From assembly GCF_002557795.1 (NCBI RefSeq), contig NZ_CP023777.1:3295001-3359000 (forward strand): 64,000 bases of DNA, written 5' to 3'. Numbering within the stretch: position 1 is the stretch's first letter; the number at the start of each line of letters is the position of its first letter. The notes beneath the pieces were generated by a model that worked only from the letters and a program-made list of their open reading frames with translations, searched no databases and was not told the origin of the DNA. Below are positions 1 to 64,000 of this stretch, piece by piece. This DNA is from Chitinophaga caeni. Its GTDB lineage: Bacteria; Bacteroidota; Bacteroidia; Chitinophagales; Chitinophagaceae. A program made the translations under genes and the position numbers.

Positions 1-183
1 ACCTTCCGCCTGCTTGCTGAATTGAAGGGTGGAAAGGATAATTCCCAGCATCGTGATAACCACGAAAGCTCCCCTGAAAGTATTATTATCCGGTTGCTTG
101 TCCAGGAAATAGAACAAGCTAAACAAGATAGCGCCTATCAAGGTTGTTCCCAAACCGTATTTTATATGTATCTTTTGATTCAT
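1..183 (-). CDS. DUF4199-like membrane protein, 5' part only
   Basis: Reading the minus strand from an ATG at 183 gives an open frame running off the left edge, beginning MNQKIHIKYGLGTTLIGAIL. It has a hydrophobic segment at about residues 10-26 and a second at about 39-52. A purine-rich AGGAG site lies 7-8 nt upstream of the ATG. It starts 9 nt after the stop of the dihydroorotase-like gene, so the two are almost certainly cotranscribed. The N-terminus and this neighbourhood fit the DUF4199 family of small Bacteroidota membrane proteins, whose function is unknown. The family call is from memory of the pattern and rests on about 60 residues only. Confidence 0.6.
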   Translation of the reverse strand, partial: MNQKIHIKYGLGTTLIGAILFSLFYFLDKQPDNNTFRGAFVVITMLGIILSTLQFSKQAEG

Positions 184-192
184 GTAAATCTC

Positions 193-1455
193 CTAATTGA
201 TAGCATATTGTTGATTATTGCAGATCGCGATCACTTTACCCTGCAATTCTTCCCCGAGGAAGTAAGTATTTTTCGATAGGGAACCGATATGTTCCTGTTC
301 GAAAATATATTTCAATCCCGGCACGAAGCAGGTAATATTTGCTTGGGCGCCTTCTTCTATTTGTACCGCGGGTAAACCGAAGATCGTCCTCGGTACATCG
401 CTTAACATGGAAATGATTTTTTCTACCGGAACATTTGGTAAAGCTTTGGAGACCAATCCGAAAGCTGTTTCCAGTCCGATCATTCCATTCTTGGCATATT
501 CAAACTCTACCGTTTTAGCATCCCAATCTTGCGGAAGGTGGTGACTGGCAAAACAATCCACGGTTCCATCTTCCACCGCTTTCCTCAAGGCAGCTACGTC
601 AGCTTCGGTGCGGAGGGGTGGATTGACTTTTAAATTAGTATCGTAGTTACGGAGTAAGCCATCATGCAGCAGCAGGTGGTACGGCGTAACGGAGCAAGTA
701 ACCTTCACACCTTTGGCTTTGGCCTCGGCAATTAACCGGATGCTTTCGGCCGTGCTTACACCCGTGAAGTGTATCTTGGAATCGGTATATGCCGCCAATT
801 CAAGGTCACGTTTAACCATTAGTTCTTCCGCGATGGCCGGTTTCCCGGGCATACCGAGTTGGGTTGACTGGATACCTTCGTTCATCAAACCATGGCCGGC
901 AATACTGGTATCTTCCGGCACCTGGACGATTACGCCATCAAAAGCCTTCACATATTGGAGCGCTTTCAGCATGATGCCGGGTGATTGGATTGGCTTCAAC
1001 CCATCGGTAAAAGCTACCGCACCGGCTTCTTTCATCTCGATCATCTCCGCGAGGGAGCTACCCTCTATATTCTTAGAAACCGCACCCATGGGCAATACTT
1101 GCACGGCGCCATGGCGGGTTTTGCTGATTACATATTCGATCTGCGGTTTTGACTGCATGGCCGGTTGCGTATTGGGCACGATCAGCACGGTGGTGAAACC
1201 ACCCTTTGCCGCCGCCCGGCTACCGGATTGCAAATCTTCCTTGTATTCCTGCCCGGGATCATTAAAATGGGCGAATATATCCATCCAGCCGCCGGAAACG
1301 TGCAGGTTTTCAGCTTCGATTACCTGTGCGCCATCAGCCTGGATGCGATCACCAATTTTTTGGATAATACCGTTAGAAATGAGGATGTCTTTTGTTTGCC
1401 CTTTAAATGGGCTGTTTTCAGAAATGATTCTTGCGCTTTTAAGAAGTATTTGCAT
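193..1455 (-). CDS. pyrC: Dihydroorotase-like amidohydrolase, probably catalytically inactive
   Basis: The 420-residue protein has the full length and conserved blocks of type I dihydroorotase (pyrimidine synthesis, carbamoyl aspartate to dihydroorotate): the N-terminal composite beta domain, the PGQEYKED segment (67-74), the MNEG...LGMPGKP segment (191-206), MVKRDLELA (213-221) and NPPLR (278-282). The metal ligands are missing. The usual HxH after the first Asp is F61-A-H63 and the following Arg is Asn65. The usual His before ED is Val179. The HxxHxST motif has Gly232 for its second His. TPHH is TPYH, and the catalytic Asp of the DHAPH-type motif is Ser304. A structural PyrX-like partner or a protein with a new role is therefore more likely than an active enzyme. 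It is followed by the DUF4199 gene. Confidence 0.8.
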   Translation of the reverse strand: MQILLKSARIISENSPFKGQTKDILISNGIIQKIGDRIQADGAQVIEAENLHVSGGWMDIFAHFNDPGQEYKEDLQSGSRAAAKGGFTTVLIVPNTQPAMQSKPQIEYVISKTRHGAVQVLPMGAVSKNIEGSSLAEMIEMKEAGAVAFTDGLKPIQSPGIMLKALQYVKAFDGVIVQVPEDTSIAGHGLMNEGIQSTQLGMPGKPAIAEELMVKRDLELAAYTDSKIHFTGVSTAESIRLIAEAKAKGVKVTCSVTPYHLLLHDGLLRNYDTNLKVNPPLRTEADVAALRKAVEDGTVDCFASHHLPQDWDAKTVEFEYAKNGMIGLETAFGLVSKALPNVPVEKIISMLSDVPRTIFGLPAVQIEEGAQANITCFVPGLKYIFEQEHIGSLSKNTYFLGEELQGKVIAICNNQQYAIN

Positions 1456-1588
1456 TGCAGGATTATGATCTTTTCATTCAAAACCAATCGTTCGCAAAGG
1501 TAGTATAAAAGTGTTAATCCTAAAAACCGGCTTTGCTGATATTAGTCAAATTTTAAGGAAACAGATATTTATATATATGTAATTCTAT

Positions 1589-1708
1589 ATGTTTTTATTG
1601 AAGAATACCACGATTTTATTGAATGAACAATACAGGTATCCCGGTGTTTACAATGGATGGGGAGATGCCCATGGTATTCAATTTTTTGCCCGGAACAATT
1701 ACCCGTAA
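1589..1708 (+). CDS. Possible 39-residue peptide, doubtful
   Basis: This short ATG-started frame lies in the gap between the dihydroorotase-like gene and the permease gene. The peptide is rich in aromatic residues (RYPGVYNGWGDAHGIQFF in its second half), which looks more protein-like than chance, but it has no recognisable domain, no clear ribosome binding site and no homologue I can name. It could equally be a decayed gene fragment. Confidence 0.2.
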   Translation: MFLLKNTTILLNEQYRYPGVYNGWGDAHGIQFFARNNYP

Positions 1709-1747
1709 GTAAATGAAATATATAACACGCAGTTGAACCTTGGTAAA

Positions 1748-1771
1748 CCCGCTTGCGATCTCGCAGGCGGG
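1748..1771. repeat. Intergenic hairpin
   Basis: CCCGC-T-TGCGA and TCGCA-G-GCGGG face each other across a 2-nt loop, giving an 11-position stem with one mismatch. A short T-containing run follows on the plus strand, but it is too weak to call a terminator with confidence. It lies between divergently transcribed genes. Confidence 0.4.
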
Positions 1772-1789
1772 CAAGTTTTATATAACATG

Positions 1790-1805
1790 TGTCCGATATC
1801 GGACA
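1790..1805. promoter_or_regulatory. Perfect 16-bp palindrome, possible operator
   Basis: TGTCCGATATCGGACA is a perfect palindrome about 120-140 bp upstream of the permease start. Perfect palindromes of this length in a divergent intergenic region are typical of dimeric regulator sites. Which regulator binds, and which gene it controls, cannot be told from here. Confidence 0.35.
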
Positions 1806-1928
1806 AAAGCTGTACGTTCACGGACGGGTAACAGGGATAATGATTCCTAAAAACGGTCATTTACAAGGGTTTTATTAGTGGCACGGCTGTTGTTGGCCAT
1901 ACCGGAACTAATATTTCATATATATATT

Positions 1929-4286
1929 ATGTGGCATCATCATTTGTTAGTATTCTATAGAAATGCACTCCGTTTCAAGAGAACCTTCATTGTCAACTTG
2001 CTCGGCTTATCTTCCGGCCTTGCATGTGCCTTGTTAATCTATTTCTGGATACAGGACGAATTGCATATGGATCATTTCCTGGAGGATGAGGATCGCATAT
2101 ATACCGTAATGGAAAACCACCATCAAACGAACCGCATCATGACGGTGGAAGCCTCTCCCGGTATATTGGCCGAAGCATTACGGGAGGAAATACCGGAAAT
2201 TGAAGATGCCGTGCAAATTGTTCCCGAGTTTTACTCTGCGGCATTTACCTTATCATACGGTGAACAGAATATAAAAGGAAAGGGGGAATACGCGGGAAAG
2301 TCTTTCTTTGATATCTTTTCCTTGAATTTAATTACGGGGAACCGGGAAACAGCCCTCCAGGAGAACAATATTATAGTATTGTCGCGCAACATGGCGACAA
2401 GGTTATTCGGTAGCCCGCAAGCTGCCATGGGTAAGGCTATCCAATTAAATCATGATAAATCTTTGGCTGTTCGTGGGGTCTTTGAAGATCTGCCTTCGAA
2501 TGCTGATTCGAAATTTGACTTCCTATTGCCATACCAGATGTTTATAGATAGGGGCGTATTCATTCATTGGGATAACCATAATACGCAAACCTTGGTTAAA
2601 CTAAAGGAAGGAACAGATATCAACAAGGTAAATGCGAAGATCGAGAATTTTATCAAGGGGAAATTTCCCGAATCCTTGGTCACTTTATTCCTGAAACCTT
2701 ACGCGGAACGCTATTTATACGGAACCTATAAAGATGGGAAACTTGCCGATGGTAGAATTGAATATGTGCGGTTGTTTGGTTGGATTGCCATTTTTATTCT
2801 CTTGATTGCCTGCATAAACTTCATGAACTTATCTACGGCTAAAGCCACGCAGCGGATAAAAGAGATCAGTGTTAAAAAAGCCATCGGCGCCAGCAGGAAA
2901 ACGATCATGCAACAATATTTTTTGGAATCATTGCTATTAGCTTGCGTTGCATTATTCGTCGCTGTACTGATCGTCAAAATATTCTTACCCACCTTCAATG
3001 AAATTACCGGGAAAGATTTACACTTGAGATTCTCTATCTCCAACATGGCCCTAATGCTGGGTATTACCATCGGAACCGGTTTGTTAGCTGGGAGTTACCC
3101 CGCTATTTATCTATCCGGGTTCCAGCCCATCGCGATCTTGAGGGGGAGCATGTTGAAAATCGGGGGAGAGAAATGGGCCAGGAAGTCCTTGGTGGTTTTA
3201 CAGTTCGTATTGTCAATTGTTCTCGTGGTCGGTGTTTTGGTGACGTACCGCCAGATACGTTTTATTCAGGAGAAACATTTAGGCTTCGATAGGTCTAATG
3301 TGGTTTTCCTTAATTTGGATGGTGAACTGTTGAAAGATGGGAACCATTTTATTTCCCAGGCCAGGGAAATAAAAGGCGTTGAAAAAGCCGCGCTTTCCGG
3401 CGGGGGAGTCGTGAGCGAATATGGAACTACCATAGGGGTAGAGTGGAAAGGAAAGCAAGCAGGTGAATCGGTGGTATTTGGACAACAGGGAATTTCTTAC
3501 GACTTTATCGAGGCATTGGGAATGGAGCTCGCGCAAGGAAGGAGCTTTTCGCGCCAATTTCCGACCGACAGCCAAGGTTTGATCATTAACCAGGCGGCAG
3601 CCAATGCCATGCACTTAGACAATCCTATCGGGCAAGAGATCCAATTTTGGGGAGAGAAGAAACATATCATTGGCGTTGTTAAAGATTTTAATTATGCCTC
3701 GTTACATACACCTATCTATCCCTGGATTTTCCGTTTCAAAGGAGATCGAATGCCGAGGGCGGTTGTTAAGATTGCGAAAGGGCAGGAACAGGCCGTTATG
3801 CCGCGTATTCAAAAGTTGTATGAAGATTTAAACCCCGGTTTCCCGTTTGAATATAATTTCCTGGATGTTCAATACGATCAAATGTACACGAGCGAAATCC
3901 GCGTGGCCATTCTTTCCAGGTACTTTGCAGGTCTCGCTATTTTAATATCTTGCCTGGGCTTGTTTGGTTTAAGCGCTTATACCGCCGAACGCAGGATGAA
4001 GGAAATCAGCATCCGGAAAATACTTGGTTCGAGCAAGAGCAATATAGTATTGTTGCTCACCGGGGAATTTACAAGGCTCGTGGTTATTGCTATAATATTG
4101 GCTATCCCGTTGAGTTATTGGATATCGACGAACTGGCTGCAAACATTTGAGTACCATGTACATTTAGATTTGTTATATTTCCTTGCAGCGGCTGTTACGG
4201 CTTTATTGATAAGCTGGTTGACAGTTGGCTTCCAAGCAATGCGTGCTGCCGATTCGAACCCCGTTAAAATTTTGAATGCTAACTAG
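1929..4286 (+). CDS. FtsX/MacB-type ABC transporter permease
   Basis: The protein has the layout of the large Bacteroidota permeases with a MacB periplasmic core and two FtsX domains. After a first membrane segment (near NLLGLSSGLACALLIYF) comes a periplasmic region of about 230 residues, then a block of three membrane segments with the FtsX signature EISVKKAIGASRKT. A second half repeats this layout and ends with EISIRKILGSSKSNI and two more membrane helices. The frame is open upstream to a GTG at 1878, but the ATG at 1929 matches the usual N-terminus (a short basic stretch, then the first helix) better. No ATPase gene is adjacent, so it must use one encoded elsewhere. Such proteins move peptides or lipoproteins, or act in envelope stress. 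The substrate is unknown. Confidence 0.85.
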   Translation: MWHHHLLVFYRNALRFKRTFIVNLLGLSSGLACALLIYFWIQDELHMDHFLEDEDRIYTVMENHHQTNRIMTVEASPGILAEALREEIPEIEDAVQIVPEFYSAAFTLSYGEQNIKGKGEYAGKSFFDIFSLNLITGNRETALQENNIIVLSRNMATRLFGSPQAAMGKAIQLNHDKSLAVRGVFEDLPSNADSKFDFLLPYQMFIDRGVFIHWDNHNTQTLVKLKEGTDINKVNAKIENFIKGKFPESLVTLFLKPYAERYLYGTYKDGKLADGRIEYVRLFGWIAIFILLIACINFMNLSTAKATQRIKEISVKKAIGASRKTIMQQYFLESLLLACVALFVAVLIVKIFLPTFNEITGKDLHLRFSISNMALMLGITIGTGLLAGSYPAIYLSGFQPIAILRGSMLKIGGEKWARKSLVVLQFVLSIVLVVGVLVTYRQIRFIQEKHLGFDRSNVVFLNLDGELLKDGNHFISQAREIKGVEKAALSGGGVVSEYGTTIGVEWKGKQAGESVVFGQQGISYDFIEALGMELAQGRSFSRQFPTDSQGLIINQAAANAMHLDNPIGQEIQFWGEKKHIIGVVKDFNYASLHTPIYPWIFRFKGDRMPRAVVKIAKGQEQAVMPRIQKLYEDLNPGFPFEYNFLDVQYDQMYTSEIRVAILSRYFAGLAILISCLGLFGLSAYTAERRMKEISIRKILGSSKSNIVLLLTGEFTRLVVIAIILAIPLSYWISTNWLQTFEYHVHLDLLYFLAAAVTALLISWLTVGFQAMRAADSNPVKILNAN

Positions 4287-4340
4287 TTTACCGAATTGAA
4301 AATTGCTTTGTATGTTTGTAAAACGCAAAGCATTTGAGCC

Positions 4341-4796
4341 ATGGGATTATTCAGTTTATTTAAGCGTCCTAAATTTATCGAGGACGAATATTTCGGGAAA
4401 CTTCGGTTGGTGACATTCAAAGATTCCAGTAAGAATTACTTTGAGGGCAAGGTGAAATTTCATCCAACAGGTGTGGAAGTGATGATTATGCTCGATGCCG
4501 TCGCAGATAAACCCACGGCGGCACAACGGTCTTTCTACAAGAATATCGAAGAGCATATAGATAATTATATTACCAAGTTTACCGGTAACATCGAACATGA
4601 ATTGGGAGAATGGATTCCCGGCTTTAAGATCAAGGATTTTCACGGGGAGTTCCAGTTGGTGTATGTCAATATCCCGGGTTTGCAAATAGAACCTGTTGAA
4701 TGGGAGCTAACTTTCGAAACATATCATGCCGGCTCGCATCACATCGTGGTGTTGTTTGCGGGAGAAAACGTGGATAGGGTACTGGTTGATGCTTGA
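4341..4796 (+). CDS. Hypothetical cytoplasmic protein, 151 residues
   Basis: A compact, soluble, acidic protein with no signal peptide or membrane segment. It starts MGLFSLFKRPKFIEDEYFG, a phrasing seen in small DUF proteins of unknown function in which a short basic N-terminus is followed by a phosphate-like FGKLR strand. The rest alternates predicted beta strands with one helix (about residues 52-75). It lies 54 nt after the permease gene and before a strong bidirectional terminator, so it may be the last gene of the permease transcript. I do not recognise the family. Confidence 0.7.
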   Translation: MGLFSLFKRPKFIEDEYFGKLRLVTFKDSSKNYFEGKVKFHPTGVEVMIMLDAVADKPTAAQRSFYKNIEEHIDNYITKFTGNIEHELGEWIPGFKIKDFHGEFQLVYVNIPGLQIEPVEWELTFETYHAGSHHIVVLFAGENVDRVLVDA

Positions 4797-4836
4797 TAGC
4801 ATCCTTACAAGTTAATCGCTACGTTAATAAATAACT

Positions 4837-4878
4837 TACATAAAAACCTTCCCATTGCTACGGGAAGGTTTTTATGTA
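4837..4878. terminator. Bidirectional terminator
   Basis: A long perfect stem (ACATAAAAACCTTCCC paired with its complement) closes over an 8-nt loop and is flanked by T runs on both strands. It sits between the plus-strand hypothetical gene and the 3' end of the minus-strand dicarboxylate transporter, so it can serve both. Confidence 0.85.
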
Positions 4879-5023
4879 TAATTTCAACAACAATTTCCTG
4901 CAAGGCTTGGAGAATCCCTGCTGAAACACTTTGAAAGAAGGGTCAATTCTAACCTTTCGAATTGTATGGCTGTACACTAAATTAAACAAGGTTGCTGTTA
5001 ATAGGTTGCAGCCTATCATATTA

Positions 5024-6379
5024 TTATAATAGGATGGCCGACAGGGCAAAACCTGCTGCTACCGTACTGGCCACGGAAACCAATCCCGGTCGCATGAAAC
5101 TGTGGTTGAATAAATATTTCCCGATCCTGGTACTTCCCGTCCTGTCAAACTCGATTGCTGCCAATAAGGTTGGATAACCCGGTAAAAAGAAATCACCGTT
5201 TGCCGCCGGGAACATCGCAACCAGGTGCGCCGGTGCAATACCAAGGCTGATTCCCAATGGCATCATGGCCCTGGTGGTGGCTGCTTGGCTAAATAATAAT
5301 GCACACAGTGCAAATAATGCAAATGAAAATGCCCAGGGGTGTGCTTGTACCACATCGGCTAAGGCATGCTCGATCATCGCTTCATTAGCTGCCATAAATG
5401 TAGCGCTCATCCAAACTACACCGAGAACCGAAATGGCCGCCTGGGCGCCTGAGCTGAAAAGAGATGCTTTCGCAACTTCTACGGCGGGAGTCTTTGTCAA
5501 TAATATAATCAATGCTAAAACCGATAACATTACCATTTGTATCATGGCTGCCATGCGGATGTTTCCATCAACGCCTACAACTAGGTTCGGGCTGAAGTTT
5601 TCATTACCGGAAAAGTTAGGCATTAACCCTGGGAATGATCCCAACAATATAATCGTGATTACACCTAGACCGAATAATAACACCGACAATTTCGCACCCG
5701 GTTTCAAGGGAAGCGGGTCGGTATGCTGTTTTGCATCGAGGTTCTTAGCAAACTCGGGATCTTTCATCTTCTCTAGGAACACTGGGTCTTTATCTAGGTC
5801 TTTTCCCATTTTAAGTACTGATAAGATCCCGATAAATATACCGATCATCGTTGCCGGGATACATACCTTGATAATATCAGACAGCTGGAAATTGGCATAG
5901 TCTTTCATCAAGGCCAACATCGTAGCGGTAGCAGCAGAAACGGGACTTGCCGTGAGCGCGATATGCGAAGCAATTACCGCTATGCTGAGCGGGCGTTCTG
6001 GCCGGATGCGGCTCTTGGTAGCTACTTCGGCAATGATGGGTAATATCGAATAATTAATGTGCGAAGTGCCGGCGAACAAGGTAAAGCTATACGTTGCTAG
6101 TGGTGCAAAGAATACTACTTGCTTGGGGTTTTTGCGTAAAAGTTTCGCTGCCAGGTTAACCAGGTAATCCATGCCTCCGGCTGCTTGTAGTGCTGCCGCC
6201 GTTGATACTACGCAGAGGATAATCAAGATTACTTCCACCGGTGGATCGGCAGGTTCTAAATGAAACCCCAAGGTGAATAGGAGCATACCGATCATTCCCA
6301 TCACGCCTAAACCGATCCCTTTCATCCTGGAACCTATCAGTATGGCAACGATCAGGATAGCAAACTGTAACCAAATCAT
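5024..6379 (-). CDS. Anaerobic C4-dicarboxylate transporter, Dcu family
   Basis: The 451-residue integral membrane protein has about ten to twelve hydrophobic segments. It matches DcuA/DcuB in order: the N-terminal helix pair, AAGGMDYLV (66-74), LRKNPKQVVFFAPLATY, FAGTSHINYSILPIIAEVA, RPLSIAVIASHIALTASPVSAA, and a C-terminal LFSQAATTRAMMPLGI segment. The family exchanges fumarate, malate, aspartate or succinate across the inner membrane. DcuA and DcuB cannot be told apart here. It stands alone, with no fumarase or aspartase beside it. The upstream 500 bp to the next gene are non-coding. Confidence 0.9.
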   Translation of the reverse strand: MIWLQFAILIVAILIGSRMKGIGLGVMGMIGMLLFTLGFHLEPADPPVEVILIILCVVSTAAALQAAGGMDYLVNLAAKLLRKNPKQVVFFAPLATYSFTLFAGTSHINYSILPIIAEVATKSRIRPERPLSIAVIASHIALTASPVSAATATMLALMKDYANFQLSDIIKVCIPATMIGIFIGILSVLKMGKDLDKDPVFLEKMKDPEFAKNLDAKQHTDPLPLKPGAKLSVLLFGLGVITIILLGSFPGLMPNFSGNENFSPNLVVGVDGNIRMAAMIQMVMLSVLALIILLTKTPAVEVAKASLFSSGAQAAISVLGVVWMSATFMAANEAMIEHALADVVQAHPWAFSFALFALCALLFSQAATTRAMMPLGISLGIAPAHLVAMFPAANGDFFLPGYPTLLAAIEFDRTGSTRIGKYLFNHSFMRPGLVSVASTVAAGFALSAILL

Positions 6380-6910
6380 TCAGTAAATATTTGATGATAA
6401 AATAACATTGTTGTCCGACCAAATTTTAACTGGGGAGCAATTTGATCCCTCAATAGTTCGATTCAATGTTCATCTGCTCGTTTCTTGTACTTTTTTGCTT
6501 GCCCAAAAAAGAACCCAAAAAGGGCACAAATTGGCTATTACGGCCACCAATTTGATCGCTCGATCTGGCCTTTCTACTACTGTATGGCCAAGCTACCCTT
6601 CGCTATCAACGGTGCGAAGTTCCACGGTTCTCTTGGCGGGGGGTGAATGTATCATCCTTCGCTTATATCCTTGAACAGGTAAGGAATTCAAGTGCCTTTA
6701 AAGCATTTTTAGCTGGACAACAATTATAAAATAAGGCTCGTAATCTACCGGCTTCTTTTCATTCCTAAGAACAATAACTAGGAACAATTTTAATCGATAA
6801 AAGTTCAAGTAGTTTTTTTAGTTTGATATATATTTAGTTCCATGGATTTATTTTCTATTGCTCTAAACTTTAAGTAATTTTCATCGTCAAAGTTGAAAAT
6901 ATTTATATCC
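6380..6910. other. Non-coding gap with an interspersed-repeat-like segment
   Basis: This divergent gap separates the transporter from the serine hydrolase. At about 6478-6660 it contains a run that, translated, gives phrases such as FACPKKEPKKG. Such phrases recur as small spurious proteins across Bacteroidota genomes and probably mark a non-coding interspersed repeat. The remaining part (6700-6890) is AT-rich and presumably carries the promoter of the downstream gene. No gene is supported here. Confidence 0.35.
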
Positions 6911-7966
6911 ATGAGAATTTCCTTGATCTTGTTATTATGTTGTGTGGCGTTGTATTCCTGCAAAAAAGATAATCCTTTACCGGGTTCTAGCGATTCATAT
7001 GATTTTTCTAGCGTTGAAAAAGTATTGGATGATTCCGTTCCAAGGGTAATGGGTGGAAAATGTTTCGCTTTGATCGCCGTGGATGGGAAAGTAGTGTTTC
7101 AAAAAGGATATGGCAACTACGATGGCAACACGAGGCAATTGGTAGCATCTTGCTCTAAGTGGCTCTCCGGTGCGGTTGTTATGAGCATGGTCGACGAAGG
7201 AAAGTTCAAACTGTCTGATACCATCGGGAAATACCTGCCGGTATTTTCGCAATACGGCAAAGGAAATGTCACCATAGCACAGTGTTTCTCGCATACGAGC
7301 GGCTTCCCCGGTGCATCGGAAGAAGGTTACGAGAATAACCAGTTGATTACCTTGGAAACTGCCGTGAACCAGATCGCCCAAAATGTGCCGTTGGAACATA
7401 CACCCGGTACCGTTTTTAATTATGGCAGCGTGGGCATGCAAATCGCGGGGCGAATTTGCGAGGTGGTGAGCGGTAAATCATGGTCAGCGTTATTCAAGGA
7501 TAAAATCGCTGATCCGTGCGGGATGACCCAAACGGATTATGGCAGCGGGAGAAATCCATTGGTAGCAGGTGGTGCAAGAAGTACTCCCAACGATTATCTC
7601 CGTTTCCTCGTTATGTTAATGCAAAATGGCATCGCCCCTGGCGGAACCAAGGTTTTGAGTGAGCAGGCAGTACAGCAGCTGGAAGCCAACCAAACCGCGA
7701 ATGCTACTATCTTGTATAGTCCTTACCCGGTGGATAAGCTGGATGCCAGCGGGATTTACGGGATTGGCAACTGGAGGGACTTGCTATCGTCTGACGGAAC
7801 ACTTATCGAGAACAGTAGCCCCGGCGCTTTCGGTTCGCATCCCTGGATAAATAGGGGGAAGAAGATTACAGGAATTATTTTTACGTTCATATTGACGGAA
7901 GGTGGACAGAAAACGTTTCCAACTAGTTTGAAGATCCGCGAATTATGCAGGCAGATCGTTCCATAA
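6911..7966 (+). CDS. Lipoprotein serine hydrolase, beta-lactamase/PBP-like
   Basis: The protein starts with a lipoprotein signal peptide (MRISLILLLCCVALYSC, lipobox Cys then KKD), so it should be anchored in the envelope. The mature part is a class-C beta-lactamase/D-alanyl-D-alanine carboxypeptidase fold (Pfam Beta-lactamase): the SxxK motif is S-C-S-K in VASCSKWLSGA, the YxN-type motif is F-N-Y-G-S, and a late GSHPW segment is in the place of the third box. The frame extends 18 nt upstream to a TTG, but the ATG at 6911 gives the proper signal peptide. Members are often esterases or peptidases rather than antibiotic-hydrolysing enzymes. The AraC-type regulator follows closely. Confidence 0.85.
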   Translation: MRISLILLLCCVALYSCKKDNPLPGSSDSYDFSSVEKVLDDSVPRVMGGKCFALIAVDGKVVFQKGYGNYDGNTRQLVASCSKWLSGAVVMSMVDEGKFKLSDTIGKYLPVFSQYGKGNVTIAQCFSHTSGFPGASEEGYENNQLITLETAVNQIAQNVPLEHTPGTVFNYGSVGMQIAGRICEVVSGKSWSALFKDKIADPCGMTQTDYGSGRNPLVAGGARSTPNDYLRFLVMLMQNGIAPGGTKVLSEQAVQQLEANQTANATILYSPYPVDKLDASGIYGIGNWRDLLSSDGTLIENSSPGAFGSHPWINRGKKITGIIFTFILTEGGQKTFPTSLKIRELCRQIVP

Positions 7967-7998
7967 CCGGTTCTTTATAATTTTAATGTTTAGGTTTA

Positions 7999-8811
7999 AT
8001 GGCAACTTTACCCGGTATCGCTTCATGTTATCAACCGCAGCAACCAAGCGTAAAAGCAGGGGCGGCAGTCACGTATTCGGAATTGCAGCCCGCCATGAAC
8101 CTAAGATCCCATATTTATTGTTATTGGGAATTACGAACGCGGCAGGTATTGACGGACTCATTTTATTACCGGGTGGTGGCAGATGGTTGCATCGATATAT
8201 TTTTTGATATCAGCAATGAAGAAGCTCCTTATATCATGGGGCTTTCGAGCCGTTACACAAGTTTTGAAACCGGGAATGAATTTCATTATATCGGTATCCG
8301 TTTCCTGCCTGTTGCCTTACCTTTTATTTGCGGTTTAGATGCTGCGCTGGTAACTGATAGGTGCGAACTATTGAGCGATGTATTGCCCGGTATAGCAAAG
8401 GAGTTAAAACCATTATTAGCCGGCAAGAAGAACATTAGAACCTACAAAGTAGTTTTGGATCAGTACTGGTCGACTTTAATCGAAAATTGCCCTTCAACAA
8501 TCGACATGCGTTTAATGGATGCATTGAAAAAAATAATCGATACAAACGGTAACGTGCAATTGGGAAAAGATTTGTATTGCGGGTTGAGCGACCGTCAATT
8601 GCGCCGTTTGTTTCATCAATATATAGGGGAATCACCGAAACTGTTCAGTAAAATTATCCGTTTTCAAAATTTGCTCCGCGCAAAACCTTCCGTTGCCAGC
8701 CTAAAAAGGCACAAACTTTTTTTTGATGCGGGATATTATGACCAAGCTCATTTTATAAAAGAGTTTAAGCTTTTTTATGGTGATACACCAACAATCGCAT
8801 TGGATAAATAA
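7999..8811 (+). CDS. AraC-type transcriptional regulator
   Basis: The 270-residue protein has an N-terminal ligand-type domain of the DUF6597 kind (about residues 20-135, with SHIYCYWELR and VVADGCIDIFFD). It has a C-terminal AraC helix-turn-helix pair (about 170-270), where GLSDRQLRRLFHQYIGESPK and FFDAGYYDQAHFIKEFKLFYGDTP are the two typical recognition segments. It follows the serine hydrolase by 32 nt and may regulate it, itself, or the large operon that starts 480 bp downstream. That last possibility is inference from position only. Confidence 0.85.
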   Translation: MATLPGIASCYQPQQPSVKAGAAVTYSELQPAMNLRSHIYCYWELRTRQVLTDSFYYRVVADGCIDIFFDISNEEAPYIMGLSSRYTSFETGNEFHYIGIRFLPVALPFICGLDAALVTDRCELLSDVLPGIAKELKPLLAGKKNIRTYKVVLDQYWSTLIENCPSTIDMRLMDALKKIIDTNGNVQLGKDLYCGLSDRQLRRLFHQYIGESPKLFSKIIRFQNLLRAKPSVASLKRHKLFFDAGYYDQAHFIKEFKLFYGDTPTIALDK

Positions 8812-9199
8812 TAATTAAGTGTACAGAAAGATTAAGAATTTATAGCAATTATGAATAACAATAATTGATAGGATATTGATTATTATATCTTGAATTATAT
8901 AAAATATATATACTTTAAAAAAAACTTTGTTATTATAAATTTATTGCTCTTATTTTGATAATAGATTGTTAACTGTATTTGTTGCCTCGCTGCACAGGAA
9001 TTGCAGCGTGAAAGAATATCTTTAGCAAGTACTGTTTATAACTCGAAAACAGATCGCAGTTATATTTTTATTCTGTAATACCCCGGTTCAAAATTAAAAA
9101 TTACGTTAACCATAATTTCAGACGTTCAGGAATACGAGCGGAGGAGAATTGTTTGTTTAAATGTTCTGAATCGATTGTTTGATGCGATTACTTTCCTTG

Positions 9200-9217
9200 C
9201 TATTTACGCGTAAATAG
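9200..9217. promoter_or_regulatory. Perfect 18-bp palindrome, possible operator
   Basis: CTATTTACGCGTAAATAG is a perfect palindrome 76 bp before the first gene of the large operon. A second short palindrome (CGGCATGCCG, 9226-9235) follows it within 10 bp. Size, symmetry and position suit a dimeric repressor or activator site for this operon. Confidence 0.45.
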
Positions 9218-9258
9218 TCATTAAGCGGCATGCCGTGATTTTATTTATTAATGATTAC

Positions 9259-9290
9259 CAAAACAGCCCAATGGGCTTGACCCCGTTTTG
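9259..9290 (+). promoter_or_regulatory. Hairpin directly before the start codon
   Basis: CAAAAC pairs with GTTTTG and, inside it, AGCCC pairs with GGGCT across a 3-nt loop, with a bulge on the 3' side. The ATG of the DUF4135 gene lies 2 nt after the stem, so folding would cover the region where a ribosome must bind. It could control translation of the operon's first gene. Confidence 0.4.
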
Positions 9291-9292
9291 TT

Positions 9293-11281
9293 ATGAATTA
9301 TAATGAACTCGTTGCTGAATTGAAGCGCTTGGGCGTAACCCCGCCCGATACTTACAGGGCCTCGTTGTACCTCGATTACTTGCAAGCTGCCCAGCAGTAT
9401 TTTTCCAGCGCGGCGGGAATGAATATTCCCGCGAATAATTACAATTTTGTAAGATCGGCTGTACGGTCAACAAATTTACTCAACGAGATGGCCGAGGTTT
9501 TTGACCTTTACATCGGGGCGGCTGTTGAGCAGGCATTATTTGTGAATGCAGGCAATAATTGGGATTATGCACAATTTTTTAATAATGTCATCCTGGGAAA
9601 TAACTATGCTGCTAATTTGGCTGCTTTTAGAAATACTTATACTGTTTCTACTACCGCGCTTCAATTGGTTGATCAACATTTCCGGAATAATATCAGGGAA
9701 GCTTGCACTAGGGTTTTCAATGATCGTCCTTCTATAGCCACTTTCTATGAACAGATTTATAACCGCGCAATAATCGTCAGGTCATTAAAAAAAATTAAAT
9801 CATCCGGTTCCGATTTTCATAAGGGAGGTAAGCAAGTTTTAATATTAACCTACCTAGGTTCTTATGAAGGGCTTGATGATGAGGGGCAACAGGCCATTTT
9901 TTATGCTGATTATAAACTCGTGTATAAACCAAGCGATATTGAACTCGATTGTTTGATAGCAGGAAAATCTGGTGTTGTAAATGCTATCCATGACAATTTT
10001 ATGAACCGTAGTCTATTCGAAATATATAACGAACGCCTACGTATTTATAAAGCTGCAAATCCCGCTTTTGATGGTTTACCGGTAACTACTTACGGTATTC
10101 TGCCAATGGTATACCAATCTATACATGGCGGAGGTCCACCCTTACCTGTTAGAAACGCTTACGGTTACATTGAATATTTGAACCATGATCTAAATGGCGC
10201 CTGGATACAGTTTTTCGGTTATTACCCTTATGCCCAGAGCGACTACCTGATCTTTAAAAGCTTAGACAAGAATCAGATTATCAACGATTTCTATAGGACG
10301 GTGGGAGCGATGACTGCTATCGCGTGTACCTTTTCAATACAAGATTTGCATTTAGAAAACTTGAGGGTTAAGAATTATTTGCCCTACTTTATTGATATGG
10401 AAATATCCCTTACCAAGCCAACGGATATCATTGAAAATACGGTTCTTATTTCAAATGCACTCGGTGATGCAATAGGGGGGATTAATGGAATTTGCCTCGA
10501 AGCCCAGAAGATGGTTTGGGAAGTGAATGATCCGACTAATACGGGAAGAAACCTGGGTCTTGATTATACGGCTGTACCGGAGTTTTGCGAGAATAGGCTC
10601 TGGGAATGGGCGAATGTAGCTTATTACAAGAGAAATATACCTGTAAATGAAAACGTCTTACAATCTGGTTTTGATCAAGGTATGCTCATATTAAAAGAAG
10701 CGCAAGGTAATAATGATTTTAATGCCTGGTTTAATAGGATACAAGATGTAGTTGTGCGTTATATTCCTTTCCCAACGGCATATTTCAAAAATAATTTTAT
10801 TGCGACGTATTATTTGTCCCCTCAAAATGCAACGGGTAATACCGCTATGGCGACGTTGTTGCAAACGGCCTTAACGGATAAGTTTAACAACTATCAAGCA
10901 CCGGCAAACCCCAATTTTTTAGTATTGAATGGAGCACAATGCTTAACAGATTTGCTGGCGCTAGATATACCTATATATTATTACAGGGTGGGGATGCAGG
11001 ATATATTGGACTCGGATGGCAACCAGGTACAAATCCCCGCAACAATTCAAATAGATAATAATAACCCGCCACCCGCTACAGTACAGCAAAACGTTAATAT
11101 CGGCAGAAACACCTTCCTGGCTAATATTCCACCCTTTGCTATCATACAAGCACAACAGTTAAATATTTTAACGACCCCACTTTTATTCCTGCAAAGGAAA
11201 TTGGCCTTGTCCAATTCCATTAGTGACGGATTAGATGATGCTATCAAGAACCCGACCCTCGTAATCCCGATAAATAATTAA
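9293..11281 (+). CDS. Stand-alone LanM-type (DUF4135) dehydratase-like protein
   Basis: The 662-residue protein carries the kinase-like DUF4135 dehydratase domain of class II lanthipeptide synthetases. Visible motifs in order: SGSDFHKGGKQVLIL (171-185; the usual GDxHxxGRxV block), KLVYKPSD (208-215), DLHLENL (351-357) and YFIDMEISL (365-373). In LanM these residues bind ATP and Mg and act in Ser/Thr phosphorylation and phosphate elimination. The C-terminal LanC cyclase with its zinc Cys/His ligands is absent: the 290 residues after the domain show no such motif. No precursor peptide or LanT-like transporter is nearby. It heads a six-gene operon, with the next gene 6 nt away. It may modify one of the large partner proteins, or act as a kinase. 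The family call is firm, the role unknown. Confidence 0.8.
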   Translation: MNYNELVAELKRLGVTPPDTYRASLYLDYLQAAQQYFSSAAGMNIPANNYNFVRSAVRSTNLLNEMAEVFDLYIGAAVEQALFVNAGNNWDYAQFFNNVILGNNYAANLAAFRNTYTVSTTALQLVDQHFRNNIREACTRVFNDRPSIATFYEQIYNRAIIVRSLKKIKSSGSDFHKGGKQVLILTYLGSYEGLDDEGQQAIFYADYKLVYKPSDIELDCLIAGKSGVVNAIHDNFMNRSLFEIYNERLRIYKAANPAFDGLPVTTYGILPMVYQSIHGGGPPLPVRNAYGYIEYLNHDLNGAWIQFFGYYPYAQSDYLIFKSLDKNQIINDFYRTVGAMTAIACTFSIQDLHLENLRVKNYLPYFIDMEISLTKPTDIIENTVLISNALGDAIGGINGICLEAQKMVWEVNDPTNTGRNLGLDYTAVPEFCENRLWEWANVAYYKRNIPVNENVLQSGFDQGMLILKEAQGNNDFNAWFNRIQDVVVRYIPFPTAYFKNNFIATYYLSPQNATGNTAMATLLQTALTDKFNNYQAPANPNFLVLNGAQCLTDLLALDIPIYYYRVGMQDILDSDGNQVQIPATIQIDNNNPPPATVQQNVNIGRNTFLANIPPFAIIQAQQLNILTTPLLFLQRKLALSNSISDGLDDAIKNPTLVIPINN

Positions 11282-11287
11282 ACTCCC

Positions 11288-14200
11288 ATGGCTAGTTTAA
11301 TCGAACAAATCATAAATGATATCGAAGCTATCCCAATCGAACCTGGTGGTAGTTTGACCTTGGCTGCTTCAGATTTCGATCTGCCGTTCATGACCGCATT
11401 TTTTAACGACGTTTTATTACAGGATTCCCTGGTGTTGCAGGACGCGGTAAAGAATGCTACGGGAAATACCGCCATAACCCTTAACGGGAAGAGCGGTTTG
11501 TTTGGTTATATAAACCTTGCTTTAGAAATTAGTTTTTACGAGGAAGATGAACAGGTGAAGGCTAAAGTTTATGCTGTATTCCCCGCTACTTATAATCCCA
11601 TTTTGCCGGTAATTAACTGGATGCAGGCCGCCGATCTTTCCTTTACTAAAATATTGTACGAAGAGAATACCGTAGTTGATTTTAAATTTGATTTCAGTAT
11701 ATGCAGTTCCAGCTACCGGGATGTAACTTTACCTGTTTTACTGCAAAATTCCGGCGCGGCTGATTGGGAAATCAATTTAACCGGTAATGATAATAAAGCC
11801 ATCACGATTGATCAACTGGTAGCGTTGTTGGCAGGACAATCCGTGGATGATTTTTTACCCGCCCAATTGGTGAATATCCTCGCGGGTCTCAGCCTGAATA
11901 ATTTATCTACCCGGTATAACGTGGAGTTACATACCATCAATTTTTTCTCTATCGGGATCGGTGTGACCAACGGTTGGGCAATCGTGGAGGATGCCGTGGT
12001 ATTGCTACCGGGACTTCAAATCAATTTATCGCTCTTTAAATTTACCGAGAAGTCCAACTGGCTTACTTCGGCATCGGTCCTGGGTACCTTCGTATTGGGA
12101 GGTGTAAACGTTCCCGTTTATCTCGGCGCCATCATGGGGAGTACCACTACCTGGACTTTCGGTTTGCAGCCGGATACTACCGTTACCTTGCCAAGCTTTT
12201 CCGATTTGTTGGGTTTAGCCGGGGGACAGGTTTTTTTGAACTCTTTACCTTCGGGGCTCAGTGAAATTCCGGAAATTATTGTCAATACGCTCGCGATAGA
12301 ATTTGATGCAACGAAGAATGTATTGACCCGCCTCGCTTTCGGTGTAAATACGGGTAGTAGTTGGCCTATTATCGAAGGTTATTTTTCGATAGCAAAAATT
12401 TACATAGCATTTGATACCAGGGATGTAAACAATCCGCTGACAAGAAATATTTACGGGACGCTCAATGGTTTGTTCGAAGTCGGTACGGGGAATTTATTGA
12501 TGTGCTCTATCGATAAAACGGAAGATAACCCTGATTGGATGGTTACCGCCGGTTTGCCTCCGGGTAAGACCTTGAGTCTTACCGCCATCGCTTTACAATT
12601 ATTTGAAGGAAAAGTTACCGTACCCGCGAGCATTCCTGATTTCAAGTTTTCTACCTTGTTGATAACGGTTGTTCCTTCAAAGCAATCTTTTCAGTTCGAA
12701 GCCCGCTCAACGGATGTTTGGAAAATAACGGAATCTATTTCAGTAGATGCATTCGACCTGGTATTCTCCAGGAACCCGGATGATGCCGAGAACCCGATTC
12801 AAGGCAATGTGTCTACCACCTTGAACATTGCAAGTGTAGGGGTGTTTTTATCAGCATCGATTAATAGTACTACGGATAGCGGTTGGCAATTCTCCGGCAA
12901 AACAAAGCCGGGAGATCCTATCGTGATTGGCGATGTTATTGCATACGTCGTGCAAAAATTCGGCGTAGATCAACCCCCGGCTTGGATACGCACTACCAGT
13001 TTACAAGATTTATCGGTGGCTTTTAACTCGGCCACCAAGGACTTCTCATTCGGAGCAACTGCCAAGATAAAATTTACATCCACCGAATTGGCCATCCAGG
13101 TAGGATTCAGTTTACAACATGAGGATGCCGGTAAATACAAAAATGTACTGTCGGGTATTATTACGATTCAGCATATCGATGGCGGCGCTTCGGAATTTAA
13201 AATCGATTTTGAAACCGGTACGGATAACACGAAACTAACCGCTGCTTGGAAAGCCAAGGATGCATCGGAATATTTGCAATTTGCAGATTTACTGAATGCT
13301 TTCGGTTTCAATGCTCCCAGCATCCCGGAAGGGTTAGACTTGGCCCTGTCGGCGGCGACCATCATTTATGATTTTACAAATTCCAGCCTGGCTTTATCCA
13401 TTCAATCTGCTAATTACGGTAAGGCGGTGTTTATCGCGATGCGGAATCCTGCGGATCAGCAATGGGTGTACTTCTTCGGCCTCGCTTCAGACCTGGTCAT
13501 CAACTTGGCGAACTTACCGATCATCGATAAATTGACTTTTATCGATGCCGGGAAACTTGAAATTACGGCTATCGATGTAAACTTCGTTTCTACGGCAACA
13601 TCTGCGGCGCTGGCTGTGCTATTGAATCAACAGATCAAGGCGTTATTGCCGGATGAGAAGAATATCCCGGCGCTACCTGCTGAAGGCATGGACGGAACCG
13701 TATCCTTTTCAATGACGGTTAATATCGGCGGAACCTTATACCCGGTTAACCTGGTACTGGGCGGTTCAAATAATGACCAAGCCCTCGTAACGCTTGACAG
13801 TGGAGAAGAAGTCAAAACCAAGTGGTTCAACATACAGAAGAATTTCGGACCGCTTTATTTCGATAAGATTGGTTTGGGTTATAAAGACTCCCGGATTTAC
13901 GTAATGGTGAACGTCACCGCAACGGCTAGCGGCTTGAGTCTTGCCCTGAACGGCTTCGGAATTTCTTCACCGGTTACCACCTTCGAAATATCATTCACGA
14001 TAAGCGGTATCTCCATAACCTATAATAACGGGCCTATATTAATCAGCGGTGGCTTGATGGGCTCATTTAGCCCGGTAAATTTATACGGGGATATCCTGAT
14101 TAAAACATCTGCCCTGGCAATTGGGGGCATCGGCGGATATACAGAGTTGGAAGGGAAGCCTTCGATGTTCTTGTATGCCGTATTAAACTTCCCGATTGGC

Positions 14201-16036
14201 GGGCCGCCGTTTTTCTTTATTACGGGTTTATCCGCGGGATTCGGATTTAACAGGAAGTTACTGATTCCCGGGATAGAAGGGGTGTCTACATTTCCGTTCG
14301 TTGTTTGGGCCATGCCGGGTAGCGGTGCGCCGGTGCCTGATCCTACAAAGGATTTAGCAGCGCAGGTCAATAGTGTTTTGGCCGATATCGAAAATAAGGG
14401 AATCGTTGCACCGGAAGTTGGAAGCTCGTGGTTAGCGGCCGGTATTTGTTTTACTTCTTTCGAGATGGTCAACTCCTTCGTATTGGTTACCGTGATATTC
14501 GGAACGAGGTTCGAAATTGACCTGCTGGGTTTATCTAGGATCGTGATCCCGCCTGGTTCGGGTGGCAGCACCGGTATTCCGCCGGTTGCTTTCGCGGAAC
14601 TGGCGATCAAAGCATCGTACGTGGATGGAACGGGGTTAATATCTATCGAAGGACAACTTACTGAAAACTCGTACGTGTTATCCCGGTCCTGCCATCTCAC
14701 GGGTGGATTTGCATTTTATTTTTGGTTTAGCGGTGATCATGAAGGGGATTTCGTGATTTCACTCGGTGGTTATAATCCCAATTATGATGTACCGCGAAAT
14801 TACCCGAAGGTACCGAGGTTGGGCGCTAATTGGAAGGTAGACGGCAACTTGTTAATCAGCGGTAGTTTATACTTTGCACTTACCTCCAATGCCGTGATGG
14901 CAGGGGGACTGCTAGAGGCTGTATGGAGCAGTGGCGGTATCAGGGCATGGTTCATATTGCAAGCCGACTTCCTGATTATGTGGAAACCCTTCCATTATGA
15001 TATTGTTGCTAACACGGATATCGGCGCTTCATTCACGATCAACTTATTATTTACGAAGAAAACCATCACGATACATGTAGGGGTGGGTTTGCATGTTTGG
15101 GGACCCGAGTTTAGCGGTAAGGCAAAAATTAAAGTAGCGATCATATCCTTCACAATTTCCTTCGGTGCGGGCGATACAAATATTCAAAAATCTATTTCTT
15201 GGGATGAATTTATTGGGGAAATGTTGCCCCAGAAGGCTGGCAGTAACAGGACTCTAACCGGTAATGCAAACCCGGATATCTGTAAAATAAAAGTAACGAA
15301 TGGATTACTGCAACAATTAAGTGATGTTGAAGGTGAATTAAACTGGGTAGTGAATAGCTCGCAACTCGAAATTATAACGGAATCGATCATACCTTCTAAA
15401 GATTATGATATTAAAAATAGCTTGTCGCCGCAAATCCAAATCGTGCATAGAAATCTTGCGAAGGCCGCTTCGGCAAATACAGATTTCGGTGTACGACCCG
15501 TGGGCTTGGCTTCCGCTGATTTCCAATCGAAGCATATCGTTCAAATCACTTCAAGCAGCGGGGATGCTTACACTTTCCACGCCGAACCGGTATTTAAAAA
15601 TATTCCTAAGGGGCTCTGGCAGAAAATCAGTTTCAATAGATCCGGCAACCCCGATGTAGGAGATCCGTTAAATGATACGACGCTTACCAACGTGTTGACA
15701 GGTTTTAGTTTGAAACCCTTCATAGAAACACCAGCCACGGCTTTAACAGTCTTGATGCAATATTTGCAATATAATGTTAACCCGCCGCAGCAACATTTTT
15801 CCTGGGTCAATACATACATACCCGGGGACGATGATTTTCAAGGTGAAACCGTGCCCGGAACCATCATGGATACCGCGGCGCAACAAAATCGTTCCATGTT
15901 AATCGCTGCAATTCCCGACCTGGGGTTTGATATTTATTCGAATGTTGATGTTGTAACATTAGCCGATCCTTCTACATATTATCTATTAGCTGCACCCTTG
16001 TTGCGTTTACTGGGGGAAGAAAAAACTACCGTATGA
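11288..16036 (+). CDS. Giant DUF6603-like beta-rich protein, 1582 residues
   Basis: No signal peptide or membrane anchor is visible. The first about 900 residues are a long series of beta-strand stretches with repeated amphipathic LGxxxxxFxF-type phrases and few Cys. The region about 980-1330 fits DUF6603: an AMPGSGAPVPDPT segment, RSCHLTGGFAFYFWFSG, GDFVISLGGYNPNYDVP, YPKVPRLGANW, MAGGLLEAVW and WKPFHYD. DUF6603 proteins are known from scattered bacteria and fungi and have no assigned function. The C-terminal 250 residues are a separate less conserved part. It starts 6 nt after the DUF4135 gene and overlaps the next gene by 4 nt (ATGA), so translation is coupled. The DUF number is recalled from motif pattern, not searched. 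Confidence 0.7.
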   Translation: MASLIEQIINDIEAIPIEPGGSLTLAASDFDLPFMTAFFNDVLLQDSLVLQDAVKNATGNTAITLNGKSGLFGYINLALEISFYEEDEQVKAKVYAVFPATYNPILPVINWMQAADLSFTKILYEENTVVDFKFDFSICSSSYRDVTLPVLLQNSGAADWEINLTGNDNKAITIDQLVALLAGQSVDDFLPAQLVNILAGLSLNNLSTRYNVELHTINFFSIGIGVTNGWAIVEDAVVLLPGLQINLSLFKFTEKSNWLTSASVLGTFVLGGVNVPVYLGAIMGSTTTWTFGLQPDTTVTLPSFSDLLGLAGGQVFLNSLPSGLSEIPEIIVNTLAIEFDATKNVLTRLAFGVNTGSSWPIIEGYFSIAKIYIAFDTRDVNNPLTRNIYGTLNGLFEVGTGNLLMCSIDKTEDNPDWMVTAGLPPGKTLSLTAIALQLFEGKVTVPASIPDFKFSTLLITVVPSKQSFQFEARSTDVWKITESISVDAFDLVFSRNPDDAENPIQGNVSTTLNIASVGVFLSASINSTTDSGWQFSGKTKPGDPIVIGDVIAYVVQKFGVDQPPAWIRTTSLQDLSVAFNSATKDFSFGATAKIKFTSTELAIQVGFSLQHEDAGKYKNVLSGIITIQHIDGGASEFKIDFETGTDNTKLTAAWKAKDASEYLQFADLLNAFGFNAPSIPEGLDLALSAATIIYDFTNSSLALSIQSANYGKAVFIAMRNPADQQWVYFFGLASDLVINLANLPIIDKLTFIDAGKLEITAIDVNFVSTATSAALAVLLNQQIKALLPDEKNIPALPAEGMDGTVSFSMTVNIGGTLYPVNLVLGGSNNDQALVTLDSGEEVKTKWFNIQKNFGPLYFDKIGLGYKDSRIYVMVNVTATASGLSLALNGFGISSPVTTFEISFTISGISITYNNGPILISGGLMGSFSPVNLYGDILIKTSALAIGGIGGYTELEGKPSMFLYAVLNFPIGGPPFFFITGLSAGFGFNRKLLIPGIEGVSTFPFVVWAMPGSGAPVPDPTKDLAAQVNSVLADIENKGIVAPEVGSSWLAAGICFTSFEMVNSFVLVTVIFGTRFEIDLLGLSRIVIPPGSGGSTGIPPVAFAELAIKASYVDGTGLISIEGQLTENSYVLSRSCHLTGGFAFYFWFSGDHEGDFVISLGGYNPNYDVPRNYPKVPRLGANWKVDGNLLISGSLYFALTSNAVMAGGLLEAVWSSGGIRAWFILQADFLIMWKPFHYDIVANTDIGASFTINLLFTKKTITIHVGVGLHVWGPEFSGKAKIKVAIISFTISFGAGDTNIQKSISWDEFIGEMLPQKAGSNRTLTGNANPDICKIKVTNGLLQQLSDVEGELNWVVNSSQLEIITESIIPSKDYDIKNSLSPQIQIVHRNLAKAASANTDFGVRPVGLASADFQSKHIVQITSSSGDAYTFHAEPVFKNIPKGLWQKISFNRSGNPDVGDPLNDTTLTNVLTGFSLKPFIETPATALTVLMQYLQYNVNPPQQHFSWVNTYIPGDDDFQGETVPGTIMDTAAQQNRSMLIAAIPDLGFDIYSNVDVVTLADPSTYYLLAAPLLRLLGEEKTTV

Positions 16037-18189
16037 AAATAACTTTGCAAGATGCTGAAAGGGAGATGACTTTCATCGAGTACGAAATGCCGGCGCTGAA
16101 GTCGGCAGAATACACCGTGAAAGTTACGCAGGAGACAAATCAAGATCCCGGCACTTTCTCAAGCTCCCGGAAGTTTGCCGTTACATCGGAAAGATTTTCT
16201 ATCGATGTGAACGATATCGATTCGGTATTTCCACAGAATTTGGCCAACGGTTCTTTTGATAAGGCGGTACCACATGTTTTATTCAACAAGAAGAACTTAC
16301 CCTGGGAACGGTTCAGTATTAAAAATAATGATAAGGCGCCCTGGTTGGCTATATTGTTATTCGATGAAGGATCTCAACCTAAGATCAATAAGTTGCAAGC
16401 AAAAGATCTTGTTCCTGCCGGTACAACTATCACGGTAGCCGGATCCAGCGTTACCGGTACCGGTACGATGGCGAACAATATTTTTTCTTATCCCGGTTTG
16501 CAGCAGTTAAGTTACGGGGAAACGCCGGATGAAAGTTGCAACGTCATCGATATCCCGCTGGATTTATTCAACCAAGTGGCGCCATCAGCGCAAGATCTAC
16601 CTTACCTGGCGCACATCAGGCAAATGGAGACGCTCGATAAAACAGATGCGCTGGCTAATTTATTAGAAGACTTCGCCCTCGTTATCGGGAACCGTTTGCC
16701 GCAAGTCGATCAACCGAGTTATGCATACTTGGTTTCATTGGAAGATTTCGGTGAATACTTACCTGGAAATGATGGAACGAATAATATCCCGGCAGGTAAA
16801 AATACAGTCCGGTTATTAAGTTATATGAATTGGAGTTACACCGCCAATCATCAAGATCAATCCTTTACCGATTTACTGGAAGGTTTGAATAAAACAGCGG
16901 ACGGTAAGCAGGAGTTGACGGTTTTACAAGTTCCGTTCCACGGCGAAAGTCCCAGTAATGAAGCGGTACAACTCGCCTTGACCAAGCAGAAATCAGGTAG
17001 TCTCAGTACCACCGACGCAACAATTCTAGCTAAGAATGCTGTTATGATGGGTTATACACCTCATGGTCACTCGATGCGCTTCGGTGGGCATTCTGTTTCC
17101 TGGTACCGCGGTCCCTTAACGTCTTTCAATATCGTGAACAAATTAGGCTTCCCGGTTTCCTGCCCGGATGCCGTAACGGGTTACAACCCTGAAACGGGGA
17201 TGTTCGATGTTTCTTACGGCGCAGCTTGGCAATTGGGACAATTGTTAGCCTTGCAAAATAAGAGTTTCTCTTCCGAATTATATAATTGGAAGAAGAGTTT
17301 ATACGCGTACCAGGTGTTGGAGGCAGAACAATCCATCATCGCTAATAAATACAAGGGCATCAATGCTTTTGAACATATTTTTTCCCGCCGGATAACGAAG
17401 ATGGAATCCACTTTGGATATCCCGGAAAATATTGTTGAATGGATGGGCAGGCTCAGCCTTCTGTGCGGTGTACCGTTTAATTACCTCGTACCGGATGAAC
17501 GCATGTTGCCACCGGAATCGCTCCGCTTTTTTTATATCGATAATTGTTGGATCGATGCATTGATGGACGGTGCATTTAGCATTGGAAGAGCTACAACTGC
17601 ATCTATGACTATCGAAGCGCCACACCTGGAAAGATTGAAAATGCATGCGCGTGGAAAGGCGGCCGGTTTCAGGTTGCGAAAAGCGAGGGTAAGCGATTGC
17701 AACAATGTTGACGGGATAATTACCGGGTGTTTATTGCGTTCCGCCCTGCTGGCTGGCTGGCCGGGGTTGGAAATAGTAGGTTATAGCGATAAAGATGCTG
17801 GGAACGAGATATGCAAACTTAGAATGGATAGACTTTCTGACGAGGTCATCATCTGCATTTTCAACGGTGACATACAGCGGGTTTCCCTGCGCGAGCCACC
17901 TGAATCTTTGCATTCTGGCGTCGACGGTGAAGCCCCGGATTATTATACCGGTTTGCGGGTAGTACAGGGTGAAGGTACACCGGGAAAGGGGATTGAAGGA
18001 GCTAGAGCCGACATACCCACGCGCAACGGAACCGCTACTTTGCAAATGGGAATCGCGGCGGAGAATATGAAAACGGTATTAAATGCCCCGCCTTTGAATG
18101 AAGGTATAGAGGATTTTAATTCCTCGCAATTTGCACTGGAGATGGTGAAGGGAGCAGTGAAAGTTGATTTTGTAAACGACAAAAGTTAA
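16033..18189 (+). CDS. Conserved hypothetical protein, 718 residues
   Basis: A soluble protein without signal peptide or membrane helices. The N-terminal half is mixed beta (residues 1-160) followed by alpha/beta. The segment FDVSYGAAWQLGQLLALQNK with FSSELYNWKKSL (about 394-425) is a helical stretch I have seen in large uncharacterised proteins that accompany DUF6603 proteins. The motif GHSMRFGGHSVSWYRGPL (about 345-362) has three His within 16 residues plus Arg and Trp and could be a metal or phosphate site. Its start codon overlaps the stop of the DUF6603 gene. No function can be assigned. A structural subunit of an assembly with its neighbours is an inference from the operon. Confidence 0.6.
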   Translation: MKITLQDAEREMTFIEYEMPALKSAEYTVKVTQETNQDPGTFSSSRKFAVTSERFSIDVNDIDSVFPQNLANGSFDKAVPHVLFNKKNLPWERFSIKNNDKAPWLAILLFDEGSQPKINKLQAKDLVPAGTTITVAGSSVTGTGTMANNIFSYPGLQQLSYGETPDESCNVIDIPLDLFNQVAPSAQDLPYLAHIRQMETLDKTDALANLLEDFALVIGNRLPQVDQPSYAYLVSLEDFGEYLPGNDGTNNIPAGKNTVRLLSYMNWSYTANHQDQSFTDLLEGLNKTADGKQELTVLQVPFHGESPSNEAVQLALTKQKSGSLSTTDATILAKNAVMMGYTPHGHSMRFGGHSVSWYRGPLTSFNIVNKLGFPVSCPDAVTGYNPETGMFDVSYGAAWQLGQLLALQNKSFSSELYNWKKSLYAYQVLEAEQSIIANKYKGINAFEHIFSRRITKMESTLDIPENIVEWMGRLSLLCGVPFNYLVPDERMLPPESLRFFYIDNCWIDALMDGAFSIGRATTASMTIEAPHLERLKMHARGKAAGFRLRKARVSDCNNVDGIITGCLLRSALLAGWPGLEIVGYSDKDAGNEICKLRMDRLSDEVIICIFNGDIQRVSLREPPESLHSGVDGEAPDYYTGLRVVQGEGTPGKGIEGARADIPTRNGTATLQMGIAAENMKTVLNAPPLNEGIEDFNSSQFALEMVKGAVKVDFVNDKS

Positions 18190-18192
18190 AAA

Positions 18193-21100
18193 ATGGCTGA
18201 TAGTAATTTCGGGTTGATCGTCCCCGTAAATGTTACCGCTTTATGCGTAGGGATCAAGGATCAACAAGATCCCGATGGTACCAGCAAGTTTGCCGGGGCC
18301 ACTACATCATATATCAATCAAATGGGAATCTACGATGCATTCCTCGGCTCCAATGTCGTGCGCACATTAGTGGAAGCTCCCTTGCATCAGCTAAAAAAAG
18401 GTATTCATATACATTGGGCTTTGCCTTCCTCCCTCTCGCAAGGGAATTTCGATCCCGGCACAAATACAAGCAGCTTTGTGGCAACGCCTAACCGCTGGCT
18501 AATTAGCCGGATGATTATCACGGATGGTCAACCCAGCAGAACTACATGGGTCATCGAAAGCGATGCCTTAACCGTTCCCGGCAGTCAACAAGATGACGTG
18601 TTAATTACCTTACCCGTGCGGCAACTAACTCCCTCGGATACGGACTATCAATACGTCGGGAAACCTGTTGTTTTTAGTTCTGAATGGACGGAGCCCAATA
18701 ACTCGGAGGTCTTCAAAAACTTAACCGGGCAGCCGCTTTCGGCGGTAGCTAATGGAGATTCTACTTTCGCGGCATTTTACCCTAATTGTAGGAATGTATT
18801 CGGTTTTTATGATGCATTGGAAAGCTATAAAGGACCTGTTCAGATTATGTACCAAGTGCTAGGCTGGTATAGCGTGAGTGAAGATGATCCTTTACACGGT
18901 GGATTAACAAATGAGCAATTGCAAGATATCCTGGGCTGGACATTTGAAGACAGTCAAGAGGTACCGGGCTATTCAACTTATTATGGACTAACACAATCCG
19001 TCCAGTGGGATGAGAACCGTAGTTATATCGTGGATGCCGGCAATAATGATATCGAGGTTACTGCAACGATAGGGAATAACCCGCCGGAAACCTTTTCCGC
19101 GTATTTTAAAGAGCGGATACACCCCGGTATCGATTTTTTTGAAGACCTGCTGAATGCATTCCAAACCGGTATCTTACCCATTTTTAGAGAACCGGCAGCC
19201 GGGCAATTAGCATTATTACAACAAGTGCTACACGGGAAACAGTTCAATCCTACGGACGCCGGAAATATTTACATGGTGGTTCGAAAACCTGATGATGATA
19301 ATATCAATGATCCATCAGCAGAAAGCCCCGTAACAGATTTGCCGTTACAGTTGGGCATTGCCTTAAATCAATTGAATATTTACCAGCAACAAGTAGATTA
19401 TTTCACTACTTATATCGATCAATATAAATCCCAATTGTTTGCAAACTGGTACCGCTTGATGAAAGCGGAAGGCGATGATGAAAAAAATGATTTATACCTA
19501 CTGTTGCAGGAACAAATCAACTTGTATACAAATCAACTCGAAGATACTTTACAACGACTGCAAACGAATTTAACGGATCAGTTGGAAGTGGTAAATGATC
19601 AAATCGCGGCTTTAAATACGGAAAGGGACATTGTTCCGGTATTAGAACTCAAGATCACGGCTGTTAATAAATATTGGCAGCCCAATGAGCCGGTGATTTT
19701 ATTGACCGCCCCCAGTTTTGAAGGAACCTTGCGTTTCGAAGAACTTGAAATTAATTCGGAGTCGGAGGGCTGGTTATTATGCAGGGTTACCAACCAAGTA
19801 TTAACTGCCCTGGCAATTGAAGGAACAGGCATACCAGCTAGCGATTTTAATTCCATATTATTGCCCCAGCCGAATCATTTACCCTATGCCGCATTATCGG
19901 ATCAACTTTTACAGGAAGCCTGTTTGCTAAATACGTCGATCGCGGGTAAAATTACCGGGTTGGATGTTGCCCTGCTGGAAGAAAATTTAAAGCTCGCTTT
20001 ACAAAGACGCGATCAAACAGTGTATACATTTACCGGCTTTCCCCCCATCTTAAAGGCGGTGCAATGGTGGGATGAAAATCCTTGGAATCCTATACTCACC
20101 GGGTGGGAAGCCCGGTTTTCGCCATTACAACCTACCAGGCAGGATGGGGAGATTAAGGAATACAATCCTAATTTCTTTACAAACAATTATACGGTCAACC
20201 AGGATGAAGGTGGATTTATCACTTATAAAGGAGCGACGGATCCAGAACAGGTCATCCGTTTCGGGCAGGAGATCTATACAGGTAGCGCCATACTTTCTTC
20301 CAGCGCGGCATTGGCCTTTGGAAAGCAGCTGGCGGGATATCTGGCCGTACATCCGGATAATACCTTGCAAGAAATATTGGATGATCTGGCTACCGGGAAA
20401 TATTTATCCTTCCCATTGAGTGGTTTGAACGCGGGTTTGTTGATGAAGGAAGACGAGCTGCAACTCAATATTAAGGTTCCGGAAAGTAATCCCTATTATT
20501 TCATTACGGAAAGCGTCAGCAAAATCGTTGGCGAAGCATACAATATTTCACCACGTCCTAACGGGCATTTTAACCCGCTGAGGGCAGGGTACATGGATGT
20601 TGCTTTTTTTGTGGTGGATGTTTACGGCAGGAAAAGGTCGCTGAAAATACAGCAACAGGTTAATGCCAGCTCGATGGTCAGCTATTTTAATAGTCAGCAG
20701 ATTAAGGATGTCATTTTCGTACCGCCTAGGCTGAGTCAACCTGCAAGGCTAAACTTCAGGTGGATCTCCAACGCGGATAGCAGCGGTTTTCAAGAGATGA
20801 ACGTGCAGCCTGCTACCACGCCCGTTTGTGGATGGATCGTGCCAAACCACCTCGATGAAAGCTTATTTTTTTATGATGAACTGGGGAAAGCCCTGGGAAG
20901 TATTTACCTGGACGGTAACCATTCGAAAGTGTTGTGGTTGTCGGCGCCGGGAAATAATCAGACCATCGGCAAAAGCGTACAGGAAGTTTTTCAATATGAA
21001 GACCCGGTGTTATCGGACTTGGCAAATGCATTAATGGAAAACGGGCCGGGGTTCTTTTCCAGTTTTTGGAAGGCGATAGATGATATGCATAATTTTGTAA

Positions 21101-22263
21101 ATCCTTCTAACTTTTCTCAAAATAATGACCTGGCTGTATTGATAGGGCGACCCGTAGCTGTAACCCAAGCGCTATTACGCTTGGAAATAGCGGGCGGATC
21201 CCAGGTTAACCAAGCTTGGAATACGATTGATCCTAATAATAACAATTATACGGGCGTACAATTTCCAGTGATACTGGGAGACCTGGAGAATATTAACGAC
21301 GGGTTGATCGGTTACTTTAAAGAAGGAACAAGCGGTTATGATTTCGGTAATTTTTATTGTGAAGCCGCGGTTTCTGAAAACGGGGTGCAAAAGCCCGGCC
21401 CTAAGAACATACTGATCACACCTAGTCCTGCTTTAATGAGCGATTCTTATGAAGATATTTCCAAGGGTTCCATGAAAATATTGATGCTAGTTGATCCCAG
21501 GGCTGCAATTTATGCTACATCGGGGATTCAGCCGATATGCAAATTGGAGATTCCCGCCAATCAATATGTAGATGTAATCAGCACCTTGGAAATGACCTTC
21601 TTGGCTTCCCCCGTTTTAAGGGGCGTTACCGGTATGAATATTCCCTTGGCTAAAGAAGAGGGTTACCAATGGAGTTGGGTTGAAGAAGATAGCTTGGGCA
21701 ATCAACCATTATGGACTACCGTTGCCGGCTTGAAATTTAATACCAACGAGGCCATCGCCGCGTATACGCCGCAAACGATCCGGGAAGGCTGGTTAAAATT
21801 AACCCCGCAGATCTTATCATTTTCATTGCTCAATTCCGCCGGGCAGCCCACGGCCGTGCCTGGCCAAGAGAATACTTTCGTATTGACCATGAAAAATGAA
21901 AAATCAAATCAGCTCAAATTCATCCCGGGGCAACTATTACCCGAAGGTGTGCCGAATAACGGTGCTGCTTTCTTTATCCATTTCGGAACATTAGTGCCGG
22001 AAGATAGGGTTGCAGGCATACAACCCAGTGCAGACGGATGGGATTTTAAAGCGGTGACAGATCAAAGGTTCGGCAATTATTGGGTAGCCACCCTGAAAGA
22101 AGGATTAATACTGGATAAGGGCGCTTTTGTCAGCTTCAACTTAGCAAGGGTTTACGTTGCAGCAAATGAAGGTGAAATACAGATCCAGGTGTATGTTGAT
22201 TTTATCAATATCCAAGGTGTGAACGATGGTACGGATGCTTCCCTTATAACACTCACTAGTTGA
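18193..22263 (+). CDS. Conserved hypothetical giant protein, 1356 residues
   Basis: It begins FGLIVPVNVTALCVG and continues with a conserved-looking KKGIHIHWALPSSL (about 67-80), then VATPNRWLISRMI. This opening is shared by large uncharacterised bacterial proteins, but I cannot name a domain. Residues about 384-482 form a long Gln/Leu-rich coiled coil. The rest is beta-rich with no transmembrane segment, and the last 150 residues look like a beta sandwich. No signal peptide is visible. It starts 3 nt after the previous stop. A scaffold or fibre-like component is possible from the coiled coil between beta domains, but this is inference. Confidence 0.6.
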   Translation: MADSNFGLIVPVNVTALCVGIKDQQDPDGTSKFAGATTSYINQMGIYDAFLGSNVVRTLVEAPLHQLKKGIHIHWALPSSLSQGNFDPGTNTSSFVATPNRWLISRMIITDGQPSRTTWVIESDALTVPGSQQDDVLITLPVRQLTPSDTDYQYVGKPVVFSSEWTEPNNSEVFKNLTGQPLSAVANGDSTFAAFYPNCRNVFGFYDALESYKGPVQIMYQVLGWYSVSEDDPLHGGLTNEQLQDILGWTFEDSQEVPGYSTYYGLTQSVQWDENRSYIVDAGNNDIEVTATIGNNPPETFSAYFKERIHPGIDFFEDLLNAFQTGILPIFREPAAGQLALLQQVLHGKQFNPTDAGNIYMVVRKPDDDNINDPSAESPVTDLPLQLGIALNQLNIYQQQVDYFTTYIDQYKSQLFANWYRLMKAEGDDEKNDLYLLLQEQINLYTNQLEDTLQRLQTNLTDQLEVVNDQIAALNTERDIVPVLELKITAVNKYWQPNEPVILLTAPSFEGTLRFEELEINSESEGWLLCRVTNQVLTALAIEGTGIPASDFNSILLPQPNHLPYAALSDQLLQEACLLNTSIAGKITGLDVALLEENLKLALQRRDQTVYTFTGFPPILKAVQWWDENPWNPILTGWEARFSPLQPTRQDGEIKEYNPNFFTNNYTVNQDEGGFITYKGATDPEQVIRFGQEIYTGSAILSSSAALAFGKQLAGYLAVHPDNTLQEILDDLATGKYLSFPLSGLNAGLLMKEDELQLNIKVPESNPYYFITESVSKIVGEAYNISPRPNGHFNPLRAGYMDVAFFVVDVYGRKRSLKIQQQVNASSMVSYFNSQQIKDVIFVPPRLSQPARLNFRWISNADSSGFQEMNVQPATTPVCGWIVPNHLDESLFFYDELGKALGSIYLDGNHSKVLWLSAPGNNQTIGKSVQEVFQYEDPVLSDLANALMENGPGFFSSFWKAIDDMHNFVNPSNFSQNNDLAVLIGRPVAVTQALLRLEIAGGSQVNQAWNTIDPNNNNYTGVQFPVILGDLENINDGLIGYFKEGTSGYDFGNFYCEAAVSENGVQKPGPKNILITPSPALMSDSYEDISKGSMKILMLVDPRAAIYATSGIQPICKLEIPANQYVDVISTLEMTFLASPVLRGVTGMNIPLAKEEGYQWSWVEEDSLGNQPLWTTVAGLKFNTNEAIAAYTPQTIREGWLKLTPQILSFSLLNSAGQPTAVPGQENTFVLTMKNEKSNQLKFIPGQLLPEGVPNNGAAFFIHFGTLVPEDRVAGIQPSADGWDFKAVTDQRFGNYWVATLKEGLILDKGAFVSFNLARVYVAANEGEIQIQVYVDFINIQGVNDGTDASLITLTS

Positions 22264-22295
22264 TAAACCAATTATATCATGTATAAATAACGATT

Positions 22296-25200
22296 ATGAA
22301 AGATTCGCAAATTTCCAGCCCACAACTTTCGTATGCGATTAATAACCCGGGAGCCCCGAATACTATTTATATAACGGATGATCCTACCGTAAACAAATTG
22401 AGCCTGCTGATCACCTTAAATTTGGGTGTGGCAACGTTTGTTCCCGGAACATTAGTGCCTAAGATCGATGCCCCGGATAGTAGTGGCTCCTTGTTATACC
22501 TCGATTTGAAAGCTTTACAATTAAGTGCAACCGAGTTTAATAACTTGGAAGTGGCAGCTACCGATTGGACATTCAAATTATACCCGGATACTTTCACTGT
22601 TGGTATGACCCCTACAAGATCATTATCCTTGGGCAGTGGCGTGGGAGATCAATTCTCTATTACCATTAATAACCTGGTAATGGAAAACCCGCCTTCTTCA
22701 CCGAGTGCAAGCCTGAATGTAACGGCATTCAGGGTAGACCCCGTCGCAACTGGAAAATTACCGCAGGTTTCATTCTTTAAAGTCTTGTTGCAAGAAGCGC
22801 CAAGCAATAAGAAAAATTTGCCTGATGCTATCGTTTGCGACCTCAACGGCAGCGGTAATATTTTCAATTCTATCGATGGCTATGAACCGGTCAGCAACCA
22901 GGTCTCATTCTTGTTCAAACCCGGGAATAAGGCTGCAAATGTACTTGCCGGCCCCGATACGGTATTCACGGTTTCTTTTGTTTATGCCGATGCTTGGCCC
23001 GGTTACGGCGCTTTAACTACCCCGGATACAGCATTGAATATCGAGGTAAGGCAAGGGCAAAATGCCGAAGATTGGGCGGTGTCCCAAGATCCCGACGCGC
23101 AAAACCCAAGTTGGAACTTAGTGCCGAAGGCAGGAGCGCCCATTATAGGTGAAGGGGTAAAATCGGTCGTGCAATTTGAAGTGCAAAAAATTGTCACCAC
23201 TTTTGAACCCGGACCCACCCTGATGTTTGTACAATACAGCCATGTGCCGGGTTATAATGACGGTTCTTATTATCTCGTACTTAATAAAATTCCCCATGTT
23301 GACATCAATGAACTCACGGTAACGCCCAATCCTTCCACGGTTAAAAACGGTAAGGCGCAAGTTACCGTTAGTTGGAAAGTACAGCATTATGTGCTACTAA
23401 CCTTAATGCCTTTTTACAAGGATGTTACGAATATGGATAGTATCGATCTCGACCTTGAAACCAGCCTGGATATTACCCTGGTAGCTAATGGCCCCGGCGG
23501 TGCAACGAATACCGTGATGAAAACGGTATCGGCAAACGTGTTGCCGGAGATCAACTCTTTCAACGCTACACCTACCAATATTTATAAGAAGGATTTTCCC
23601 CATATGGTGAAATTTTATTGGGATGTAGATACCAATGAAACCGTTTATCTTGTTAATGTCAGCGAAAATACCAAGGAGGTAGTTGATAGAACCGGTACCC
23701 TCTACAAAGACGTTTCTCAAGCCGGTATGTGGTCTATCGTGCCAAAGAACGACAGCAATATGTTTCAATTAAGGAGGAATGTATTGATTGAAGCATTTGA
23801 TCAGCAGCATAAGGATGCAAACTTGAATTATGTTCCCCGCAAAATCGTAGCGTCACCAACGGCGCAGTTCCTTGCAGCGATGGATCCGGCAAGTAAAAGC
23901 ATCCAAATAATTAATTCATTGACTTATGATTCTTATGCGCCGGCTATACAGTTAGGTGCGGCGCCGATAGATTTAATCTTTTCGGAAGATGGCACGTATT
24001 TATTTACAATACTAGAAAATAATTCATTAGTAGTAATCGGTATCAGTTTCGATACCGGGACGTCCATATATACTTTCAATATTTTAAATACGGTTCAATT
24101 AGATTTTAAACCGGCCAGTTTGGCGCTATCGCAACAAAATAAATATGTTTACGTAAGCGCTAATGATACCGGCGATCAACAAGGGCATTTACTGGTTGTT
24201 GAACAGCTCGATCCCAGTACTTACGCTGTGAAAAGTGACTTACCCATTGGTTTGAATGCCGCCGGGATAGCAACTGATCCAAGCGGGGCCATGATCTATG
24301 TTTGTAATGCCGGGAGTGACTCCGTCAGCGTGATCGCATATAATTCCTTCGATGATGATTTCAGTATTACGAATACCATCTCGGATATCAGCGGCTATCC
24401 TTTAGATATCGTGGTAGCCGATCCGCTGGGAAATACGTTGCTGGTAGTTTGTAAAAATAACGGGAAGCTACTTGCCATAAATCATGATGACAGGGGGTAT
24501 TCAGATAGGCAAGAGTTGGATTTGGGTGGAACGCCTGTAAGTATTGATGTAACTTATGACAGGGCATACGCTTTCATAACAAATGATAGCACAAATTCGG
24601 TAAGCCTGATCGGCTGTGGCGCAGGTGTAGGTAATTGTAAGATTTTAGAACAAGGTATCCCTGTAGTAGCGCATCCTGATGGAATTTCGCTTTCCATGGA
24701 TGATACGATGGTTTTTGTTGCCAGTAATTCCGAACAGAAATTTACAATCATCAACCTGGTAAATTATCAATTGAAGGGTAATCCTACAGATGTGGGAAAA
24801 TCTCCGACCGGTGTGATCGTGAGTAATGATAATAAGTATGCCGTTACCTGGCATAGCGCCTTAATAAGTATGGGGAATGATTCCGATGTTCCGGGACTAT
24901 ATATCTACAATACATTAACGGGAACCGTTACACTTGCCATGAAAGATACGGAGGTGATCGATGCGGTATTTTCCCAGGCGTTACCGGTGACTAAAATGTT
25001 CATGGTGTCGAAAAGCAATAATAGTATTGATGTTCTCAGTACAAGCGATTTTACCTCTGAATTGAAAATACCCATCCCTGATGCTACGAGCGGGGAAAAG
25101 CGTTATCCAAATGCAATATCTATTTCGGCAAGCGGTCAGAATATGTATGTAGTAACAAAGGATTCGAAAGGGAATTACTCCATGCTCATATATTCTTGCG

Positions 25201-25784
25201 ATATAGGGTCGAATGTATACAAAGTAATTTTTGATCAAGAGTTATTTAATTCAACGGTGAAATCAAACCTCGTATTATTAGCAAATTCACCCAGCGGGAA
25301 CCATGCTTTTGTACTTGATGTATTTAGCGGCAATCTATATACAGTTAAAAGGGATGCAGGGGGGACATTCGAATTGTTAAATAAAGATATCACGATCAGT
25401 TCCATTGCCAAATCGATGATTTGTTCCCCCAGCAACAATACTTTGTATATCCTGACACAGATTAACCTGAAAACCGGCTTCACAATTTTAGATATTGAAA
25501 CGATGGAAGTAAGGAACTATACGTACCCTGTTTCTTACGGCCAAATTCTCAACCTGCAAAGGCTTGCCATATCACCGGATGGAAGCCGCTTATTTGCCAC
25601 CGATGCAGACATGACAGGCGTCAGGATCATCAACGCCACGAACCTAAGGATAGTGCAAACGCTTTCATATGAATCCAATATCCGTTACCCGATGGGAATC
25701 GCCATGGTGCCGGATGCGAGCGCTATTTACTTCACGGGTATGAATAGTGGCAATATCGCGCAATTAAAACAAATCAATTCATAA
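22296..25784 (+). CDS. YVTN/YncE-like beta-propeller protein, 1162 residues
   Basis: The first 310 residues are a beta-rich domain of unknown type. Residues about 335-500 look like two Ig-like domains (VDINELTVTPNPSTVKNGKA, then EINSFNATPTNIYKKDFP). From about 520 to the end there are at least ten blade-like repeats with the YVTN pattern (AGIATDPSGAMIYVCNAGSD, GISLSMDDTMVFVASNSE, LAISPDGSRLFATDADM), so the C-terminus is one or two beta-propellers, usually protein-binding platforms. No signal peptide is present. The gene follows its neighbour by 32 nt, the widest gap in the operon. Propellers of this type occur with DUF6603 proteins in other large gene clusters (recollection, not checked). Confidence 0.7.
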   Translation: MKDSQISSPQLSYAINNPGAPNTIYITDDPTVNKLSLLITLNLGVATFVPGTLVPKIDAPDSSGSLLYLDLKALQLSATEFNNLEVAATDWTFKLYPDTFTVGMTPTRSLSLGSGVGDQFSITINNLVMENPPSSPSASLNVTAFRVDPVATGKLPQVSFFKVLLQEAPSNKKNLPDAIVCDLNGSGNIFNSIDGYEPVSNQVSFLFKPGNKAANVLAGPDTVFTVSFVYADAWPGYGALTTPDTALNIEVRQGQNAEDWAVSQDPDAQNPSWNLVPKAGAPIIGEGVKSVVQFEVQKIVTTFEPGPTLMFVQYSHVPGYNDGSYYLVLNKIPHVDINELTVTPNPSTVKNGKAQVTVSWKVQHYVLLTLMPFYKDVTNMDSIDLDLETSLDITLVANGPGGATNTVMKTVSANVLPEINSFNATPTNIYKKDFPHMVKFYWDVDTNETVYLVNVSENTKEVVDRTGTLYKDVSQAGMWSIVPKNDSNMFQLRRNVLIEAFDQQHKDANLNYVPRKIVASPTAQFLAAMDPASKSIQIINSLTYDSYAPAIQLGAAPIDLIFSEDGTYLFTILENNSLVVIGISFDTGTSIYTFNILNTVQLDFKPASLALSQQNKYVYVSANDTGDQQGHLLVVEQLDPSTYAVKSDLPIGLNAAGIATDPSGAMIYVCNAGSDSVSVIAYNSFDDDFSITNTISDISGYPLDIVVADPLGNTLLVVCKNNGKLLAINHDDRGYSDRQELDLGGTPVSIDVTYDRAYAFITNDSTNSVSLIGCGAGVGNCKILEQGIPVVAHPDGISLSMDDTMVFVASNSEQKFTIINLVNYQLKGNPTDVGKSPTGVIVSNDNKYAVTWHSALISMGNDSDVPGLYIYNTLTGTVTLAMKDTEVIDAVFSQALPVTKMFMVSKSNNSIDVLSTSDFTSELKIPIPDATSGEKRYPNAISISASGQNMYVVTKDSKGNYSMLIYSCDIGSNVYKVIFDQELFNSTVKSNLVLLANSPSGNHAFVLDVFSGNLYTVKRDAGGTFELLNKDITISSIAKSMICSPSNNTLYILTQINLKTGFTILDIETMEVRNYTYPVSYGQILNLQRLAISPDGSRLFATDADMTGVRIINATNLRIVQTLSYESNIRYPMGIAMVPDASAIYFTGMNSGNIAQLKQINS

Positions 25785-25801
25785 AATAAACCGATTTAAT
25801 T

Positions 25802-26848
25802 ATGGCATATGAAGGACTTTTTATAAGGGATTATGTTGGAGAAACGCCAGATGGCGCCAAGGGTACCAGTTGGACCCAATCGCCCGATATATGTGTAAGC
25901 GGCCCAACGCCTTTACCGGATCCCCAGGTCTTGGTCAACCGGGAACAATACGATAAAGGATCACCTTCCATGAATGATCAAACTCCGTTGCAATCCAACT
26001 TCGTGTATGTAAGGGGGCTAAATACGACGGATAATCCACTGACAGCAACCATCTATTTATATTATGTTGATACAAGTATTGTGCTATGGCCACAGAATTG
26101 GAAGATGGATACGATTACCCACATTAATGAACCGGGTATTCCTATCAATGCGGCCCAGGTTATAGCAGATCCCCAGGGGCTTGCTGCAACGATAAGCCCT
26201 TTTAGCTGGATCCCGCCCAGGGATAATAATCACTATTGCTTGGCCGCCTGGGTTAAAGATGGAGCTGATCAACTAGTACCACCGGATTTGTACAGTATCG
26301 GGACTGTTAATGATATGGCAAATTTTATCCTGACACATCCGAATATAGGTTGGAAAAATACCACCGAAGTAGATGCTACACAACCTACGATCGAAAATTA
26401 TGCGTCCATCATGGGTGCAGAATATGGAGGTTTGTTAAACGTCGGGGTGCAATGCCAAAACCTACCGACGGATGGGGAGATCGAGTTTTATGTACCTGGT
26501 CCCGACGCAGAGAATACAATTATTTTCCCGAGGACACCGATCGCAACTCCAAACTATGCGCCTACGGTACAGGTGCGTTGGCCGCCTAGTTATAATTCCT
26601 CTATAACCTTCAAGTATTATAAAGGAAAAACTGATCCACCGGATGGCGCCAATATTATCCCAATTGTAGGAACGATGGGTACAGGTTTCGATTTTATAAA
26701 AACAGCGCAAAGAATGGCGCCGAACCGTTTGGCAGACGTAACATGGTTCAGTTCGCCGGCGCAGCTTAAAAACCCAAACCAATACGGTGGGGTACCCATA
26801 CAGAAACTATTTATAGTGGGAAGCGTACCATTTGAATTGATTAAATAG
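25802..26848 (+). CDS. Beta-rich hypothetical protein, last gene of the operon
   Basis: A 348-residue soluble protein without signal peptide. Residues about 15-160 read like an Ig/fibronectin-like domain: NFVYVRGLNTTDNPLTATIYLYYVD, then FSWIPPRDNNHYCLAAWV, the last a phrase typical of beta-sandwich domains in large secreted or structural proteins. The second half (about 200-348) looks like a further beta domain. It follows the propeller gene by 17 nt and is followed by a strong terminator, so it closes the operon. Its function is unknown. Confidence 0.6.
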   Translation: MAYEGLFIRDYVGETPDGAKGTSWTQSPDICVSGPTPLPDPQVLVNREQYDKGSPSMNDQTPLQSNFVYVRGLNTTDNPLTATIYLYYVDTSIVLWPQNWKMDTITHINEPGIPINAAQVIADPQGLAATISPFSWIPPRDNNHYCLAAWVKDGADQLVPPDLYSIGTVNDMANFILTHPNIGWKNTTEVDATQPTIENYASIMGAEYGGLLNVGVQCQNLPTDGEIEFYVPGPDAENTIIFPRTPIATPNYAPTVQVRWPPSYNSSITFKYYKGKTDPPDGANIIPIVGTMGTGFDFIKTAQRMAPNRLADVTWFSSPAQLKNPNQYGGVPIQKLFIVGSVPFELIK

Positions 26849-26869
26849 AGAACCGTTATTACAGGATAC

Positions 26870-26919
26870 GGGGGAAGCCGGGATAATTCTTTATCCTTGA
26901 ACTTCCCCCTTTTATTTTA
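26870..26919 (+). terminator. Terminator of the six-gene operon
   Basis: GGGGGAAG pairs with CTTCCCCC, and a second inner stem (GGATAA/TTATCC) closes the loop. The stem is followed by TTTTTATTTT. It sits 22 nt after the stop of the last operon gene. Confidence 0.85.
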
Positions 26920-26973
26920 GAAAAAATAAACGCACGATTTTAGTAAATTAGATCTATCCTTTATCTCCAATAC

Positions 26974-28506
26974 ATGATCATGCGTTATTTATTATCAACA
27001 ATTAGCCTAATTATTTGCATTGCGATTTTTCATTCTTGCAGCATTTCTATAACGGATTGGGGTAAGTTGAAAGTTACCGGTGGATATATCAGCGGTATTA
27101 CTGACAGCAATGTTCATATCTTCAAAGGCATTCCATTTGCCGCTCCCCCGGTGGATAGTTTACGTTGGAAAGCTCCGCAACCCGTCAGGCCCTGGGATGG
27201 GGTGAAATCTTGTACGGCATTTGGTCCTAGCCCCATGCAAAGAGCGCCGCAACCATTTAACGTATGGTCTGAAGAATATCTAATTCCTTCCCAACCAATC
27301 AGCGAAGACTGTTTATACCTGAATGTCTGGACGGCAGCCGAAAATAAAATCGAGAAACGCCCGGTGTTTGTATGGATCTATGGCGGCGGTTTTCAAAGCG
27401 GGGGGAGCGCGGTGCCGATTTATGATGGTAAAGCCATGGCCGACCAGGGCCTTGTTTTTGTAAGTATTAATTACCGCGTAGGTTTATTCGGTTTCTTCGC
27501 GCACCCGGAATTAAGTAAAGAATCGGCATCGCATGTATCAGGCAACTATGGCTTGTTGGACCAGGTGGCCGCATTGAAATGGGTTAGGGATAACATCGCG
27601 CAATTTGGCGGTGATCCAGCTAATGTAACGATAGCTGGTCAATCTGCCGGCTCCATGAGTGTAAATTGCTTGGTAGCCTCGCCCTTGGCAAAAGGACTAT
27701 TTCATCACGCTATCGCGGAAAGCGGGGCTCATTTTACCGGTGGTTACCCCGGTTTGGGCGAAGCGGAAGAATTAGGCGTTCAGAAGATGGCAGCGCTAGG
27801 CATTCCGGATATTGACTCGCTCAGGAAAGCACCGGCCAGTGCCTTGCTGGCATCGGGTGGGATCGGCCCTATTGTAGATGGACATTTTCTGCCCAAGCAG
27901 ATTTACAGGATATTCGAAAACCGTGGGCAGAACCCGGTCGACCTAATTACGGGTTGGAACCAGGAAGATGCCTTGGTATTTCCACCTTTTAAGAGCGCGG
28001 CAGAATTTAAGCAGCAGTTACAACAGTTATATGGAGAAAATGCTATGAAGATGTTGTCATATTACCCGGCAGGTAATGATAGCATTGCCCTGCGTTCACA
28101 GGTTGCTTTTTCAAGGGATCGACACTTCGGCATGCAGAATTTTAGATGGGCCAATGTGGCGGCTAAGCAAGGAACTAAGGTTTACTTGTACCGTTTTGCC
28201 AGGCAGTTGCCTTATGCGGATGAAACGACGAACTACGGCGCTTTCCATACAGCAGAGGTACCGTTTGTACTCGGTAATTTGAAATTTGTCAACCGGCCAT
28301 GGACCGAACAAGATTTTGAATTATCGCGTAAGATGTCGGCTTACTGGGTGAATTTTGCCAAGACAGGTAGTCCGAACGCGGAAGGAATGCTTGAATGGGA
28401 ACCTTATGATCCGGGGCAGCCAAGGGTGATGTGGTTTGATTTAGACATTGCAATGCGGCCCTTGAAAGATTCGGCAGCCTTGCAATCCATGTTCACAGAT
28501 TTTTAG
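26974..28506 (+). CDS. Type-B carboxylesterase, lipoprotein
   Basis: A 510-residue alpha/beta-hydrolase of the carboxylesterase/lipase family (Pfam COesterase). It starts with a lipoprotein-like signal peptide (IICIAIFHSC). Motifs in order: IFKGIPFAAPP (48-58), EDCLYLNVW, the oxyanion-hole GGGFQSGG, the nucleophile elbow GQSAGS with the catalytic Ser, and the catalytic His in GAFHTAEVPFV. It should hydrolyse carboxylic esters in the envelope; the substrate is unknown. The second in-frame ATG (26980) is an equally possible start. It has its own upstream gap after the operon terminator and stands alone. Confidence 0.9.
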   Translation: MIMRYLLSTISLIICIAIFHSCSISITDWGKLKVTGGYISGITDSNVHIFKGIPFAAPPVDSLRWKAPQPVRPWDGVKSCTAFGPSPMQRAPQPFNVWSEEYLIPSQPISEDCLYLNVWTAAENKIEKRPVFVWIYGGGFQSGGSAVPIYDGKAMADQGLVFVSINYRVGLFGFFAHPELSKESASHVSGNYGLLDQVAALKWVRDNIAQFGGDPANVTIAGQSAGSMSVNCLVASPLAKGLFHHAIAESGAHFTGGYPGLGEAEELGVQKMAALGIPDIDSLRKAPASALLASGGIGPIVDGHFLPKQIYRIFENRGQNPVDLITGWNQEDALVFPPFKSAAEFKQQLQQLYGENAMKMLSYYPAGNDSIALRSQVAFSRDRHFGMQNFRWANVAAKQGTKVYLYRFARQLPYADETTNYGAFHTAEVPFVLGNLKFVNRPWTEQDFELSRKMSAYWVNFAKTGSPNAEGMLEWEPYDPGQPRVMWFDLDIAMRPLKDSAALQSMFTDF

Positions 28507-28623
28507 GGATCGGGTAGCACAGATTCTTTTTTATTTTTGGAGGATCTGCGTATTACAGGGGTTAAAATTTAGAAAGTGTAGCGGGTATTGCTTAAATTAA
28601 CAAGATTAAAGCTTTAGGTTTAT

Positions 28624-29160
28624 ATGAGCTACACGTTTATGAAAAATCCGGTTGAAATGTTAGGCTATCAAACGCAAGATGCTTACAAATGGGCGTACAA
28701 AGTTGCAAGCGCTACACCCCGGGAAGTTTGGGAGAATATTCCTGTAGGTATCGAGAGCAGCATCTCTTGGCAGGTCGGTCATTTAATTATGAGTATTTAT
28801 TATCATTCAATCATCGTCGTGAAAGGACATCAACAGGATATACTATCTAGAATACCGATGAAGGAGTATGATGGTTATTTTACACAAGGTTTGGCATCAA
28901 AGTCGATCGGTAAAGTAGATCCGGATCAATTGTTGGAATATTTAAAATTTATCGGTGATCGATCAGTTGAGATTATTCTAAGTTTAGATGAAGCATCGTT
29001 GGTATCGCCATTGGAACCATTCCGAGTAGCGCATCCTGTAGCCAAAAATAAGTTCGAAGCATTGGACTGGAATATTAAGCATACTATGTGGCATTGCGGT
29101 CAAATGGGAATGGTAAAAAGGGCCGTAGATAAGAAATTTGACTTTGGAATAAGGTTTTGA
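28624..29160 (+). CDS. DinB-like metal-binding protein
   Basis: The 178-residue all-helical protein fits the DinB/YfiT four-helix-bundle superfamily. The metal-binding His triad is visible as His53 (WQVGHLIMS) and the HTMWHCGQM segment (about 159-167), where two His are spaced four apart. Members act as thiol-dependent transferases or stress proteins; the substrate is unknown. It is a single gene just upstream of the tRNA. Confidence 0.7.
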   Translation: MSYTFMKNPVEMLGYQTQDAYKWAYKVASATPREVWENIPVGIESSISWQVGHLIMSIYYHSIIVVKGHQQDILSRIPMKEYDGYFTQGLASKSIGKVDPDQLLEYLKFIGDRSVEIILSLDEASLVSPLEPFRVAHPVAKNKFEALDWNIKHTMWHCGQMGMVKRAVDKKFDFGIRF

Positions 29161-29228
29161 TTTTAATCAACATAATGTTTGTAAAGAAGTAATATTCAAT
29201 TATATACCTGGTTTTTGTGGTTAATTAT

Positions 29229-29258
29229 TTTGTAAAATGAAATAATTTACTACATTTG
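29229..29258 (+). promoter_or_regulatory. Bacteroidota-type promoter of tRNA-Pro
   Basis: TTTG at 29229-29232, an 18-nt spacer, and TACATTTG at 29251-29258 match the -33 TTTG and -7 TAnnTTTG elements of the Bacteroidota housekeeping sigma factor. The tRNA begins 29 nt downstream. Confidence 0.85.
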
Positions 29259-29286
29259 CATCCCCGTCTTACAAATACAGGGAGTT

Positions 29287-29360
29287 CGGGACGTAGCGCA
29301 GCCCGGTAGCGCACTTGCATGGGGTGCAAGGGGTCGCTAGTTCGAATCTAGTCGTCCCGA
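29287..29360 (+). tRNA. tRNA-Pro (anticodon GGG)
   Basis: The 74-nt cloverleaf has a 7-bp acceptor stem (CGGGACG/CGTCCCG), a D arm with AGCGCAGCCCGGTAGCGC, an anticodon stem CTTGC/GCAAG with loop ATGGGGT (anticodon GGG at 29321-29323), and a T arm with TTCGAATC. The discriminator base is A and CCA is not encoded. Confidence 0.95.
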
Positions 29361-29371
29361 CGAACAAAATC

Positions 29372-29406
29372 AAGCCTTTATGGATGTATTCCATGAAGGC
29401 TTTTTT
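29372..29406 (+). terminator. Terminator after tRNA-Pro
   Basis: AAGCCTT pairs with AAGGCTT and ATGGA with TCCAT around a 5-nt loop, followed by TTTTTT. It begins 12 nt after the tRNA. Confidence 0.8.
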
Positions 29407-30075
29407 CATAGGTAAAACTACGGTGCCGTTTCCCGGAAAACTTCCAACCGGATAGAATTAATTCTCTTATTTACAATTACTTGTATTGCTCCAAATATTT
29501 CTCTGATATAGGTCAGCAAGGAGGCTGACGGGACTCATTTTTATTGTAATGCACCGGGGCATAAATTTGAATCCTTGAAAACGCGGTTTATTATTTTTTC
29601 GCTTATGAAAGGGTGGATTGGTGTCGGTTAATAAAATGGCAAGAACAAAATTGAAGTAATGATTCGAGTGTTTGTATTGGCGGCTGCCCGTTCAGTCAGT
29701 ACATATGGTTACTAATCCCTTGATTTTTCTATTTTCAAAATTAGGGCAGGTTAAATGCCAGTCTAGAATTTTTCAAAAAATTATTTGTGTTCGTTTTTAG
29801 ATTCGCGGTAATTATGTTCTTCAATTTAATTATGAAAACGATGTTTAAAGTATTGTTTTTATTGTCGCCCTATTCTTAGCATATCTCTTGTTTACATTTA
29901 TTTTTTCTTGATGGCTGATAGCTGTGGAGTTTAATGATTGGATTGTCCCGTATAAAAGGCTAATGTTCGATGATCAATTTTATGCTATAAAAACATGGAA
30001 AGGGACAAATTCTTGGGTTTGAACAATAAAACTCGCTAGTGAAATATTCTATTAATATGCTAAAAATCAAAAAAA
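29407..30075. other. Non-coding gap, nothing recognised
   Basis: About 670 bp of AT-rich sequence without a supportable gene on either strand. A 6-bp stem (GTCAGC/GCTGAC, 29512-29529) is the only structure seen. A short frame from an ATG near 29832 stops after 14 codons. No copy of the tRNA 3' end was noticed that would mark an integrated element. Confidence 0.5.
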
Positions 30076-30588
30076 ATGAGACAAGTCAAATTGCCACTCA
30101 TCCTAGGCATATTTATTGCCGGATTTGCTACGCAGGTTGTAGCACAGGATGTAAAAACATTGCCCGAAGTTGTAGTAGAGGCAAAAAATTATAAGTATCT
30201 GAGGTCAGTGGATAATAAAAATGACGCTGAACCTGTAAAGATATTGGAGCGGAAAGCCGCCGCCTACGATGTGAAGAACTCCGAGTTTTATGATGATGAC
30301 AATGAAACTTATTATATCTCTTTTTACCTCCCGGAAGGATATGTTCTCGCCGTTTATGATAAGGACGGTAAGCTATTGCGCACTGCCGAACGCTTTAAAG
30401 ATATAGATCTTCCCCCGGCAGTAAGAAAAGCCGTGGTAAACAGGTTCCCCCAATGGAAGATATCTAAAGACATTTACCTCGTAAAATATAATGAACCCAG
30501 CGGCGCTAAAAAGGATTATAAATTGATCTTGGAAAACGGTTCCAAACGTTTGCGGGTGAAAACCGATGAGAACGGTGAGTTTCACTGA
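30076..30588 (+). CDS. Secreted PepSY-like protein
   Basis: The 170-residue protein has a signal peptide ending at about ATQVVAQ|D (residue 24). The mature part has the alternating strand-helix pattern of PepSY-like/BLIP-like periplasmic proteins of Bacteroidota (GKLLRTAERFKDIDLPPAVRKA, then RFPQWKISKDIYLVKY). These are small envelope proteins of unclear function. The gene is monocistronic as far as can be seen. Confidence 0.6.
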   Translation: MRQVKLPLILGIFIAGFATQVVAQDVKTLPEVVVEAKNYKYLRSVDNKNDAEPVKILERKAAAYDVKNSEFYDDDNETYYISFYLPEGYVLAVYDKDGKLLRTAERFKDIDLPPAVRKAVVNRFPQWKISKDIYLVKYNEPSGAKKDYKLILENGSKRLRVKTDENGEFH

Positions 30589-30762
30589 TTGATCATGAAG
30601 TTTTATATAGCGGAAAATATGTTTATACTGGAACAGATGGCCTTAAGCTAGGTTTTGATTCGCCGGATTGAAATCAATATTTTGGATGACCGGAATCATT
30701 GTAAAGTCAGTAAGGGTAATAGTAGATTTACTTACTTTTTATTTAATTAAAAACTACAAAAA

Positions 30763-31098
30763 ATGAAAAAGTTATTGTTAATACCCGTGTTGTTGTGCTT
30801 CTTGACCTCCGGTATAATGGCTCAAGATTCGACGATGAAGAAGCCCCAGCAAAAAATGGAAAAGCAACATCAAATGATTTCTGAATGCTGCATGATGAAA
30901 GACGGTAAAATGATGCATTACAAGGATGGGAAAGAAACAGAAATTATGAAAGAAATGAATATGGGTGGGGTTAAAGTCATGCCTAACGGAACCTGCAAAA
31001 TGAAAAATGGAAAAACGGTCATGCTGAAGGAAGGTGAATGCTGTGACCGGAAAGGTGTGGTACACAAAGATTGTAAGAAGCTCTTAAAGAAGGGCTGA
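30763..31098 (+). CDS. Secreted DUF6799-type Met/Lys-rich protein
   Basis: The 111-residue protein has a signal peptide (cleavage near IMAQ|D) and a mature part rich in Met, Lys and Cys: ISECCMMKDGKMMHYKDGKE and MPNGTCKMKNGKTVMLKEGE. The repeated MKDGKMM/NGT/LKEGE pattern is that of DUF6799. The Met/Cys/His content suggests metal binding, perhaps copper, but this is inference. It is a single gene between two other envelope genes. Confidence 0.65.
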   Translation: MKKLLLIPVLLCFLTSGIMAQDSTMKKPQQKMEKQHQMISECCMMKDGKMMHYKDGKETEIMKEMNMGGVKVMPNGTCKMKNGKTVMLKEGECCDRKGVVHKDCKKLLKKG

Positions 31099-31201
31099 CG
31101 GAAGGGCGGGCTAAGCTATCCGCTTAACACAGAAATTGAATGACTGAGCCCGGTTGCCATGCAGTACAAAGTTAAACATACGATAATAAAATCCAGGGAA
31201 G

Positions 31202-31963
31202 ATGAAAGGTAATATTCTTATTACGGTTTTACTTTCAACAGTCATTGGTGTTGGGTCTTCATTTTCACAAACGGCCCCGGAAATCGGTTTTAAAGCCGGG
31301 CTGAGTATCCCGAATTTAACTTCCGGGAGTTCTGATAACCCGATCAGTAATGGGTACAGTTCTCGATTGGACGTTGATGCGGCCGTACATATTGAATTTC
31401 ACATCAATGGCTGGTTCTCTATTCAACCGCAGTTTGAATATTCCTCACAAGGTGGAAAAAAGGATGGTACACAAGCCTTTACGGTACCCGTGGAAATGAT
31501 GCCGCTATTTCCTCCCGGGCAGGCGCCCCCGTATTTGTATGCTACCTATAAAAGCGAAGCACGGATGAATTACCTGTTGCTCCCTATTTTAGCAAAATTT
31601 CATCCTCTCCTAGATAAAAAATGGGGGGCCTATGTTGCTATAGGTCCCTTTGTAAGCTACCTGTTAAGTGCTAAAAACATAACGAAAGGTTCCAGCATGG
31701 TTTACCTCGACAAAGAAGAAACACAAGCCCTGGTTTCCAGTCCCCAGTCATTCAATAGCAAAGATAATATCAGGAATGATTTGCATCATTTTAATGCTGG
31801 AATCAGCGGGCACCTGGGAGTGGATTGTAGAATAGGGAATGGAAAGGTCTTTTTTGAAGCCGGCGGCAATTATGGGCTGATCGATATACAGAAGACGGAG
31901 GTGAATGGTAAGAATAAAACCGGGGCAGCCGCGATAAATGTCGGCTATCAATTCCAGTTTTAA
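31202..31963 (+). CDS. Outer-membrane beta-barrel protein
   Basis: A 253-residue protein with a signal peptide (cleavage near SFSQ|T) and the opening GFKAGLSIPNLT typical of the porin-family OMP_b-brl_2 barrels of Bacteroidota. Alternating amphipathic strands run to the C-terminus, which ends in an aromatic residue (INVGYQFQF), the usual outer-membrane insertion signal. Eight strands are likely. The ligand is unknown. Confidence 0.8.
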   Translation: MKGNILITVLLSTVIGVGSSFSQTAPEIGFKAGLSIPNLTSGSSDNPISNGYSSRLDVDAAVHIEFHINGWFSIQPQFEYSSQGGKKDGTQAFTVPVEMMPLFPPGQAPPYLYATYKSEARMNYLLLPILAKFHPLLDKKWGAYVAIGPFVSYLLSAKNITKGSSMVYLDKEETQALVSSPQSFNSKDNIRNDLHHFNAGISGHLGVDCRIGNGKVFFEAGGNYGLIDIQKTEVNGKNKTGAAAINVGYQFQF

Positions 31964-32157
31964 TAAATACCTAAAAGCAGCCGGTTTGATGGTTATAAGA
32001 AGGACGATTTGTAAATCGCCGGATTCATTACAGTACTAAAAGTCTTATATAAGTCCTATGGGGGCTCATAATAGCGGTATCAAATACCCGTGATTAACGT
32101 GGTATTACCAGTCATTATATCATTGATAAAAGTAATTATTAATTAAAAATATTAGAC

Positions 32158-33282
32158 ATGGCAACTACAGCACCAATCAAAACTAGGAAGCCAGTGCAGG
32201 CTCCAGGGGAAACCCATAAGAAGGGTGGCAACCATCAAAAAATGAAAGCATTGGTTTACCACGGGCCCGGGAAAAAATCTTGGGAAGACAAGGCAATGCC
32301 CGTAATACAAAAGCCGACAGATGCCCTGGTGAAAATTCTCAAAACGACTATCTGTGGCACCGATCTTCATATCCTGAAAGGAGATGTGCCCGATGTGGCA
32401 GCAGGCACAACCATAGGCCACGAAGGTGTCGGTATCATCGAGGAAGTAGGCAGCGCGGTCAACAATTTCAAGAAAGGCGACCATGTATTAATTTCATGTA
32501 TCACGTCCTGCGGTAAATGTGACTATTGCAAGAGGGGGATGTACTCACATTGCGAAGATGGTGGATGGATATTAGGGCATTTAATCGATGGTACACAAGC
32601 GGAATATGTTCGCATACCACATGCCGACAACAGCCTATACCATGTTCCTAAGGGTAGCGATGAAGATGCGCTGGTGATGCTCAGCGACATTTTGCCTACT
32701 GGTTTTGAATGCGGCGTATTGAATGGGAAGGTTCAGCCGGGGAGTACCGTGGCAATTGTAGGTAGTGGACCAATAGGCTTGGCCGCATTGCTCACCGCAC
32801 AATTTTATTCCCCGGCGCAGATCATCATGATTGACCCGGATGATAACCGCTTGGCTACGGCTCAAAAATTCGGTGCAACGGATATTATTAATAACAGCAC
32901 GGTGAACCCGGTAGAGAAAGTGAAACAGCTTACCGGAAATAAAGGCGCAGATACTGTAATTGAAGCGGTAGGTATCCCGGCAACCTTTGAATTATGCGAA
33001 TCACTGGTAGCGCCCGGCGGTACAATAGCTAATATCGGTGTGCACGGCAAGAGCGCAACGCTCTACCTGGAAAAACTATGGTCGCATAATATTACCATCA
33101 CGACGAGGTTGGTAGATACCGTTACGACGCCGATGTTGTTAAAAACGGTGCAATCCAAAAAATTAAACGCCAAGCAATTGATCACCCATCATTTCAAACT
33201 AAGCGATATTGAAAATGCTTATGACACCTTCCAAAATGCAGCGAAAGAAAAGGCATTGAAGGTTGTCCTGGCCAACATATGA
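32158..33282 (+). CDS. Zinc-dependent alcohol dehydrogenase
   Basis: A 374-residue medium-chain dehydrogenase. The catalytic zinc ligands are Cys in TTICGTDLH and His-Glu in GHEGVG. The structural zinc site is CGKCDYCKRGMYSHC. The NAD(P) Rossmann motif is VGSGPIGLAA. These fit the zinc alcohol dehydrogenases of the class that act on short alcohols. The first 28 residues (rich in Lys, Pro and Thr) have no counterpart in the family, and an internal ATG at 32242 begins the canonical MKALVYHGPGK start, so either start may be used. Confidence 0.9.
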   Translation: MATTAPIKTRKPVQAPGETHKKGGNHQKMKALVYHGPGKKSWEDKAMPVIQKPTDALVKILKTTICGTDLHILKGDVPDVAAGTTIGHEGVGIIEEVGSAVNNFKKGDHVLISCITSCGKCDYCKRGMYSHCEDGGWILGHLIDGTQAEYVRIPHADNSLYHVPKGSDEDALVMLSDILPTGFECGVLNGKVQPGSTVAIVGSGPIGLAALLTAQFYSPAQIIMIDPDDNRLATAQKFGATDIINNSTVNPVEKVKQLTGNKGADTVIEAVGIPATFELCESLVAPGGTIANIGVHGKSATLYLEKLWSHNITITTRLVDTVTTPMLLKTVQSKKLNAKQLITHHFKLSDIENAYDTFQNAAKEKALKVVLANI

Positions 33283-33334
33283 GTGATGGCATTATATTCT
33301 TCAATTGCTAGGATCAGGTATAAATAAAATTTCT

Positions 33335-33364
33335 CAAGGTACCGGACACGTTCCCGGTACCTTG
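33335..33364. terminator. Perfect 11-bp hairpin, probable terminator
   Basis: CAAGGTACCGG and its exact complement are separated by 8 nt. The sequence to the left is A/T-rich, giving a T-rich tail on the minus strand. It lies between the convergent alcohol dehydrogenase and XRE regulator genes and may end both. Confidence 0.65.
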
Positions 33365-33467
33365 AAGTGTATATAGATAGTACGTTTGAGAATATGCAGT
33401 GTAAATAATGCTTTAAGAGAAGTGGGAAAGAAAACTAGGAGATTTGAATCCAAAGTAATTAATCCGC

Positions 33468-33674
33468 TCATTTAAACAAGTCAATTACTTTAATACTGAA
33501 TAAATCGGCAATTTTCTCCAATTGTTTAATAGAAACATTTTGTTGTCCCCTTTCGACCCTTCCAAGGTAGGAAGAATCCGTTTCAAGCAAATCAGCAAAG
33601 TGACGGATTGACCAATCTTTTTCATTCCGTAGTTTCCTAATATTCTTGCCTATTTGTGTAAGCGTTTTGCTCAT
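33468..33674 (-). CDS. XRE-family helix-turn-helix regulator
   Basis: A 68-residue single-domain Cro/CI-type DNA-binding protein: KNIRKLRNEKDWSIRHFADL, then ETDSSYLGRVERGQQNVS as recognition helix and turn, then a final ADLFSIKVIDLF. The frame extends 6 codons upstream, but the ATG at 33674 gives the usual start. It is divergent from the short gene at 33718 and marks the left border of the RHS region. Unlike the XRE genes further right, it is not of their subtype. Confidence 0.8.
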   Translation of the reverse strand: MSKTLTQIGKNIRKLRNEKDWSIRHFADLLETDSSYLGRVERGQQNVSIKQLEKIADLFSIKVIDLFK

Positions 33675-33717
33675 ACTTGCAACATGTGGCAAATTTTCTT
33701 TATAATTGCGTTATTAT

Positions 33718-34044
33718 ATGACCTCAAAATCTGTGAAAACCGTGCAAGATAAAGCAAATGAGCCTAGCTTAAAAGTCGGCCCGATAATAATTATGAATCT
33801 TCATGGAACCCCGCGTTATTATTTAGGGAATTCGATTATGGAAACGTTAACTGCTGTGAATACCGTGGCTATATATGTAGGGAAACCCAGGAGCGAAGTG
33901 CCGCCAAGGAAGCATTTGATTCTATATTATAAAATACTGGCTTCGGAGCAGCCGGTGATGGATCTGTTTAAAATCAGGGATTCCATCTCGATGGATATTG
34001 CCGAACAGCGAATCAAGGAAGCGGCGGGGATATTGCCGAGGTAG
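33718..34044 (+). CDS. Hypothetical protein, 108 residues
   Basis: A small soluble protein with no recognised domain (begins MTSKSVKTVQDKANEP and contains VGPIIIMNLHGTPRYYLGN). The frame reaches a TTG at 33706 but the ATG at 33718 is preferred. It is divergent from the XRE gene with a 43-nt gap and may share its promoter region. Function unknown. Confidence 0.5.
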   Translation: MTSKSVKTVQDKANEPSLKVGPIIIMNLHGTPRYYLGNSIMETLTAVNTVAIYVGKPRSEVPPRKHLILYYKILASEQPVMDLFKIRDSISMDIAEQRIKEAAGILPR

Positions 34045-34169
34045 GGGGGGATATGAAATTGCCTGTTGTTTTTTATCTTTATATTAGTTTCATATAATCT
34101 CTTTAGGGATTATTATCTAAAACGAAATAATTGTAAAATCTTGGCTAGAAAGGAAAAGTTGGTTTAAAA

Positions 34170-34266
34170 AAAGGCTATTGATCGTATAAAAGAGTGGCTC
34201 GATACATATGTGCTAGGAACAGAAGCTTCTGAAAAAATCGATTTCTCGTGTGAGCTAAACAAATAA
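34170..34266 (+). pseudogene. C-terminal remnant of a toxin-like protein
   Basis: An open frame without start codon ends at TAA 34264-34266 and translates to AIDRIKEWLDTYVLGTE followed by a short acidic tail. It lies 3 nt before the next gene, which looks like an immunity gene. This is the layout expected if the front of a cassette, including its RHS core, has been lost. The reading is suggestive only. Confidence 0.3.
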
Positions 34267-34269
34267 ATT

Positions 34270-34614
34270 ATGTCCTTTTTTATGGGAACTATTGATGAAT
34301 TAAGAAAACTAGAGTTGCACGATCAATGCATTGAGCACATTGAAATTGATTTTGATGAAGAAGTAATAAGAATTTCCTTCTCGATTTTTGTTGATATAGG
34401 TTTGGATGATGCCATAATAATATTTGAGTTTGATGGAATTCGACGGTTAGCAATCACTATGGATTTGAAAGAATTTGTTTATTTGCAGATATATTCACAC
34501 GAACTAATTACAATGCCAGGCGGTGAGTTTAGTCTGAGAATATTGATGTTGCAGGGTCCTAGTGAGCCGTCCGCGGATTTGTCTTTTATATTTAAACGTT
34601 GTAGAAAATTATAG
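34270..34614 (+). CDS. Probable orphan immunity protein
   Basis: A 114-residue acidic soluble protein (HIEIDFDEEVIRISFSIFVD and later DLSFIFKRC) with a beta-rich pattern common in immunity proteins of polymorphic toxin systems. No family was recognised. It stands directly before the first RHS fragment and directly after a toxin-like remnant, so it probably belonged to a cassette that has otherwise decayed. Confidence 0.5.
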   Translation: MSFFMGTIDELRKLELHDQCIEHIEIDFDEEVIRISFSIFVDIGLDDAIIIFEFDGIRRLAITMDLKEFVYLQIYSHELITMPGGEFSLRILMLQGPSEPSADLSFIFKRCRKL

Positions 34615-34622
34615 AACTATAA

Positions 34623-35393
34623 GGTTTTAACTGGAAGGATGATGGTGAAGTGAAGGGAGAAGGAAACCAGCAGGATTACGGGCTGAGGGTGTATGATCCT
34701 AGGTTGGGGCGGTTTTTTAGCGTTGATCCTTTGACAAATGGGTATCCAATGTTGACGCCTTATCAATTTGCAAGTAATAGACCAATTGATAGTGTCGATC
34801 GTGATGGGCTAGAATGGACATATAATAAAACATATGATCCTAAAACGGGGGGTACTAATATTCAATTTCATGTGAAGTTGAAATTGATTAATAGATCAGA
34901 AATTTTGAAAAACGAAAATGATATGATGAAGTTTGCTTCCAAGCAATTTTCAGAAGCATTTAAAGATATTGGAGATTCCAAAACTACTTATTCAGGCACA
35001 CTTAACATATCATTAGGCACGAAGGAACCTAATGATTTTTCAGCAACACTTATTGATGATGCAGATCAAGCGATTGGAGGAACTTCTATTTTTGTCAATC
35101 CTAAGAGTAATAACTCAGAGATCAATGTTTACGATTCGAGAAAGGGTGTTGCTGCTAGTACACCAAGAGCTGCTGAAAACGTTGCTCAAGATATAGTACA
35201 TGAACTGATTCATACCGCAGGGCCCAATCATCCTGATGGTGCTAATCAGGCCGAGGATATACAGCTAATAAGAAATGATAGGATAGCTGTTGACGGAACT
35301 TTGGTTATAGATCACATGTTGAGTCCTTCAGCTATATTAGCGAAAGTGATTCATAATATTATGGTATATAGTAACACTAAAATAAATGGGTAA
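34623..35393 (+). CDS. RHS tip with metzincin-type protease toxin
   Basis: The frame opens after a stop at 34620 and has only a GTG (34650) as possible start. It begins inside the RHS core (GEGNQQDYGLRVYDPRLGRF, then FSVDPL and a DGLEW boundary). The toxin part contains HELIHTAGPNH at residues 184-194 counted from the GTG: this is the complete zinc motif HExxHxxGxxH of metzincins. Met223 in DHMLSP is in place for the Met-turn. A zinc protease toxin is therefore well supported. It is a silent or displaced tip, since the RHS shell and delivery domains are absent. The next gene encodes a secreted protein, probably its immunity. Confidence 0.75.
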   Translation, partial: GFNWKDDGEVKGEGNQQDYGLRVYDPRLGRFFSVDPLTNGYPMLTPYQFASNRPIDSVDRDGLEWTYNKTYDPKTGGTNIQFHVKLKLINRSEILKNENDMMKFASKQFSEAFKDIGDSKTTYSGTLNISLGTKEPNDFSATLIDDADQAIGGTSIFVNPKSNNSEINVYDSRKGVAASTPRAAENVAQDIVHELIHTAGPNHPDGANQAEDIQLIRNDRIAVDGTLVIDHMLSPSAILAKVIHNIMVYSNTKING

Positions 35394-35481
35394 AAGGTGA
35401 GTGATTATGTACCTAATAAATTGGAGCGAAATAAGGTCAGGCCAGGTCAGGCCACACAAATAGAAACTCAAATTGATAAAG

Positions 35482-35946
35482 ATGAAAAAGGGGAAAAACG
35501 TCCATAGTCTAGTAATTATAATTATTTACATTTTATTTGGATACGGTAATGTATTCAGCCAAAATAGAAACTGTAATAAGTTTGTTATTCCTACAATTGA
35601 AAGTAATAGAGATAATGAGGATGGAGAACTTTATTTTAGTGATAGCCTTATAAGGAAGATCAGGATTATCTTTGAGAGAGATTTTGATGACTCTGTAACG
35701 ATTTATTTGAACCAAACTCTTGTTTTTGATTCGATTATTAAAACATCGCCTTCCATCGGAGCTAGTAAAAGATTAATTGATATTAATTATAGCAAATATG
35801 ATCAATTACCTAAAATTTCTGTTTTATTAAGAAGAGGTAATTGTGTGTATTTTTATCCTGTTGTTGGTAAGAGAGTGTTGTATGTTAACTACTCTAAAGG
35901 ATTTTGGAATTTGGAATATTCGAATATACAGCGGCAATATAGGTAA
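35482..35946 (+). CDS. Exported probable immunity protein of the metzincin cassette
   Basis: A 154-residue protein with a signal peptide (VIIIIYILFGYGNVFSQ|N) and a beta-rich mature domain. It follows the metzincin toxin gene by 88 nt, the position of an immunity gene. Export would fit a toxin that acts in the periplasm. The frame extends 3 codons upstream to TTG, but the ATG at 35482 gives the better signal peptide. No family was recognised. Confidence 0.6.
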   Translation: MKKGKNVHSLVIIIIYILFGYGNVFSQNRNCNKFVIPTIESNRDNEDGELYFSDSLIRKIRIIFERDFDDSVTIYLNQTLVFDSIIKTSPSIGASKRLIDINYSKYDQLPKISVLLRRGNCVYFYPVVGKRVLYVNYSKGFWNLEYSNIQRQYR

Positions 35947-36059
35947 ATGACTTATTTACAACACGGGTATACGACCAGTGTTCCGAGCTCAAACATTGGA
36001 ATATATGGGTATAGCAGATGGGATACGCTATTCTAAGTTAGCCGACTTTATGAAGTCTG

Positions 36060-36708
36060 ATGGCGGAGGTATACGATCACTTAAGATTACCTATTCCTCA
36101 ATATGTACAACAGAATGGAGAGTTTATTTCTGCTGGTAATGGGGATCTAGCTGGAGTATCAATGGCATTGGATTTTATACCTGTTGTCGGATCTCTGAAA
36201 GGACTAATTGAAGGAATAGCGGGAGAGGATTTAGCGGGGAACTAGCTTTCTACCAGAGAGCGTATTATGGGGGGATTATTTAGGAAAGGTTAAATAGTTA
36301 ACTAAGGTTGTAAAGGCTGCTGATAAAATTAACGATGTTAAAACCGCGCAGGAAGCAGCATCCAAGGTAGGTGATGTGGCTGATGCTTCAAAGGAATTGG
36401 TGAATGATGCTAGTAATGCAACGAAGAAAAGAGTATAACTTCGGAAGGATGTTAAAGAGATAATAGAGGAGATTCAACCAAGGAACGATAAAGGCGAAAT
36501 GATCGATCCAAATGCCAAGCAAGTGCTAAAGCCTGGTGAGATAGATACAGGGCATAAGCCTGGAAACGAAAGGTGGAAGAGAAAGAAAATGCATGAAGAA
36601 AGGGGTAGCGCAAGTGAAAAAGTAATATAGGAAGAAAATAATCCAGATTTGTATCAGCTTGAAGACAGACGTAGCAATAGGTCTCATAAGCATGAGAAGA
36701 AGGATTAG
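36060..36708 (+). pseudogene. Broken GH-E nuclease toxin with pre-toxin domain
   Basis: The first frame (36060-36245) carries MALDFIPVVGSLKGLIEG, a pre-toxin TG-type domain, and ends in TAG. Reading through gives LSTRERIMGG, which continues the same domain, then two more stops. One base out of frame follow VVKAADK..., another TAA, then EIDTGHKPGNERWKRKKMHE, the core of the GH-E HNH/Endo VII superfamily nuclease domain. A further TAG is followed by the conserved tail NPDLYQLEDRRSNRSHKHE, ending at 36706-36708. At least five stops and one frameshift make this a dead toxin. The following immunity genes are intact. Confidence 0.8.
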
Positions 36709-36734
36709 ATATTTTATACTTTAACTATCTAAGT

Positions 36735-37073
36735 ATGCAGATTAAAAAAGAGTATAGGTTAGCTGAAGACCAAATAATGCAAATAATTACACCAATGGGA
36801 GCTTGTATAGCATCTGATCAGATTACCGTGGAAGGCAAATTGGTAAGATATATGTATCGGGAGGAGCCAGAAACAGAGTTTGATTCAGAATGGCGTTTCT
36901 TTTCTGGAAATGAAAGCCAGGATTACATTGATGATCCCGACAACATGGCTTTTTTTGATGTTAATACTATTGTGAACTATGATAAAGCTATAATCCCATA
37001 TTTAAATTTACCGGAAGGTACCGAGTTGGAAAGGGTTGATGGGAGTTCTGAGTTTAAGGTAATTGAAGGTTGA
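36735..37073 (+). CDS. DUF2185-type immunity protein
   Basis: A 112-residue protein with ACIASDQITVEGKLVRYMYR, then DSEWRFFSGNESQDYIDDPD and DVNTIVNYDKAIIPYL. This is the DUF2185 pattern, a known immunity family of bacterial toxin systems. It follows the broken GH-E nuclease cassette by 26 nt and is fully intact, so the cell keeps protection against a toxin it can no longer make from this copy. Confidence 0.8.
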   Translation: MQIKKEYRLAEDQIMQIITPMGACIASDQITVEGKLVRYMYREEPETEFDSEWRFFSGNESQDYIDDPDNMAFFDVNTIVNYDKAIIPYLNLPEGTELERVDGSSEFKVIEG

Positions 37074-37103
37074 GTTCGAAAAACCGGGATGAAATAAGAA
37101 TTT

Positions 37104-37559
37104 ATGATGTTGCAACAACGTATTTATACTAAAATATATTTTGCTTATAACGAGTATAAGCGCATCGAATTGCTTTTTTATAATGAGACAAATAGCACAG
37201 CACTACATTTTGATGGGTTTGATTTTATTTACAAGGCATTTTTAATTGACGTAGCAGAATTTTTTAAAGAGTTGGAATATTCTATACAACAAGAAAAGGT
37301 TTTTTTTGAGATAGAAGATATAAGACAAGATGATCTTTTAAATAAAACGTATGTGGGTCTTTCCAATGGTGACATTTTCCAAATATATTCTGTGATGGAT
37401 GATGAAAATGCAGGACAAATTCTCAGCATCTTTGAAAAGAATATAGGGGTATCCGGTAGTGCGTTTGAACAAGAAATATATAAGGAAGCTGTTGAAAGAC
37501 TAAAAAAAGCAGAGGAATGTAAAGTGTATCTTAATAATTCTCCTATGCCTGAAGATTGA
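37104..37559 (+). CDS. Probable second immunity protein of the GH-E cassette
   Basis: A 151-residue soluble acidic protein (ELLFYNETNSTALHFDGFDF and VAEFFKELEYSIQQEKVFFE). No family recognised. It lies 30 nt after the DUF2185 gene and before a terminator, and may be the immunity gene of a lost cassette. Confidence 0.5.
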   Translation: MMLQQRIYTKIYFAYNEYKRIELLFYNETNSTALHFDGFDFIYKAFLIDVAEFFKELEYSIQQEKVFFEIEDIRQDDLLNKTYVGLSNGDIFQIYSVMDDENAGQILSIFEKNIGVSGSAFEQEIYKEAVERLKKAEECKVYLNNSPMPED

Positions 37560-37614
37560 GAAGAGCATAGGTTTTACCAGGTTAGATAAGCCAAAGTAAG
37601 CTTTGTATTTTAGA

Positions 37615-37641
37615 CCGCAGCTCGATGTGCTGCGGTTTTCT
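37615..37641 (+). terminator. Terminator after the immunity genes
   Basis: CCGCAG pairs with CTGCGG across 9 nt and is followed by TTTTCTT. Confidence 0.7.
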
Positions 37642-37703
37642 TATTTAGCGTAGGCTTTTTTGTTTTTGAAATCCCGGATCATGATGTCGATGTGTCCGAG
37701 TAC

Positions 37704-37967
37704 TTACTCTTTAGCTTCCGGTGGGAGTGCATTAATATCCTCCAGTCTTTTAAATGTAGCCTGATCGAGCACCAGGTCTGATTTGCCCACCAGGTTGTCT
37801 ATAGAAATATCCAGCATATCCGCAATTTTAATAATGACTTCGATAGAAGGCATTATGGCATCGCGTTCATAGCGCCCGATGATATCTCCGGAGGTGCTGA
37901 TGTGTTTGCCAAGCCGGGAGATATTTTTCTGCTTGCGCAGTAGCATGATGTGTGATCCTATTGTCAT
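37704..37967 (-). CDS. XRE regulator, truncated by an early stop
   Basis: An XRE helix-turn-helix protein (MTIGSHIMLLRKQKNISRLG, then STSGDIIGRYERDAIMPSIE and IIKIADMLDISIDNLVG). Compared with related Bacteroidota regulators, two residues seem missing in helix 2 (NISRLGKH where NISQxxLGKH is usual). The same change is in the copies at 53.5 and 59.7 kb. At 37704-37706 a single base change turns the Tyr codon of the 53.5-kb copy into TAA, removing the last about 16 residues. It is antisense to the RHS cassettes and sits between two of them. Confidence 0.7.
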   Translation of the reverse strand: MTIGSHIMLLRKQKNISRLGKHISTSGDIIGRYERDAIMPSIEVIIKIADMLDISIDNLVGKSDLVLDQATFKRLEDINALPPEAKE

Positions 37968-37982
37968 TTTACTGTGATCCAA

Positions 37983-38167
37983 TACAGATCGAGAAAGACA
38001 TTGAGAATTACCCGGAACCGTTTGAGCATAGCGGTGTCTTTAAATAGGTCAGCCTGTTCGTTTCCACTTAACAGGTAGCTACAAGAGGATCGTTTATGCC
38101 TACACCTTGCAGGGTTAGCTGAAGATGTAAACGGGCATTACCTGAAGGCGTCTTCCGAGTTGGGGGA
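37983..38167. pseudogene. Joined remnants: second XRE gene (antisense) and RHS core
   Basis: Read on the minus strand, 37985-38090 gives a C-terminal piece of another XRE gene (GNEQADLFKDTAMLKRF). On the plus strand, 38085-38167 reads as the RHS core segment YAYTLQG, a stop, LKM, a stop, then frameshifted continuation up to the start of the open RHS frame. The same composite occurs before the RHS frames at 54.0 and 60.1 kb. Confidence 0.7.
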
Positions 38168-39739
38168 GTGATGGGCACAGTGGCCCGCGATGCCTACGCC
38201 TACGACCGCGTGGGTAACCTCGTCAAGGATTTTTCCGGCGGCATCGACAAGATCGGCTGGACGGTGTACGGCAAGATCGGCAAGATCACGAAATCGGGTG
38301 GCGGCATCCTCGATTACGGCTACGATGCCGGTGGCCAGCGGGTATCGAAAGCCTTCACGCCGCCGGGCGAGGCCACGAAGACGACCTGGTACCTCCGGGA
38401 GCCATCGGGCAACGTGCTGGCGGTGTACGAGCAGGAGAGCGGCAGCAGCGGGCCGCGCTGGGCGGAGCAGCACCTCTACGGCAGCAGCCGCCTCGGCCTG
38501 TGGAACCCCGGCTTGGACCTAAGTACGACCTTCGATATCGACACGAGCTGGCTCTCCGAAGGCCGCCGCACTTACGAGTTGACGAACCACCTGGGCAACG
38601 TGCTGGCCACGATCAGCGATAAGCGCATCCCGGTTTATGAAAATGATGGTACGACGGTTGCGTATTATGATGTAGATTTGTTGAGCGCGGTGGATTATTA
38701 CCCTTTCGGTATGCAGATGCCGGGGAGGGTGTTTAATGGTGGTGGGTATCGGTATGGTTTTAACGGGAAGGAGAATGATGATGAAGTGAAGGGAGATGGG
38801 AACCAGCAGGATTACGGGATGCGGATGTATGATCCTCGAATTGCGAAGTTCTTGAGTGTGGACCCTTTAACTAAGTCCTTCCCTTGGTATACGCCTTATC
38901 AGTTTGCAGGTAATAAACCAATTTGGGCAGTAGACCTAGATGGTGCAGAGGAAAAGGTTACAACGCAGTACACGCTCGATTATAAACCAGTATTAAATGC
39001 GCCGACTGTCATAGATGGAATTGGCAATGCCCTTCATAATGTTATTGCTCTGGGCTGGAATAGCACTGGTGGTGGCTTTATGGAGGGAGAGAAAGCTGTA
39101 TGGAATTTTGGTGTTGGATTGTTTAACGGGGAGTACAATCATGTGTCCGGAAAGGATTTGGTTGACAACTTTATGGTTGCACAGGAAGATGTTGCCAGGT
39201 ATTTTACGAAGACACCATTAAAACAGCAGCTTTCTGATTTAGGCGAGGCTGCCACAAATATGTCGTCTTATGAGGCGGTAACTCAACTTTGGTTAGGTCT
39301 GAAATTTATGCCGCCATCCAAAGTGACAGGCGATCTTGTTGATGACGGAGCTCAAATATTAACACATTATACAGACGAGGCTGGATACAATGGCATCTTG
39401 GAGTCTCAGGAGTTCAGACCATCGATTGGTTATAAGAATGCGCGACATGGTGATGGGCAGTATTTTACAGATATGTCACCTGATAATATTGTTACTTTCG
39501 CTAAGAAAGATTTGTCAGCCGAGCAAATATCTTCTGGTCAAATTTCATTAGGGCAGGCATCGCAAAAATTATATGGTATACCATATAATGCAAAAAAGAT
39601 GACACACTATATCCAGATTGACGTGAAAGGGCTTGATATATCTAATCCTAAACCAGGGATATTTTTGAATAAATCAAATACTAATTTGAACTTAGGGGGA
39701 AGAATTAAGGGTAGTGGTCTTACATTAGGCGGGGGATAA
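38168..39739 (+). CDS. RHS tip with HYD1-type ADP-ribosyltransferase toxin
   Basis: The longest open RHS tip in the array. Residues 1-255 are RHS core: DAYAYDRVGNLVKDF, GNVLAVYEQ, ELTNHLGNVLATISDKRIPV, VDYYPFGMQMPGR, YDPRIAKFLSVDPL, ending at AVDLDGAEE. Residues about 260-390 are a pre-toxin segment shared with the 58-kb cassette. From about residue 396 comes LTHYTDEAGYNGILESQEF and HGDGQYFTDMSPDNI, the HYD1-signature ADP-ribosyltransferase domain (Tox-ART-HYD1). The GTG at 38168 or the ATG at 38171 can start it, but the true gene is only a fragment of a full RHS protein. It is followed by a DUF6881-like gene and a macrodomain gene. Confidence 0.8.
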   Translation: MMGTVARDAYAYDRVGNLVKDFSGGIDKIGWTVYGKIGKITKSGGGILDYGYDAGGQRVSKAFTPPGEATKTTWYLREPSGNVLAVYEQESGSSGPRWAEQHLYGSSRLGLWNPGLDLSTTFDIDTSWLSEGRRTYELTNHLGNVLATISDKRIPVYENDGTTVAYYDVDLLSAVDYYPFGMQMPGRVFNGGGYRYGFNGKENDDEVKGDGNQQDYGMRMYDPRIAKFLSVDPLTKSFPWYTPYQFAGNKPIWAVDLDGAEEKVTTQYTLDYKPVLNAPTVIDGIGNALHNVIALGWNSTGGGFMEGEKAVWNFGVGLFNGEYNHVSGKDLVDNFMVAQEDVARYFTKTPLKQQLSDLGEAATNMSSYEAVTQLWLGLKFMPPSKVTGDLVDDGAQILTHYTDEAGYNGILESQEFRPSIGYKNARHGDGQYFTDMSPDNIVTFAKKDLSAEQISSGQISLGQASQKLYGIPYNAKKMTHYIQIDVKGLDISNPKPGIFLNKSNTNLNLGGRIKGSGLTLGGG

Positions 39740-39752
39740 TAAAAAATATACT

Positions 39753-40007
39753 ATGAAAGACAAGCAATATTTTAAAAAGGGAACGGAGTTAGATGAAGGG
39801 TGGGTTGTTTTTTACTTTGAGTTTGAGGCAGATTACATAATAAGGCAAATAGAGGTTTATCCAACAGCAACCTTTTTTTTGGACGAAGCTAATCCGGAGA
39901 TAGAGGGGCATATGCTTGGTGATCAATCAATACGTTATTTTGATTATGATCCGTCTGATATAATAAGTGCTGAAGAATTTTTTCAAATATGGAATACCCG
40001 AAAGTAA
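39753..40007 (+). CDS. DUF6881-like immunity protein
   Basis: An 84-residue acidic protein with RQIEVYPTATFFLDEANP and SAEEFFQIWNTRK, the layout of DUF6881, where a short beta-rich body ends in an EEFExIW motif. It starts 13 nt after the ADP-ribosyltransferase toxin and ends 1 nt before the macrodomain gene, so it is the primary immunity candidate. Confidence 0.65.
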   Translation: MKDKQYFKKGTELDEGWVVFYFEFEADYIIRQIEVYPTATFFLDEANPEIEGHMLGDQSIRYFDYDPSDIISAEEFFQIWNTRK

Positions 40008-40008
40008 T

Positions 40009-40461
40009 ATGTCTGTAGTTTTTGTAAAGGGGGATTTGTTTAACACGCCTAACCTTAAAGCGTTAGCTCACGGTTGTAATTGTAAAGGTGCTATGGGGAA
40101 AGGGATCGCAGTTGAGTTTAAAAATCGTTTCCCTGAAATGTATAAGGAGTATAAATCACTTTGTACTATTGGCGATTTTGTATTGGGAAGCGTGTTTATT
40201 TATAGGGCTGATCCATTTATCATTTTTAACTTGGGAACCCAGCAATCTTGGCGTACGAAGGCGGAGTTGCCCGCAATTAGAGAAAGTCTAAAAAAGATGC
40301 TAAGTGCTGCTGAGCAATACGGCATAGCGGAAATAGGCCTGCCTCGTATTGGAGCAGGGTTGGGCGGGCTAAATTGGGGTGATGTAAAGGAAGTAATTGA
40401 GGATGTTTGCGAATTATCAAAAATTAATATAGTGGTTTTTGAAGAATATCAACCATCTTAA
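40009..40461 (+). CDS. Macrodomain protein, possible de-ADP-ribosylating antidote
   Basis: A 150-residue single-domain protein. ALAHGCNCKGAMGKGIAVEF (about 20-39) and LPRIGAGLGGLNWGDV (about 110-125) are the ADP-ribose binding loops of the macrodomain fold, closest in style to the DarG/TARG1/ALC1-like group that removes ADP-ribose from protein or DNA. The ATG at 40009 lies 1 nt after the stop of the DUF6881-like gene. Its place in the ADP-ribosyltransferase cassette suggests that it reverses the toxin's modification, as DarG does for DarT. The fold is firm and the role is inferred. Confidence 0.85.
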   Translation: MSVVFVKGDLFNTPNLKALAHGCNCKGAMGKGIAVEFKNRFPEMYKEYKSLCTIGDFVLGSVFIYRADPFIIFNLGTQQSWRTKAELPAIRESLKKMLSAAEQYGIAEIGLPRIGAGLGGLNWGDVKEVIEDVCELSKINIVVFEEYQPS

Positions 40462-40474
40462 TCTAACATACCAC

Positions 40475-40504
40475 GTAAAACCCGGCCGTCGTGCCGGGTT
40501 TTAC
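40475..40504. terminator. Terminator after the ADP-ribosyltransferase cassette
   Basis: A perfect 12-bp stem GTAAAACCCGGC/GCCGGGTTTTAC with a 6-nt loop and T runs on both strands. Confidence 0.8.
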
Positions 40505-41834
40505 TATTATAGTAAGTTGTATTACCTGGCATATAAGCACGACCTTCGATATCGACACGAGCTGGCAGTCTGAAGGCCGCCGTTCCTACGAGCTGACGAA
40601 CCACCTGGGCAACGTGTTGGCCACGATCAGCGATAAACGTATCCCCGTTTATGAAAATGATGGTATGACGGTTGCTTATTATGATGTAGATTTGTTGAGC
40701 GCGGTGGATTATTACCCTTTCGGTATGCAGATGCCGGGGAGGGTGTTTAACGGTGGTGGTTATCGTTATGGGTTTAATGGGCAGGAGAAGAGTGATGAGA
40801 TCAAGGGTGTTGGAAATAGTTATACAGCGCAGTTTTGGGAGTATGATCCGAGGTTAGGAAGGAGGTGGAATTTGGATCCTATGCCCCAGGTTACATTAAG
40901 TGATTATTCGACCTTGGGGAATAATCCAGTTAATAATGTAGATATCAAGGGGGATTATTTTTGGGGTTTATTTGGTTCTACATCTTCTCAACGGCAATCA
41001 GCGAGAGAATTTGCAGAGAGAACCGGCGGTGAAGTTAAAAATATTTGGAAGCGGTCCATATATGTGAGATATCAAAAAAGTTTTACAGGTTCGGATGGTG
41101 TTGTAAACGTTTGGTCAGGTTCTCAATATTTTAATAAGAATGGTAGTTTAGTAAACCCGGCAGGTGAGGTCAATGAATGGAAACCTAATGCTTTGTATAA
41201 CTGGGGTCAAAGTAAGAACTTTTTTGCAGCAGTATCGTATTCTTTTGCCGATGATTTTTACGTAACCGCGCAAAATTTATTTATAAAGAATACCTTTGGG
41301 GATGGCAATGCGTATCATTTAGGTGGTGGATCAACAACAGTAAGCGAAAATATTTCCGCATTTGTGACGGCAGGGACATCATTGGTTCCAATAGGCGGAT
41401 TGGAGGCTGTAGGTGCGAATACGGCAAAGGCTACATCGACAGTGGTCAAGGCGGAAGTAACAGTAACAAAAGCTGGGGCTACAGCCGCTAAGGGGGGAAT
41501 GACCGATTTGCAGCTCGTAACAAGGGCAGCACAGAAAGCGGAAACTGCAATTGGAGGGACAGGAAGGTTTGCAGGAACAGCTAAACATACTTACGCCAAC
41601 AATCTATTAAGCCGTTATCAGAGCATTTACGGAGATAGAGGTTTAAGATTTAATCAATACTTTAACAACAACGCTTTGTATGGCCCCGGAAACAGAGGTT
41701 TCTTAGATGTAATTAACAGACAAACAATGACAATTTATGATTACAAGTTTGGTAATGCTGTCATGAGTAACAGTCAATTCCTGAAATACTCAAACAATTT
41801 TCAGGGATATTCAATCCAAATAATCAGACCTTAA
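40491..41834 (+). CDS. RHS tip with PD-(D/E)XK nuclease toxin
   Basis: RHS homology begins at about 40,540 (TTFDIDTSWQSEGRRSYELT), so the GTG at 40491 inside the terminator is not a natural start. The core ends in a different form from most copies: GNSYTAQFWEYDPRLGRRWN instead of the QQDYG form. After a variable middle (about 160-370) the C-terminus has GNRGFLDVINRQTMTIYDYKFG (about 402-423): Asp in FLDV and the Asp-Tyr-Lys of DYKFG fit a PD-(D/E)XK (REase-like) nuclease. QFLKYSNNFQGYSIQIIRP closes the domain. The immunity gene follows after 7 nt. Confidence 0.75.
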   Translation: MPGFTIIVSCITWHISTTFDIDTSWQSEGRRSYELTNHLGNVLATISDKRIPVYENDGMTVAYYDVDLLSAVDYYPFGMQMPGRVFNGGGYRYGFNGQEKSDEIKGVGNSYTAQFWEYDPRLGRRWNLDPMPQVTLSDYSTLGNNPVNNVDIKGDYFWGLFGSTSSQRQSAREFAERTGGEVKNIWKRSIYVRYQKSFTGSDGVVNVWSGSQYFNKNGSLVNPAGEVNEWKPNALYNWGQSKNFFAAVSYSFADDFYVTAQNLFIKNTFGDGNAYHLGGGSTTVSENISAFVTAGTSLVPIGGLEAVGANTAKATSTVVKAEVTVTKAGATAAKGGMTDLQLVTRAAQKAETAIGGTGRFAGTAKHTYANNLLSRYQSIYGDRGLRFNQYFNNNALYGPGNRGFLDVINRQTMTIYDYKFGNAVMSNSQFLKYSNNFQGYSIQIIRP

Positions 41835-41841
41835 TTTAAGA

Positions 41842-42537
41842 ATGGCGATAGATAAAGAATTAAAAAAGAAAGTGATTGAGGATTGGCAAAATGCCTTTCC
41901 TCAATTGACTTTGTATGCTCAAGACAAACTATATAAGGTGGTAGGCCCGGTAATAATCGGTTTAGAGTTGATAAAGCTGCCAAGAACAGAAGAATACAGA
42001 CCGCACTTTGTTGTCTATTCTTTATTTGGTAATAAAATGGGAAATGATGTTAAGGCTTGTTTGGCCGGCCCAATATTACTACAAGAATATTCCAACAAAA
42101 AGGGTTTTCAATATGATATACCTTATACAAAGCACAGTACTTTCATTAGTGATGTGATAGAAAGTGTAAAGAAACAGACTCCATTGCCCTTTGATAGCAA
42201 TATTTCTTTAAAGAAAATAGTATCTGTAATAGATGAACATTCCAAAACACCGCCATTGAGTGCCGCTCCTAACTCCTACTTGCAGGCAGCCCTTCAGGAA
42301 GCAAAACTAAAAACGGCTTTGTTTATAGGCGTTACAGAGGCTCAAAGTGTATTGGAGCAAATCAACAAAAGAAACTGGGACACAAACCACTTTAAAGCAT
42401 GTGGTGTAGATGTAAACGAATGGCTTCAAAGTTTGCAGACAACAATATCTAACAGAGATGAATTTTTAAAGCAGATAGAAGCAAACAAGCAGGACAAAAA
42501 AATATCGCAATTAAAGAGTTCAGAACTTACAGCATAA
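41842..42537 (+). CDS. Probable immunity protein of the PD-(D/E)XK cassette
   Basis: A 231-residue soluble, mostly helical protein (VIEDWQNAFPQLTLYAQDKL and AALQEAKLKTALFIGVTEAQ). It starts 7 nt after the nuclease toxin and ends just before a terminator. No named family was recognised. Position is the only evidence for its role. Confidence 0.6.
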   Translation: MAIDKELKKKVIEDWQNAFPQLTLYAQDKLYKVVGPVIIGLELIKLPRTEEYRPHFVVYSLFGNKMGNDVKACLAGPILLQEYSNKKGFQYDIPYTKHSTFISDVIESVKKQTPLPFDSNISLKKIVSVIDEHSKTPPLSAAPNSYLQAALQEAKLKTALFIGVTEAQSVLEQINKRNWDTNHFKACGVDVNEWLQSLQTTISNRDEFLKQIEANKQDKKISQLKSSELTA

Positions 42538-42540
42538 TCA

Positions 42541-42566
42541 AAAGCCCGGACTTGCCGGGCTTTTTT
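42541..42566. terminator. Bidirectional terminator
   Basis: AAAGCCCGG pairs with CCGGGCTTT across 5 nt, followed by more T. It serves the immunity gene and the convergent XRE gene. Confidence 0.8.
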
Positions 42567-42903
42567 ATTGAATAGCTTTAAGCTTCACATTATTAATCAT
42601 GGCATCGAGGGCGTAGGGGATACATTGTTTGTCCTGTTCAGGTAACTTTGCAATATCGTTGAGCCGCTTCATCATGGAAGGATCTTTTAAAAGTTCCCTG
42701 TCCTCTGTTTCCCCCAACAGATAACCTACGGTAGTATCGAGTACATCCGCCAGTTTTTTAACCACGTCAATAGTAGGTTTTACTTCGTCCCGTTCATACT
42801 TGCCCACAATGGAATGGTGAGACTTGATTTGCCTTGCCAGTTCCGCCTGAGAAAACCCCTTGGCTTCCCTTCCTTCCCTTAGTTTTTTACCGAATGTATC
42901 CAT
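42565..42903 (-). CDS. XRE-family regulator, intact
   Basis: A 112-residue regulator: KKLREGREAKGFSQAELARQ, then SHHSIVGKYERDEVKPTIDV and VKKLADVLDTTVGYLLGETE, with a helical C-terminal tail (MMKRLNDIAKLPEQDKQC). This is the undamaged form of the regulator type whose pieces lie between many cassettes, including the C-terminal helix that the remnants keep. It is convergent with the nuclease cassette. Confidence 0.85.
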   Translation of the reverse strand: MDTFGKKLREGREAKGFSQAELARQIKSHHSIVGKYERDEVKPTIDVVKKLADVLDTTVGYLLGETEDRELLKDPSMMKRLNDIAKLPEQDKQCIPYALDAMINNVKLKAIQ

Positions 42904-42972
42904 GTTCTACGCATTTATGGTACTAAAAAGCCTTTAACTCTTTGATTGTGCAAAAATACAGACAATAAATGA

Positions 42973-43203
42973 GCTATTAAAACCATAAATATAAAGGTAG
43001 GAGGTTGGGCAGGAGCTTTGGCTGGAGCAAGTTACGGAGCAAGTGTTGGTGGTGGAGGCGGAACAATTTTGCCTGGTGCGGGGAATGCAGTCGGAGCAAT
43101 AGGAGGAGGTATTATTGGAGGCATTCTAGGTTATTGGGCAGGTTCAACAGCAACCCAGATTGTTTATGATTATATATTTACAAAAGAAGTTAGTGCCAAA
43201 TAA
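42973..43203 (+). pseudogene. Glycine-zipper toxin-tip fragment
   Basis: An open frame without a good start codon, translating to GGWAGALAGASYGASVGGG followed by another AIGGGIIGGILGYWAGSTAT stretch and a short polar tail. The small-residue helix pairs are typical of glycine-zipper, membrane-inserting or pore-type tips in RHS and bacteriocin-like proteins. No RHS core precedes it, so the front was lost. The following gene is probably its immunity. Confidence 0.5.
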
Positions 43204-43210
43204 AAGAAGC

Positions 43211-43621
43211 ATGAGTAAGTTAGAATTAATAAATATATTTTACCGCCAGAATAAAGATATTCCTGGGTACATGGACATCTTTTTTGAAACAAACTTTGGG
43301 GTGCTTAAATATAATATTACAAGTTTGGACTTTAGAAAATTTAATGAGTTTGGAGAAATGAATCGTGGTAGTGAGATTGATAATCTAAGAAATAAGTATG
43401 GGAAGCTTTATATTGATGAGGTGCGTATAACCTATGATAGTAACATGTACTTATTAATATCGGGTAAGTTTATTTTGGCGATTGAGTATATTCTTAACTT
43501 AGATTTTAAGCACAGCGTTCAGGAGTTTAGAATTATTGAGGACATATATGGGGCAAATAAAACAGATTTTGAGGATTTTAAAGAACTGGATATTATAGAA
43601 CTTCCTTCTTTATCAGTTTGA
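43211..43621 (+). CDS. Probable immunity protein of the glycine-zipper fragment
   Basis: A 136-residue soluble protein (KLELINIFYRQNKDIPGYMD and SGKFILAIEYILNLDFKHSV). The ATG at 43211 is preferred over an upstream in-frame start that would overlap the toxin fragment. It starts 7 nt after the fragment's stop. No family recognised. Confidence 0.5.
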   Translation: MSKLELINIFYRQNKDIPGYMDIFFETNFGVLKYNITSLDFRKFNEFGEMNRGSEIDNLRNKYGKLYIDEVRITYDSNMYLLISGKFILAIEYILNLDFKHSVQEFRIIEDIYGANKTDFEDFKELDIIELPSLSV

Positions 43622-44073
43622 GGATTAAGTTATTTTCTGACAATATCGCTTGCACTGTAGCGGCTTTCTGCATTTACAGGGTAGCAATACCAGATTTTTA
43701 TTTAAAGGAAGTTGACGCTAGGATTAATAATGGTACTGCAATTCCTCAAGACTATCAATATCAGGATGAAATCAAAAAGAGGAAGAAAGGTAATTTAAGT
43801 GGTAAGGAGGAGAATGAAATAGTCCAATTTATTCAAGGGATTGGTTCAAATGCTAAAAAAATAGTTATAAAACTACCTAAAGGGTTTAAAAAAACTAATC
43901 TGGTTTCTCATGGACAGAAAGTATATTCGGATGTCAAACGGTGGATTACTCCTGATAAAGATGGGCATAATGGAGGGGTTTGGAAAGTATATGATAATCC
44001 AAATGATGTTGGTAAAAATAAAAAACATAGAGATGGAACTTATGATTCTGATTTAAATAAAATTGGTAATTAA
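43618..44073 (+). pseudogene. Ntox21-like toxin tip without RHS core
   Basis: The C-terminal part (NLVSHGQKVYSDVKRWITP, then DGHNGGVWKVYDNPNDVG and HRDGTYDSDLNKIGN) fits the Ntox21 toxin family: HNGGVWK and GTYDxxLxxIG are its hallmarks. The middle has the phrase DFYLKEVDARINNGTAIPQD, also found in the 45-kb cassette. The front (43618-43690) is not RHS: it contains the antisense 3' end of an XRE gene (AGCGGCTTTCTGCATTTACA at 43660-43679). The tip was therefore joined to regulator DNA by recombination and has no proper start. The immunity gene follows after 4 nt. Confidence 0.65.
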
Positions 44074-44077
44074 AATT

Positions 44078-44578
44078 ATGACTGAAAAATTATTTATTAC
44101 TGAAAAAAGAATTACAAAATATAATCCAATCTATAGAGATACTTCCGGGAGATTTCTCAAGGATGAATGGACATCTTATACTGATGTTGGGGAAAATATA
44201 GGGGGTAAGGTACTAAGTATAGAAGAATATCTGAAAGTTGAAGGAGCATATATAAATGCTGTTGATTTGTTTTTTAAGGAATTAGGAATTACCCAATTTC
44301 TAGTGCTAAAATTGGAAAAATATGGAATTGAAAATTTAGCAAGCGAAGATATTAAAAATTATAAAGAGGCTATTAATGAACAAGTTTACTCTTTAGACAA
44401 GTTGTCCATGATTGTGAGAATGAACCTAAGGGCGTATATTTGGTGCGAATTAGTGTCATTAGATAAGAAGAGCAGAGTGGAATTTGGTTACGACTATTAT
44501 ATGTATTTTATATCTAATAAAAAGATTGAAAGTTCACTTTGGTCTAAGATCGAGAAATTGGGTTTGTTTGTTGATTAA
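44078..44578 (+). CDS. Probable immunity protein of the Ntox21-like tip
   Basis: A 166-residue soluble protein (YKEAINEQVYSLDKLSMIV and NLRAYIWCELVSLDKKSRVE), mainly helical in its second half. The ATG at 44078 lies 4 nt after the toxin stop. No family recognised, position only. Confidence 0.55.
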   Translation: MTEKLFITEKRITKYNPIYRDTSGRFLKDEWTSYTDVGENIGGKVLSIEEYLKVEGAYINAVDLFFKELGITQFLVLKLEKYGIENLASEDIKNYKEAINEQVYSLDKLSMIVRMNLRAYIWCELVSLDKKSRVEFGYDYYMYFISNKKIESSLWSKIEKLGLFVD

Positions 44579-44683
44579 TTTGTGGAGATTTTTGAAGAAA
44601 ATATAGTTCGCCCCAAGGTTACATTTTCAGTCAGTATAATGTTTTGCTTTTAAAGTCAGCTTTGGTTTGTGTTTATAGATCGC

Positions 44684-44894
44684 GGAGGATTATTACCCTT
44701 TCGGTATGCAGATGCCGGGAAGGGTGTTTAACGGTGGAGGGTTTCGGTATGGGTTTAATGGGCAGGAGAATGATAACGAGGTGAAGGGAGAATGGAATCA
44801 ACAGGATTACGGAATGCGGGTGTGTGATCCGAGGTTAGGGCGGTTTTTGAGCGTGGATCCGTTGACGAGGGAATATCCGTGGGGCATTAATTAA
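44684..44894 (+). pseudogene. RHS core fragment ending early
   Basis: A short piece of RHS core (DYYPFGMQMPGRVFNGGGFR to FLSVDPLTREYPW) that ends in TAA at 44892-44894 just where the toxin part should begin. The Tyr of VYDPR is Cys here. It keeps the type-A core ending and has no toxin attached. Confidence 0.8.
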
Positions 44895-45056
44895 AACAGT
44901 TGCGGTACGCGCAGTTACCAAATCTCCTTTTCTATTGTTTACCTGCCTGGTATTTACCCCTGCCAATTATGATGATGCTGGTTCATCTTCAAAGAAGCAT
45001 CCTATAATTGCATCTGATGATCCTTTAATATATTAGTTACCGATGATCCATCAAAG

Positions 45057-45389
45057 TTGCCAAATTTTTATTTTAAAGAAGTAGAAGCAAGGATTAAGGA
45101 TGGAACAGCAGTTGTACAAGATTATTTGTATCAAGATGAAATATTAAGAAGAAAGAGAGATAATGATAACAGTGCAGTTGGAGATGATAAAAAAATCACA
45201 TTTTTAAAATTGACAGATAGGCAGATAATGTTGTTAGTTGATAAATATGGAGAAGGAGAGGAAAAGTTTATTGAAAAGTTGAAAACTATGTCCGGTAATA
45301 ATGCCGGAAAAGTTGATTTATTTTTTGAAGAACAAACTGGTGATATTTTTATAAAACCCATAAATAACCCTAATGCACCAGGGGGATAA
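45057..45389 (+). pseudogene. Ntox33-like toxin tip without RHS core
   Basis: The frame starts with NFYFKEVEARIKDGTAVVQD, the same phrase as in the Ntox21-like tip, followed by a linker and KLTDRQIMLLVDKYGEG, then KVDLFFEEQTGDIFIKPINN and a Pro/Gly end. The last segment resembles the Ntox33 polymorphic toxin family. It has no start codon of its own that fits and lies 160 bp after a truncated RHS core. The immunity gene overlaps its 3' neighbourhood. Confidence 0.5.
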
Positions 45390-45420
45390 ACAGAATATAA
45401 TATTAAAGACTTATAGTTTC

Positions 45421-45837
45421 ATGAGTAAAATATCATTGGCAATTAAGATTACATCAAGCAGTCTTGCAATGGAAGAGGTGTCTGCTCTACTAAATATTCA
45501 GCCAACTTATAGCCATAGAAAGGGGGATTTATATACTTTAAATACCCAAAATGGTCATTTAAGAAAGATGTGGAATCATGATTTTTGGGAGTATAGAGAA
45601 GAATACATTGACCATGATATTTATCATACCAAGGATTTTATCAGCCGTATTATAAGAACAAGAGAGGATAGGTTTAAAGAACTTAAAAAGTATGCTAATA
45701 TTGTTTTTTTTGTAACTGGATATTTTGTTAAATATGATAAAGCGAGATTTCAATTTTCTAGAGACGAATTTAATCTTTTGACTAATACAGGTGCTGAAAT
45801 TGATGTGGATCTTTATTTTAGATCGGATAGTATTTAA
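45421..45837 (+). CDS. DUF4279-like immunity protein
   Basis: A 138-residue protein (SLAIKITSSSLAMEEVSALL, then NIQPTYSHRKGDLY) with the DUF4279 layout, in which a beta strand and the Pxx(T/S) turn are followed by a GD motif; DUF4279 is a known immunity family. The ATG at 45421 is preferred; the frame extends upstream over the toxin stop. It follows the Ntox33-like tip. Confidence 0.65.
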   Translation: MSKISLAIKITSSSLAMEEVSALLNIQPTYSHRKGDLYTLNTQNGHLRKMWNHDFWEYREEYIDHDIYHTKDFISRIIRTREDRFKELKKYANIVFFVTGYFVKYDKARFQFSRDEFNLLTNTGAEIDVDLYFRSDSI

Positions 45838-45848
45838 TTTAAGAAAAC

Positions 45849-46253
45849 ATGCAGAAAACTATTATTGCAATAAGGGTTGCTGAAGAAAATAAAATTTTTT
45901 TAGGGTCTAAAGATCGTTTCAGAATAAATGTTGATTTGCTGCAAAAGACAGCCTCAAAAGAGTTTTTAAAAGAAACTCTTTATAAAGAGCAAAATGTGTT
46001 TTATGAATATTCGGAAGAATATTTACCATGTGAAGGAAATGTTGAATTTCTTATAGAACATTTTATCAATAGGGTATTCTTAATTTTTTATTCAGAATCT
46101 GAGCCCCTGGTTTTATTCAACAACTTGAACATACATGTTGAGGTTGAATATATAGATGATAATAATCCCGGTTTTCATTTAAATAAGTTGATAGTAAATA
46201 AGTTGGCAAAATTGAAAGCTAATTTTGATTGCAGTATTTCTAGAATTGCCTAG
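45849..46253 (+). CDS. Probable further immunity protein
   Basis: A 134-residue protein (KTIIAIRVAEENKIFLGSKD, later EGNVEFLIEHFINRVFLIFY). It starts 11 nt after the DUF4279-like gene. No family recognised. Two adjacent immunity genes behind one toxin suggest that a cassette between them was deleted. Confidence 0.5.
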   Translation: MQKTIIAIRVAEENKIFLGSKDRFRINVDLLQKTASKEFLKETLYKEQNVFYEYSEEYLPCEGNVEFLIEHFINRVFLIFYSESEPLVLFNNLNIHVEVEYIDDNNPGFHLNKLIVNKLAKLKANFDCSISRIA

Positions 46254-46383
46254 AGTGAAAGTATGGGTTGACATTCCATTTAGAAACGTGCTCATATTAG
46301 AAAATGGGTGGAGATTTATAGAAAAGTCGAATTAAGTGCCTCAGTACTTAAAGCATTATGCGAATTTCTAAAATTATAAAATA

Positions 46384-46448
46384 TTAATAGTTAGCCAGCT
46401 CAGCTTCTCCGAAGAGGAAATCTACGCTGACATTAAAGACTTTGGCCA
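46384..46448 (-). pseudogene. XRE gene remnant joined to RHS core
   Basis: On the minus strand the frame reads LKLAKVFNVSVDFLFGEAEL and ends in TAA at 46384-46386. This is the end of the DNA-binding domain of an XRE regulator. Its upstream side runs straight into RHS core on the opposite strand, sharing the junction CTTGAGCAGCACC, so the XRE gene was cut by a recombination event. Confidence 0.75.
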
Positions 46449-47700
46449 GCTTGAGCAGCACCTCTACGGCAGCCGCCGCCTCGGCCTGTGGAACCTCGGC
46501 TTGGACCTAAGTACATCCTTCGATATCGACACGAGCTGGCTCTCCGAAGGCCGCCGCATCTACGAGCTGACGAACCACCTGGGCAACGTGCTGGCCACGA
46601 TCAGCGATAAGCGCATCCCGGTTTATGAAAATGATGATACGACGGTTGCGTATTAAGATGTAGATTTGTTGAGCGCGGTGGATTATTACCCTTTCGGTAT
46701 GCAGATGCCGGGTAGGGTGTTTAACGGTGGTGGGTATCGGTATGGGTTTAATGGGAAGGAGAATGATAACGAGGTGAAGGGGGTGGGAAACCAATACGAT
46801 TATGGGTTCAGGATATATGATCCCAGAATTGGAAAATTTTTATCTGTAGATCCGTTGGCGAAATCTTATCCCTGGAATTGTCCATATTCGTACGCTGAGG
46901 GGGATGTAATTAGAAGTATAGATTTAGATGGGCTAGAAAAATATATTATACACCAAAGAAGTTTTGCTCCTTGGGAGTTTTTCGGAGAGATAGCTAGCGG
47001 AGGGCAGTATAAGTATTCTGGAGATCATCGTGGATTTTCTATTTTGTCAGATAATATGATCAAGACTAAAGTGTCCACTGCAATAACTGTAGATATATCT
47101 GCTGCAAAAGCTACCTTAACAGTTGCCAAGCAATTTGGCAATACAATAAGGTATGATGGAGAAACAGGTGAGGCATTGAAGACCGCGCCAATAGTAAATC
47201 CAGAAGTTATCATGTGGAATGCACAACGTAATGAGAGTGAAGTTTCAGTAAAGGCCAGAATTGAGGGGCAGGCTCCACTTGTACCCTTTCCTATACTTGA
47301 CCCGATTAGTTCATTGATTGATCAACCGATAGTTTGGACAGGGAAAACATCTATAGATAATCATATATCAGATGGATATATAAATGTTTCTTATAGTTTG
47401 ATTGGGAAAGGTTTTCCTGCATTTGAATCATTTATTGAAGATGCAAAGGGTACAAAATTGTTTATAGGCGCCTATACTTCGCCTGCAAAAAGTAATATAC
47501 TTCAAGCATTATCAGGTTCAGAGCTATCTCTTTCAAGAACATTTAATACCAAGATATCAACAGATCTAGATGGAAATTTTAATGGTGTTTATACCAAGGA
47601 TAGAAATGGAAATGATGTTGTTGTGAGTCCTGCGACTTATAATGCTCAAATATCCAATGCCTCTCCAGCGAGAGATTTACCTGGAAAAAAAATTCCTTAG
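46437..47700 (+). pseudogene. RHS tip with unknown toxin (RSFAPW family), stop in core
   Basis: RHS core begins at the junction with the XRE remnant (EQHLYGS at 46443) and is interrupted by TAA at 46654-46656 in VAY-stop-DVDLL. The second part is open from 46666 to 47700: VDYYPFGMQMPGR, YDPRIGKFLSVDPL, DLDGLEK, then IHQRSFAPWEFFGEIAS and GDHRGFSIL, and later GKGFPAFESFIEDAKGTKLF. The RSFAPW...FPAxESFIxD toxin type is shared with the 48-kb and 62-kb cassettes but is only distantly similar, and I know no activity for it. The immunity gene follows after 1 nt. Confidence 0.65.
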
Positions 47701-47701
47701 T

Positions 47702-48151
47702 ATGAAAATAAGTTTATGGGTTATTGTTGTTGGTTTAAGTTTTATGCTGATGTCATGCGATCACACATTGCATTGCGAAAAACATTTTATTCCAAGTGGA
47801 TATGTTGGAAAGGTTACTGTTTATTTTAATCAAAAGAACGGTCAAAAACAGTATGATAAAGATGGGTGTATTGTTTATTCTATTCCTAAAGATGGAAAAT
47901 GTTTAAGTGCTTTGCCTATTAAGCAAGGGACGGCATACCCAAATCAAACATTTACTTTTTATGAACTCGTAAGTAAGGATAGTACAAATCAAATTTTTGA
48001 GTTTTATGAAAATAACTATTTGAAAGATACTATCCACAATAGAGAGAAAAAATATATTTTTTTATTAAGTAGTGGATACTCAGAAGGCAATTATAATTTT
48101 GAATATTATGTAGATTATGGGAAGGCTTATAAAAGCCATTTGCATTATTAG
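47702..48151 (+). CDS. DUF6843-like lipoprotein, probable immunity
   Basis: A 149-residue protein with a lipoprotein signal peptide (VIVVGLSFMLMSC). The mature part has FIPSGYVGKVTVYFNQKNG and YSIPKDGKCLSALPIKQG, the DUF6843 pattern. Start: the ATG at 47702, 1 nt after the toxin stop. Localisation in the envelope suggests that the toxin acts there. Confidence 0.7.
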   Translation: MKISLWVIVVGLSFMLMSCDHTLHCEKHFIPSGYVGKVTVYFNQKNGQKQYDKDGCIVYSIPKDGKCLSALPIKQGTAYPNQTFTFYELVSKDSTNQIFEFYENNYLKDTIHNREKKYIFLLSSGYSEGNYNFEYYVDYGKAYKSHLHY

Positions 48152-48183
48152 ATATTCTGACAGTGTCACTTTTGTTATTTTAC

Positions 48184-49414
48184 CAGCTTGAGCAGCACCT
48201 CTACGGCAGCAGCCGCCTCAGCCTGTGGAACCCCGGCTTGGATCTAAGTACGACCTTCGATATCGACACGAGCTGGCTCTCCGAAGGCCGCCGCACCTAC
48301 GAGCTGACGAACCACCTGGGCAACGTGCTGGCCACGATCAGCGATAAACGCATCCCGGTTTTTGAAAATGAAGGTATGACGGTTGCTTATTATGATGTAG
48401 ATTTGTTGAGCGCGGTGGATTATTACCCTTTCGGTATGCAGATGCCGGGAAGGGAGTTTAATGGTGGTGGGTATCGGTATGGGTTTAATGGGAAAGAGAA
48501 TGATAACGAGGTGAAGGGAGAAGGGAACCAGCAGGATTACGGGATGCGGGTGTATGATCCGAGGTTGGGGCGGTTTTTATCCGTGGATCCGATAACTAAG
48601 CAATATCCTGAATTAACACCCTGTCAGTTCGCTACTAATATGCCTATTTGGGCTGTTGATTTAGACGGGTTGGAGGCGTTTAAAGTTACTCAGAGATCAT
48701 TTGCTCCCTGGAGACGATTTGGAGATGCATTTGGTACATTTAAGAAAAGCTTTAAAGGTGATGATCGTGGTTTTTCCTTGTTTGAGTCAGGTTCTCGATG
48801 GGATGTGATGAAAGCTACGGCACGTTTGCACTCCATGGCAAAGTTTACTTTAGGAACAGATGGCGTTAGTGAAGAAGGTCACTTTGCTAGTATAACCACT
48901 GGCTATAAAAATTTTGTTGGAAGGCAAGAGAAACAGTGCATTTGCGAAACCAAGTGGTAAAGAAAGTTTTAAGAATAATAATTTAATACAACAGGTCGTA
49001 GGGTCAGATCCTTTAGTAAGCGTAGCGCCAGATATAGATTGGAAAATAGAGCTTAAGTTTACGGTAGTAACACCCACATTATTGGAAGTGGCTGGAAATG
49101 TAAAAGGTAAGGCTTTTCCTGCTTATGAAAGCTTTATACAAGATGAAGCAGGAATGAAAGTTTTTTTACATACTTATTCAGCGCCGGATAGGTTGCAGTT
49201 AGGTAAGGAGCTCTTAAACCCTTCATATGATTATAGGCGTTCGCTATCTTTCAGATTTGAACTAGATGCAAAAGGTAATTTTACTGGAAAGATGTGGCTT
49301 GGGGGCGAAGAAGGAGCGTGGAATGAGACAACGATAAGTGCTTGGAATAAATTGAATTTTGATAAAAAGCCTGCTCCCGATCTAGAGCGAGGAGAGGGGG
49401 AAGGGGAAAACTAA
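48184..49414 (+). pseudogene. RHS tip with RSFAPW-type toxin, frameshifted
   Basis: RHS core starts with EQHLYGSSRLSLWNPG at 48190, preceded by the CCAGCTTGAG junction also seen at 46,430. It continues without lesion to DLDGLEAFKVTQRSFAPWRR. The toxin frame stops at 48960 (ICETKW-stop) and resumes one base out of phase from about 48914 (FKNNNLIQQ, then GKAFPAYESFIQDEAGMKVF) to 49414. The resumed part aligns with the 46.4-kb toxin, so this is a true frameshift. The 62.5-kb copy has the same lesion. The next gene is a membrane protein, probably its immunity. Confidence 0.75.
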
Positions 49415-49655
49415 AATAAGCAATACATGTATTTTTTACCAATTTTAGTCTGGATACCTATTGTTATAATACTGGTTAATAAATTATCCTTTAGTAAAGG
49501 ATACAGTAAAGTTTTGATATTTTTTTTAAGCTATCTTTTAACATTTTTGCTTACTTACGGAATATATGTGTTTACTGAACTAGGCACTTATGTAACGCAT
49601 TTGAGTGCGGTTGGGAATGTATTTTGGTTGTTGTATTTGTTTTTAATTGCTCCAA
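48193..49655 (+). repeat. Long direct repeat, left copy
   Basis: This segment recurs at 62538-64000 at an offset of exactly 14,345 bp and runs past the window's right edge. The toxin and immunity part (from about 48,560) differs at only about two positions that I found (48997 region T/A, 49310 region G/A), while the RHS core part has about ten or more differences. Confidence 0.85.
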
Positions 49656-49714
49656 TAATTTGGACAGTGTTGCTTACTCGACTTAGTAATGAGGTTGGAA
49701 GCGTAAAAAGTTGA
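49427..49714 (+). CDS. Small membrane protein, probable immunity
   Basis: A 95-residue protein with three hydrophobic segments (WIPIVIILV, KVLIFFLSYLLTFLLTYGIY, VFWLLYLFLIAPIIWTVLL). It starts 12 nt after the frameshifted toxin. A membrane immunity protein fits a toxin acting on or at the inner membrane. An identical copy starts at 63772. Confidence 0.6.
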   Translation: MYFLPILVWIPIVIILVNKLSFSKGYSKVLIFFLSYLLTFLLTYGIYVFTELGTYVTHLSAVGNVFWLLYLFLIAPIIWTVLLTRLSNEVGSVKS

Positions 49715-49810
49715 GGGTACATTACCTTTATGAAAAAGCTCGTAACTATTATGTTTAAACCTTTTTGGACTAAAACAAGTTGATTTTTTAATAAAATTTA
49801 ATCTTTTACA

Positions 49811-49834
49811 AAACCCGGTACAAAGGCCGGGTTT
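49811..49834 (+). terminator. Terminator
   Basis: AAACCCGG pairs with CCGGGTTT across 8 nt, followed by a short T-containing run. Confidence 0.6.
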
Positions 49835-49882
49835 GCTATTTTAGTATTTATTTGAGTTTGCTAAACAATTCTTAGGGTTTGA

Positions 49883-52221
49883 ATAGTCCTCTTAAGCTAC
49901 AGTTCCGCCAAGGATCATTTCCTGTACAATTACGAGTACGACGCGGAAAACCGCCTGGTGAAAGCGACCAGCGGCGTCCACGCTAACTTCGACGGTTACA
50001 AGATCAACAGCCCTAAAACGGATGCCGAGTACCGCTATTACTTGCACGGGCCGCTGGCACGCCTGGAGTTGGGGGATAACAAGGTGCAGGGTGTCGATTA
50101 TGCCTACACCTTGCAGGGATGGCTGAAAGGTGTGAACGGCCATTACCTGGACGCATCTTCCGAGATGGGGGGCGACGGGCAGCCCGGTAGCCCGATGGCC
50201 ACGGTGGCCCGCGATGCCTACGCCTACGCGCTGGATTATTACGCTGGGGATTACCTGCCGATCGGGGGTAATAACGCGGGGGCCTTCCCCTTGCATTTCC
50301 AGGTCAACGGTGCCGATACGATCGGCCGTGACCTGTTCAACGGGAACATCTCGCTGATGAACGTTGCGATCAAGGGAATCGGCAACGGCGCCACGGTGGG
50401 CAACCTGTACGGTTACGACCAGCTCAACCGCCTGGTATCGATGCGGCAACGGTCACTGTCGCCGGGAGCGACGACCTGGCACGCGCTCTCGCCCGGCCAA
50501 TCCTACGCCGAGGATATCGCCTACGATGCGAACGGCAACATCCTTACTTACCGCCGCTTCCGCGGCAACGGCACGGAGATGGACCGCCTCTCTTACCGCT
50601 ACAACCGTGGCACGGACGGCCGCCTCCTGGACAACCGCCTGAACTACGTCGAGGACGCGGTGAACGATGCCGCCTACGGCGGCGATATCGAGACGCAGGT
50701 GCCGGAGAACTATGCCTACGACCGCGTGGGCAACCTCGTCAAGGATTTTTCCGGCGGCATCGACAAGATCAGCTGGACGGTGTACGGCAAGATCGGGAAG
50801 ATCACGAAATCGGGTGGCGGCATCCTCGATTACGGCTACGATGCCGGTGGCCAGCGGGTATCGAAAGCTTTCACGCCGCCGGGCGAGGCCACGAAGACGA
50901 CCTGGTACCTCCGGGAGCCATCGGGCCGCGCTGGGCGGAGCAGCACCTCTACGGCAGCAGCCGCCTCGGCCTGTGGAACCCCGGCTTGGACCTAAGTACG
51001 ACCTTCGATATCGACACGAGCTGGCTTTCCGAGGGCCGCCGCACTTACGAGCTGACGAACCACCTGGGCAACGTGCTGGCTACGATCAGCGATAAACGCA
51101 TCCCGGTTTATGAAAATGATGCTATGACGGTTGCGTATTATGATGTAGATTTGTTGAGCGCGGTGGATTATTATCCTTTCGGTATGCAGATGCCGGGGAG
51201 GGTGTTTAACGGTGGTGGTTATCGTTATGGGTTTAATGGCAAAGAACAGGATAATGAGGTAAAAGGATGGGGCAACCAGCAGGACTATGGCATGCGGATT
51301 TATGATACCCGGATGGGAAGGTTTTTAAGTGTGGATCCATTGACACGTAAGTTCCCGTGGTATAGTCCATACCAATTTGCAGGTAATACACCTATACAGG
51401 CGATAGATTTAGATGGTGCTGAACCCTTATATGTCAATTTTGCTAATGGAATTAAAGTAGGTAATCCTAAAATTACTAAATCTTCACAGTGGCTTGTTTA
51501 TAGCTATATAAACAATGGTTTGTCTGGTAGTCATACGACTTATGTAACTGACCCTAAAACGTTTAGTAGTGCTGCTCAATTTAATACTGTAAATCTTAAT
51601 ACACAGTTTTACTCTTCATTCGGTCAAAAGGAGGAATATTATAAGTGGGCACAAAGTCAAATGAATGACAAGAAAGTAAATACTCAATGGTTTTCAATGG
51701 ATGCTAAAATTGTTGGACCTTTTGAGGTAGGATTGACAGAGTTAGACCCAGGTGTAATGTTATCAAAAGACACGAAAGGATTTTTAAACAACATTGGCTC
51801 TTTAGTGCTTAAAGAAAATATGGGAGTATATAACCAATTAAATTCCATAGGTTCTTTTAATAGTAAAACAGGAGGAATGGCATTAGACAGAGAATTGCTG
51901 TATAATGAACAATCCAAAATACAAGATTTTATGTATTCGCTTGATGTAAAAGACTTGGACAAATACTTAAGAGAATACAACGCAGGGTTCAAAGTATTTC
52001 AGGCTATCAAAGGTAAAGACCATTACTTAAACGTTGCAAGTTCAGTCATAGGTGGTGATATTGATTTTGGAAGCATAAAACACAGAATGGTTATAGGACA
52101 AGTTTTAATGTATCAGATGCACGGACAAAAGATTGACGACAAAGCAAAACAAACTATTATGAATAATGCAACAGAAGACACAGGTAGATATTATAAAGAA
52201 AGATATGGCAATGACGATTAA
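49883..52221 (+). pseudogene. Longest RHS core with unknown toxin, frameshifted by a 43-bp deletion
   Basis: The RHS frame is open from 49883 (recognisable from about 49901: YNYEYDAENRLVKATSG) to 50995. It covers the stretch YAYTLQGWLKGVNGHYLD, then ALDYYAGDYLPIGG and YGYDQLNRLVSMRQ, which other cassettes lack. At 50922-50927 a 43-bp segment present at 38411-38453 is missing, which shifts the frame. The continuing core and toxin are in another frame (50986-52221). The toxin after AIDLDGAEP (VNFANGIKVGNP..., later DVKDLDKYLREYNAGFKVFQ) has no family I recognise. Immunity overlaps its end. Confidence 0.75.
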
Positions 52222-52732
52222 GCAATTTCTAATCCCAATTATCAGTAGTGTCATATTTGGGCTACTATATTATTTACTGCCCCAAATTAATATGGCAATA
52301 TGGCTTTTTTTTATTGCTACTTTCGGTATATGGTTTTCAATTCTGTTAGTTAAAATTATCCAATATAATTCTTTTGCTAATAGCTCAAACGTCATAGGGT
52401 TTGTGATAGCTGGAACATTTTTGTTTTTTGTCACCATTGCATATTTATCAAAAAATTATTCCTTATTATTGGATTTTAGGCGAGTAACTTTTTTACCGTT
52501 CAATGGATTAGTTTATTTATTATTATTCTACCTGTTTTTTTCATTTAAAATAAACATTTACGATGTGGCATTGGTTATTGCTTATGGATTAACGATAAAC
52601 TATATTTTTACAGACAGTGCATATAATACATTCAAGAGATTAGATTTATTGATAGCCTTTTGGATATTTTGCTTTACAGCACATTTAGTAATTATGCTAA
52701 GAAGATATCCCAAATCAGGCGCAAGGTTGTAA
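52205..52732 (+). CDS. Polytopic membrane protein, probable immunity
   Basis: About 175 residues with five hydrophobic segments (FLIPIISSVIFGLLYYLL, INMAIWLFFIATFGIWFSIL, VIGFVIAGTFLFFVTIAYL, FNGLVYLLLFYLFFSF, LIAFWIFCFTAHLVIML). The ATG at 52205 (or 52211) overlaps the last codons of the toxin at 52221, showing coupling to it. No family recognised. Confidence 0.6.
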   Translation: MAMTIKQFLIPIISSVIFGLLYYLLPQINMAIWLFFIATFGIWFSILLVKIIQYNSFANSSNVIGFVIAGTFLFFVTIAYLSKNYSLLLDFRRVTFLPFNGLVYLLLFYLFFSFKINIYDVALVIAYGLTINYIFTDSAYNTFKRLDLLIAFWIFCFTAHLVIMLRRYPKSGARL

Positions 52733-52825
52733 ATATTCATGAACCATGTGCAAGCGTTCCGTTTGTACTATAAATGTTGAGAGGTAAAAGGGGATAAAGA
52801 AAAAGCCGGTAATAAAAGGCAAGAG

Positions 52826-53546
52826 AAGCTGTCTCATAAATATTGAGGCAGCTTCTTATGTTTATAATAATATTTCTATCAATTTGATGTTAGAATTGAA
52901 AAAATAAAGGCTTCGCCTGTCATTTTAAGCGGTCCTCTTACGCAGATTATGTGCTAATGCTAATAATCCCGCCTCAATACTCACTTTATCCAGACCACGC
53001 ATCATAAATCGTTTAAATAGGTGATTATGCTTGATATTGGCAAAAACGGGTTCAGTGTCATGGCATCTTTGCTTACGTTTTTGGATGCCCCGCTTCGTTT
53101 TCAATCTCTTTTCCGCTTGTCTTTTCAGGCGATTTAGATTATGATTCACCTCTATTATTCGATTATCCTTTTGTCCATGGCAATCACTGCGCAATGGGCA
53201 TCCATTGCAGTTCCCAGCCCTGTATTTTGTGATTGTTTGTTTAAAGCCCGCCTTGGTAACATGTTCATAACTACCTATATTTTTCATCGTTTTGCCACAC
53301 GGGCATATATATCTGTCTTTTTCCTGGTTATAGGTAAGTTTGTCTGTCCGGTATGGGTTTTATCTTTGCTTTATTGGTTTTTATGGAGTTGCCCCATACA
53401 AAAGTGTACCTGTTTGCATTCGCTTCGATTTTAGTGCCGTCGGTGTAAAGCTCTTTCAAACTCAAAACACCTTCTTCGCATAATAGTAATACTACCTGTG
53501 TAAAGATGGGTTGCAGAGATTTTTGAAGACGTTTGCCCCGGAAACT
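52826..53546 (-). mobile_element. IS1182-type insertion sequence remnant
   Basis: The left end has GAGAAGCTGTCTCATA, like IS1182 terminal repeats, with a short inverted copy (GAGGCAGCTTCTT) beside it. On the minus strand the transposase C-terminus is open at 52925-53287 (CNGCPLRSDCHGQ, NLNRLKRQAEKRL, ERIxxEAGLLALAHN-type end). Upstream pieces (FRGKRLQKSLQPIFTQVV, LKELYTDGTKIEANANRYTF) are joined after a frameshift and with the middle of the protein missing. The right end fuses at about 53546 into the 3' end of the XRE gene. It cannot move by itself. Confidence 0.8.
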
Positions 53547-53854
53547 TTGTTTTTGAAATCCCGGATCATGATTTCGATGTGTCCGAGTACGTACTCTTTA
53601 GCTTCCGGTGGGAGTGCATTAATATCCTCCAGTCTTTTAAATGTAGCCTGATCGAGCACCAGGTCTGATTTGCTCACCAGGTTGTCTATAGAAATATCCA
53701 GCATATCCGCAATTTTAATAATGACTTCGATAGAAGGCATCATGGCATCGCGTTCATAGCGCCCGATGATATCTCCGGAGGTGCTGATGTGTTTGCCAAG
53801 CCGGGAGATATTTTTCTGCTTGGGCAGTAGCATGATGTGTGATCCTATTGTCAT
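53492..53854 (-). CDS. XRE regulator, 3' end replaced by IS sequence
   Basis: Same regulator as at 37.7 kb (MTIGSHIMLLPKQKNISRLG, then STSGDIIGRYERDAMMPSIE). It has the same two-residue loss in helix 2, but here the Tyr codon after AKE is intact and the frame continues to IMIRDFKNK. The last 17 residues (VSGANVFKN...) come from the adjoining IS1182-type sequence. The ATG at 53854 is chosen over the upstream TTG. It is antisense to the following RHS cassette. Confidence 0.75.
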   Translation of the reverse strand: MTIGSHIMLLPKQKNISRLGKHISTSGDIIGRYERDAMMPSIEVIIKIADMLDISIDNLVSKSDLVLDQATFKRLEDINALPPEAKEYVLGHIEIMIRDFKNKVSGANVFKNLCNPSLHR

Positions 53855-53869
53855 TTTACTGTGATCCAA

Positions 53870-55532
53870 TACAGATCGAGAAAGTTATTGAGAATTACCC
53901 GGAACCGTTTGACCATAGCGGTGTCTTTAAATAGGTCAGCCTGTTCGTTTCCACTTAGCAGGTAGCTACAAGAGGATCGTTTATGCCTACACAATGCAGG
54001 GTTAGCTGAAGATGTGAAAGGCATTACCTGAAGGCGTCTTCCGAGATGTGGAGTGATGGGTGCGGTGGGGCCCGCGATGCCTACGTCTACGACTGCGTGG
54101 GCAACCTTGTCAAGGATTTTTCCGGCGGTATCGACAAGATCGGCAAGATCACGAAATCGGGTGGCGGCATCCTCGATTACAGCTACGCCGCCGGTGGCCA
54201 GCGGGTATCGAAAGCCTTCACGCCGCCGGGCGAGGCCACGAAGACGACCTGGTACCTCCGGGAGCCATCAGGCAATGTGCTGGCAGTGTACGAGCAGTAG
54301 TGCGGCGGCAGCGGCCCGCGTTGGGCGGAAGAGCACCTCTACGGCAGCAGCCGCCTCGGCCTGTGGAACCCCGGCTTGGACTTAAGTACGACCTTCGATA
54401 TCGACACGAGCTGGCTCTCCGAGGGCCGCCGCACCTACGAGCTGACGAACCACCTGGGCAACGTGCTGGCCACGATCAGCGATAAACGCATCCCGGTTTT
54501 TGAAAATGAAGGTATGACGGTTGCTTATTATGATGTAGATTTGTTGAGCGCGGTGGATTATTACCCTTTCGGTATGCAGATGCCGGGAAGGGAGTTTAAC
54601 GGTGGAGGGTATCGTTATGGGTTTAATGGGAAGGAGAATGATAACGAGGTGAAGGGGGAAGGGAACCAGCAGGATTACGGGATGCGGGTGTATGATCCGA
54701 GGTTGGGGCGGTTTTTATCCGTGGATCCTTTATCGCCTGATTATCCAGAACTTACGCCTTATCAGTATGCTAATAACAGTCCTGTTACAAATATAGATGT
54801 AGATGGATTGGAGGACGCAAATTCAAATGTAGTTACTGCTACTAAACGGGGTAAGGCTGCGCTGAAGAAGGTGACCGATCATGTGCTTAAAGAACAAGCG
54901 AAAAAGGCTGCTGAGAAGATGGCTGCTGAATCTGCTAAGAGAATGGCAGAGGAGGCAGCAAAGAAAGTAGGATCGCCTAAGAGCTCTACTCTTATAGGGC
55001 TGGCATTAAGTATTGTGATGGAGCTTTTTACTTCTCCTAACGATCAGCATACAGCTGATGAATTGTATAAAGGAATAAATCCCAAAAATGATCCCGTTGT
55101 TGATCGAAAAGACTTACCAGGATGGGATTCTGAAATGGAGAGGCAAGGGCATTTTATGGGATTACCTTTAAAGGAGGATGTTACAAAAGATGAAGAGAAG
55201 AAAAATGTTTATATACATTATTCCGACAGGAAAAGTATTGTTGAGATTGCGGGAACTCGAGTATTAATTCCAAACAAAAAAATAAGGTTTATTTAACAAA
55301 AGCTTTATTAACAGAAAAGCAGGTTGAGGAACTTTTATTTTTAGGTATTCCCGACAAGAAAGGTAAAGGTAAGTATATGGTTGTTTTTGCTGTTGATCCT
55401 GATCAAGATACTAATATTCAGGCTGATCCATCTAATATTCTTGAATACATTTATGATCGTGGTACGCTGAAAATTAGGGAGAAGAATCTAATCTATATTG
55501 GCCCAAATCCTAAAAAAGATGAAGAGAAATAA
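53870..55532 (+). pseudogene. RHS tip with HYD1-like toxin, stop and frameshift
   Basis: The left 180 bp are the same antisense-XRE/decayed-RHS composite as at 38.0 kb. The RHS core is open from 54046 with an in-frame 24-bp deletion (DKIGKITKS, lacking the WTVYGKIG segment), then TAG at 54298-54300 in place of the Glu codon after YEQ. The same frame resumes and runs to 55296: VDYYPFGM, DPLSPDYPELTPYQY, a helical linker, then YIHYSDRKSIVEIAGTRVLI. It shifts at an A7 tract (55276-55282). One more A would join VYLTKALLTEKQVEELLFLG and the tail to TAA at 55530. The pattern is ADP-ribosyltransferase-like. Confidence 0.65.
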
Positions 55533-55923
55533 AGAAGATATGTTTTCTATAAATGATCTCGCAGAGTTAAATGTTCTCAGGCAGTGTTTATATGTGTTTA
55601 AATTTGGAAAGGAAGAGGACGTTGTTGATCTGATTAATAGCCCGCTTTATGGAAGGGTTTTTGAACGAGTAAATAGGGCATTAGAGGAAGAGTTGATTAA
55701 ATTGTCGCATAGTCCGAATGTGATAGGGGAACAATTATATATTGAGCATCGAGAACATGAACGACAAGTTGTTGAAAGTTATTTGGAGCGTTTGAATAAC
55801 TGGTCTGATTTTGATTTTAATACCAAAAGAAAGGTTGTCATTAATCTTTTGATCCCTTATAAGTATAGCAAATCTACGATTGATGAAATGATTAAATACG
55901 CGGATTTTTTTCATTCCAAATAA
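55519..55923 (+). CDS. Probable immunity protein of the HYD1-like tip
   Basis: A 134-residue helical, acidic protein (KEDMFSINDLAELNVLRQCL and SKSTIDEMIKYADFFHSK). The ATG at 55519 overlaps the true end of the toxin frame by 14 nt, an immunity-gene arrangement. The frame extends 7 codons upstream to a TTG. No family recognised. Confidence 0.55.
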   Translation: MKRNKEDMFSINDLAELNVLRQCLYVFKFGKEEDVVDLINSPLYGRVFERVNRALEEELIKLSHSPNVIGEQLYIEHREHERQVVESYLERLNNWSDFDFNTKRKVVINLLIPYKYSKSTIDEMIKYADFFHSK

Positions 55924-56047
55924 AGAGTTGTAAATCGGTCTCTTCGCAAGAGAACAAATAAGAACGATTCGCCTTAATGATTACTTTCTTTTAAAAAACA
56001 CTATTTCATAAACTGTGTAAATTCAAAAGTCGGGGAATGAGGATAAT

Positions 56048-57010
56048 TTGTTGAGCGCGGTGGATTATTACCCTTTCGGTATGCAGATGCCGGGTAGGGT
56101 GTTTAACGGTGTTGGGTATCGGTATGGGTTTAATGGGCAGGAGAAGTCAAATGAAATAAAAGGAGAAGGAAATAGCTATACTGCTAAATTTTGGGAATAT
56201 GACCCACGATTGGGAAGTCGCTGGAATGTTGACCTTAAACCTACAGTTGGCATTAGCGATTACGCAGCTTTTGCAAATAATCCGATCTTTAATGCAGATC
56301 CTTTAGGCGATACACTAAGACCATTAACCACTCATGTTTTAAGGGATATGGCCAGGAAAACTGGTTTTACTGGAACTGGTATTGTGTTTAATAGAAAAGT
56401 AGGTAAGGCATTTGAAATGATTGGGCTTTATGGCGGAGGATTTGGTTCTGAGAATACAACACGCTTCACATCAACCGAGAGAAGCTACGCAACTGCCGGT
56501 ACAAGTACATCAGTTATTCCCGATGGCGTTCGGTCTGCAAAAAAAATACAGATCAGACTGATTCCTCCTGGATTAAAGACTAGTATTTATCCTAATAGTT
56601 CATTTGCTGAAGTAAAAGCAGTAAATGGGGTTATAAGTTTATCAAGTAATAATCATCAAATACGGGGTGAGCTTGATGCATTAAAAAATACAGCGGGCGG
56701 GAAGGCCGGCGTTGGCACAATGACATTTATTACAACAGCTAATACGGTTATTGGACCTGATGTGATTGAATATGCAATGGCCAACAAACTGAAAGTATAT
56801 CAGGTATTTTCTTTTCAAGAAACAGACGATAACTCTATACACTTTTCTCCGCCTATTCCTTTAGCGCTTCCAGTCAATGGGAAAAATGTTCCAATTGATG
56901 TAACGCCAATTGTAAAGCTTGTTGATATAAAATTTGGATACATGCTAAATCCAAGGTGGGTAAGACCTGAGAATCCTAAAAATCCAGATGTAGAGGAGGT
57001 AGAACAATGA
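56048..57010 (+). CDS. RHS tip with second PD-(D/E)XK nuclease toxin
   Basis: The open frame begins inside RHS core at LLSAVDYYPFGM with TTG at 56048; there is no other start. The core ends in the GNSYTAKFWEYDPRLG form. The toxin has KVGKAFEMIGLYGGGF, VIPDGV (PD at residues 159-160) and FAEVKAVNGVISL (E188-V-K190), which gives the PD-...-ExK signature of restriction-endonuclease-like nucleases. QIRGELDALK follows. The immunity gene overlaps its stop by 4 nt. Confidence 0.75.
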   Translation: MLSAVDYYPFGMQMPGRVFNGVGYRYGFNGQEKSNEIKGEGNSYTAKFWEYDPRLGSRWNVDLKPTVGISDYAAFANNPIFNADPLGDTLRPLTTHVLRDMARKTGFTGTGIVFNRKVGKAFEMIGLYGGGFGSENTTRFTSTERSYATAGTSTSVIPDGVRSAKKIQIRLIPPGLKTSIYPNSSFAEVKAVNGVISLSSNNHQIRGELDALKNTAGGKAGVGTMTFITTANTVIGPDVIEYAMANKLKVYQVFSFQETDDNSIHFSPPIPLALPVNGKNVPIDVTPIVKLVDIKFGYMLNPRWVRPENPKNPDVEEVEQ

Positions 57011-57699
57011 GTACATTAAAGCAAATATTAGCAATTGTGTTGCTTTGTTATAGCTGTGAATTAAAATCACAAACGATGAAGGAAGAAAAATTTCCAAGAA
57101 TGCTATCTAAAAAAGAAGTACAGTCTTTTATTGAAAGCGGAGAGGCTGTATACGATACGGCTCTGTCTAAAGAAAAATTTATGGAAGTATATAAATTTTC
57201 TGATGGCAGAGTGATTTTCAAAAATCCGGATGGGAAAGGAGCTTATTGGAAATCTTTAGAACAAGTCAATGAAATTATGGTTAAAGTGGAGAAAGAAACA
57301 GAGGTATTTAACATGACGGGCTGGATTAAAAGTAAAGAGAACCTACCAACAATTAAAGAGAAAAGTTTGCAGCTACTTAAAGAGAAAGCAGGAAAGATCC
57401 TTGATTACAGCCAGCAATCTTTATCAGCAGTGAGTAAATTAAAAATAGAAAACATCGCGAAGGAAAGGGAATTGTTTTATGCAATCTTGTATTATAGCTG
57501 TGAGGCATGCGCCGCAGAGATAAATGGATCAGTGGATGTGGAGCCGATTAGCGGAACAAATTATTATCGACCTGTTGTAAAGGACAATAAAGGCAGGGTT
57601 TATATCCCGTATGCTGAATTTTTGGAATCCTTTGTTGAGAAAACAAAAATAACTATTGCTCAAAGCATAGATATCGAGTTGGACAAGTTCAAACTGTAA
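57007..57699 (+). CDS. Exported probable immunity protein of the second nuclease cassette
   Basis: A 230-residue protein with an apparent signal peptide (LKQILAIVLLCYSC, then LKSQ) and a helical mature part (LLKEKAGKILDYSQQSLSAV). Its ATG overlaps the toxin stop (ATGA), so translation is coupled. An exported immunity for a predicted nuclease is unexpected, since DNA is cytoplasmic: either the toxin is neutralised in the envelope on entry or the predicted nuclease acts elsewhere. No family recognised. Confidence 0.55.
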   Translation: MSTLKQILAIVLLCYSCELKSQTMKEEKFPRMLSKKEVQSFIESGEAVYDTALSKEKFMEVYKFSDGRVIFKNPDGKGAYWKSLEQVNEIMVKVEKETEVFNMTGWIKSKENLPTIKEKSLQLLKEKAGKILDYSQQSLSAVSKLKIENIAKERELFYAILYYSCEACAAEINGSVDVEPISGTNYYRPVVKDNKGRVYIPYAEFLESFVEKTKITIAQSIDIELDKFKL

Positions 57700-57880
57700 G
57701 TATAAAAAATGGAACATAGGAGCCGTTGAGTAATCAGCGGCTTTCTGTATTTACAGGGCAGTAATATTTTTTGCAGGTAATCTTTGAAGCGCTTTTTTGA
57801 GACGAATGTTTCCATGAGTTTAAGGAGAAAGGTTTCTACTTCCTTGTCCAGTTCGTTGATGAACTGGATCTGTTCCAGGG
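57700..57880 (-). pseudogene. XRE gene 3' remnant joined to RHS core
   Basis: On the minus strand the frame reads LEQIQFINELDKEVETFLLK, METFVSKKRF and LPCKYRKPLIT-stop. This is a C-terminal tail of an XRE regulator. The segment AGCGGCTTTCTGTATTTACA is shared with 43,660 and 62,210. At about 57,878 it passes into RHS core on the opposite strand (GGTGGCGGCATCC). Confidence 0.75.
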
Positions 57881-59164
57881 TGGCGGCATCCTCGATTACG
57901 GCTACGATGCCGGTGGCCAGCGGGTATCGAAAGCCTTCACGCCGCCGGGCGAGGCCACGAAGACGACCTGGTACCTCCGGGAGCCATCGGGCCGCGCTGG
58001 GCGGATCAGCACCTCTACAGCAGCAGCAGCCTCGGCCTGTGGAACCCCGGCTTGGACCTAAGTACGACTTTCGATATCGACACGAGCTGGCTCTCCGAAG
58101 GCCGCCGCACCTACGAGCTGACGAACCACCTGGGCAACGTGCTGGCCACGATCAGCGATAAACGCATCCCGGTTTATGAAAATGATGGTATGACGGTTGC
58201 GTATTATGATGTAGATTTGTTGAGCGCGGTGGATTATTACCCTTTCGGTATGCAGATGCCGGGTAGGCTGTTTAACGGTGGTGGGTATCGTTATGGGTTT
58301 AATGGGAAGGAGAATGATGATGAAGTTAAAGGCGATGGGAATCAGCAGGATTATGGACTAAGAGTCTATGATCCACGTATTGCTAAGTTCCTGAGTGTTG
58401 ACCCGTTAATTAAGTCCTTCCCTTGGTACACGCCTTATCAGTTCGCGGGGAATAAGCCGATTTGGGCAGTAGACCTAGACGGTGCGGAAGAAAAGGTTTC
58501 TACGCAGTATACGTTAGATTACAAACCGGTACTAAAAGCTCCGACTGTAATAGATGGAATTGGGAATGCCCTTCATAATGTTATTGCCCTGTGCTGGAAT
58601 AGCACTGGTGGCGGTTTTATGGAGGCAGAAAAAAGTGTGTGGAATTTTGGTGTTGGATTGTTTAAAGGGGAATACAACCATGTATCCGGAAAGGATTTGA
58701 TTGATAACTTTATGGTAGCACAGGAAGATGCTACCAGGTATTTTACGAAGACACCACTAAAACAGCGGCTTTCTGATTTGGGTGAGGCTGCAACTAACAT
58801 GTCGTCTTATGAGGCTGTGGTGCAAATTTGGTTAGGTACAAAGCTTGTAACTGCACCTAAAACGGCACAACTAAGTGCGGCTGTAGTAGATGTCGCTGAA
58901 ACGCGTTTGTTTAACCTTCAGAGTTCATTTGAGGAATTAGTTAATCAGAAATTATTGCCAAAATATTTGAAAGACGATCCTAATTTAAAATCCGGATATA
59001 CCGGATCTTTCAAAACAGGTAAGGTTGGAAATCCCAATAAGGCTTCCTTTGGACAAGCTGTTGACTTAAATAAATTTGATATTGATTTCTGGATTGAGAG
59101 TGATATTTTGTATGAAAAATATGGATCTAATCTTAGGGCGGATCCAGAATTTAGGAAGATATGA
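57880..59164 (+). pseudogene. RHS tip with nuclease-like unknown toxin, frameshifted and stopped
   Basis: The core starts at GGGILDYGYDAGGQRV, carries the same 43-bp deletion (about 57,988-57,992) and is therefore out of frame with the rest (58052-59164). The rest contains VDYYPFGM, the pre-toxin segment shared with the 38-kb cassette (YTLDYKPVLKAPTVIDGIGN), then a different toxin (LKSGYTGSFKTGKVGNPNKA, KFDIDFWIESDILYEKYG). TGA at 59162-59164 interrupts it, and the frame goes on (TPGFEGVKPNKEGFSIKFKP) without stop into the next gene. Toxin activity unknown. Confidence 0.65.
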
Positions 59165-59248
59165 AGTGAAACTCCAGGATTTGAAGGAGTAAAGCCTAAC
59201 AAAGAAGGATTCTCTATAAAATTTAAACCATCGAAGAAAGAGTATTGT

Positions 59249-59620
59249 ATGAGTAAAATATTTGGAGCTCAAGCCAAAGTGTTTATGAAGTATGAGGATA
59301 ACCTCGAAGGGCTATCAAAGGTGCTTAGTAAAGGGTTACTGTTATCTAATTTTACGGTTAAATTTAGAGAAGAGCCTCCATATGAGCTTACCGGTTCATG
59401 TGAGGCATTAGGTTTTGAGATTTGGTTAAATGAAGCTAGTATAATACCTGGCTACGGCTATGTAATCGAAATGCAGACAGAGTTGAGTAGTGATGAGTTA
59501 TCTCTTGGGCAAATGCATGATCTTTCTCTATGGTTAGCGAGGTTTATCTCAAAAATGTGCGACATTAATACATGCGTATTGGATAGCAGTGCAAATTTAC
59601 TTTTCTTTAATGTGGAATGA
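59249..59620 (+). CDS. Probable immunity protein
   Basis: A 123-residue soluble protein (AQAKVFMKYEDNLEGLSKVL and LGQMHDLSLWLARFISKMCD). It is in frame with the tail of the preceding toxin, so the toxin's own stop appears to have been lost, and the ATG at 59249 is taken as the start. No family recognised. Confidence 0.5.
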   Translation: MSKIFGAQAKVFMKYEDNLEGLSKVLSKGLLLSNFTVKFREEPPYELTGSCEALGFEIWLNEASIIPGYGYVIEMQTELSSDELSLGQMHDLSLWLARFISKMCDINTCVLDSSANLLFFNVE

Positions 59621-59630
59621 TTATAACTAA

Positions 59631-59676
59631 TAGTAAGTAAGAATGCTGTTAATATACTGCGTTCTTACCTACTGTA
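59631..59676. terminator. Hairpin between convergent genes, probable terminator
   Basis: GTAAGTAAGAATGC faces GCGTTCTTACCTAC over about 12 nt, with T-rich flanks to the right. It lies between the immunity gene and the convergent XRE gene. Confidence 0.5.
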
Positions 59677-59991
59677 AGCCGTTTTATTTTTAAAATCCCT
59701 GATCGTCATATCAATATGTTCGAGGATATAAATTTTAGCATCCGGTGCCAGCGCATTAATATCCTCCAGTCTTTTAAGCGTAGCCTGATCTAGTACCAGG
59801 TTTGTTTTGCCCACCAGGTAGTCTATAGAGATATCCAGTATATCCGCAATTTTAATAATGACCTCGATAAAAGGCATCATGGCATCGCGTTCATAGCGCC
59901 CGATGATATCTACGGAGGTGCTGATGCGTTTGCCAAGCCGGGAGATATTTTTCTGCTTGCGCTGTAGCATGATGTGTGATTCTATTGTCAT
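59665..59991 (-). CDS. XRE regulator, third copy
   Basis: Same regulator family as at 37.7 and 53.5 kb (MTIESHIMLQRKQKNISRLG, then STSVDIIGRYERDAMMPFIE, IADILDISIDYLVGKTNLVL), with a C-terminal helix and an intact end (FKNKTAYSR). It shares the two-residue loss in helix 2. Changes such as SGD to SVD in the recognition helix suggest decay. The ATG at 59991 is taken as start. Confidence 0.75.
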   Translation of the reverse strand: MTIESHIMLQRKQKNISRLGKRISTSVDIIGRYERDAMMPFIEVIIKIADILDISIDYLVGKTNLVLDQATLKRLEDINALAPDAKIYILEHIDMTIRDFKNKTAYSR

Positions 59992-60006
59992 TTCAATGAG
60001 ATCCAA

Positions 60007-61661
60007 TACAGATCGAGAAAGATATTGAGAATTACCCGGAACCGTTTGACCATAGCGGTGTCTTTAAAAAGGTCAGCCTGTTCGTTTTCTCTTAACAGGT
60101 AGCTACAAGAGGATCGTTTATGCCTACACCTTGCAGGGTTAGCTGAAGATGTAAACGGGCATTACCTGAAGGCGTCTTCCGAGATGAGGAGTGATGGGCA
60201 CGGTGGCCCGCGATGCCTATGCCTACGACCGCGTGGGCAACCTCGTCAAGGATTTTTCCGGCGGCATCGACAAGATCAGCTGGATGGTGTACGGCAAGAT
60301 CGGGAAGATCACGAAATCGGGTGGCGGCATCCTCGATTACGGCTACGCCGCCGGTGGCCAGCGGGTATCGAAAGCCTTCACGCCGCCGGGCGAGGCCACG
60401 AAGACGACCTGGTACCTCCGGGAGCCATCGGGCCGCGCTGGGCGGAGCAGCACCTCTACGGCAGCAACCGCCTCGGCCTGTGGAACCCCGGCTTGGACCT
60501 AAGTACGACCTTCGATATCGACACGAGCTGGCTCTCCGAAGGCCGCCGCACCTACGAGCTGACGAACCACCTGGGCAACGTGCTGGCCACGATCAGCGAT
60601 AAACGCATCCCGGTTTATGAAAATGATGGTATGACGGTTGCGTATTATGATGTAGATTTGTTGAGCGCGGTGGATTATTACCCTTTCGGTATGCAGATGC
60701 CGGGTAGGGTGTTTAACGGTGTTGGGTATCGGTATGGGTTTAATGGGCAGGAGAATGATAACGAGGTAAAGGGAGATGGGAATAGTTTAGACTTCGGTGC
60801 GAGAATTTATGATCCGAGATTGGGAAGGTTCTTATCTACAGATCCCTTTGAGAGAAAGTTTCTGGAAGAATCTCCATACGGATTTGCAGGAAATAACCCC
60901 GTGTCATACGTAGATTATAATGGGATGTTTAAAATATCACCCTTCTTTGCAAAACGTTATCCGACTTTAGCTAAAATCATAAAATATTATCTGCCGTTGC
61001 TTAAAGATAATCCCGCAGTAAGAGATGCCTGGATAAAATCTTCTGGATATAAGGATATTGAGGCAGGAGGGAAAGCTTTTGATGAAATGGTGACTTATGG
61101 TAATGGACCATGGATAAGCCCTACCCGACCAGAGTCAGAGGCAAAGACAGATAGAATTCCTATAATAAATAAGGTTTTTTCAGGTGATGGTGGAGGAGAA
61201 TTTGATGGAAATTACTTTCCTGAGAATCTATTTATAGGATATGGCCTGATTGAGAATTTGGAAACTGCCGTTAAGAAAGGCGATGAAGATGCAATTGCAG
61301 AGACAATGTTTATAGTTACGACTACTATTATGCATGAATCAGCACATTATGGGGGGGTAATAATGGACGACAGCGAGATGATGATTATAGTAATGAAGCT
61401 GAGGCAGAATTTGAAGCCAATGCTTTTGGTACTAGATTTAGCTATAGACATCCAAGGGTTGCTGATGCTCAACTACAGCGTAGAGACATGGATATCCTTA
61501 AAGGGGTATTTGGAAAGCTTAAGGGAACACCAACTACTTTTGGGATGTCTACCGTTCCTAATTTTTATAACTACTATAATAGTGTGAAAAAGGCGCCGGT
61601 TCCTACAGGACAGACAGGAGATAGGACTGTAACTGGAAATAATGATAAAGAATCACCTTAA
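60007..61661 (+). pseudogene. RHS tip with metallopeptidase toxin, 43-bp deletion and G-tract frameshift
   Basis: It begins with the antisense-XRE/decayed-RHS composite and opens at 60191 (MGTVARDAYAYDRVGN). The 43-bp deletion at about 60,428-60,433 shifts it. The core then continues in frame with 60184-61587, ending in the form GNSLDFGARIYDPRLGRFLS. The toxin has IMHESAHYGG: HExxH at residues 384-388 of that frame. At a G7 tract (61351-61357) the frame changes, and the correct continuation (NEAEAEFEANAFG, then STVPNFYNYYNSVKK, ending at TAA 61659-61661) is one base away. The pattern fits metallopeptidase toxin families such as Tox-MPTase4. Confidence 0.7.
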
Positions 61662-62044
61662 TGGTAAATGATATGAAAGTAATTAGAACTAAAGTTATTT
61701 TGTTAGTTTCTTTTTTGTTTGTTATTGGATGTAAAGAATCTTCCTTTGACGGAGCTGCTGTGGCGGAGAAATATTGTAAGTGTATGGAGACTAATCATGC
61801 TCATATTGATTATTATAATGCCCGGGTTATATGTGACAGCAAATTTATACTAGAGAACAGGTATTTTAAAATTCATTATATTGAAGCACTTTATGGTAAT
61901 GGGTATATGGCTACCTTAGACAAAAAGACAGTAGATAGTGTTAATGAATTTTATTATCAATTTTATATTTATGTTTCTGATCATTACTCATACATTTATC
62001 GTGCAGACTCTATTAGAGAAGATTATTTAAAGAAAATAAAATAA
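61661..62044 (+). CDS. Lipoprotein, probable immunity of the metallopeptidase tip
   Basis: A 127-residue lipoprotein (VILLVSFLFVIGC, then KESS) with a small helical mature domain containing several Cys (YCKCMETNHAHID). Its ATG overlaps the true toxin stop (TAATG). A second ATG at 61673 is also possible. An envelope immunity protein suggests that the protease acts in the periplasm, as in the metzincin cassette. Confidence 0.6.
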   Translation: MVNDMKVIRTKVILLVSFLFVIGCKESSFDGAAVAEKYCKCMETNHAHIDYYNARVICDSKFILENRYFKIHYIEALYGNGYMATLDKKTVDSVNEFYYQFYIYVSDHYSYIYRADSIREDYLKKIK

Positions 62045-62060
62045 TTGTTTAGTGGTAAAA

Positions 62061-62098
62061 AATGATAAAGCCCGGTTTAACGACCGGGTTTTATCATT
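62061..62098. terminator. Bidirectional terminator
   Basis: A 16-bp stem with one mismatch (AATGATAAAGCCCGGT and its complement) around a 6-nt loop, with T-rich sequence on both strands. It ends the immunity gene and the antisense XRE remnant. Confidence 0.85.
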
Positions 62099-62390
62099 TA
62101 TGAGAGAACGCCTTTTTAGTTCTGGCATTTTGTAACAGGCTATCAATAGTATGAAATTTTATCTGATACTTTTTAGGGATTGTAATGAACTGTATAAGCC
62201 GCTGCACTTGTAGCGGCTTTCTGCATTTACAGGGGCAGTATTTTTGCAGATAAATTTTACTTGCTTTGATAAAGTGGTCAACGGTAGTGAGCAGGCATTC
62301 CTTTTCCTTTTCGGGGAGCGTTACAATATCCTGAAACCGTTTGAGCATAGCGGAATCTTTAAAAAGGTCAGCCTGTTCGTTTTCTCTCAA
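62094..62390 (-). pseudogene. Fused C-terminal remnants of two XRE genes
   Basis: The frame reads ENEQADLFKDSAMLKRFQDI and LPEKEKECLLTTVDHFIKAS, then PCKCRKPL, which is the tail of one XRE gene. It is followed by FHTIDSLLQNARTKKAFSHK, which reads like the tail of a second XRE gene. No helix-turn-helix part remains. It contains AGCGGCTTTCTGCATTTACA (62,210), also found at 43,660 and in similar form at 57,735. Confidence 0.65.
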
Positions 62391-62409
62391 TGGGTAGCTA
62401 CAGGGGGGC

Positions 62410-63759
62410 GATTATGCCTACACCTTCCAGGGATGGCTGAAAGGTGTAAACGGGCATTACCTGAAGGCGTCCTCTGAGGTTGGAGACAATGGCCAAACCT
62501 GTAGCCCGATGGCCACGGTGGCCCACGTTGGTCGGATCAGCACCTCTACGGCAGCCGCCGCCTCGGCTTGTGGAACCCCGGCTTGGACCTAAGTACGACT
62601 TTCGATATCGACACGAGCTGGCTCTCCGAAGGCCGCCGCACCTACGAGCTGACGAACCACCTGGGCAACGTGCTGGCCACGATCAGCGATAAACGCATCC
62701 CGGTTTATGAAAATGATGGTACGACGGTTGCGTATTATGATGTAGATTTGTTGAGCGCGGTGGATTATTACCCTTTCGGTATGCAGATGCCGGGTAGGGT
62801 GTTTAACGGTGGTGGGTATCGGTATGGGTTTAATGGGAAAGAGAATGATAACGAGGTGAAGGGAGAAGGGAGCCAGCAGGATTACGGGATGCGGGTGTAT
62901 GATCCGAGGTTGGGGCGGTTTTTATCCGTGGATCCGATAACTAAGCAATATCCTGAATTAACACCCTGTCAGTTCGCTACTAATATGCCTATTTGGGCTG
63001 TTGATTTAGACGGGTTGGAGGCGTTTAAAGTTACTCAGAGATCATTTGCTCCCTGGAGACGATTTGGAGATGCATTTGGTACATTTAAGAAAAGCTTTAA
63101 AGGTGATGATCGTGGTTTTTCCTTGTTTGAGTCAGGTTCTCGATGGGATGTGATGAAAGCTACGGCACGTTTGCACTCCATGGCAAAGTTTACTTTAGGA
63201 ACAGATGGCGTTAGTGAAGAAGGTCACTTTGCTAGTATAACCACTGGCTATAAAAATTTTGTTGGAAGGCAAGAGAAACAGTGCATTTGCGAAACCAAGT
63301 GGTAAAGAAAGTTTTAAGAATAATAATTTAATACAACAGGTCGAAGGGTCAGATCCTTTAGTAAGCGTAGCGCCAGATATAGATTGGAAAATAGAGCTTA
63401 AGTTTACGGTAGTAACACCCACATTATTGGAAGTGGCTGGAAATGTAAAAGGTAAGGCTTTTCCTGCTTATGAAAGCTTTATACAAGATGAAGCAGGAAT
63501 GAAAGTTTTTTTACATACTTATTCAGCGCCGGATAGGTTGCAGTTAGGTAAGGAGCTCTTAAACCCTTCATATGATTATAGGCGTTCGCTATCTTTCAGA
63601 TTTGAACTAGATGCAAAAGGTAATTTTACTGGAAAGATGTGGCTTGGGGGCGAAAAAGGAGCGTGGAATGAGACAACGATAAGTGCTTGGAATAAATTGA
63701 ATTTTGATAAAAAGCCTGCTCCCGATCTAGAGCGAGGAGAGGGGGAAGGGGAAAACTAA
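62410..63759 (+). pseudogene. RHS tip with RSFAPW-type toxin, near-copy of the 48-kb cassette
   Basis: It starts with an RHS segment (YAYTFQGWLKGVNGHYLKAS) that is cut short and frameshifted at VAHVGRISTSTA. From 62568 the frame is open to 63305, where it stops at ICETKW just like the 48-kb copy. It resumes one base out of phase from 63259 to 63759. The core has Val instead of Glu in PGRVFNGGG and Asp-Gly-Thr instead of Glu-Gly-Met. The toxin part differs at only about two sites. Confidence 0.75.
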
Positions 63760-64000
63760 AATAAGCAATACATGTATTTTTTACCAATTTTAGTCTGGAT
63801 ACCTATTGTTATAATACTGGTTAATAAATTATCCTTTAGTAAAGGATACAGTAAAGTTTTGATATTTTTTTTAAGCTATCTTTTAACATTTTTGCTTACT
63901 TACGGAATATATGTGTTTACTGAACTAGGCACTTATGTAACGCATTTGAGTGCGGTTGGGAATGTATTTTGGTTGTTGTATTTGTTTTTAATTGCTCCAA
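62538..64000 (+). repeat. Long direct repeat, right copy
   Basis: Right copy of the 48193-49655 repeat, at least 1463 bp and cut by the window end. Its toxin and immunity part is almost identical to the left copy. The RHS-core part is more divergent. Confidence 0.85.
63772..64000 (+). CDS. Small membrane protein, probable immunity, partial
   Basis: A copy of the gene at 49427, with the same start and same sequence as far as the window goes. The frame runs off the right edge after 76 codons. It has the same hydrophobic segments and should encode the immunity of the duplicated cassette. Confidence 0.6.
   Translation, partial: MYFLPILVWIPIVIILVNKLSFSKGYSKVLIFFLSYLLTFLLTYGIYVFTELGTYVTHLSAVGNVFWLLYLFLIAP

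Follow-up and report, generated by a model that had tools for sequence, protein, structure and literature searches.

The window analysed here, a 64,000-nucleotide stretch of the Chitinophaga caeni genome, contains six open reading frames on one strand, separated in order by 6, -4, 3, 32, and 17 nt. We refer to them as genes A to F:

Gene A, 9293-11281, + strand: 662 aa; stand-alone LanM-type dehydratase (DUF4135), exchangeable slot gene
Gene B, 11288-16036, + strand: 1582 aa; giant beta-sheet protein, DUF6603 at residues 849-1362
Gene C, 16033-18189, + strand: 718 aa; conserved core protein, fusion of C1 and C2
Gene D, 18193-22263, + strand: 1356 aa; conserved core protein, helical stretch and a C-terminal domain common to E
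Gene E, 22296-25784, + strand: 1162 aa; fibre-like, with a propeller tip
Gene F, 25802-26848, + strand: 348 aa; protein of unknown function, found in part of the relatives

An earlier note on this DNA had described six same-strand frames with gaps of -4 to 32 nt, all of which are present at the positions it gave. Its description of a DUF4135 protein without a LanC cyclase, a DUF6603-like partner, and a propeller protein agrees with the Pfam scan, which places PF20248 in B and PF10282 in E and matches no family in C, D, or F; family-profile scans of A-F likewise report no LanC or ABC-transporter family, in line with the exporter that the note had found missing. Signal peptides had been judged absent, and indeed simple N-terminal hydropathy, which is not a dedicated predictor, gives no sign of one in A-F. 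The N-terminus of D is mildly hydrophobic (2.28, compared with 2.68 and 3.18 for the genes on either side), and the beta-lactamase-type and esterase genes that flank the operon have N-termini that look signal-peptide-like by the same simple measure. No sorting domain was reported for A-F, and the operon has no identified secretion route, immunity gene, pore, or contractile part.

Gene A encodes a protein that matches PF13575 (DUF4135; E 2.2e-21) and aligns by profile with the structure of CylM (5dzt; E 3.5e-12). Residues D174, H176, K212, D351, H353, N356, D368, E370, R489, and T495 are invariant in 28/28 aligned relatives, so that the kinase residues on which the earlier note had staked its reading of A are kept throughout the aligned family. 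Counted on the 5dzt alignment, the elimination residues D174, H176, R489, and T495 correspond to CylM D252, H254, R506, and T512; the kinase residues D351, H353, N356, and D368 correspond to D347, H349, N352, and D364; and E370 corresponds to E366. K212 is presumably equivalent to CylM K274, an assignment that we make from the YKP motif, the LicM2 alignment covering this position only in a non-significant stretch. Across the 28 aligned relatives, the residue after YKP is S, G, A, or T. The nine aligned CylM residues (all but K274) have been tested for phosphorylation or elimination, the elimination roles being those given in PMC4550811. A has no LanC-type cyclase domain: DUF4135 is its only Pfam family, and its score against the LanM profile TIGR03897 is 81.8 vs a cut-off of 304. 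Judged by these residues and profiles, A is an apparently intact LanM dehydratase that has its full catalytic set and no cyclase.

A search through C alone yielded 79 loci in many phyla. B adjoins C in 74 of these and D does so in 67, and wherever they are present both agree with C in strand (74/74 and 67/67 loci); locus and slot counts were corrected in part for GC-rich loci, in which ORF calling is prone to wrong-strand frames. The conserved unit is B-C-D-E, and this co-occurrence is far beyond chance. The core spans soil Chitinophaga, cyanobacteria, and gut Clostridia, and an alternative order, D-E-B-C, also occurs among relatives. A is not part of the core, being present in 4 of the 79 loci. 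Linkage of A to C or D through contigs of equal size (P0008, P0012, P0013, P0016, P0017, P0034) proved weak: the comparison used 38 of 119 listed A relatives with 8 C and 5 D rows, taken by hand after coincidences had been noticed, and the P0034 contig, at 6096 bases, is too short for A-B-C as arranged in the window.

B is a full member of the DUF6603 family (PF20248; E 8.4e-135, 450.6 bits vs a cut-off of 27), which Pfam describes as a family of unknown function and which no paper found in the literature searched names. The model of residues 383-1582 (mean pLDDT 77.7, pTM 0.52) consists mostly of antiparallel strands. Its fold matches, which include ApoB100, porins, SprA, and the Tc BC shell (a weak match, probability 0.23-0.28), are low-scoring and mutually contradictory, with TM-scores on query length of at most 0.15 among the 50 matches listed. 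Alignment and split forms reveal that C is a fusion of two parts, C1 (residues about 1-445) and C2 (about 456-718), that many relatives encode separately. The model of C (mean pLDDT 80.1, pTM 0.72) is mixed alpha/beta; comparison with the PDB gave no match at E <= 0.001 and showed no known fold. Two broader claims of the earlier note survive in part. Its term beta-rich fits the modelled part of B, the Pfam-assigned propeller of E, and, going by the look of its sequence, F, but not C; and the large partners of its six-gene system are conserved together, but A accompanies them in few loci.

The C-terminus of D (from about residue 1200) and the N-terminus of E contain a common domain (hhalign probability 97.9, E 6e-13). 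Moreover, D and E occur as a natural fusion, P0252, in which residues 3-1363 are D-like (41%) and residues 1398-2563 are E-like (38%). In a sequence search of the PDB, D is matched best by helical or coiled-coil proteins (lowest E 0.0011), and its helical stretch is probably a coiled coil. E matches the Lactonase family, a 7-bladed propeller type (E 2.4e-10), and its propeller aligns with the S-layer propeller 1l0q (E 3.1e-14). We read E as a D-type docking domain at the N-terminus, an Ig-like part discerned from the sequence, and a beta-propeller tip. Pfam families among 55 genes at the position after D include Kelch_4 (13), Lactonase (9), phage tail Collar (3), Peptidase_S74 (2), and Gp10_C (1); Radical_SAM and SPASM were each matched once among these genes and three times each among 57 later genes. 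These tallies list 25 of 29 families for the genes after D and 25 of 34 for the later genes, from scans of 55/56 genes in the first list (L089 dropped) and 57/71 in the second (14 dropped), with loci L043, L059, L069, L088, L098, and L129 left out of both. Collar, Gp10_C, and Peptidase_S74 are among the families listed around the core in relatives, and sheath is not. Radical SAM/SPASM genes occur in some clusters, and genes with a CxxxCxxC motif lie directly 3' of E in L120, L121, and L122. Relatives of F occur in L020, L021, L040, L046, L047, L049, and L051, sometimes in two copies.

The slot 5' of B, which A occupies here, is exchangeable: it holds different genes in different bacteria, some of which encode enzymes. 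A same-strand gene lies no more than 100 nt 5' of B in 48/88 B loci, 40 of these genes being neither core nor A; 14/88 loci end at a contig edge before the slot, and in 9/88 a gene of opposite strand comes next. Clustering of 48 slot genes (gap <=150 nt, A included) produced 24 families. These counts leave out L018 and L040 (on the same contigs as L088 and L098), L126, and L129. In L088, L104, and L115, with the order C-D-E-slot-B, B again has the slot gene as its neighbour. Motifs identify six slot enzymes of metallo-beta-lactamase type and four of DNase-I type, and similarity adds a fifth of the latter in L069. The L055 slot gene matches Peptidase_M91 ('Effector protein') above cut-off and has an HELVH motif; its relative in L053 lacks both a Pfam match and an HExxH motif. 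Lipase_3 was matched in 3 of the 38 upstream genes of the Pfam tally; because the tallies carry no member names, the lipase loci were assigned from motif and clustering. These 38 genes were chosen by hand and include ordinary neighbours (RecG-helicase domains; L068, judged by its sequence) as well as the E-type genes of L079 and L101, which probably account for the two Collar matches of this tally. Most slot families have no Pfam match, and some are short and may be non-enzymes or related to the N-terminal part of B.

The reading that we favor, while tentative, is that B, C, D, and E form a fibre-tipped assembly that lacks signal peptides and carries an exchangeable slot enzyme, in this case the protein dehydratase A. 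The cytoplasm would be the place where the core of this multi-protein assembly is produced. B would form a body of very large antiparallel beta-sheet, of which C would be part, and D and E would join through their common domain to generate a fibre, whose variable E tip (propeller, Kelch, tail-collar, etc.) probably recognises a surface. The slot product, an enzyme in recognisable cases, would travel with the assembly; A would act on target proteins as an ATP-dependent Ser/Thr kinase-plus-lyase, dehydrating (or phosphorylating) them. The conservation and strand order of the core, the link between D and E, the kept active-site residues of A, and the exchange of slot genes are observed; beyond these, we infer a single particle whose E subunit binds targets and which delivers a slot enzyme as its payload. 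Counting against this reading are the missing secretion, immunity, pore, and contractile parts, the many slot families that match nothing in Pfam, the lack of a known fold in C, and the contradictory matches of B. It is tempting to go further, at somewhat greater risk of error, and to speculate that B-C-D-E makes up a particle for delivery or display with no relation to Tc, contractile, and Rhs systems, distributed over many phyla with a polymorphic slot, in which A serves as a payload that irreversibly modifies target proteins by dehydrating their Ser/Thr.

A might instead be a maturation enzyme that phosphorylates or dehydrates Ser/Thr of a large protein, with radical SAM/SPASM enzymes acting likewise in clostridial relatives. 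A indeed retains kinase and elimination residues, and the radical SAM/SPASM genes downstream, along with the CxxxCxxC genes after E, fit maturation better than payload. However, clusters whose C is at least 43% identical (L050-L055, L069) have no A adjoining the core, and searches of these seven genomes found no full-length A; other genes occupy the slot elsewhere. A is thus present in few loci, was not found at full length in close core relatives, and gives way to other slot genes, so that a role as a needed modifier is hard to reconcile with its distribution; we consider it unlikely. Far less probable still is that A is part of a cryptic RiPP pathway whose small precursor was missed, the large proteins being unrelated neighbours or a carrier. 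Dehydrazoles are a known case in which a DUF4135 enzyme dehydrates without lanthionine rings, yet the enzyme there needs its cyclase-like domain (PMC10676384). Moreover, the window shares no small ORF with L047-L049 or L043 in the 700 nt 5' of A (457 nt for L043), family scans of A-F show neither YcaO nor an exporter, and A occurs in 2/395 genomes of a phylum sample, both copies adjoining the core.

Two further explanations dispense with delivery, and we regard each as improbable. The core could be an intracellular or envelope complex for lipid handling or structure, in which B would be an amphipathic beta-belt or barrel whose lipid or polymer cargo is the substrate of the slot enzymes. The alternating strands that suggest such a belt are also found in soluble sheets, and the low TM-scores of B in the matches listed count against this reading; an envelope protein would be expected to have the signal peptide that hydropathy did not detect, and slot genes of metallo-beta-lactamase and DNase-I type are unsuited to lipids. 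Alternatively, B-E could be an adhesive surface or extracellular structure, S-layer- or fibre-like and without payload, with the slot genes as its regulators or processing enzymes. This would account for the S-layer-like propeller of E and for other tips that resemble those of phage fibres, but not readily for the lack of signal peptides and reported sorting domains in A-F or for the diversity of the slot genes.

The B-C-D-E set of very large proteins is undescribed and a candidate new assembly. Because its four families have been kept together over many phyla, the system must be of some general use. The slot provides a direct handle on it: its enzyme-like genes lend themselves to assays, and the core to purification and imaging. 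Should A be active without a leader peptide, it would represent a new kind of protein dehydratase.

In comparing these genes with known systems, we find that A corresponds to the dehydratase domain of class II lanthipeptide synthetases (LanM; CylM, 5dzt) with catalytic residues kept. Unlike LanM, it has no LanC cyclase domain or exporter, no shared precursor ORF was found in up to 700 nt 5' of its gene, and that gene precedes a DUF6603 core. In dehydrazole clusters, where DUF4135 dehydration also proceeds without lanthionine rings, CcaM has a class III-type cyclase domain and lies beside YcaO and a precursor (PMC10676384); A-F contain no YcaO and no LanMbC cyclase-like domain. A LanM-type kinase has been proposed as a toxin domain, Tox-Peptide Kinase, in PVC-type systems of Firmicutes, with the motifs DxH, YKP[KR], DxHxEN, DxE, and R (Zhang et al. 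2012, PMC3482391); this gives the payload reading of A a precedent. Compared by these described motifs, the A family has invariant DxH, DxHxxN, DxE, and R; a few rows differ at the glutamate of DxHxEN, and no K or R follows YKP. A also differs in being free-standing and in its gene context, with no PVC-type contractile families in A-F. Tc toxins and extracellular contractile injection systems combine large proteins, variable binding tips, and exchangeable effectors. The likeness of the core to them is an analogy of working only, through its large proteins, variable tips, and exchangeable enzymes, whereas family-profile scans of A-F found no RHS, TcA/TcB, sheath, tube, or baseplate family, and the fold match of B to the Tc BC shell is weak. 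Elsewhere in the same genome, about 270 kb from the locus, there is a phage-sheath match.

The core composed of genes B, C, D, and E, rather than the LanM-type gene A that precedes it, is the discovery in this operon. Its six open reading frames lie where the earlier note had placed them, on one strand and separated by 6, -4, 3, 32, and 17 nt; the next gene downstream is appended.

A, 9293-11281, + strand, DUF4135/LanM-type protein
B, 11288-16036, + strand, DUF6603 protein
C, 16033-18189, + strand, no Pfam family found
D, 18193-22263, + strand, no Pfam family found
E, 22296-25784, + strand, 7-bladed propeller by Pfam
F, 25802-26848, + strand, no Pfam family found
Carboxylesterase gene, 26974-28506, 125 nt beyond the operon, secreted-like N-terminus

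The carboxylesterase gene was left out of the operon on the basis of its distance and secreted-type start. As judged by hydropathy, none of the N-termini of A-F resembles a signal peptide, in agreement with the earlier note, and those of both flanking genes do. NCBIfam yielded a partial LanM match for A (81.8 bits against a cut-off of 304) and propeller matches below cut-off for E. Neither Pfam nor NCBIfam found a cyclase or exporter among the operon genes, which bears out their reported absence.

The best 119 of 1090 relatives of C (E ≤ 0.001; 7989 scored) are at least 42% identical to it, mostly over near full length, and come from Bacteroidota, Actinomycetota, Chloroflexota, Pseudomonadota, and others. 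Searching a single genome for each species with the C alignment yielded at least 79 loci (L-numbers below). By our own assignment, the loci listed include Bacteroidota, Chlorobi, Cyanobacteria, Actinomycetota, Chloroflexota, Bacillota (Symbiobacteriaceae, Sporomusa, Anaerostipes, Roseburia, and Oscillospiraceae), Pseudomonadota, Myxococcota, Acidobacteriota, Nitrospirota, Verrucomicrobiota, Desulfobacterota, Zixibacteria, and SAR324. Searches with profiles built on genes of the window located B in 74 of the 79 loci, D in 67, and both in 65, always on the strand of C (74/74 and 67/67); the large partners are conserved together. Several loci that lack B or D are short contigs; L085, L093, L095, and L101, however, exceed 21 kb. 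The usual gene order is B-C-D-E, with D-E-B-C in a number of loci (cyanobacterial and myxobacterial, for example), and C is split into two genes in many relatives. Within any one group the core is sparse: in single-sequence searches, 8 of 147 genomes from the window's family contained D and 7 of 296 from its phylum contained C, the window's genome being counted in both. The operon of the earlier note is real and conserved, but its six-gene unit is redrawn as a four-gene core plus an exchangeable gene immediately 5' of B, a position we designate the slot. F accompanies the core in part of its relatives.

By sequence, A is a complete dehydratase. We aligned 28 sequences, picked for spread from 156 relatives (best 120 listed, with that of the window among them), and ten active-site positions vary in none of them. 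Alignment to CylM (5dzt; E = 3.5e-12) equates nine of these ten positions, counted along the alignment, with D252, H254, D347, H349, N352, D364, E366, R506, and T512; the equivalent of K274, which lies beyond the printed CylM alignment blocks, was assigned through a YKP motif. The CylM study (PMC4550811) describes K274, D347, H349, N352, and D364 as important in phosphorylation, and D252, H254, R506, and T512 as important in eliminating the phosphate. Because these residues are kept, A is predicted to be capable of both phosphorylation and elimination. A search of up to 700 nt upstream for a small ORF common to A loci found none.

A occupies the slot in L043, L047, L048, and L049, and a broken copy does so in L059. 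Among 37 genomes behind 38 of the 79 loci (that of L086 left out), full-length A was present in 3, fragments in that of L059, only short matches in 4 (26-30 bits; frames of 513-1173 aa), and none in 29; we take the short matches to be ordinary LanM proteins. Full-length A was not found in the genomes of L050-L055 and L069, core relatives whose C is at least 43% identical. In place of A they have the following.

L055, L053: Peptidase_M91-type gene (L055) or its homologue (L053)
L069: DNase-I type gene
L051: 524-aa protein of no recognised family
L054: gene 186 nt away
L050, L052: nothing on the strand

Of 395 genomes in a phylum sample, two were found to have A, that of the window and G297, and in both it adjoins the core. 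L048 carries two tandem LanM-type copies before B, and database proteins P0012 and P0017, whose contigs are equal in length, suggest another such pair. In L059 (Chitinophaga sp. E66), A through E are broken into many frames, reflecting decay or assembly errors.

Across loci, what varies is the gene directly 5' of B. A same-strand gene lies within 100 nt in 48 of 88 loci with B (4 A, 2 pieces of B, 2 E, and 40 others); 14 of the 88 end at a contig edge before the slot, and 9 have their next gene on the opposite strand. The 48 slot genes with gaps up to 150 nt, A included, form 24 families by BLAST linkage. Even in L088, L104, and L115, where B follows C-D-E, the slot gene still adjoins B. Motifs identify metallo-beta-lactamase type genes in 6 loci and DNase-I type genes in 4, and Pfam (E ≤ 0.001) confirms 2 of each among 38 scanned upstream genes, 3 of which contain Lipase_3. 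A fifth DNase-I type, in L069, was recognized by similarity and has no Pfam match. The L055 gene matches Peptidase_M91 (28.5 bits; cut-off 25) and has an HELVH motif, and that of L044 falls below the GIY-YIG cut-off (19.7 versus 22.6 bits).

Against a payload role, most slot families match nothing. Eight of ten individually scanned slot proteins had no match over cut-off or below E = 0.001, the exceptions being L055 and, marginally, L044; the HExxH motif is absent from L053. Moreover, short proteins make up some of the families, an ordinary neighbor (RecG-like, L068) fills the slot in at least one case, and the slot is empty in several loci. Clostridial clusters have, within or close to the slot, members of a small family that conserves a [KR]-CH-x-x-S-[WF] motif (L121 5102-6103; L122 4974-5837; L120 17986-18951).

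The last ~150 residues of D are homologous to the N-terminus of E (probability 97.9, E = 6e-13; nine sequences each). A profile grown from this common domain found it in 40 loci, as a rule in the gene after D, and also at the C-terminus of D in L047-L055, L059, and L069; D and E are fused in one protein of the database (P0252; 2565 aa). Pfam matches in 55 genes scanned from the position after D included Kelch_4 (13), Lactonase (9), NHL (3), SGL (3), Collar (3), Peptidase_S74 (2), and Gp10_C (1), the last three of which we take to be phage tail parts, in part from their Pfam descriptions. Because of this domain content, we infer that E may be a fiber with a changeable tip. In clostridial clusters, E is followed by Radical SAM-type genes with CxxxCxxC (L120 16974-18029; L121 16916-17956; L122 16823-17914), and the Pfam tally of downstream genes includes SPASM in three.

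The predicted structure of C (mean pLDDT 80.1) had no PDB match at E ≤ 0.001. Residues 383-1582 of B were modeled as a run of long strands (mean pLDDT 77.7, pTM 0.52) whose alternation of hydrophobicity between faces exceeds that of shuffled strands. The best fold matches were ApoB100, LptD, the Tc BC shell, SprA, and porins, each of which scored low on coverage. A lipid belt, a barrel, and a shell are all compatible with these data, which favor none of the three.

A alone would add one new member to a class already known, and the core is without precedent in the literature searched. That literature, which lacks most subscription papers, contained no mention of DUF6603 (PF20248), and a broader search on the core returned nothing beyond Zhang et al. 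2012 (PMC3482391). That paper proposes Tox-Peptide Kinase, related to the lantibiotic synthetase kinase, as a toxin domain in PVC-type systems of Firmicutes; as A is likewise a LanM-type kinase, this provides a precedent for A as an effector. As the best mechanism we propose, at somewhat less than even chances, that the operon encodes an assembly without signal peptides, bearing a fiber tip on E, that would carry an enzyme from the slot as payload, the payload being the part we infer.

In L127 (Paenibacillus polymyxa plasmid p-YT9A; 1-4301 and 12224-20343), a phage baseplate V-type gene, a DUF4280 gene, and a GH-E nuclease gene lie ~8-9 kb from the core. The window's own genome has two phage-sheath-family matches, one over cut-off, ~270 kb from the operon (G000:C1:3588572-3591327), and may thus contain a contractile-type system elsewhere, without link to the operon. 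Within the window, a tRNA-Pro (ggg) gene at 29287-29361, a possible integration site, separates the operon region from a Tox-ART-HYD1 gene (38168-39739; C-terminal domain, E = 5.1e-21). The latter opens a long series of same-strand ORFs, most of them short, that extends to ~63800; two of these match a single large phage family (phrog_10385), both over the same part of it. The region from 38168 onward resembles an array of polymorphic toxin cassettes.
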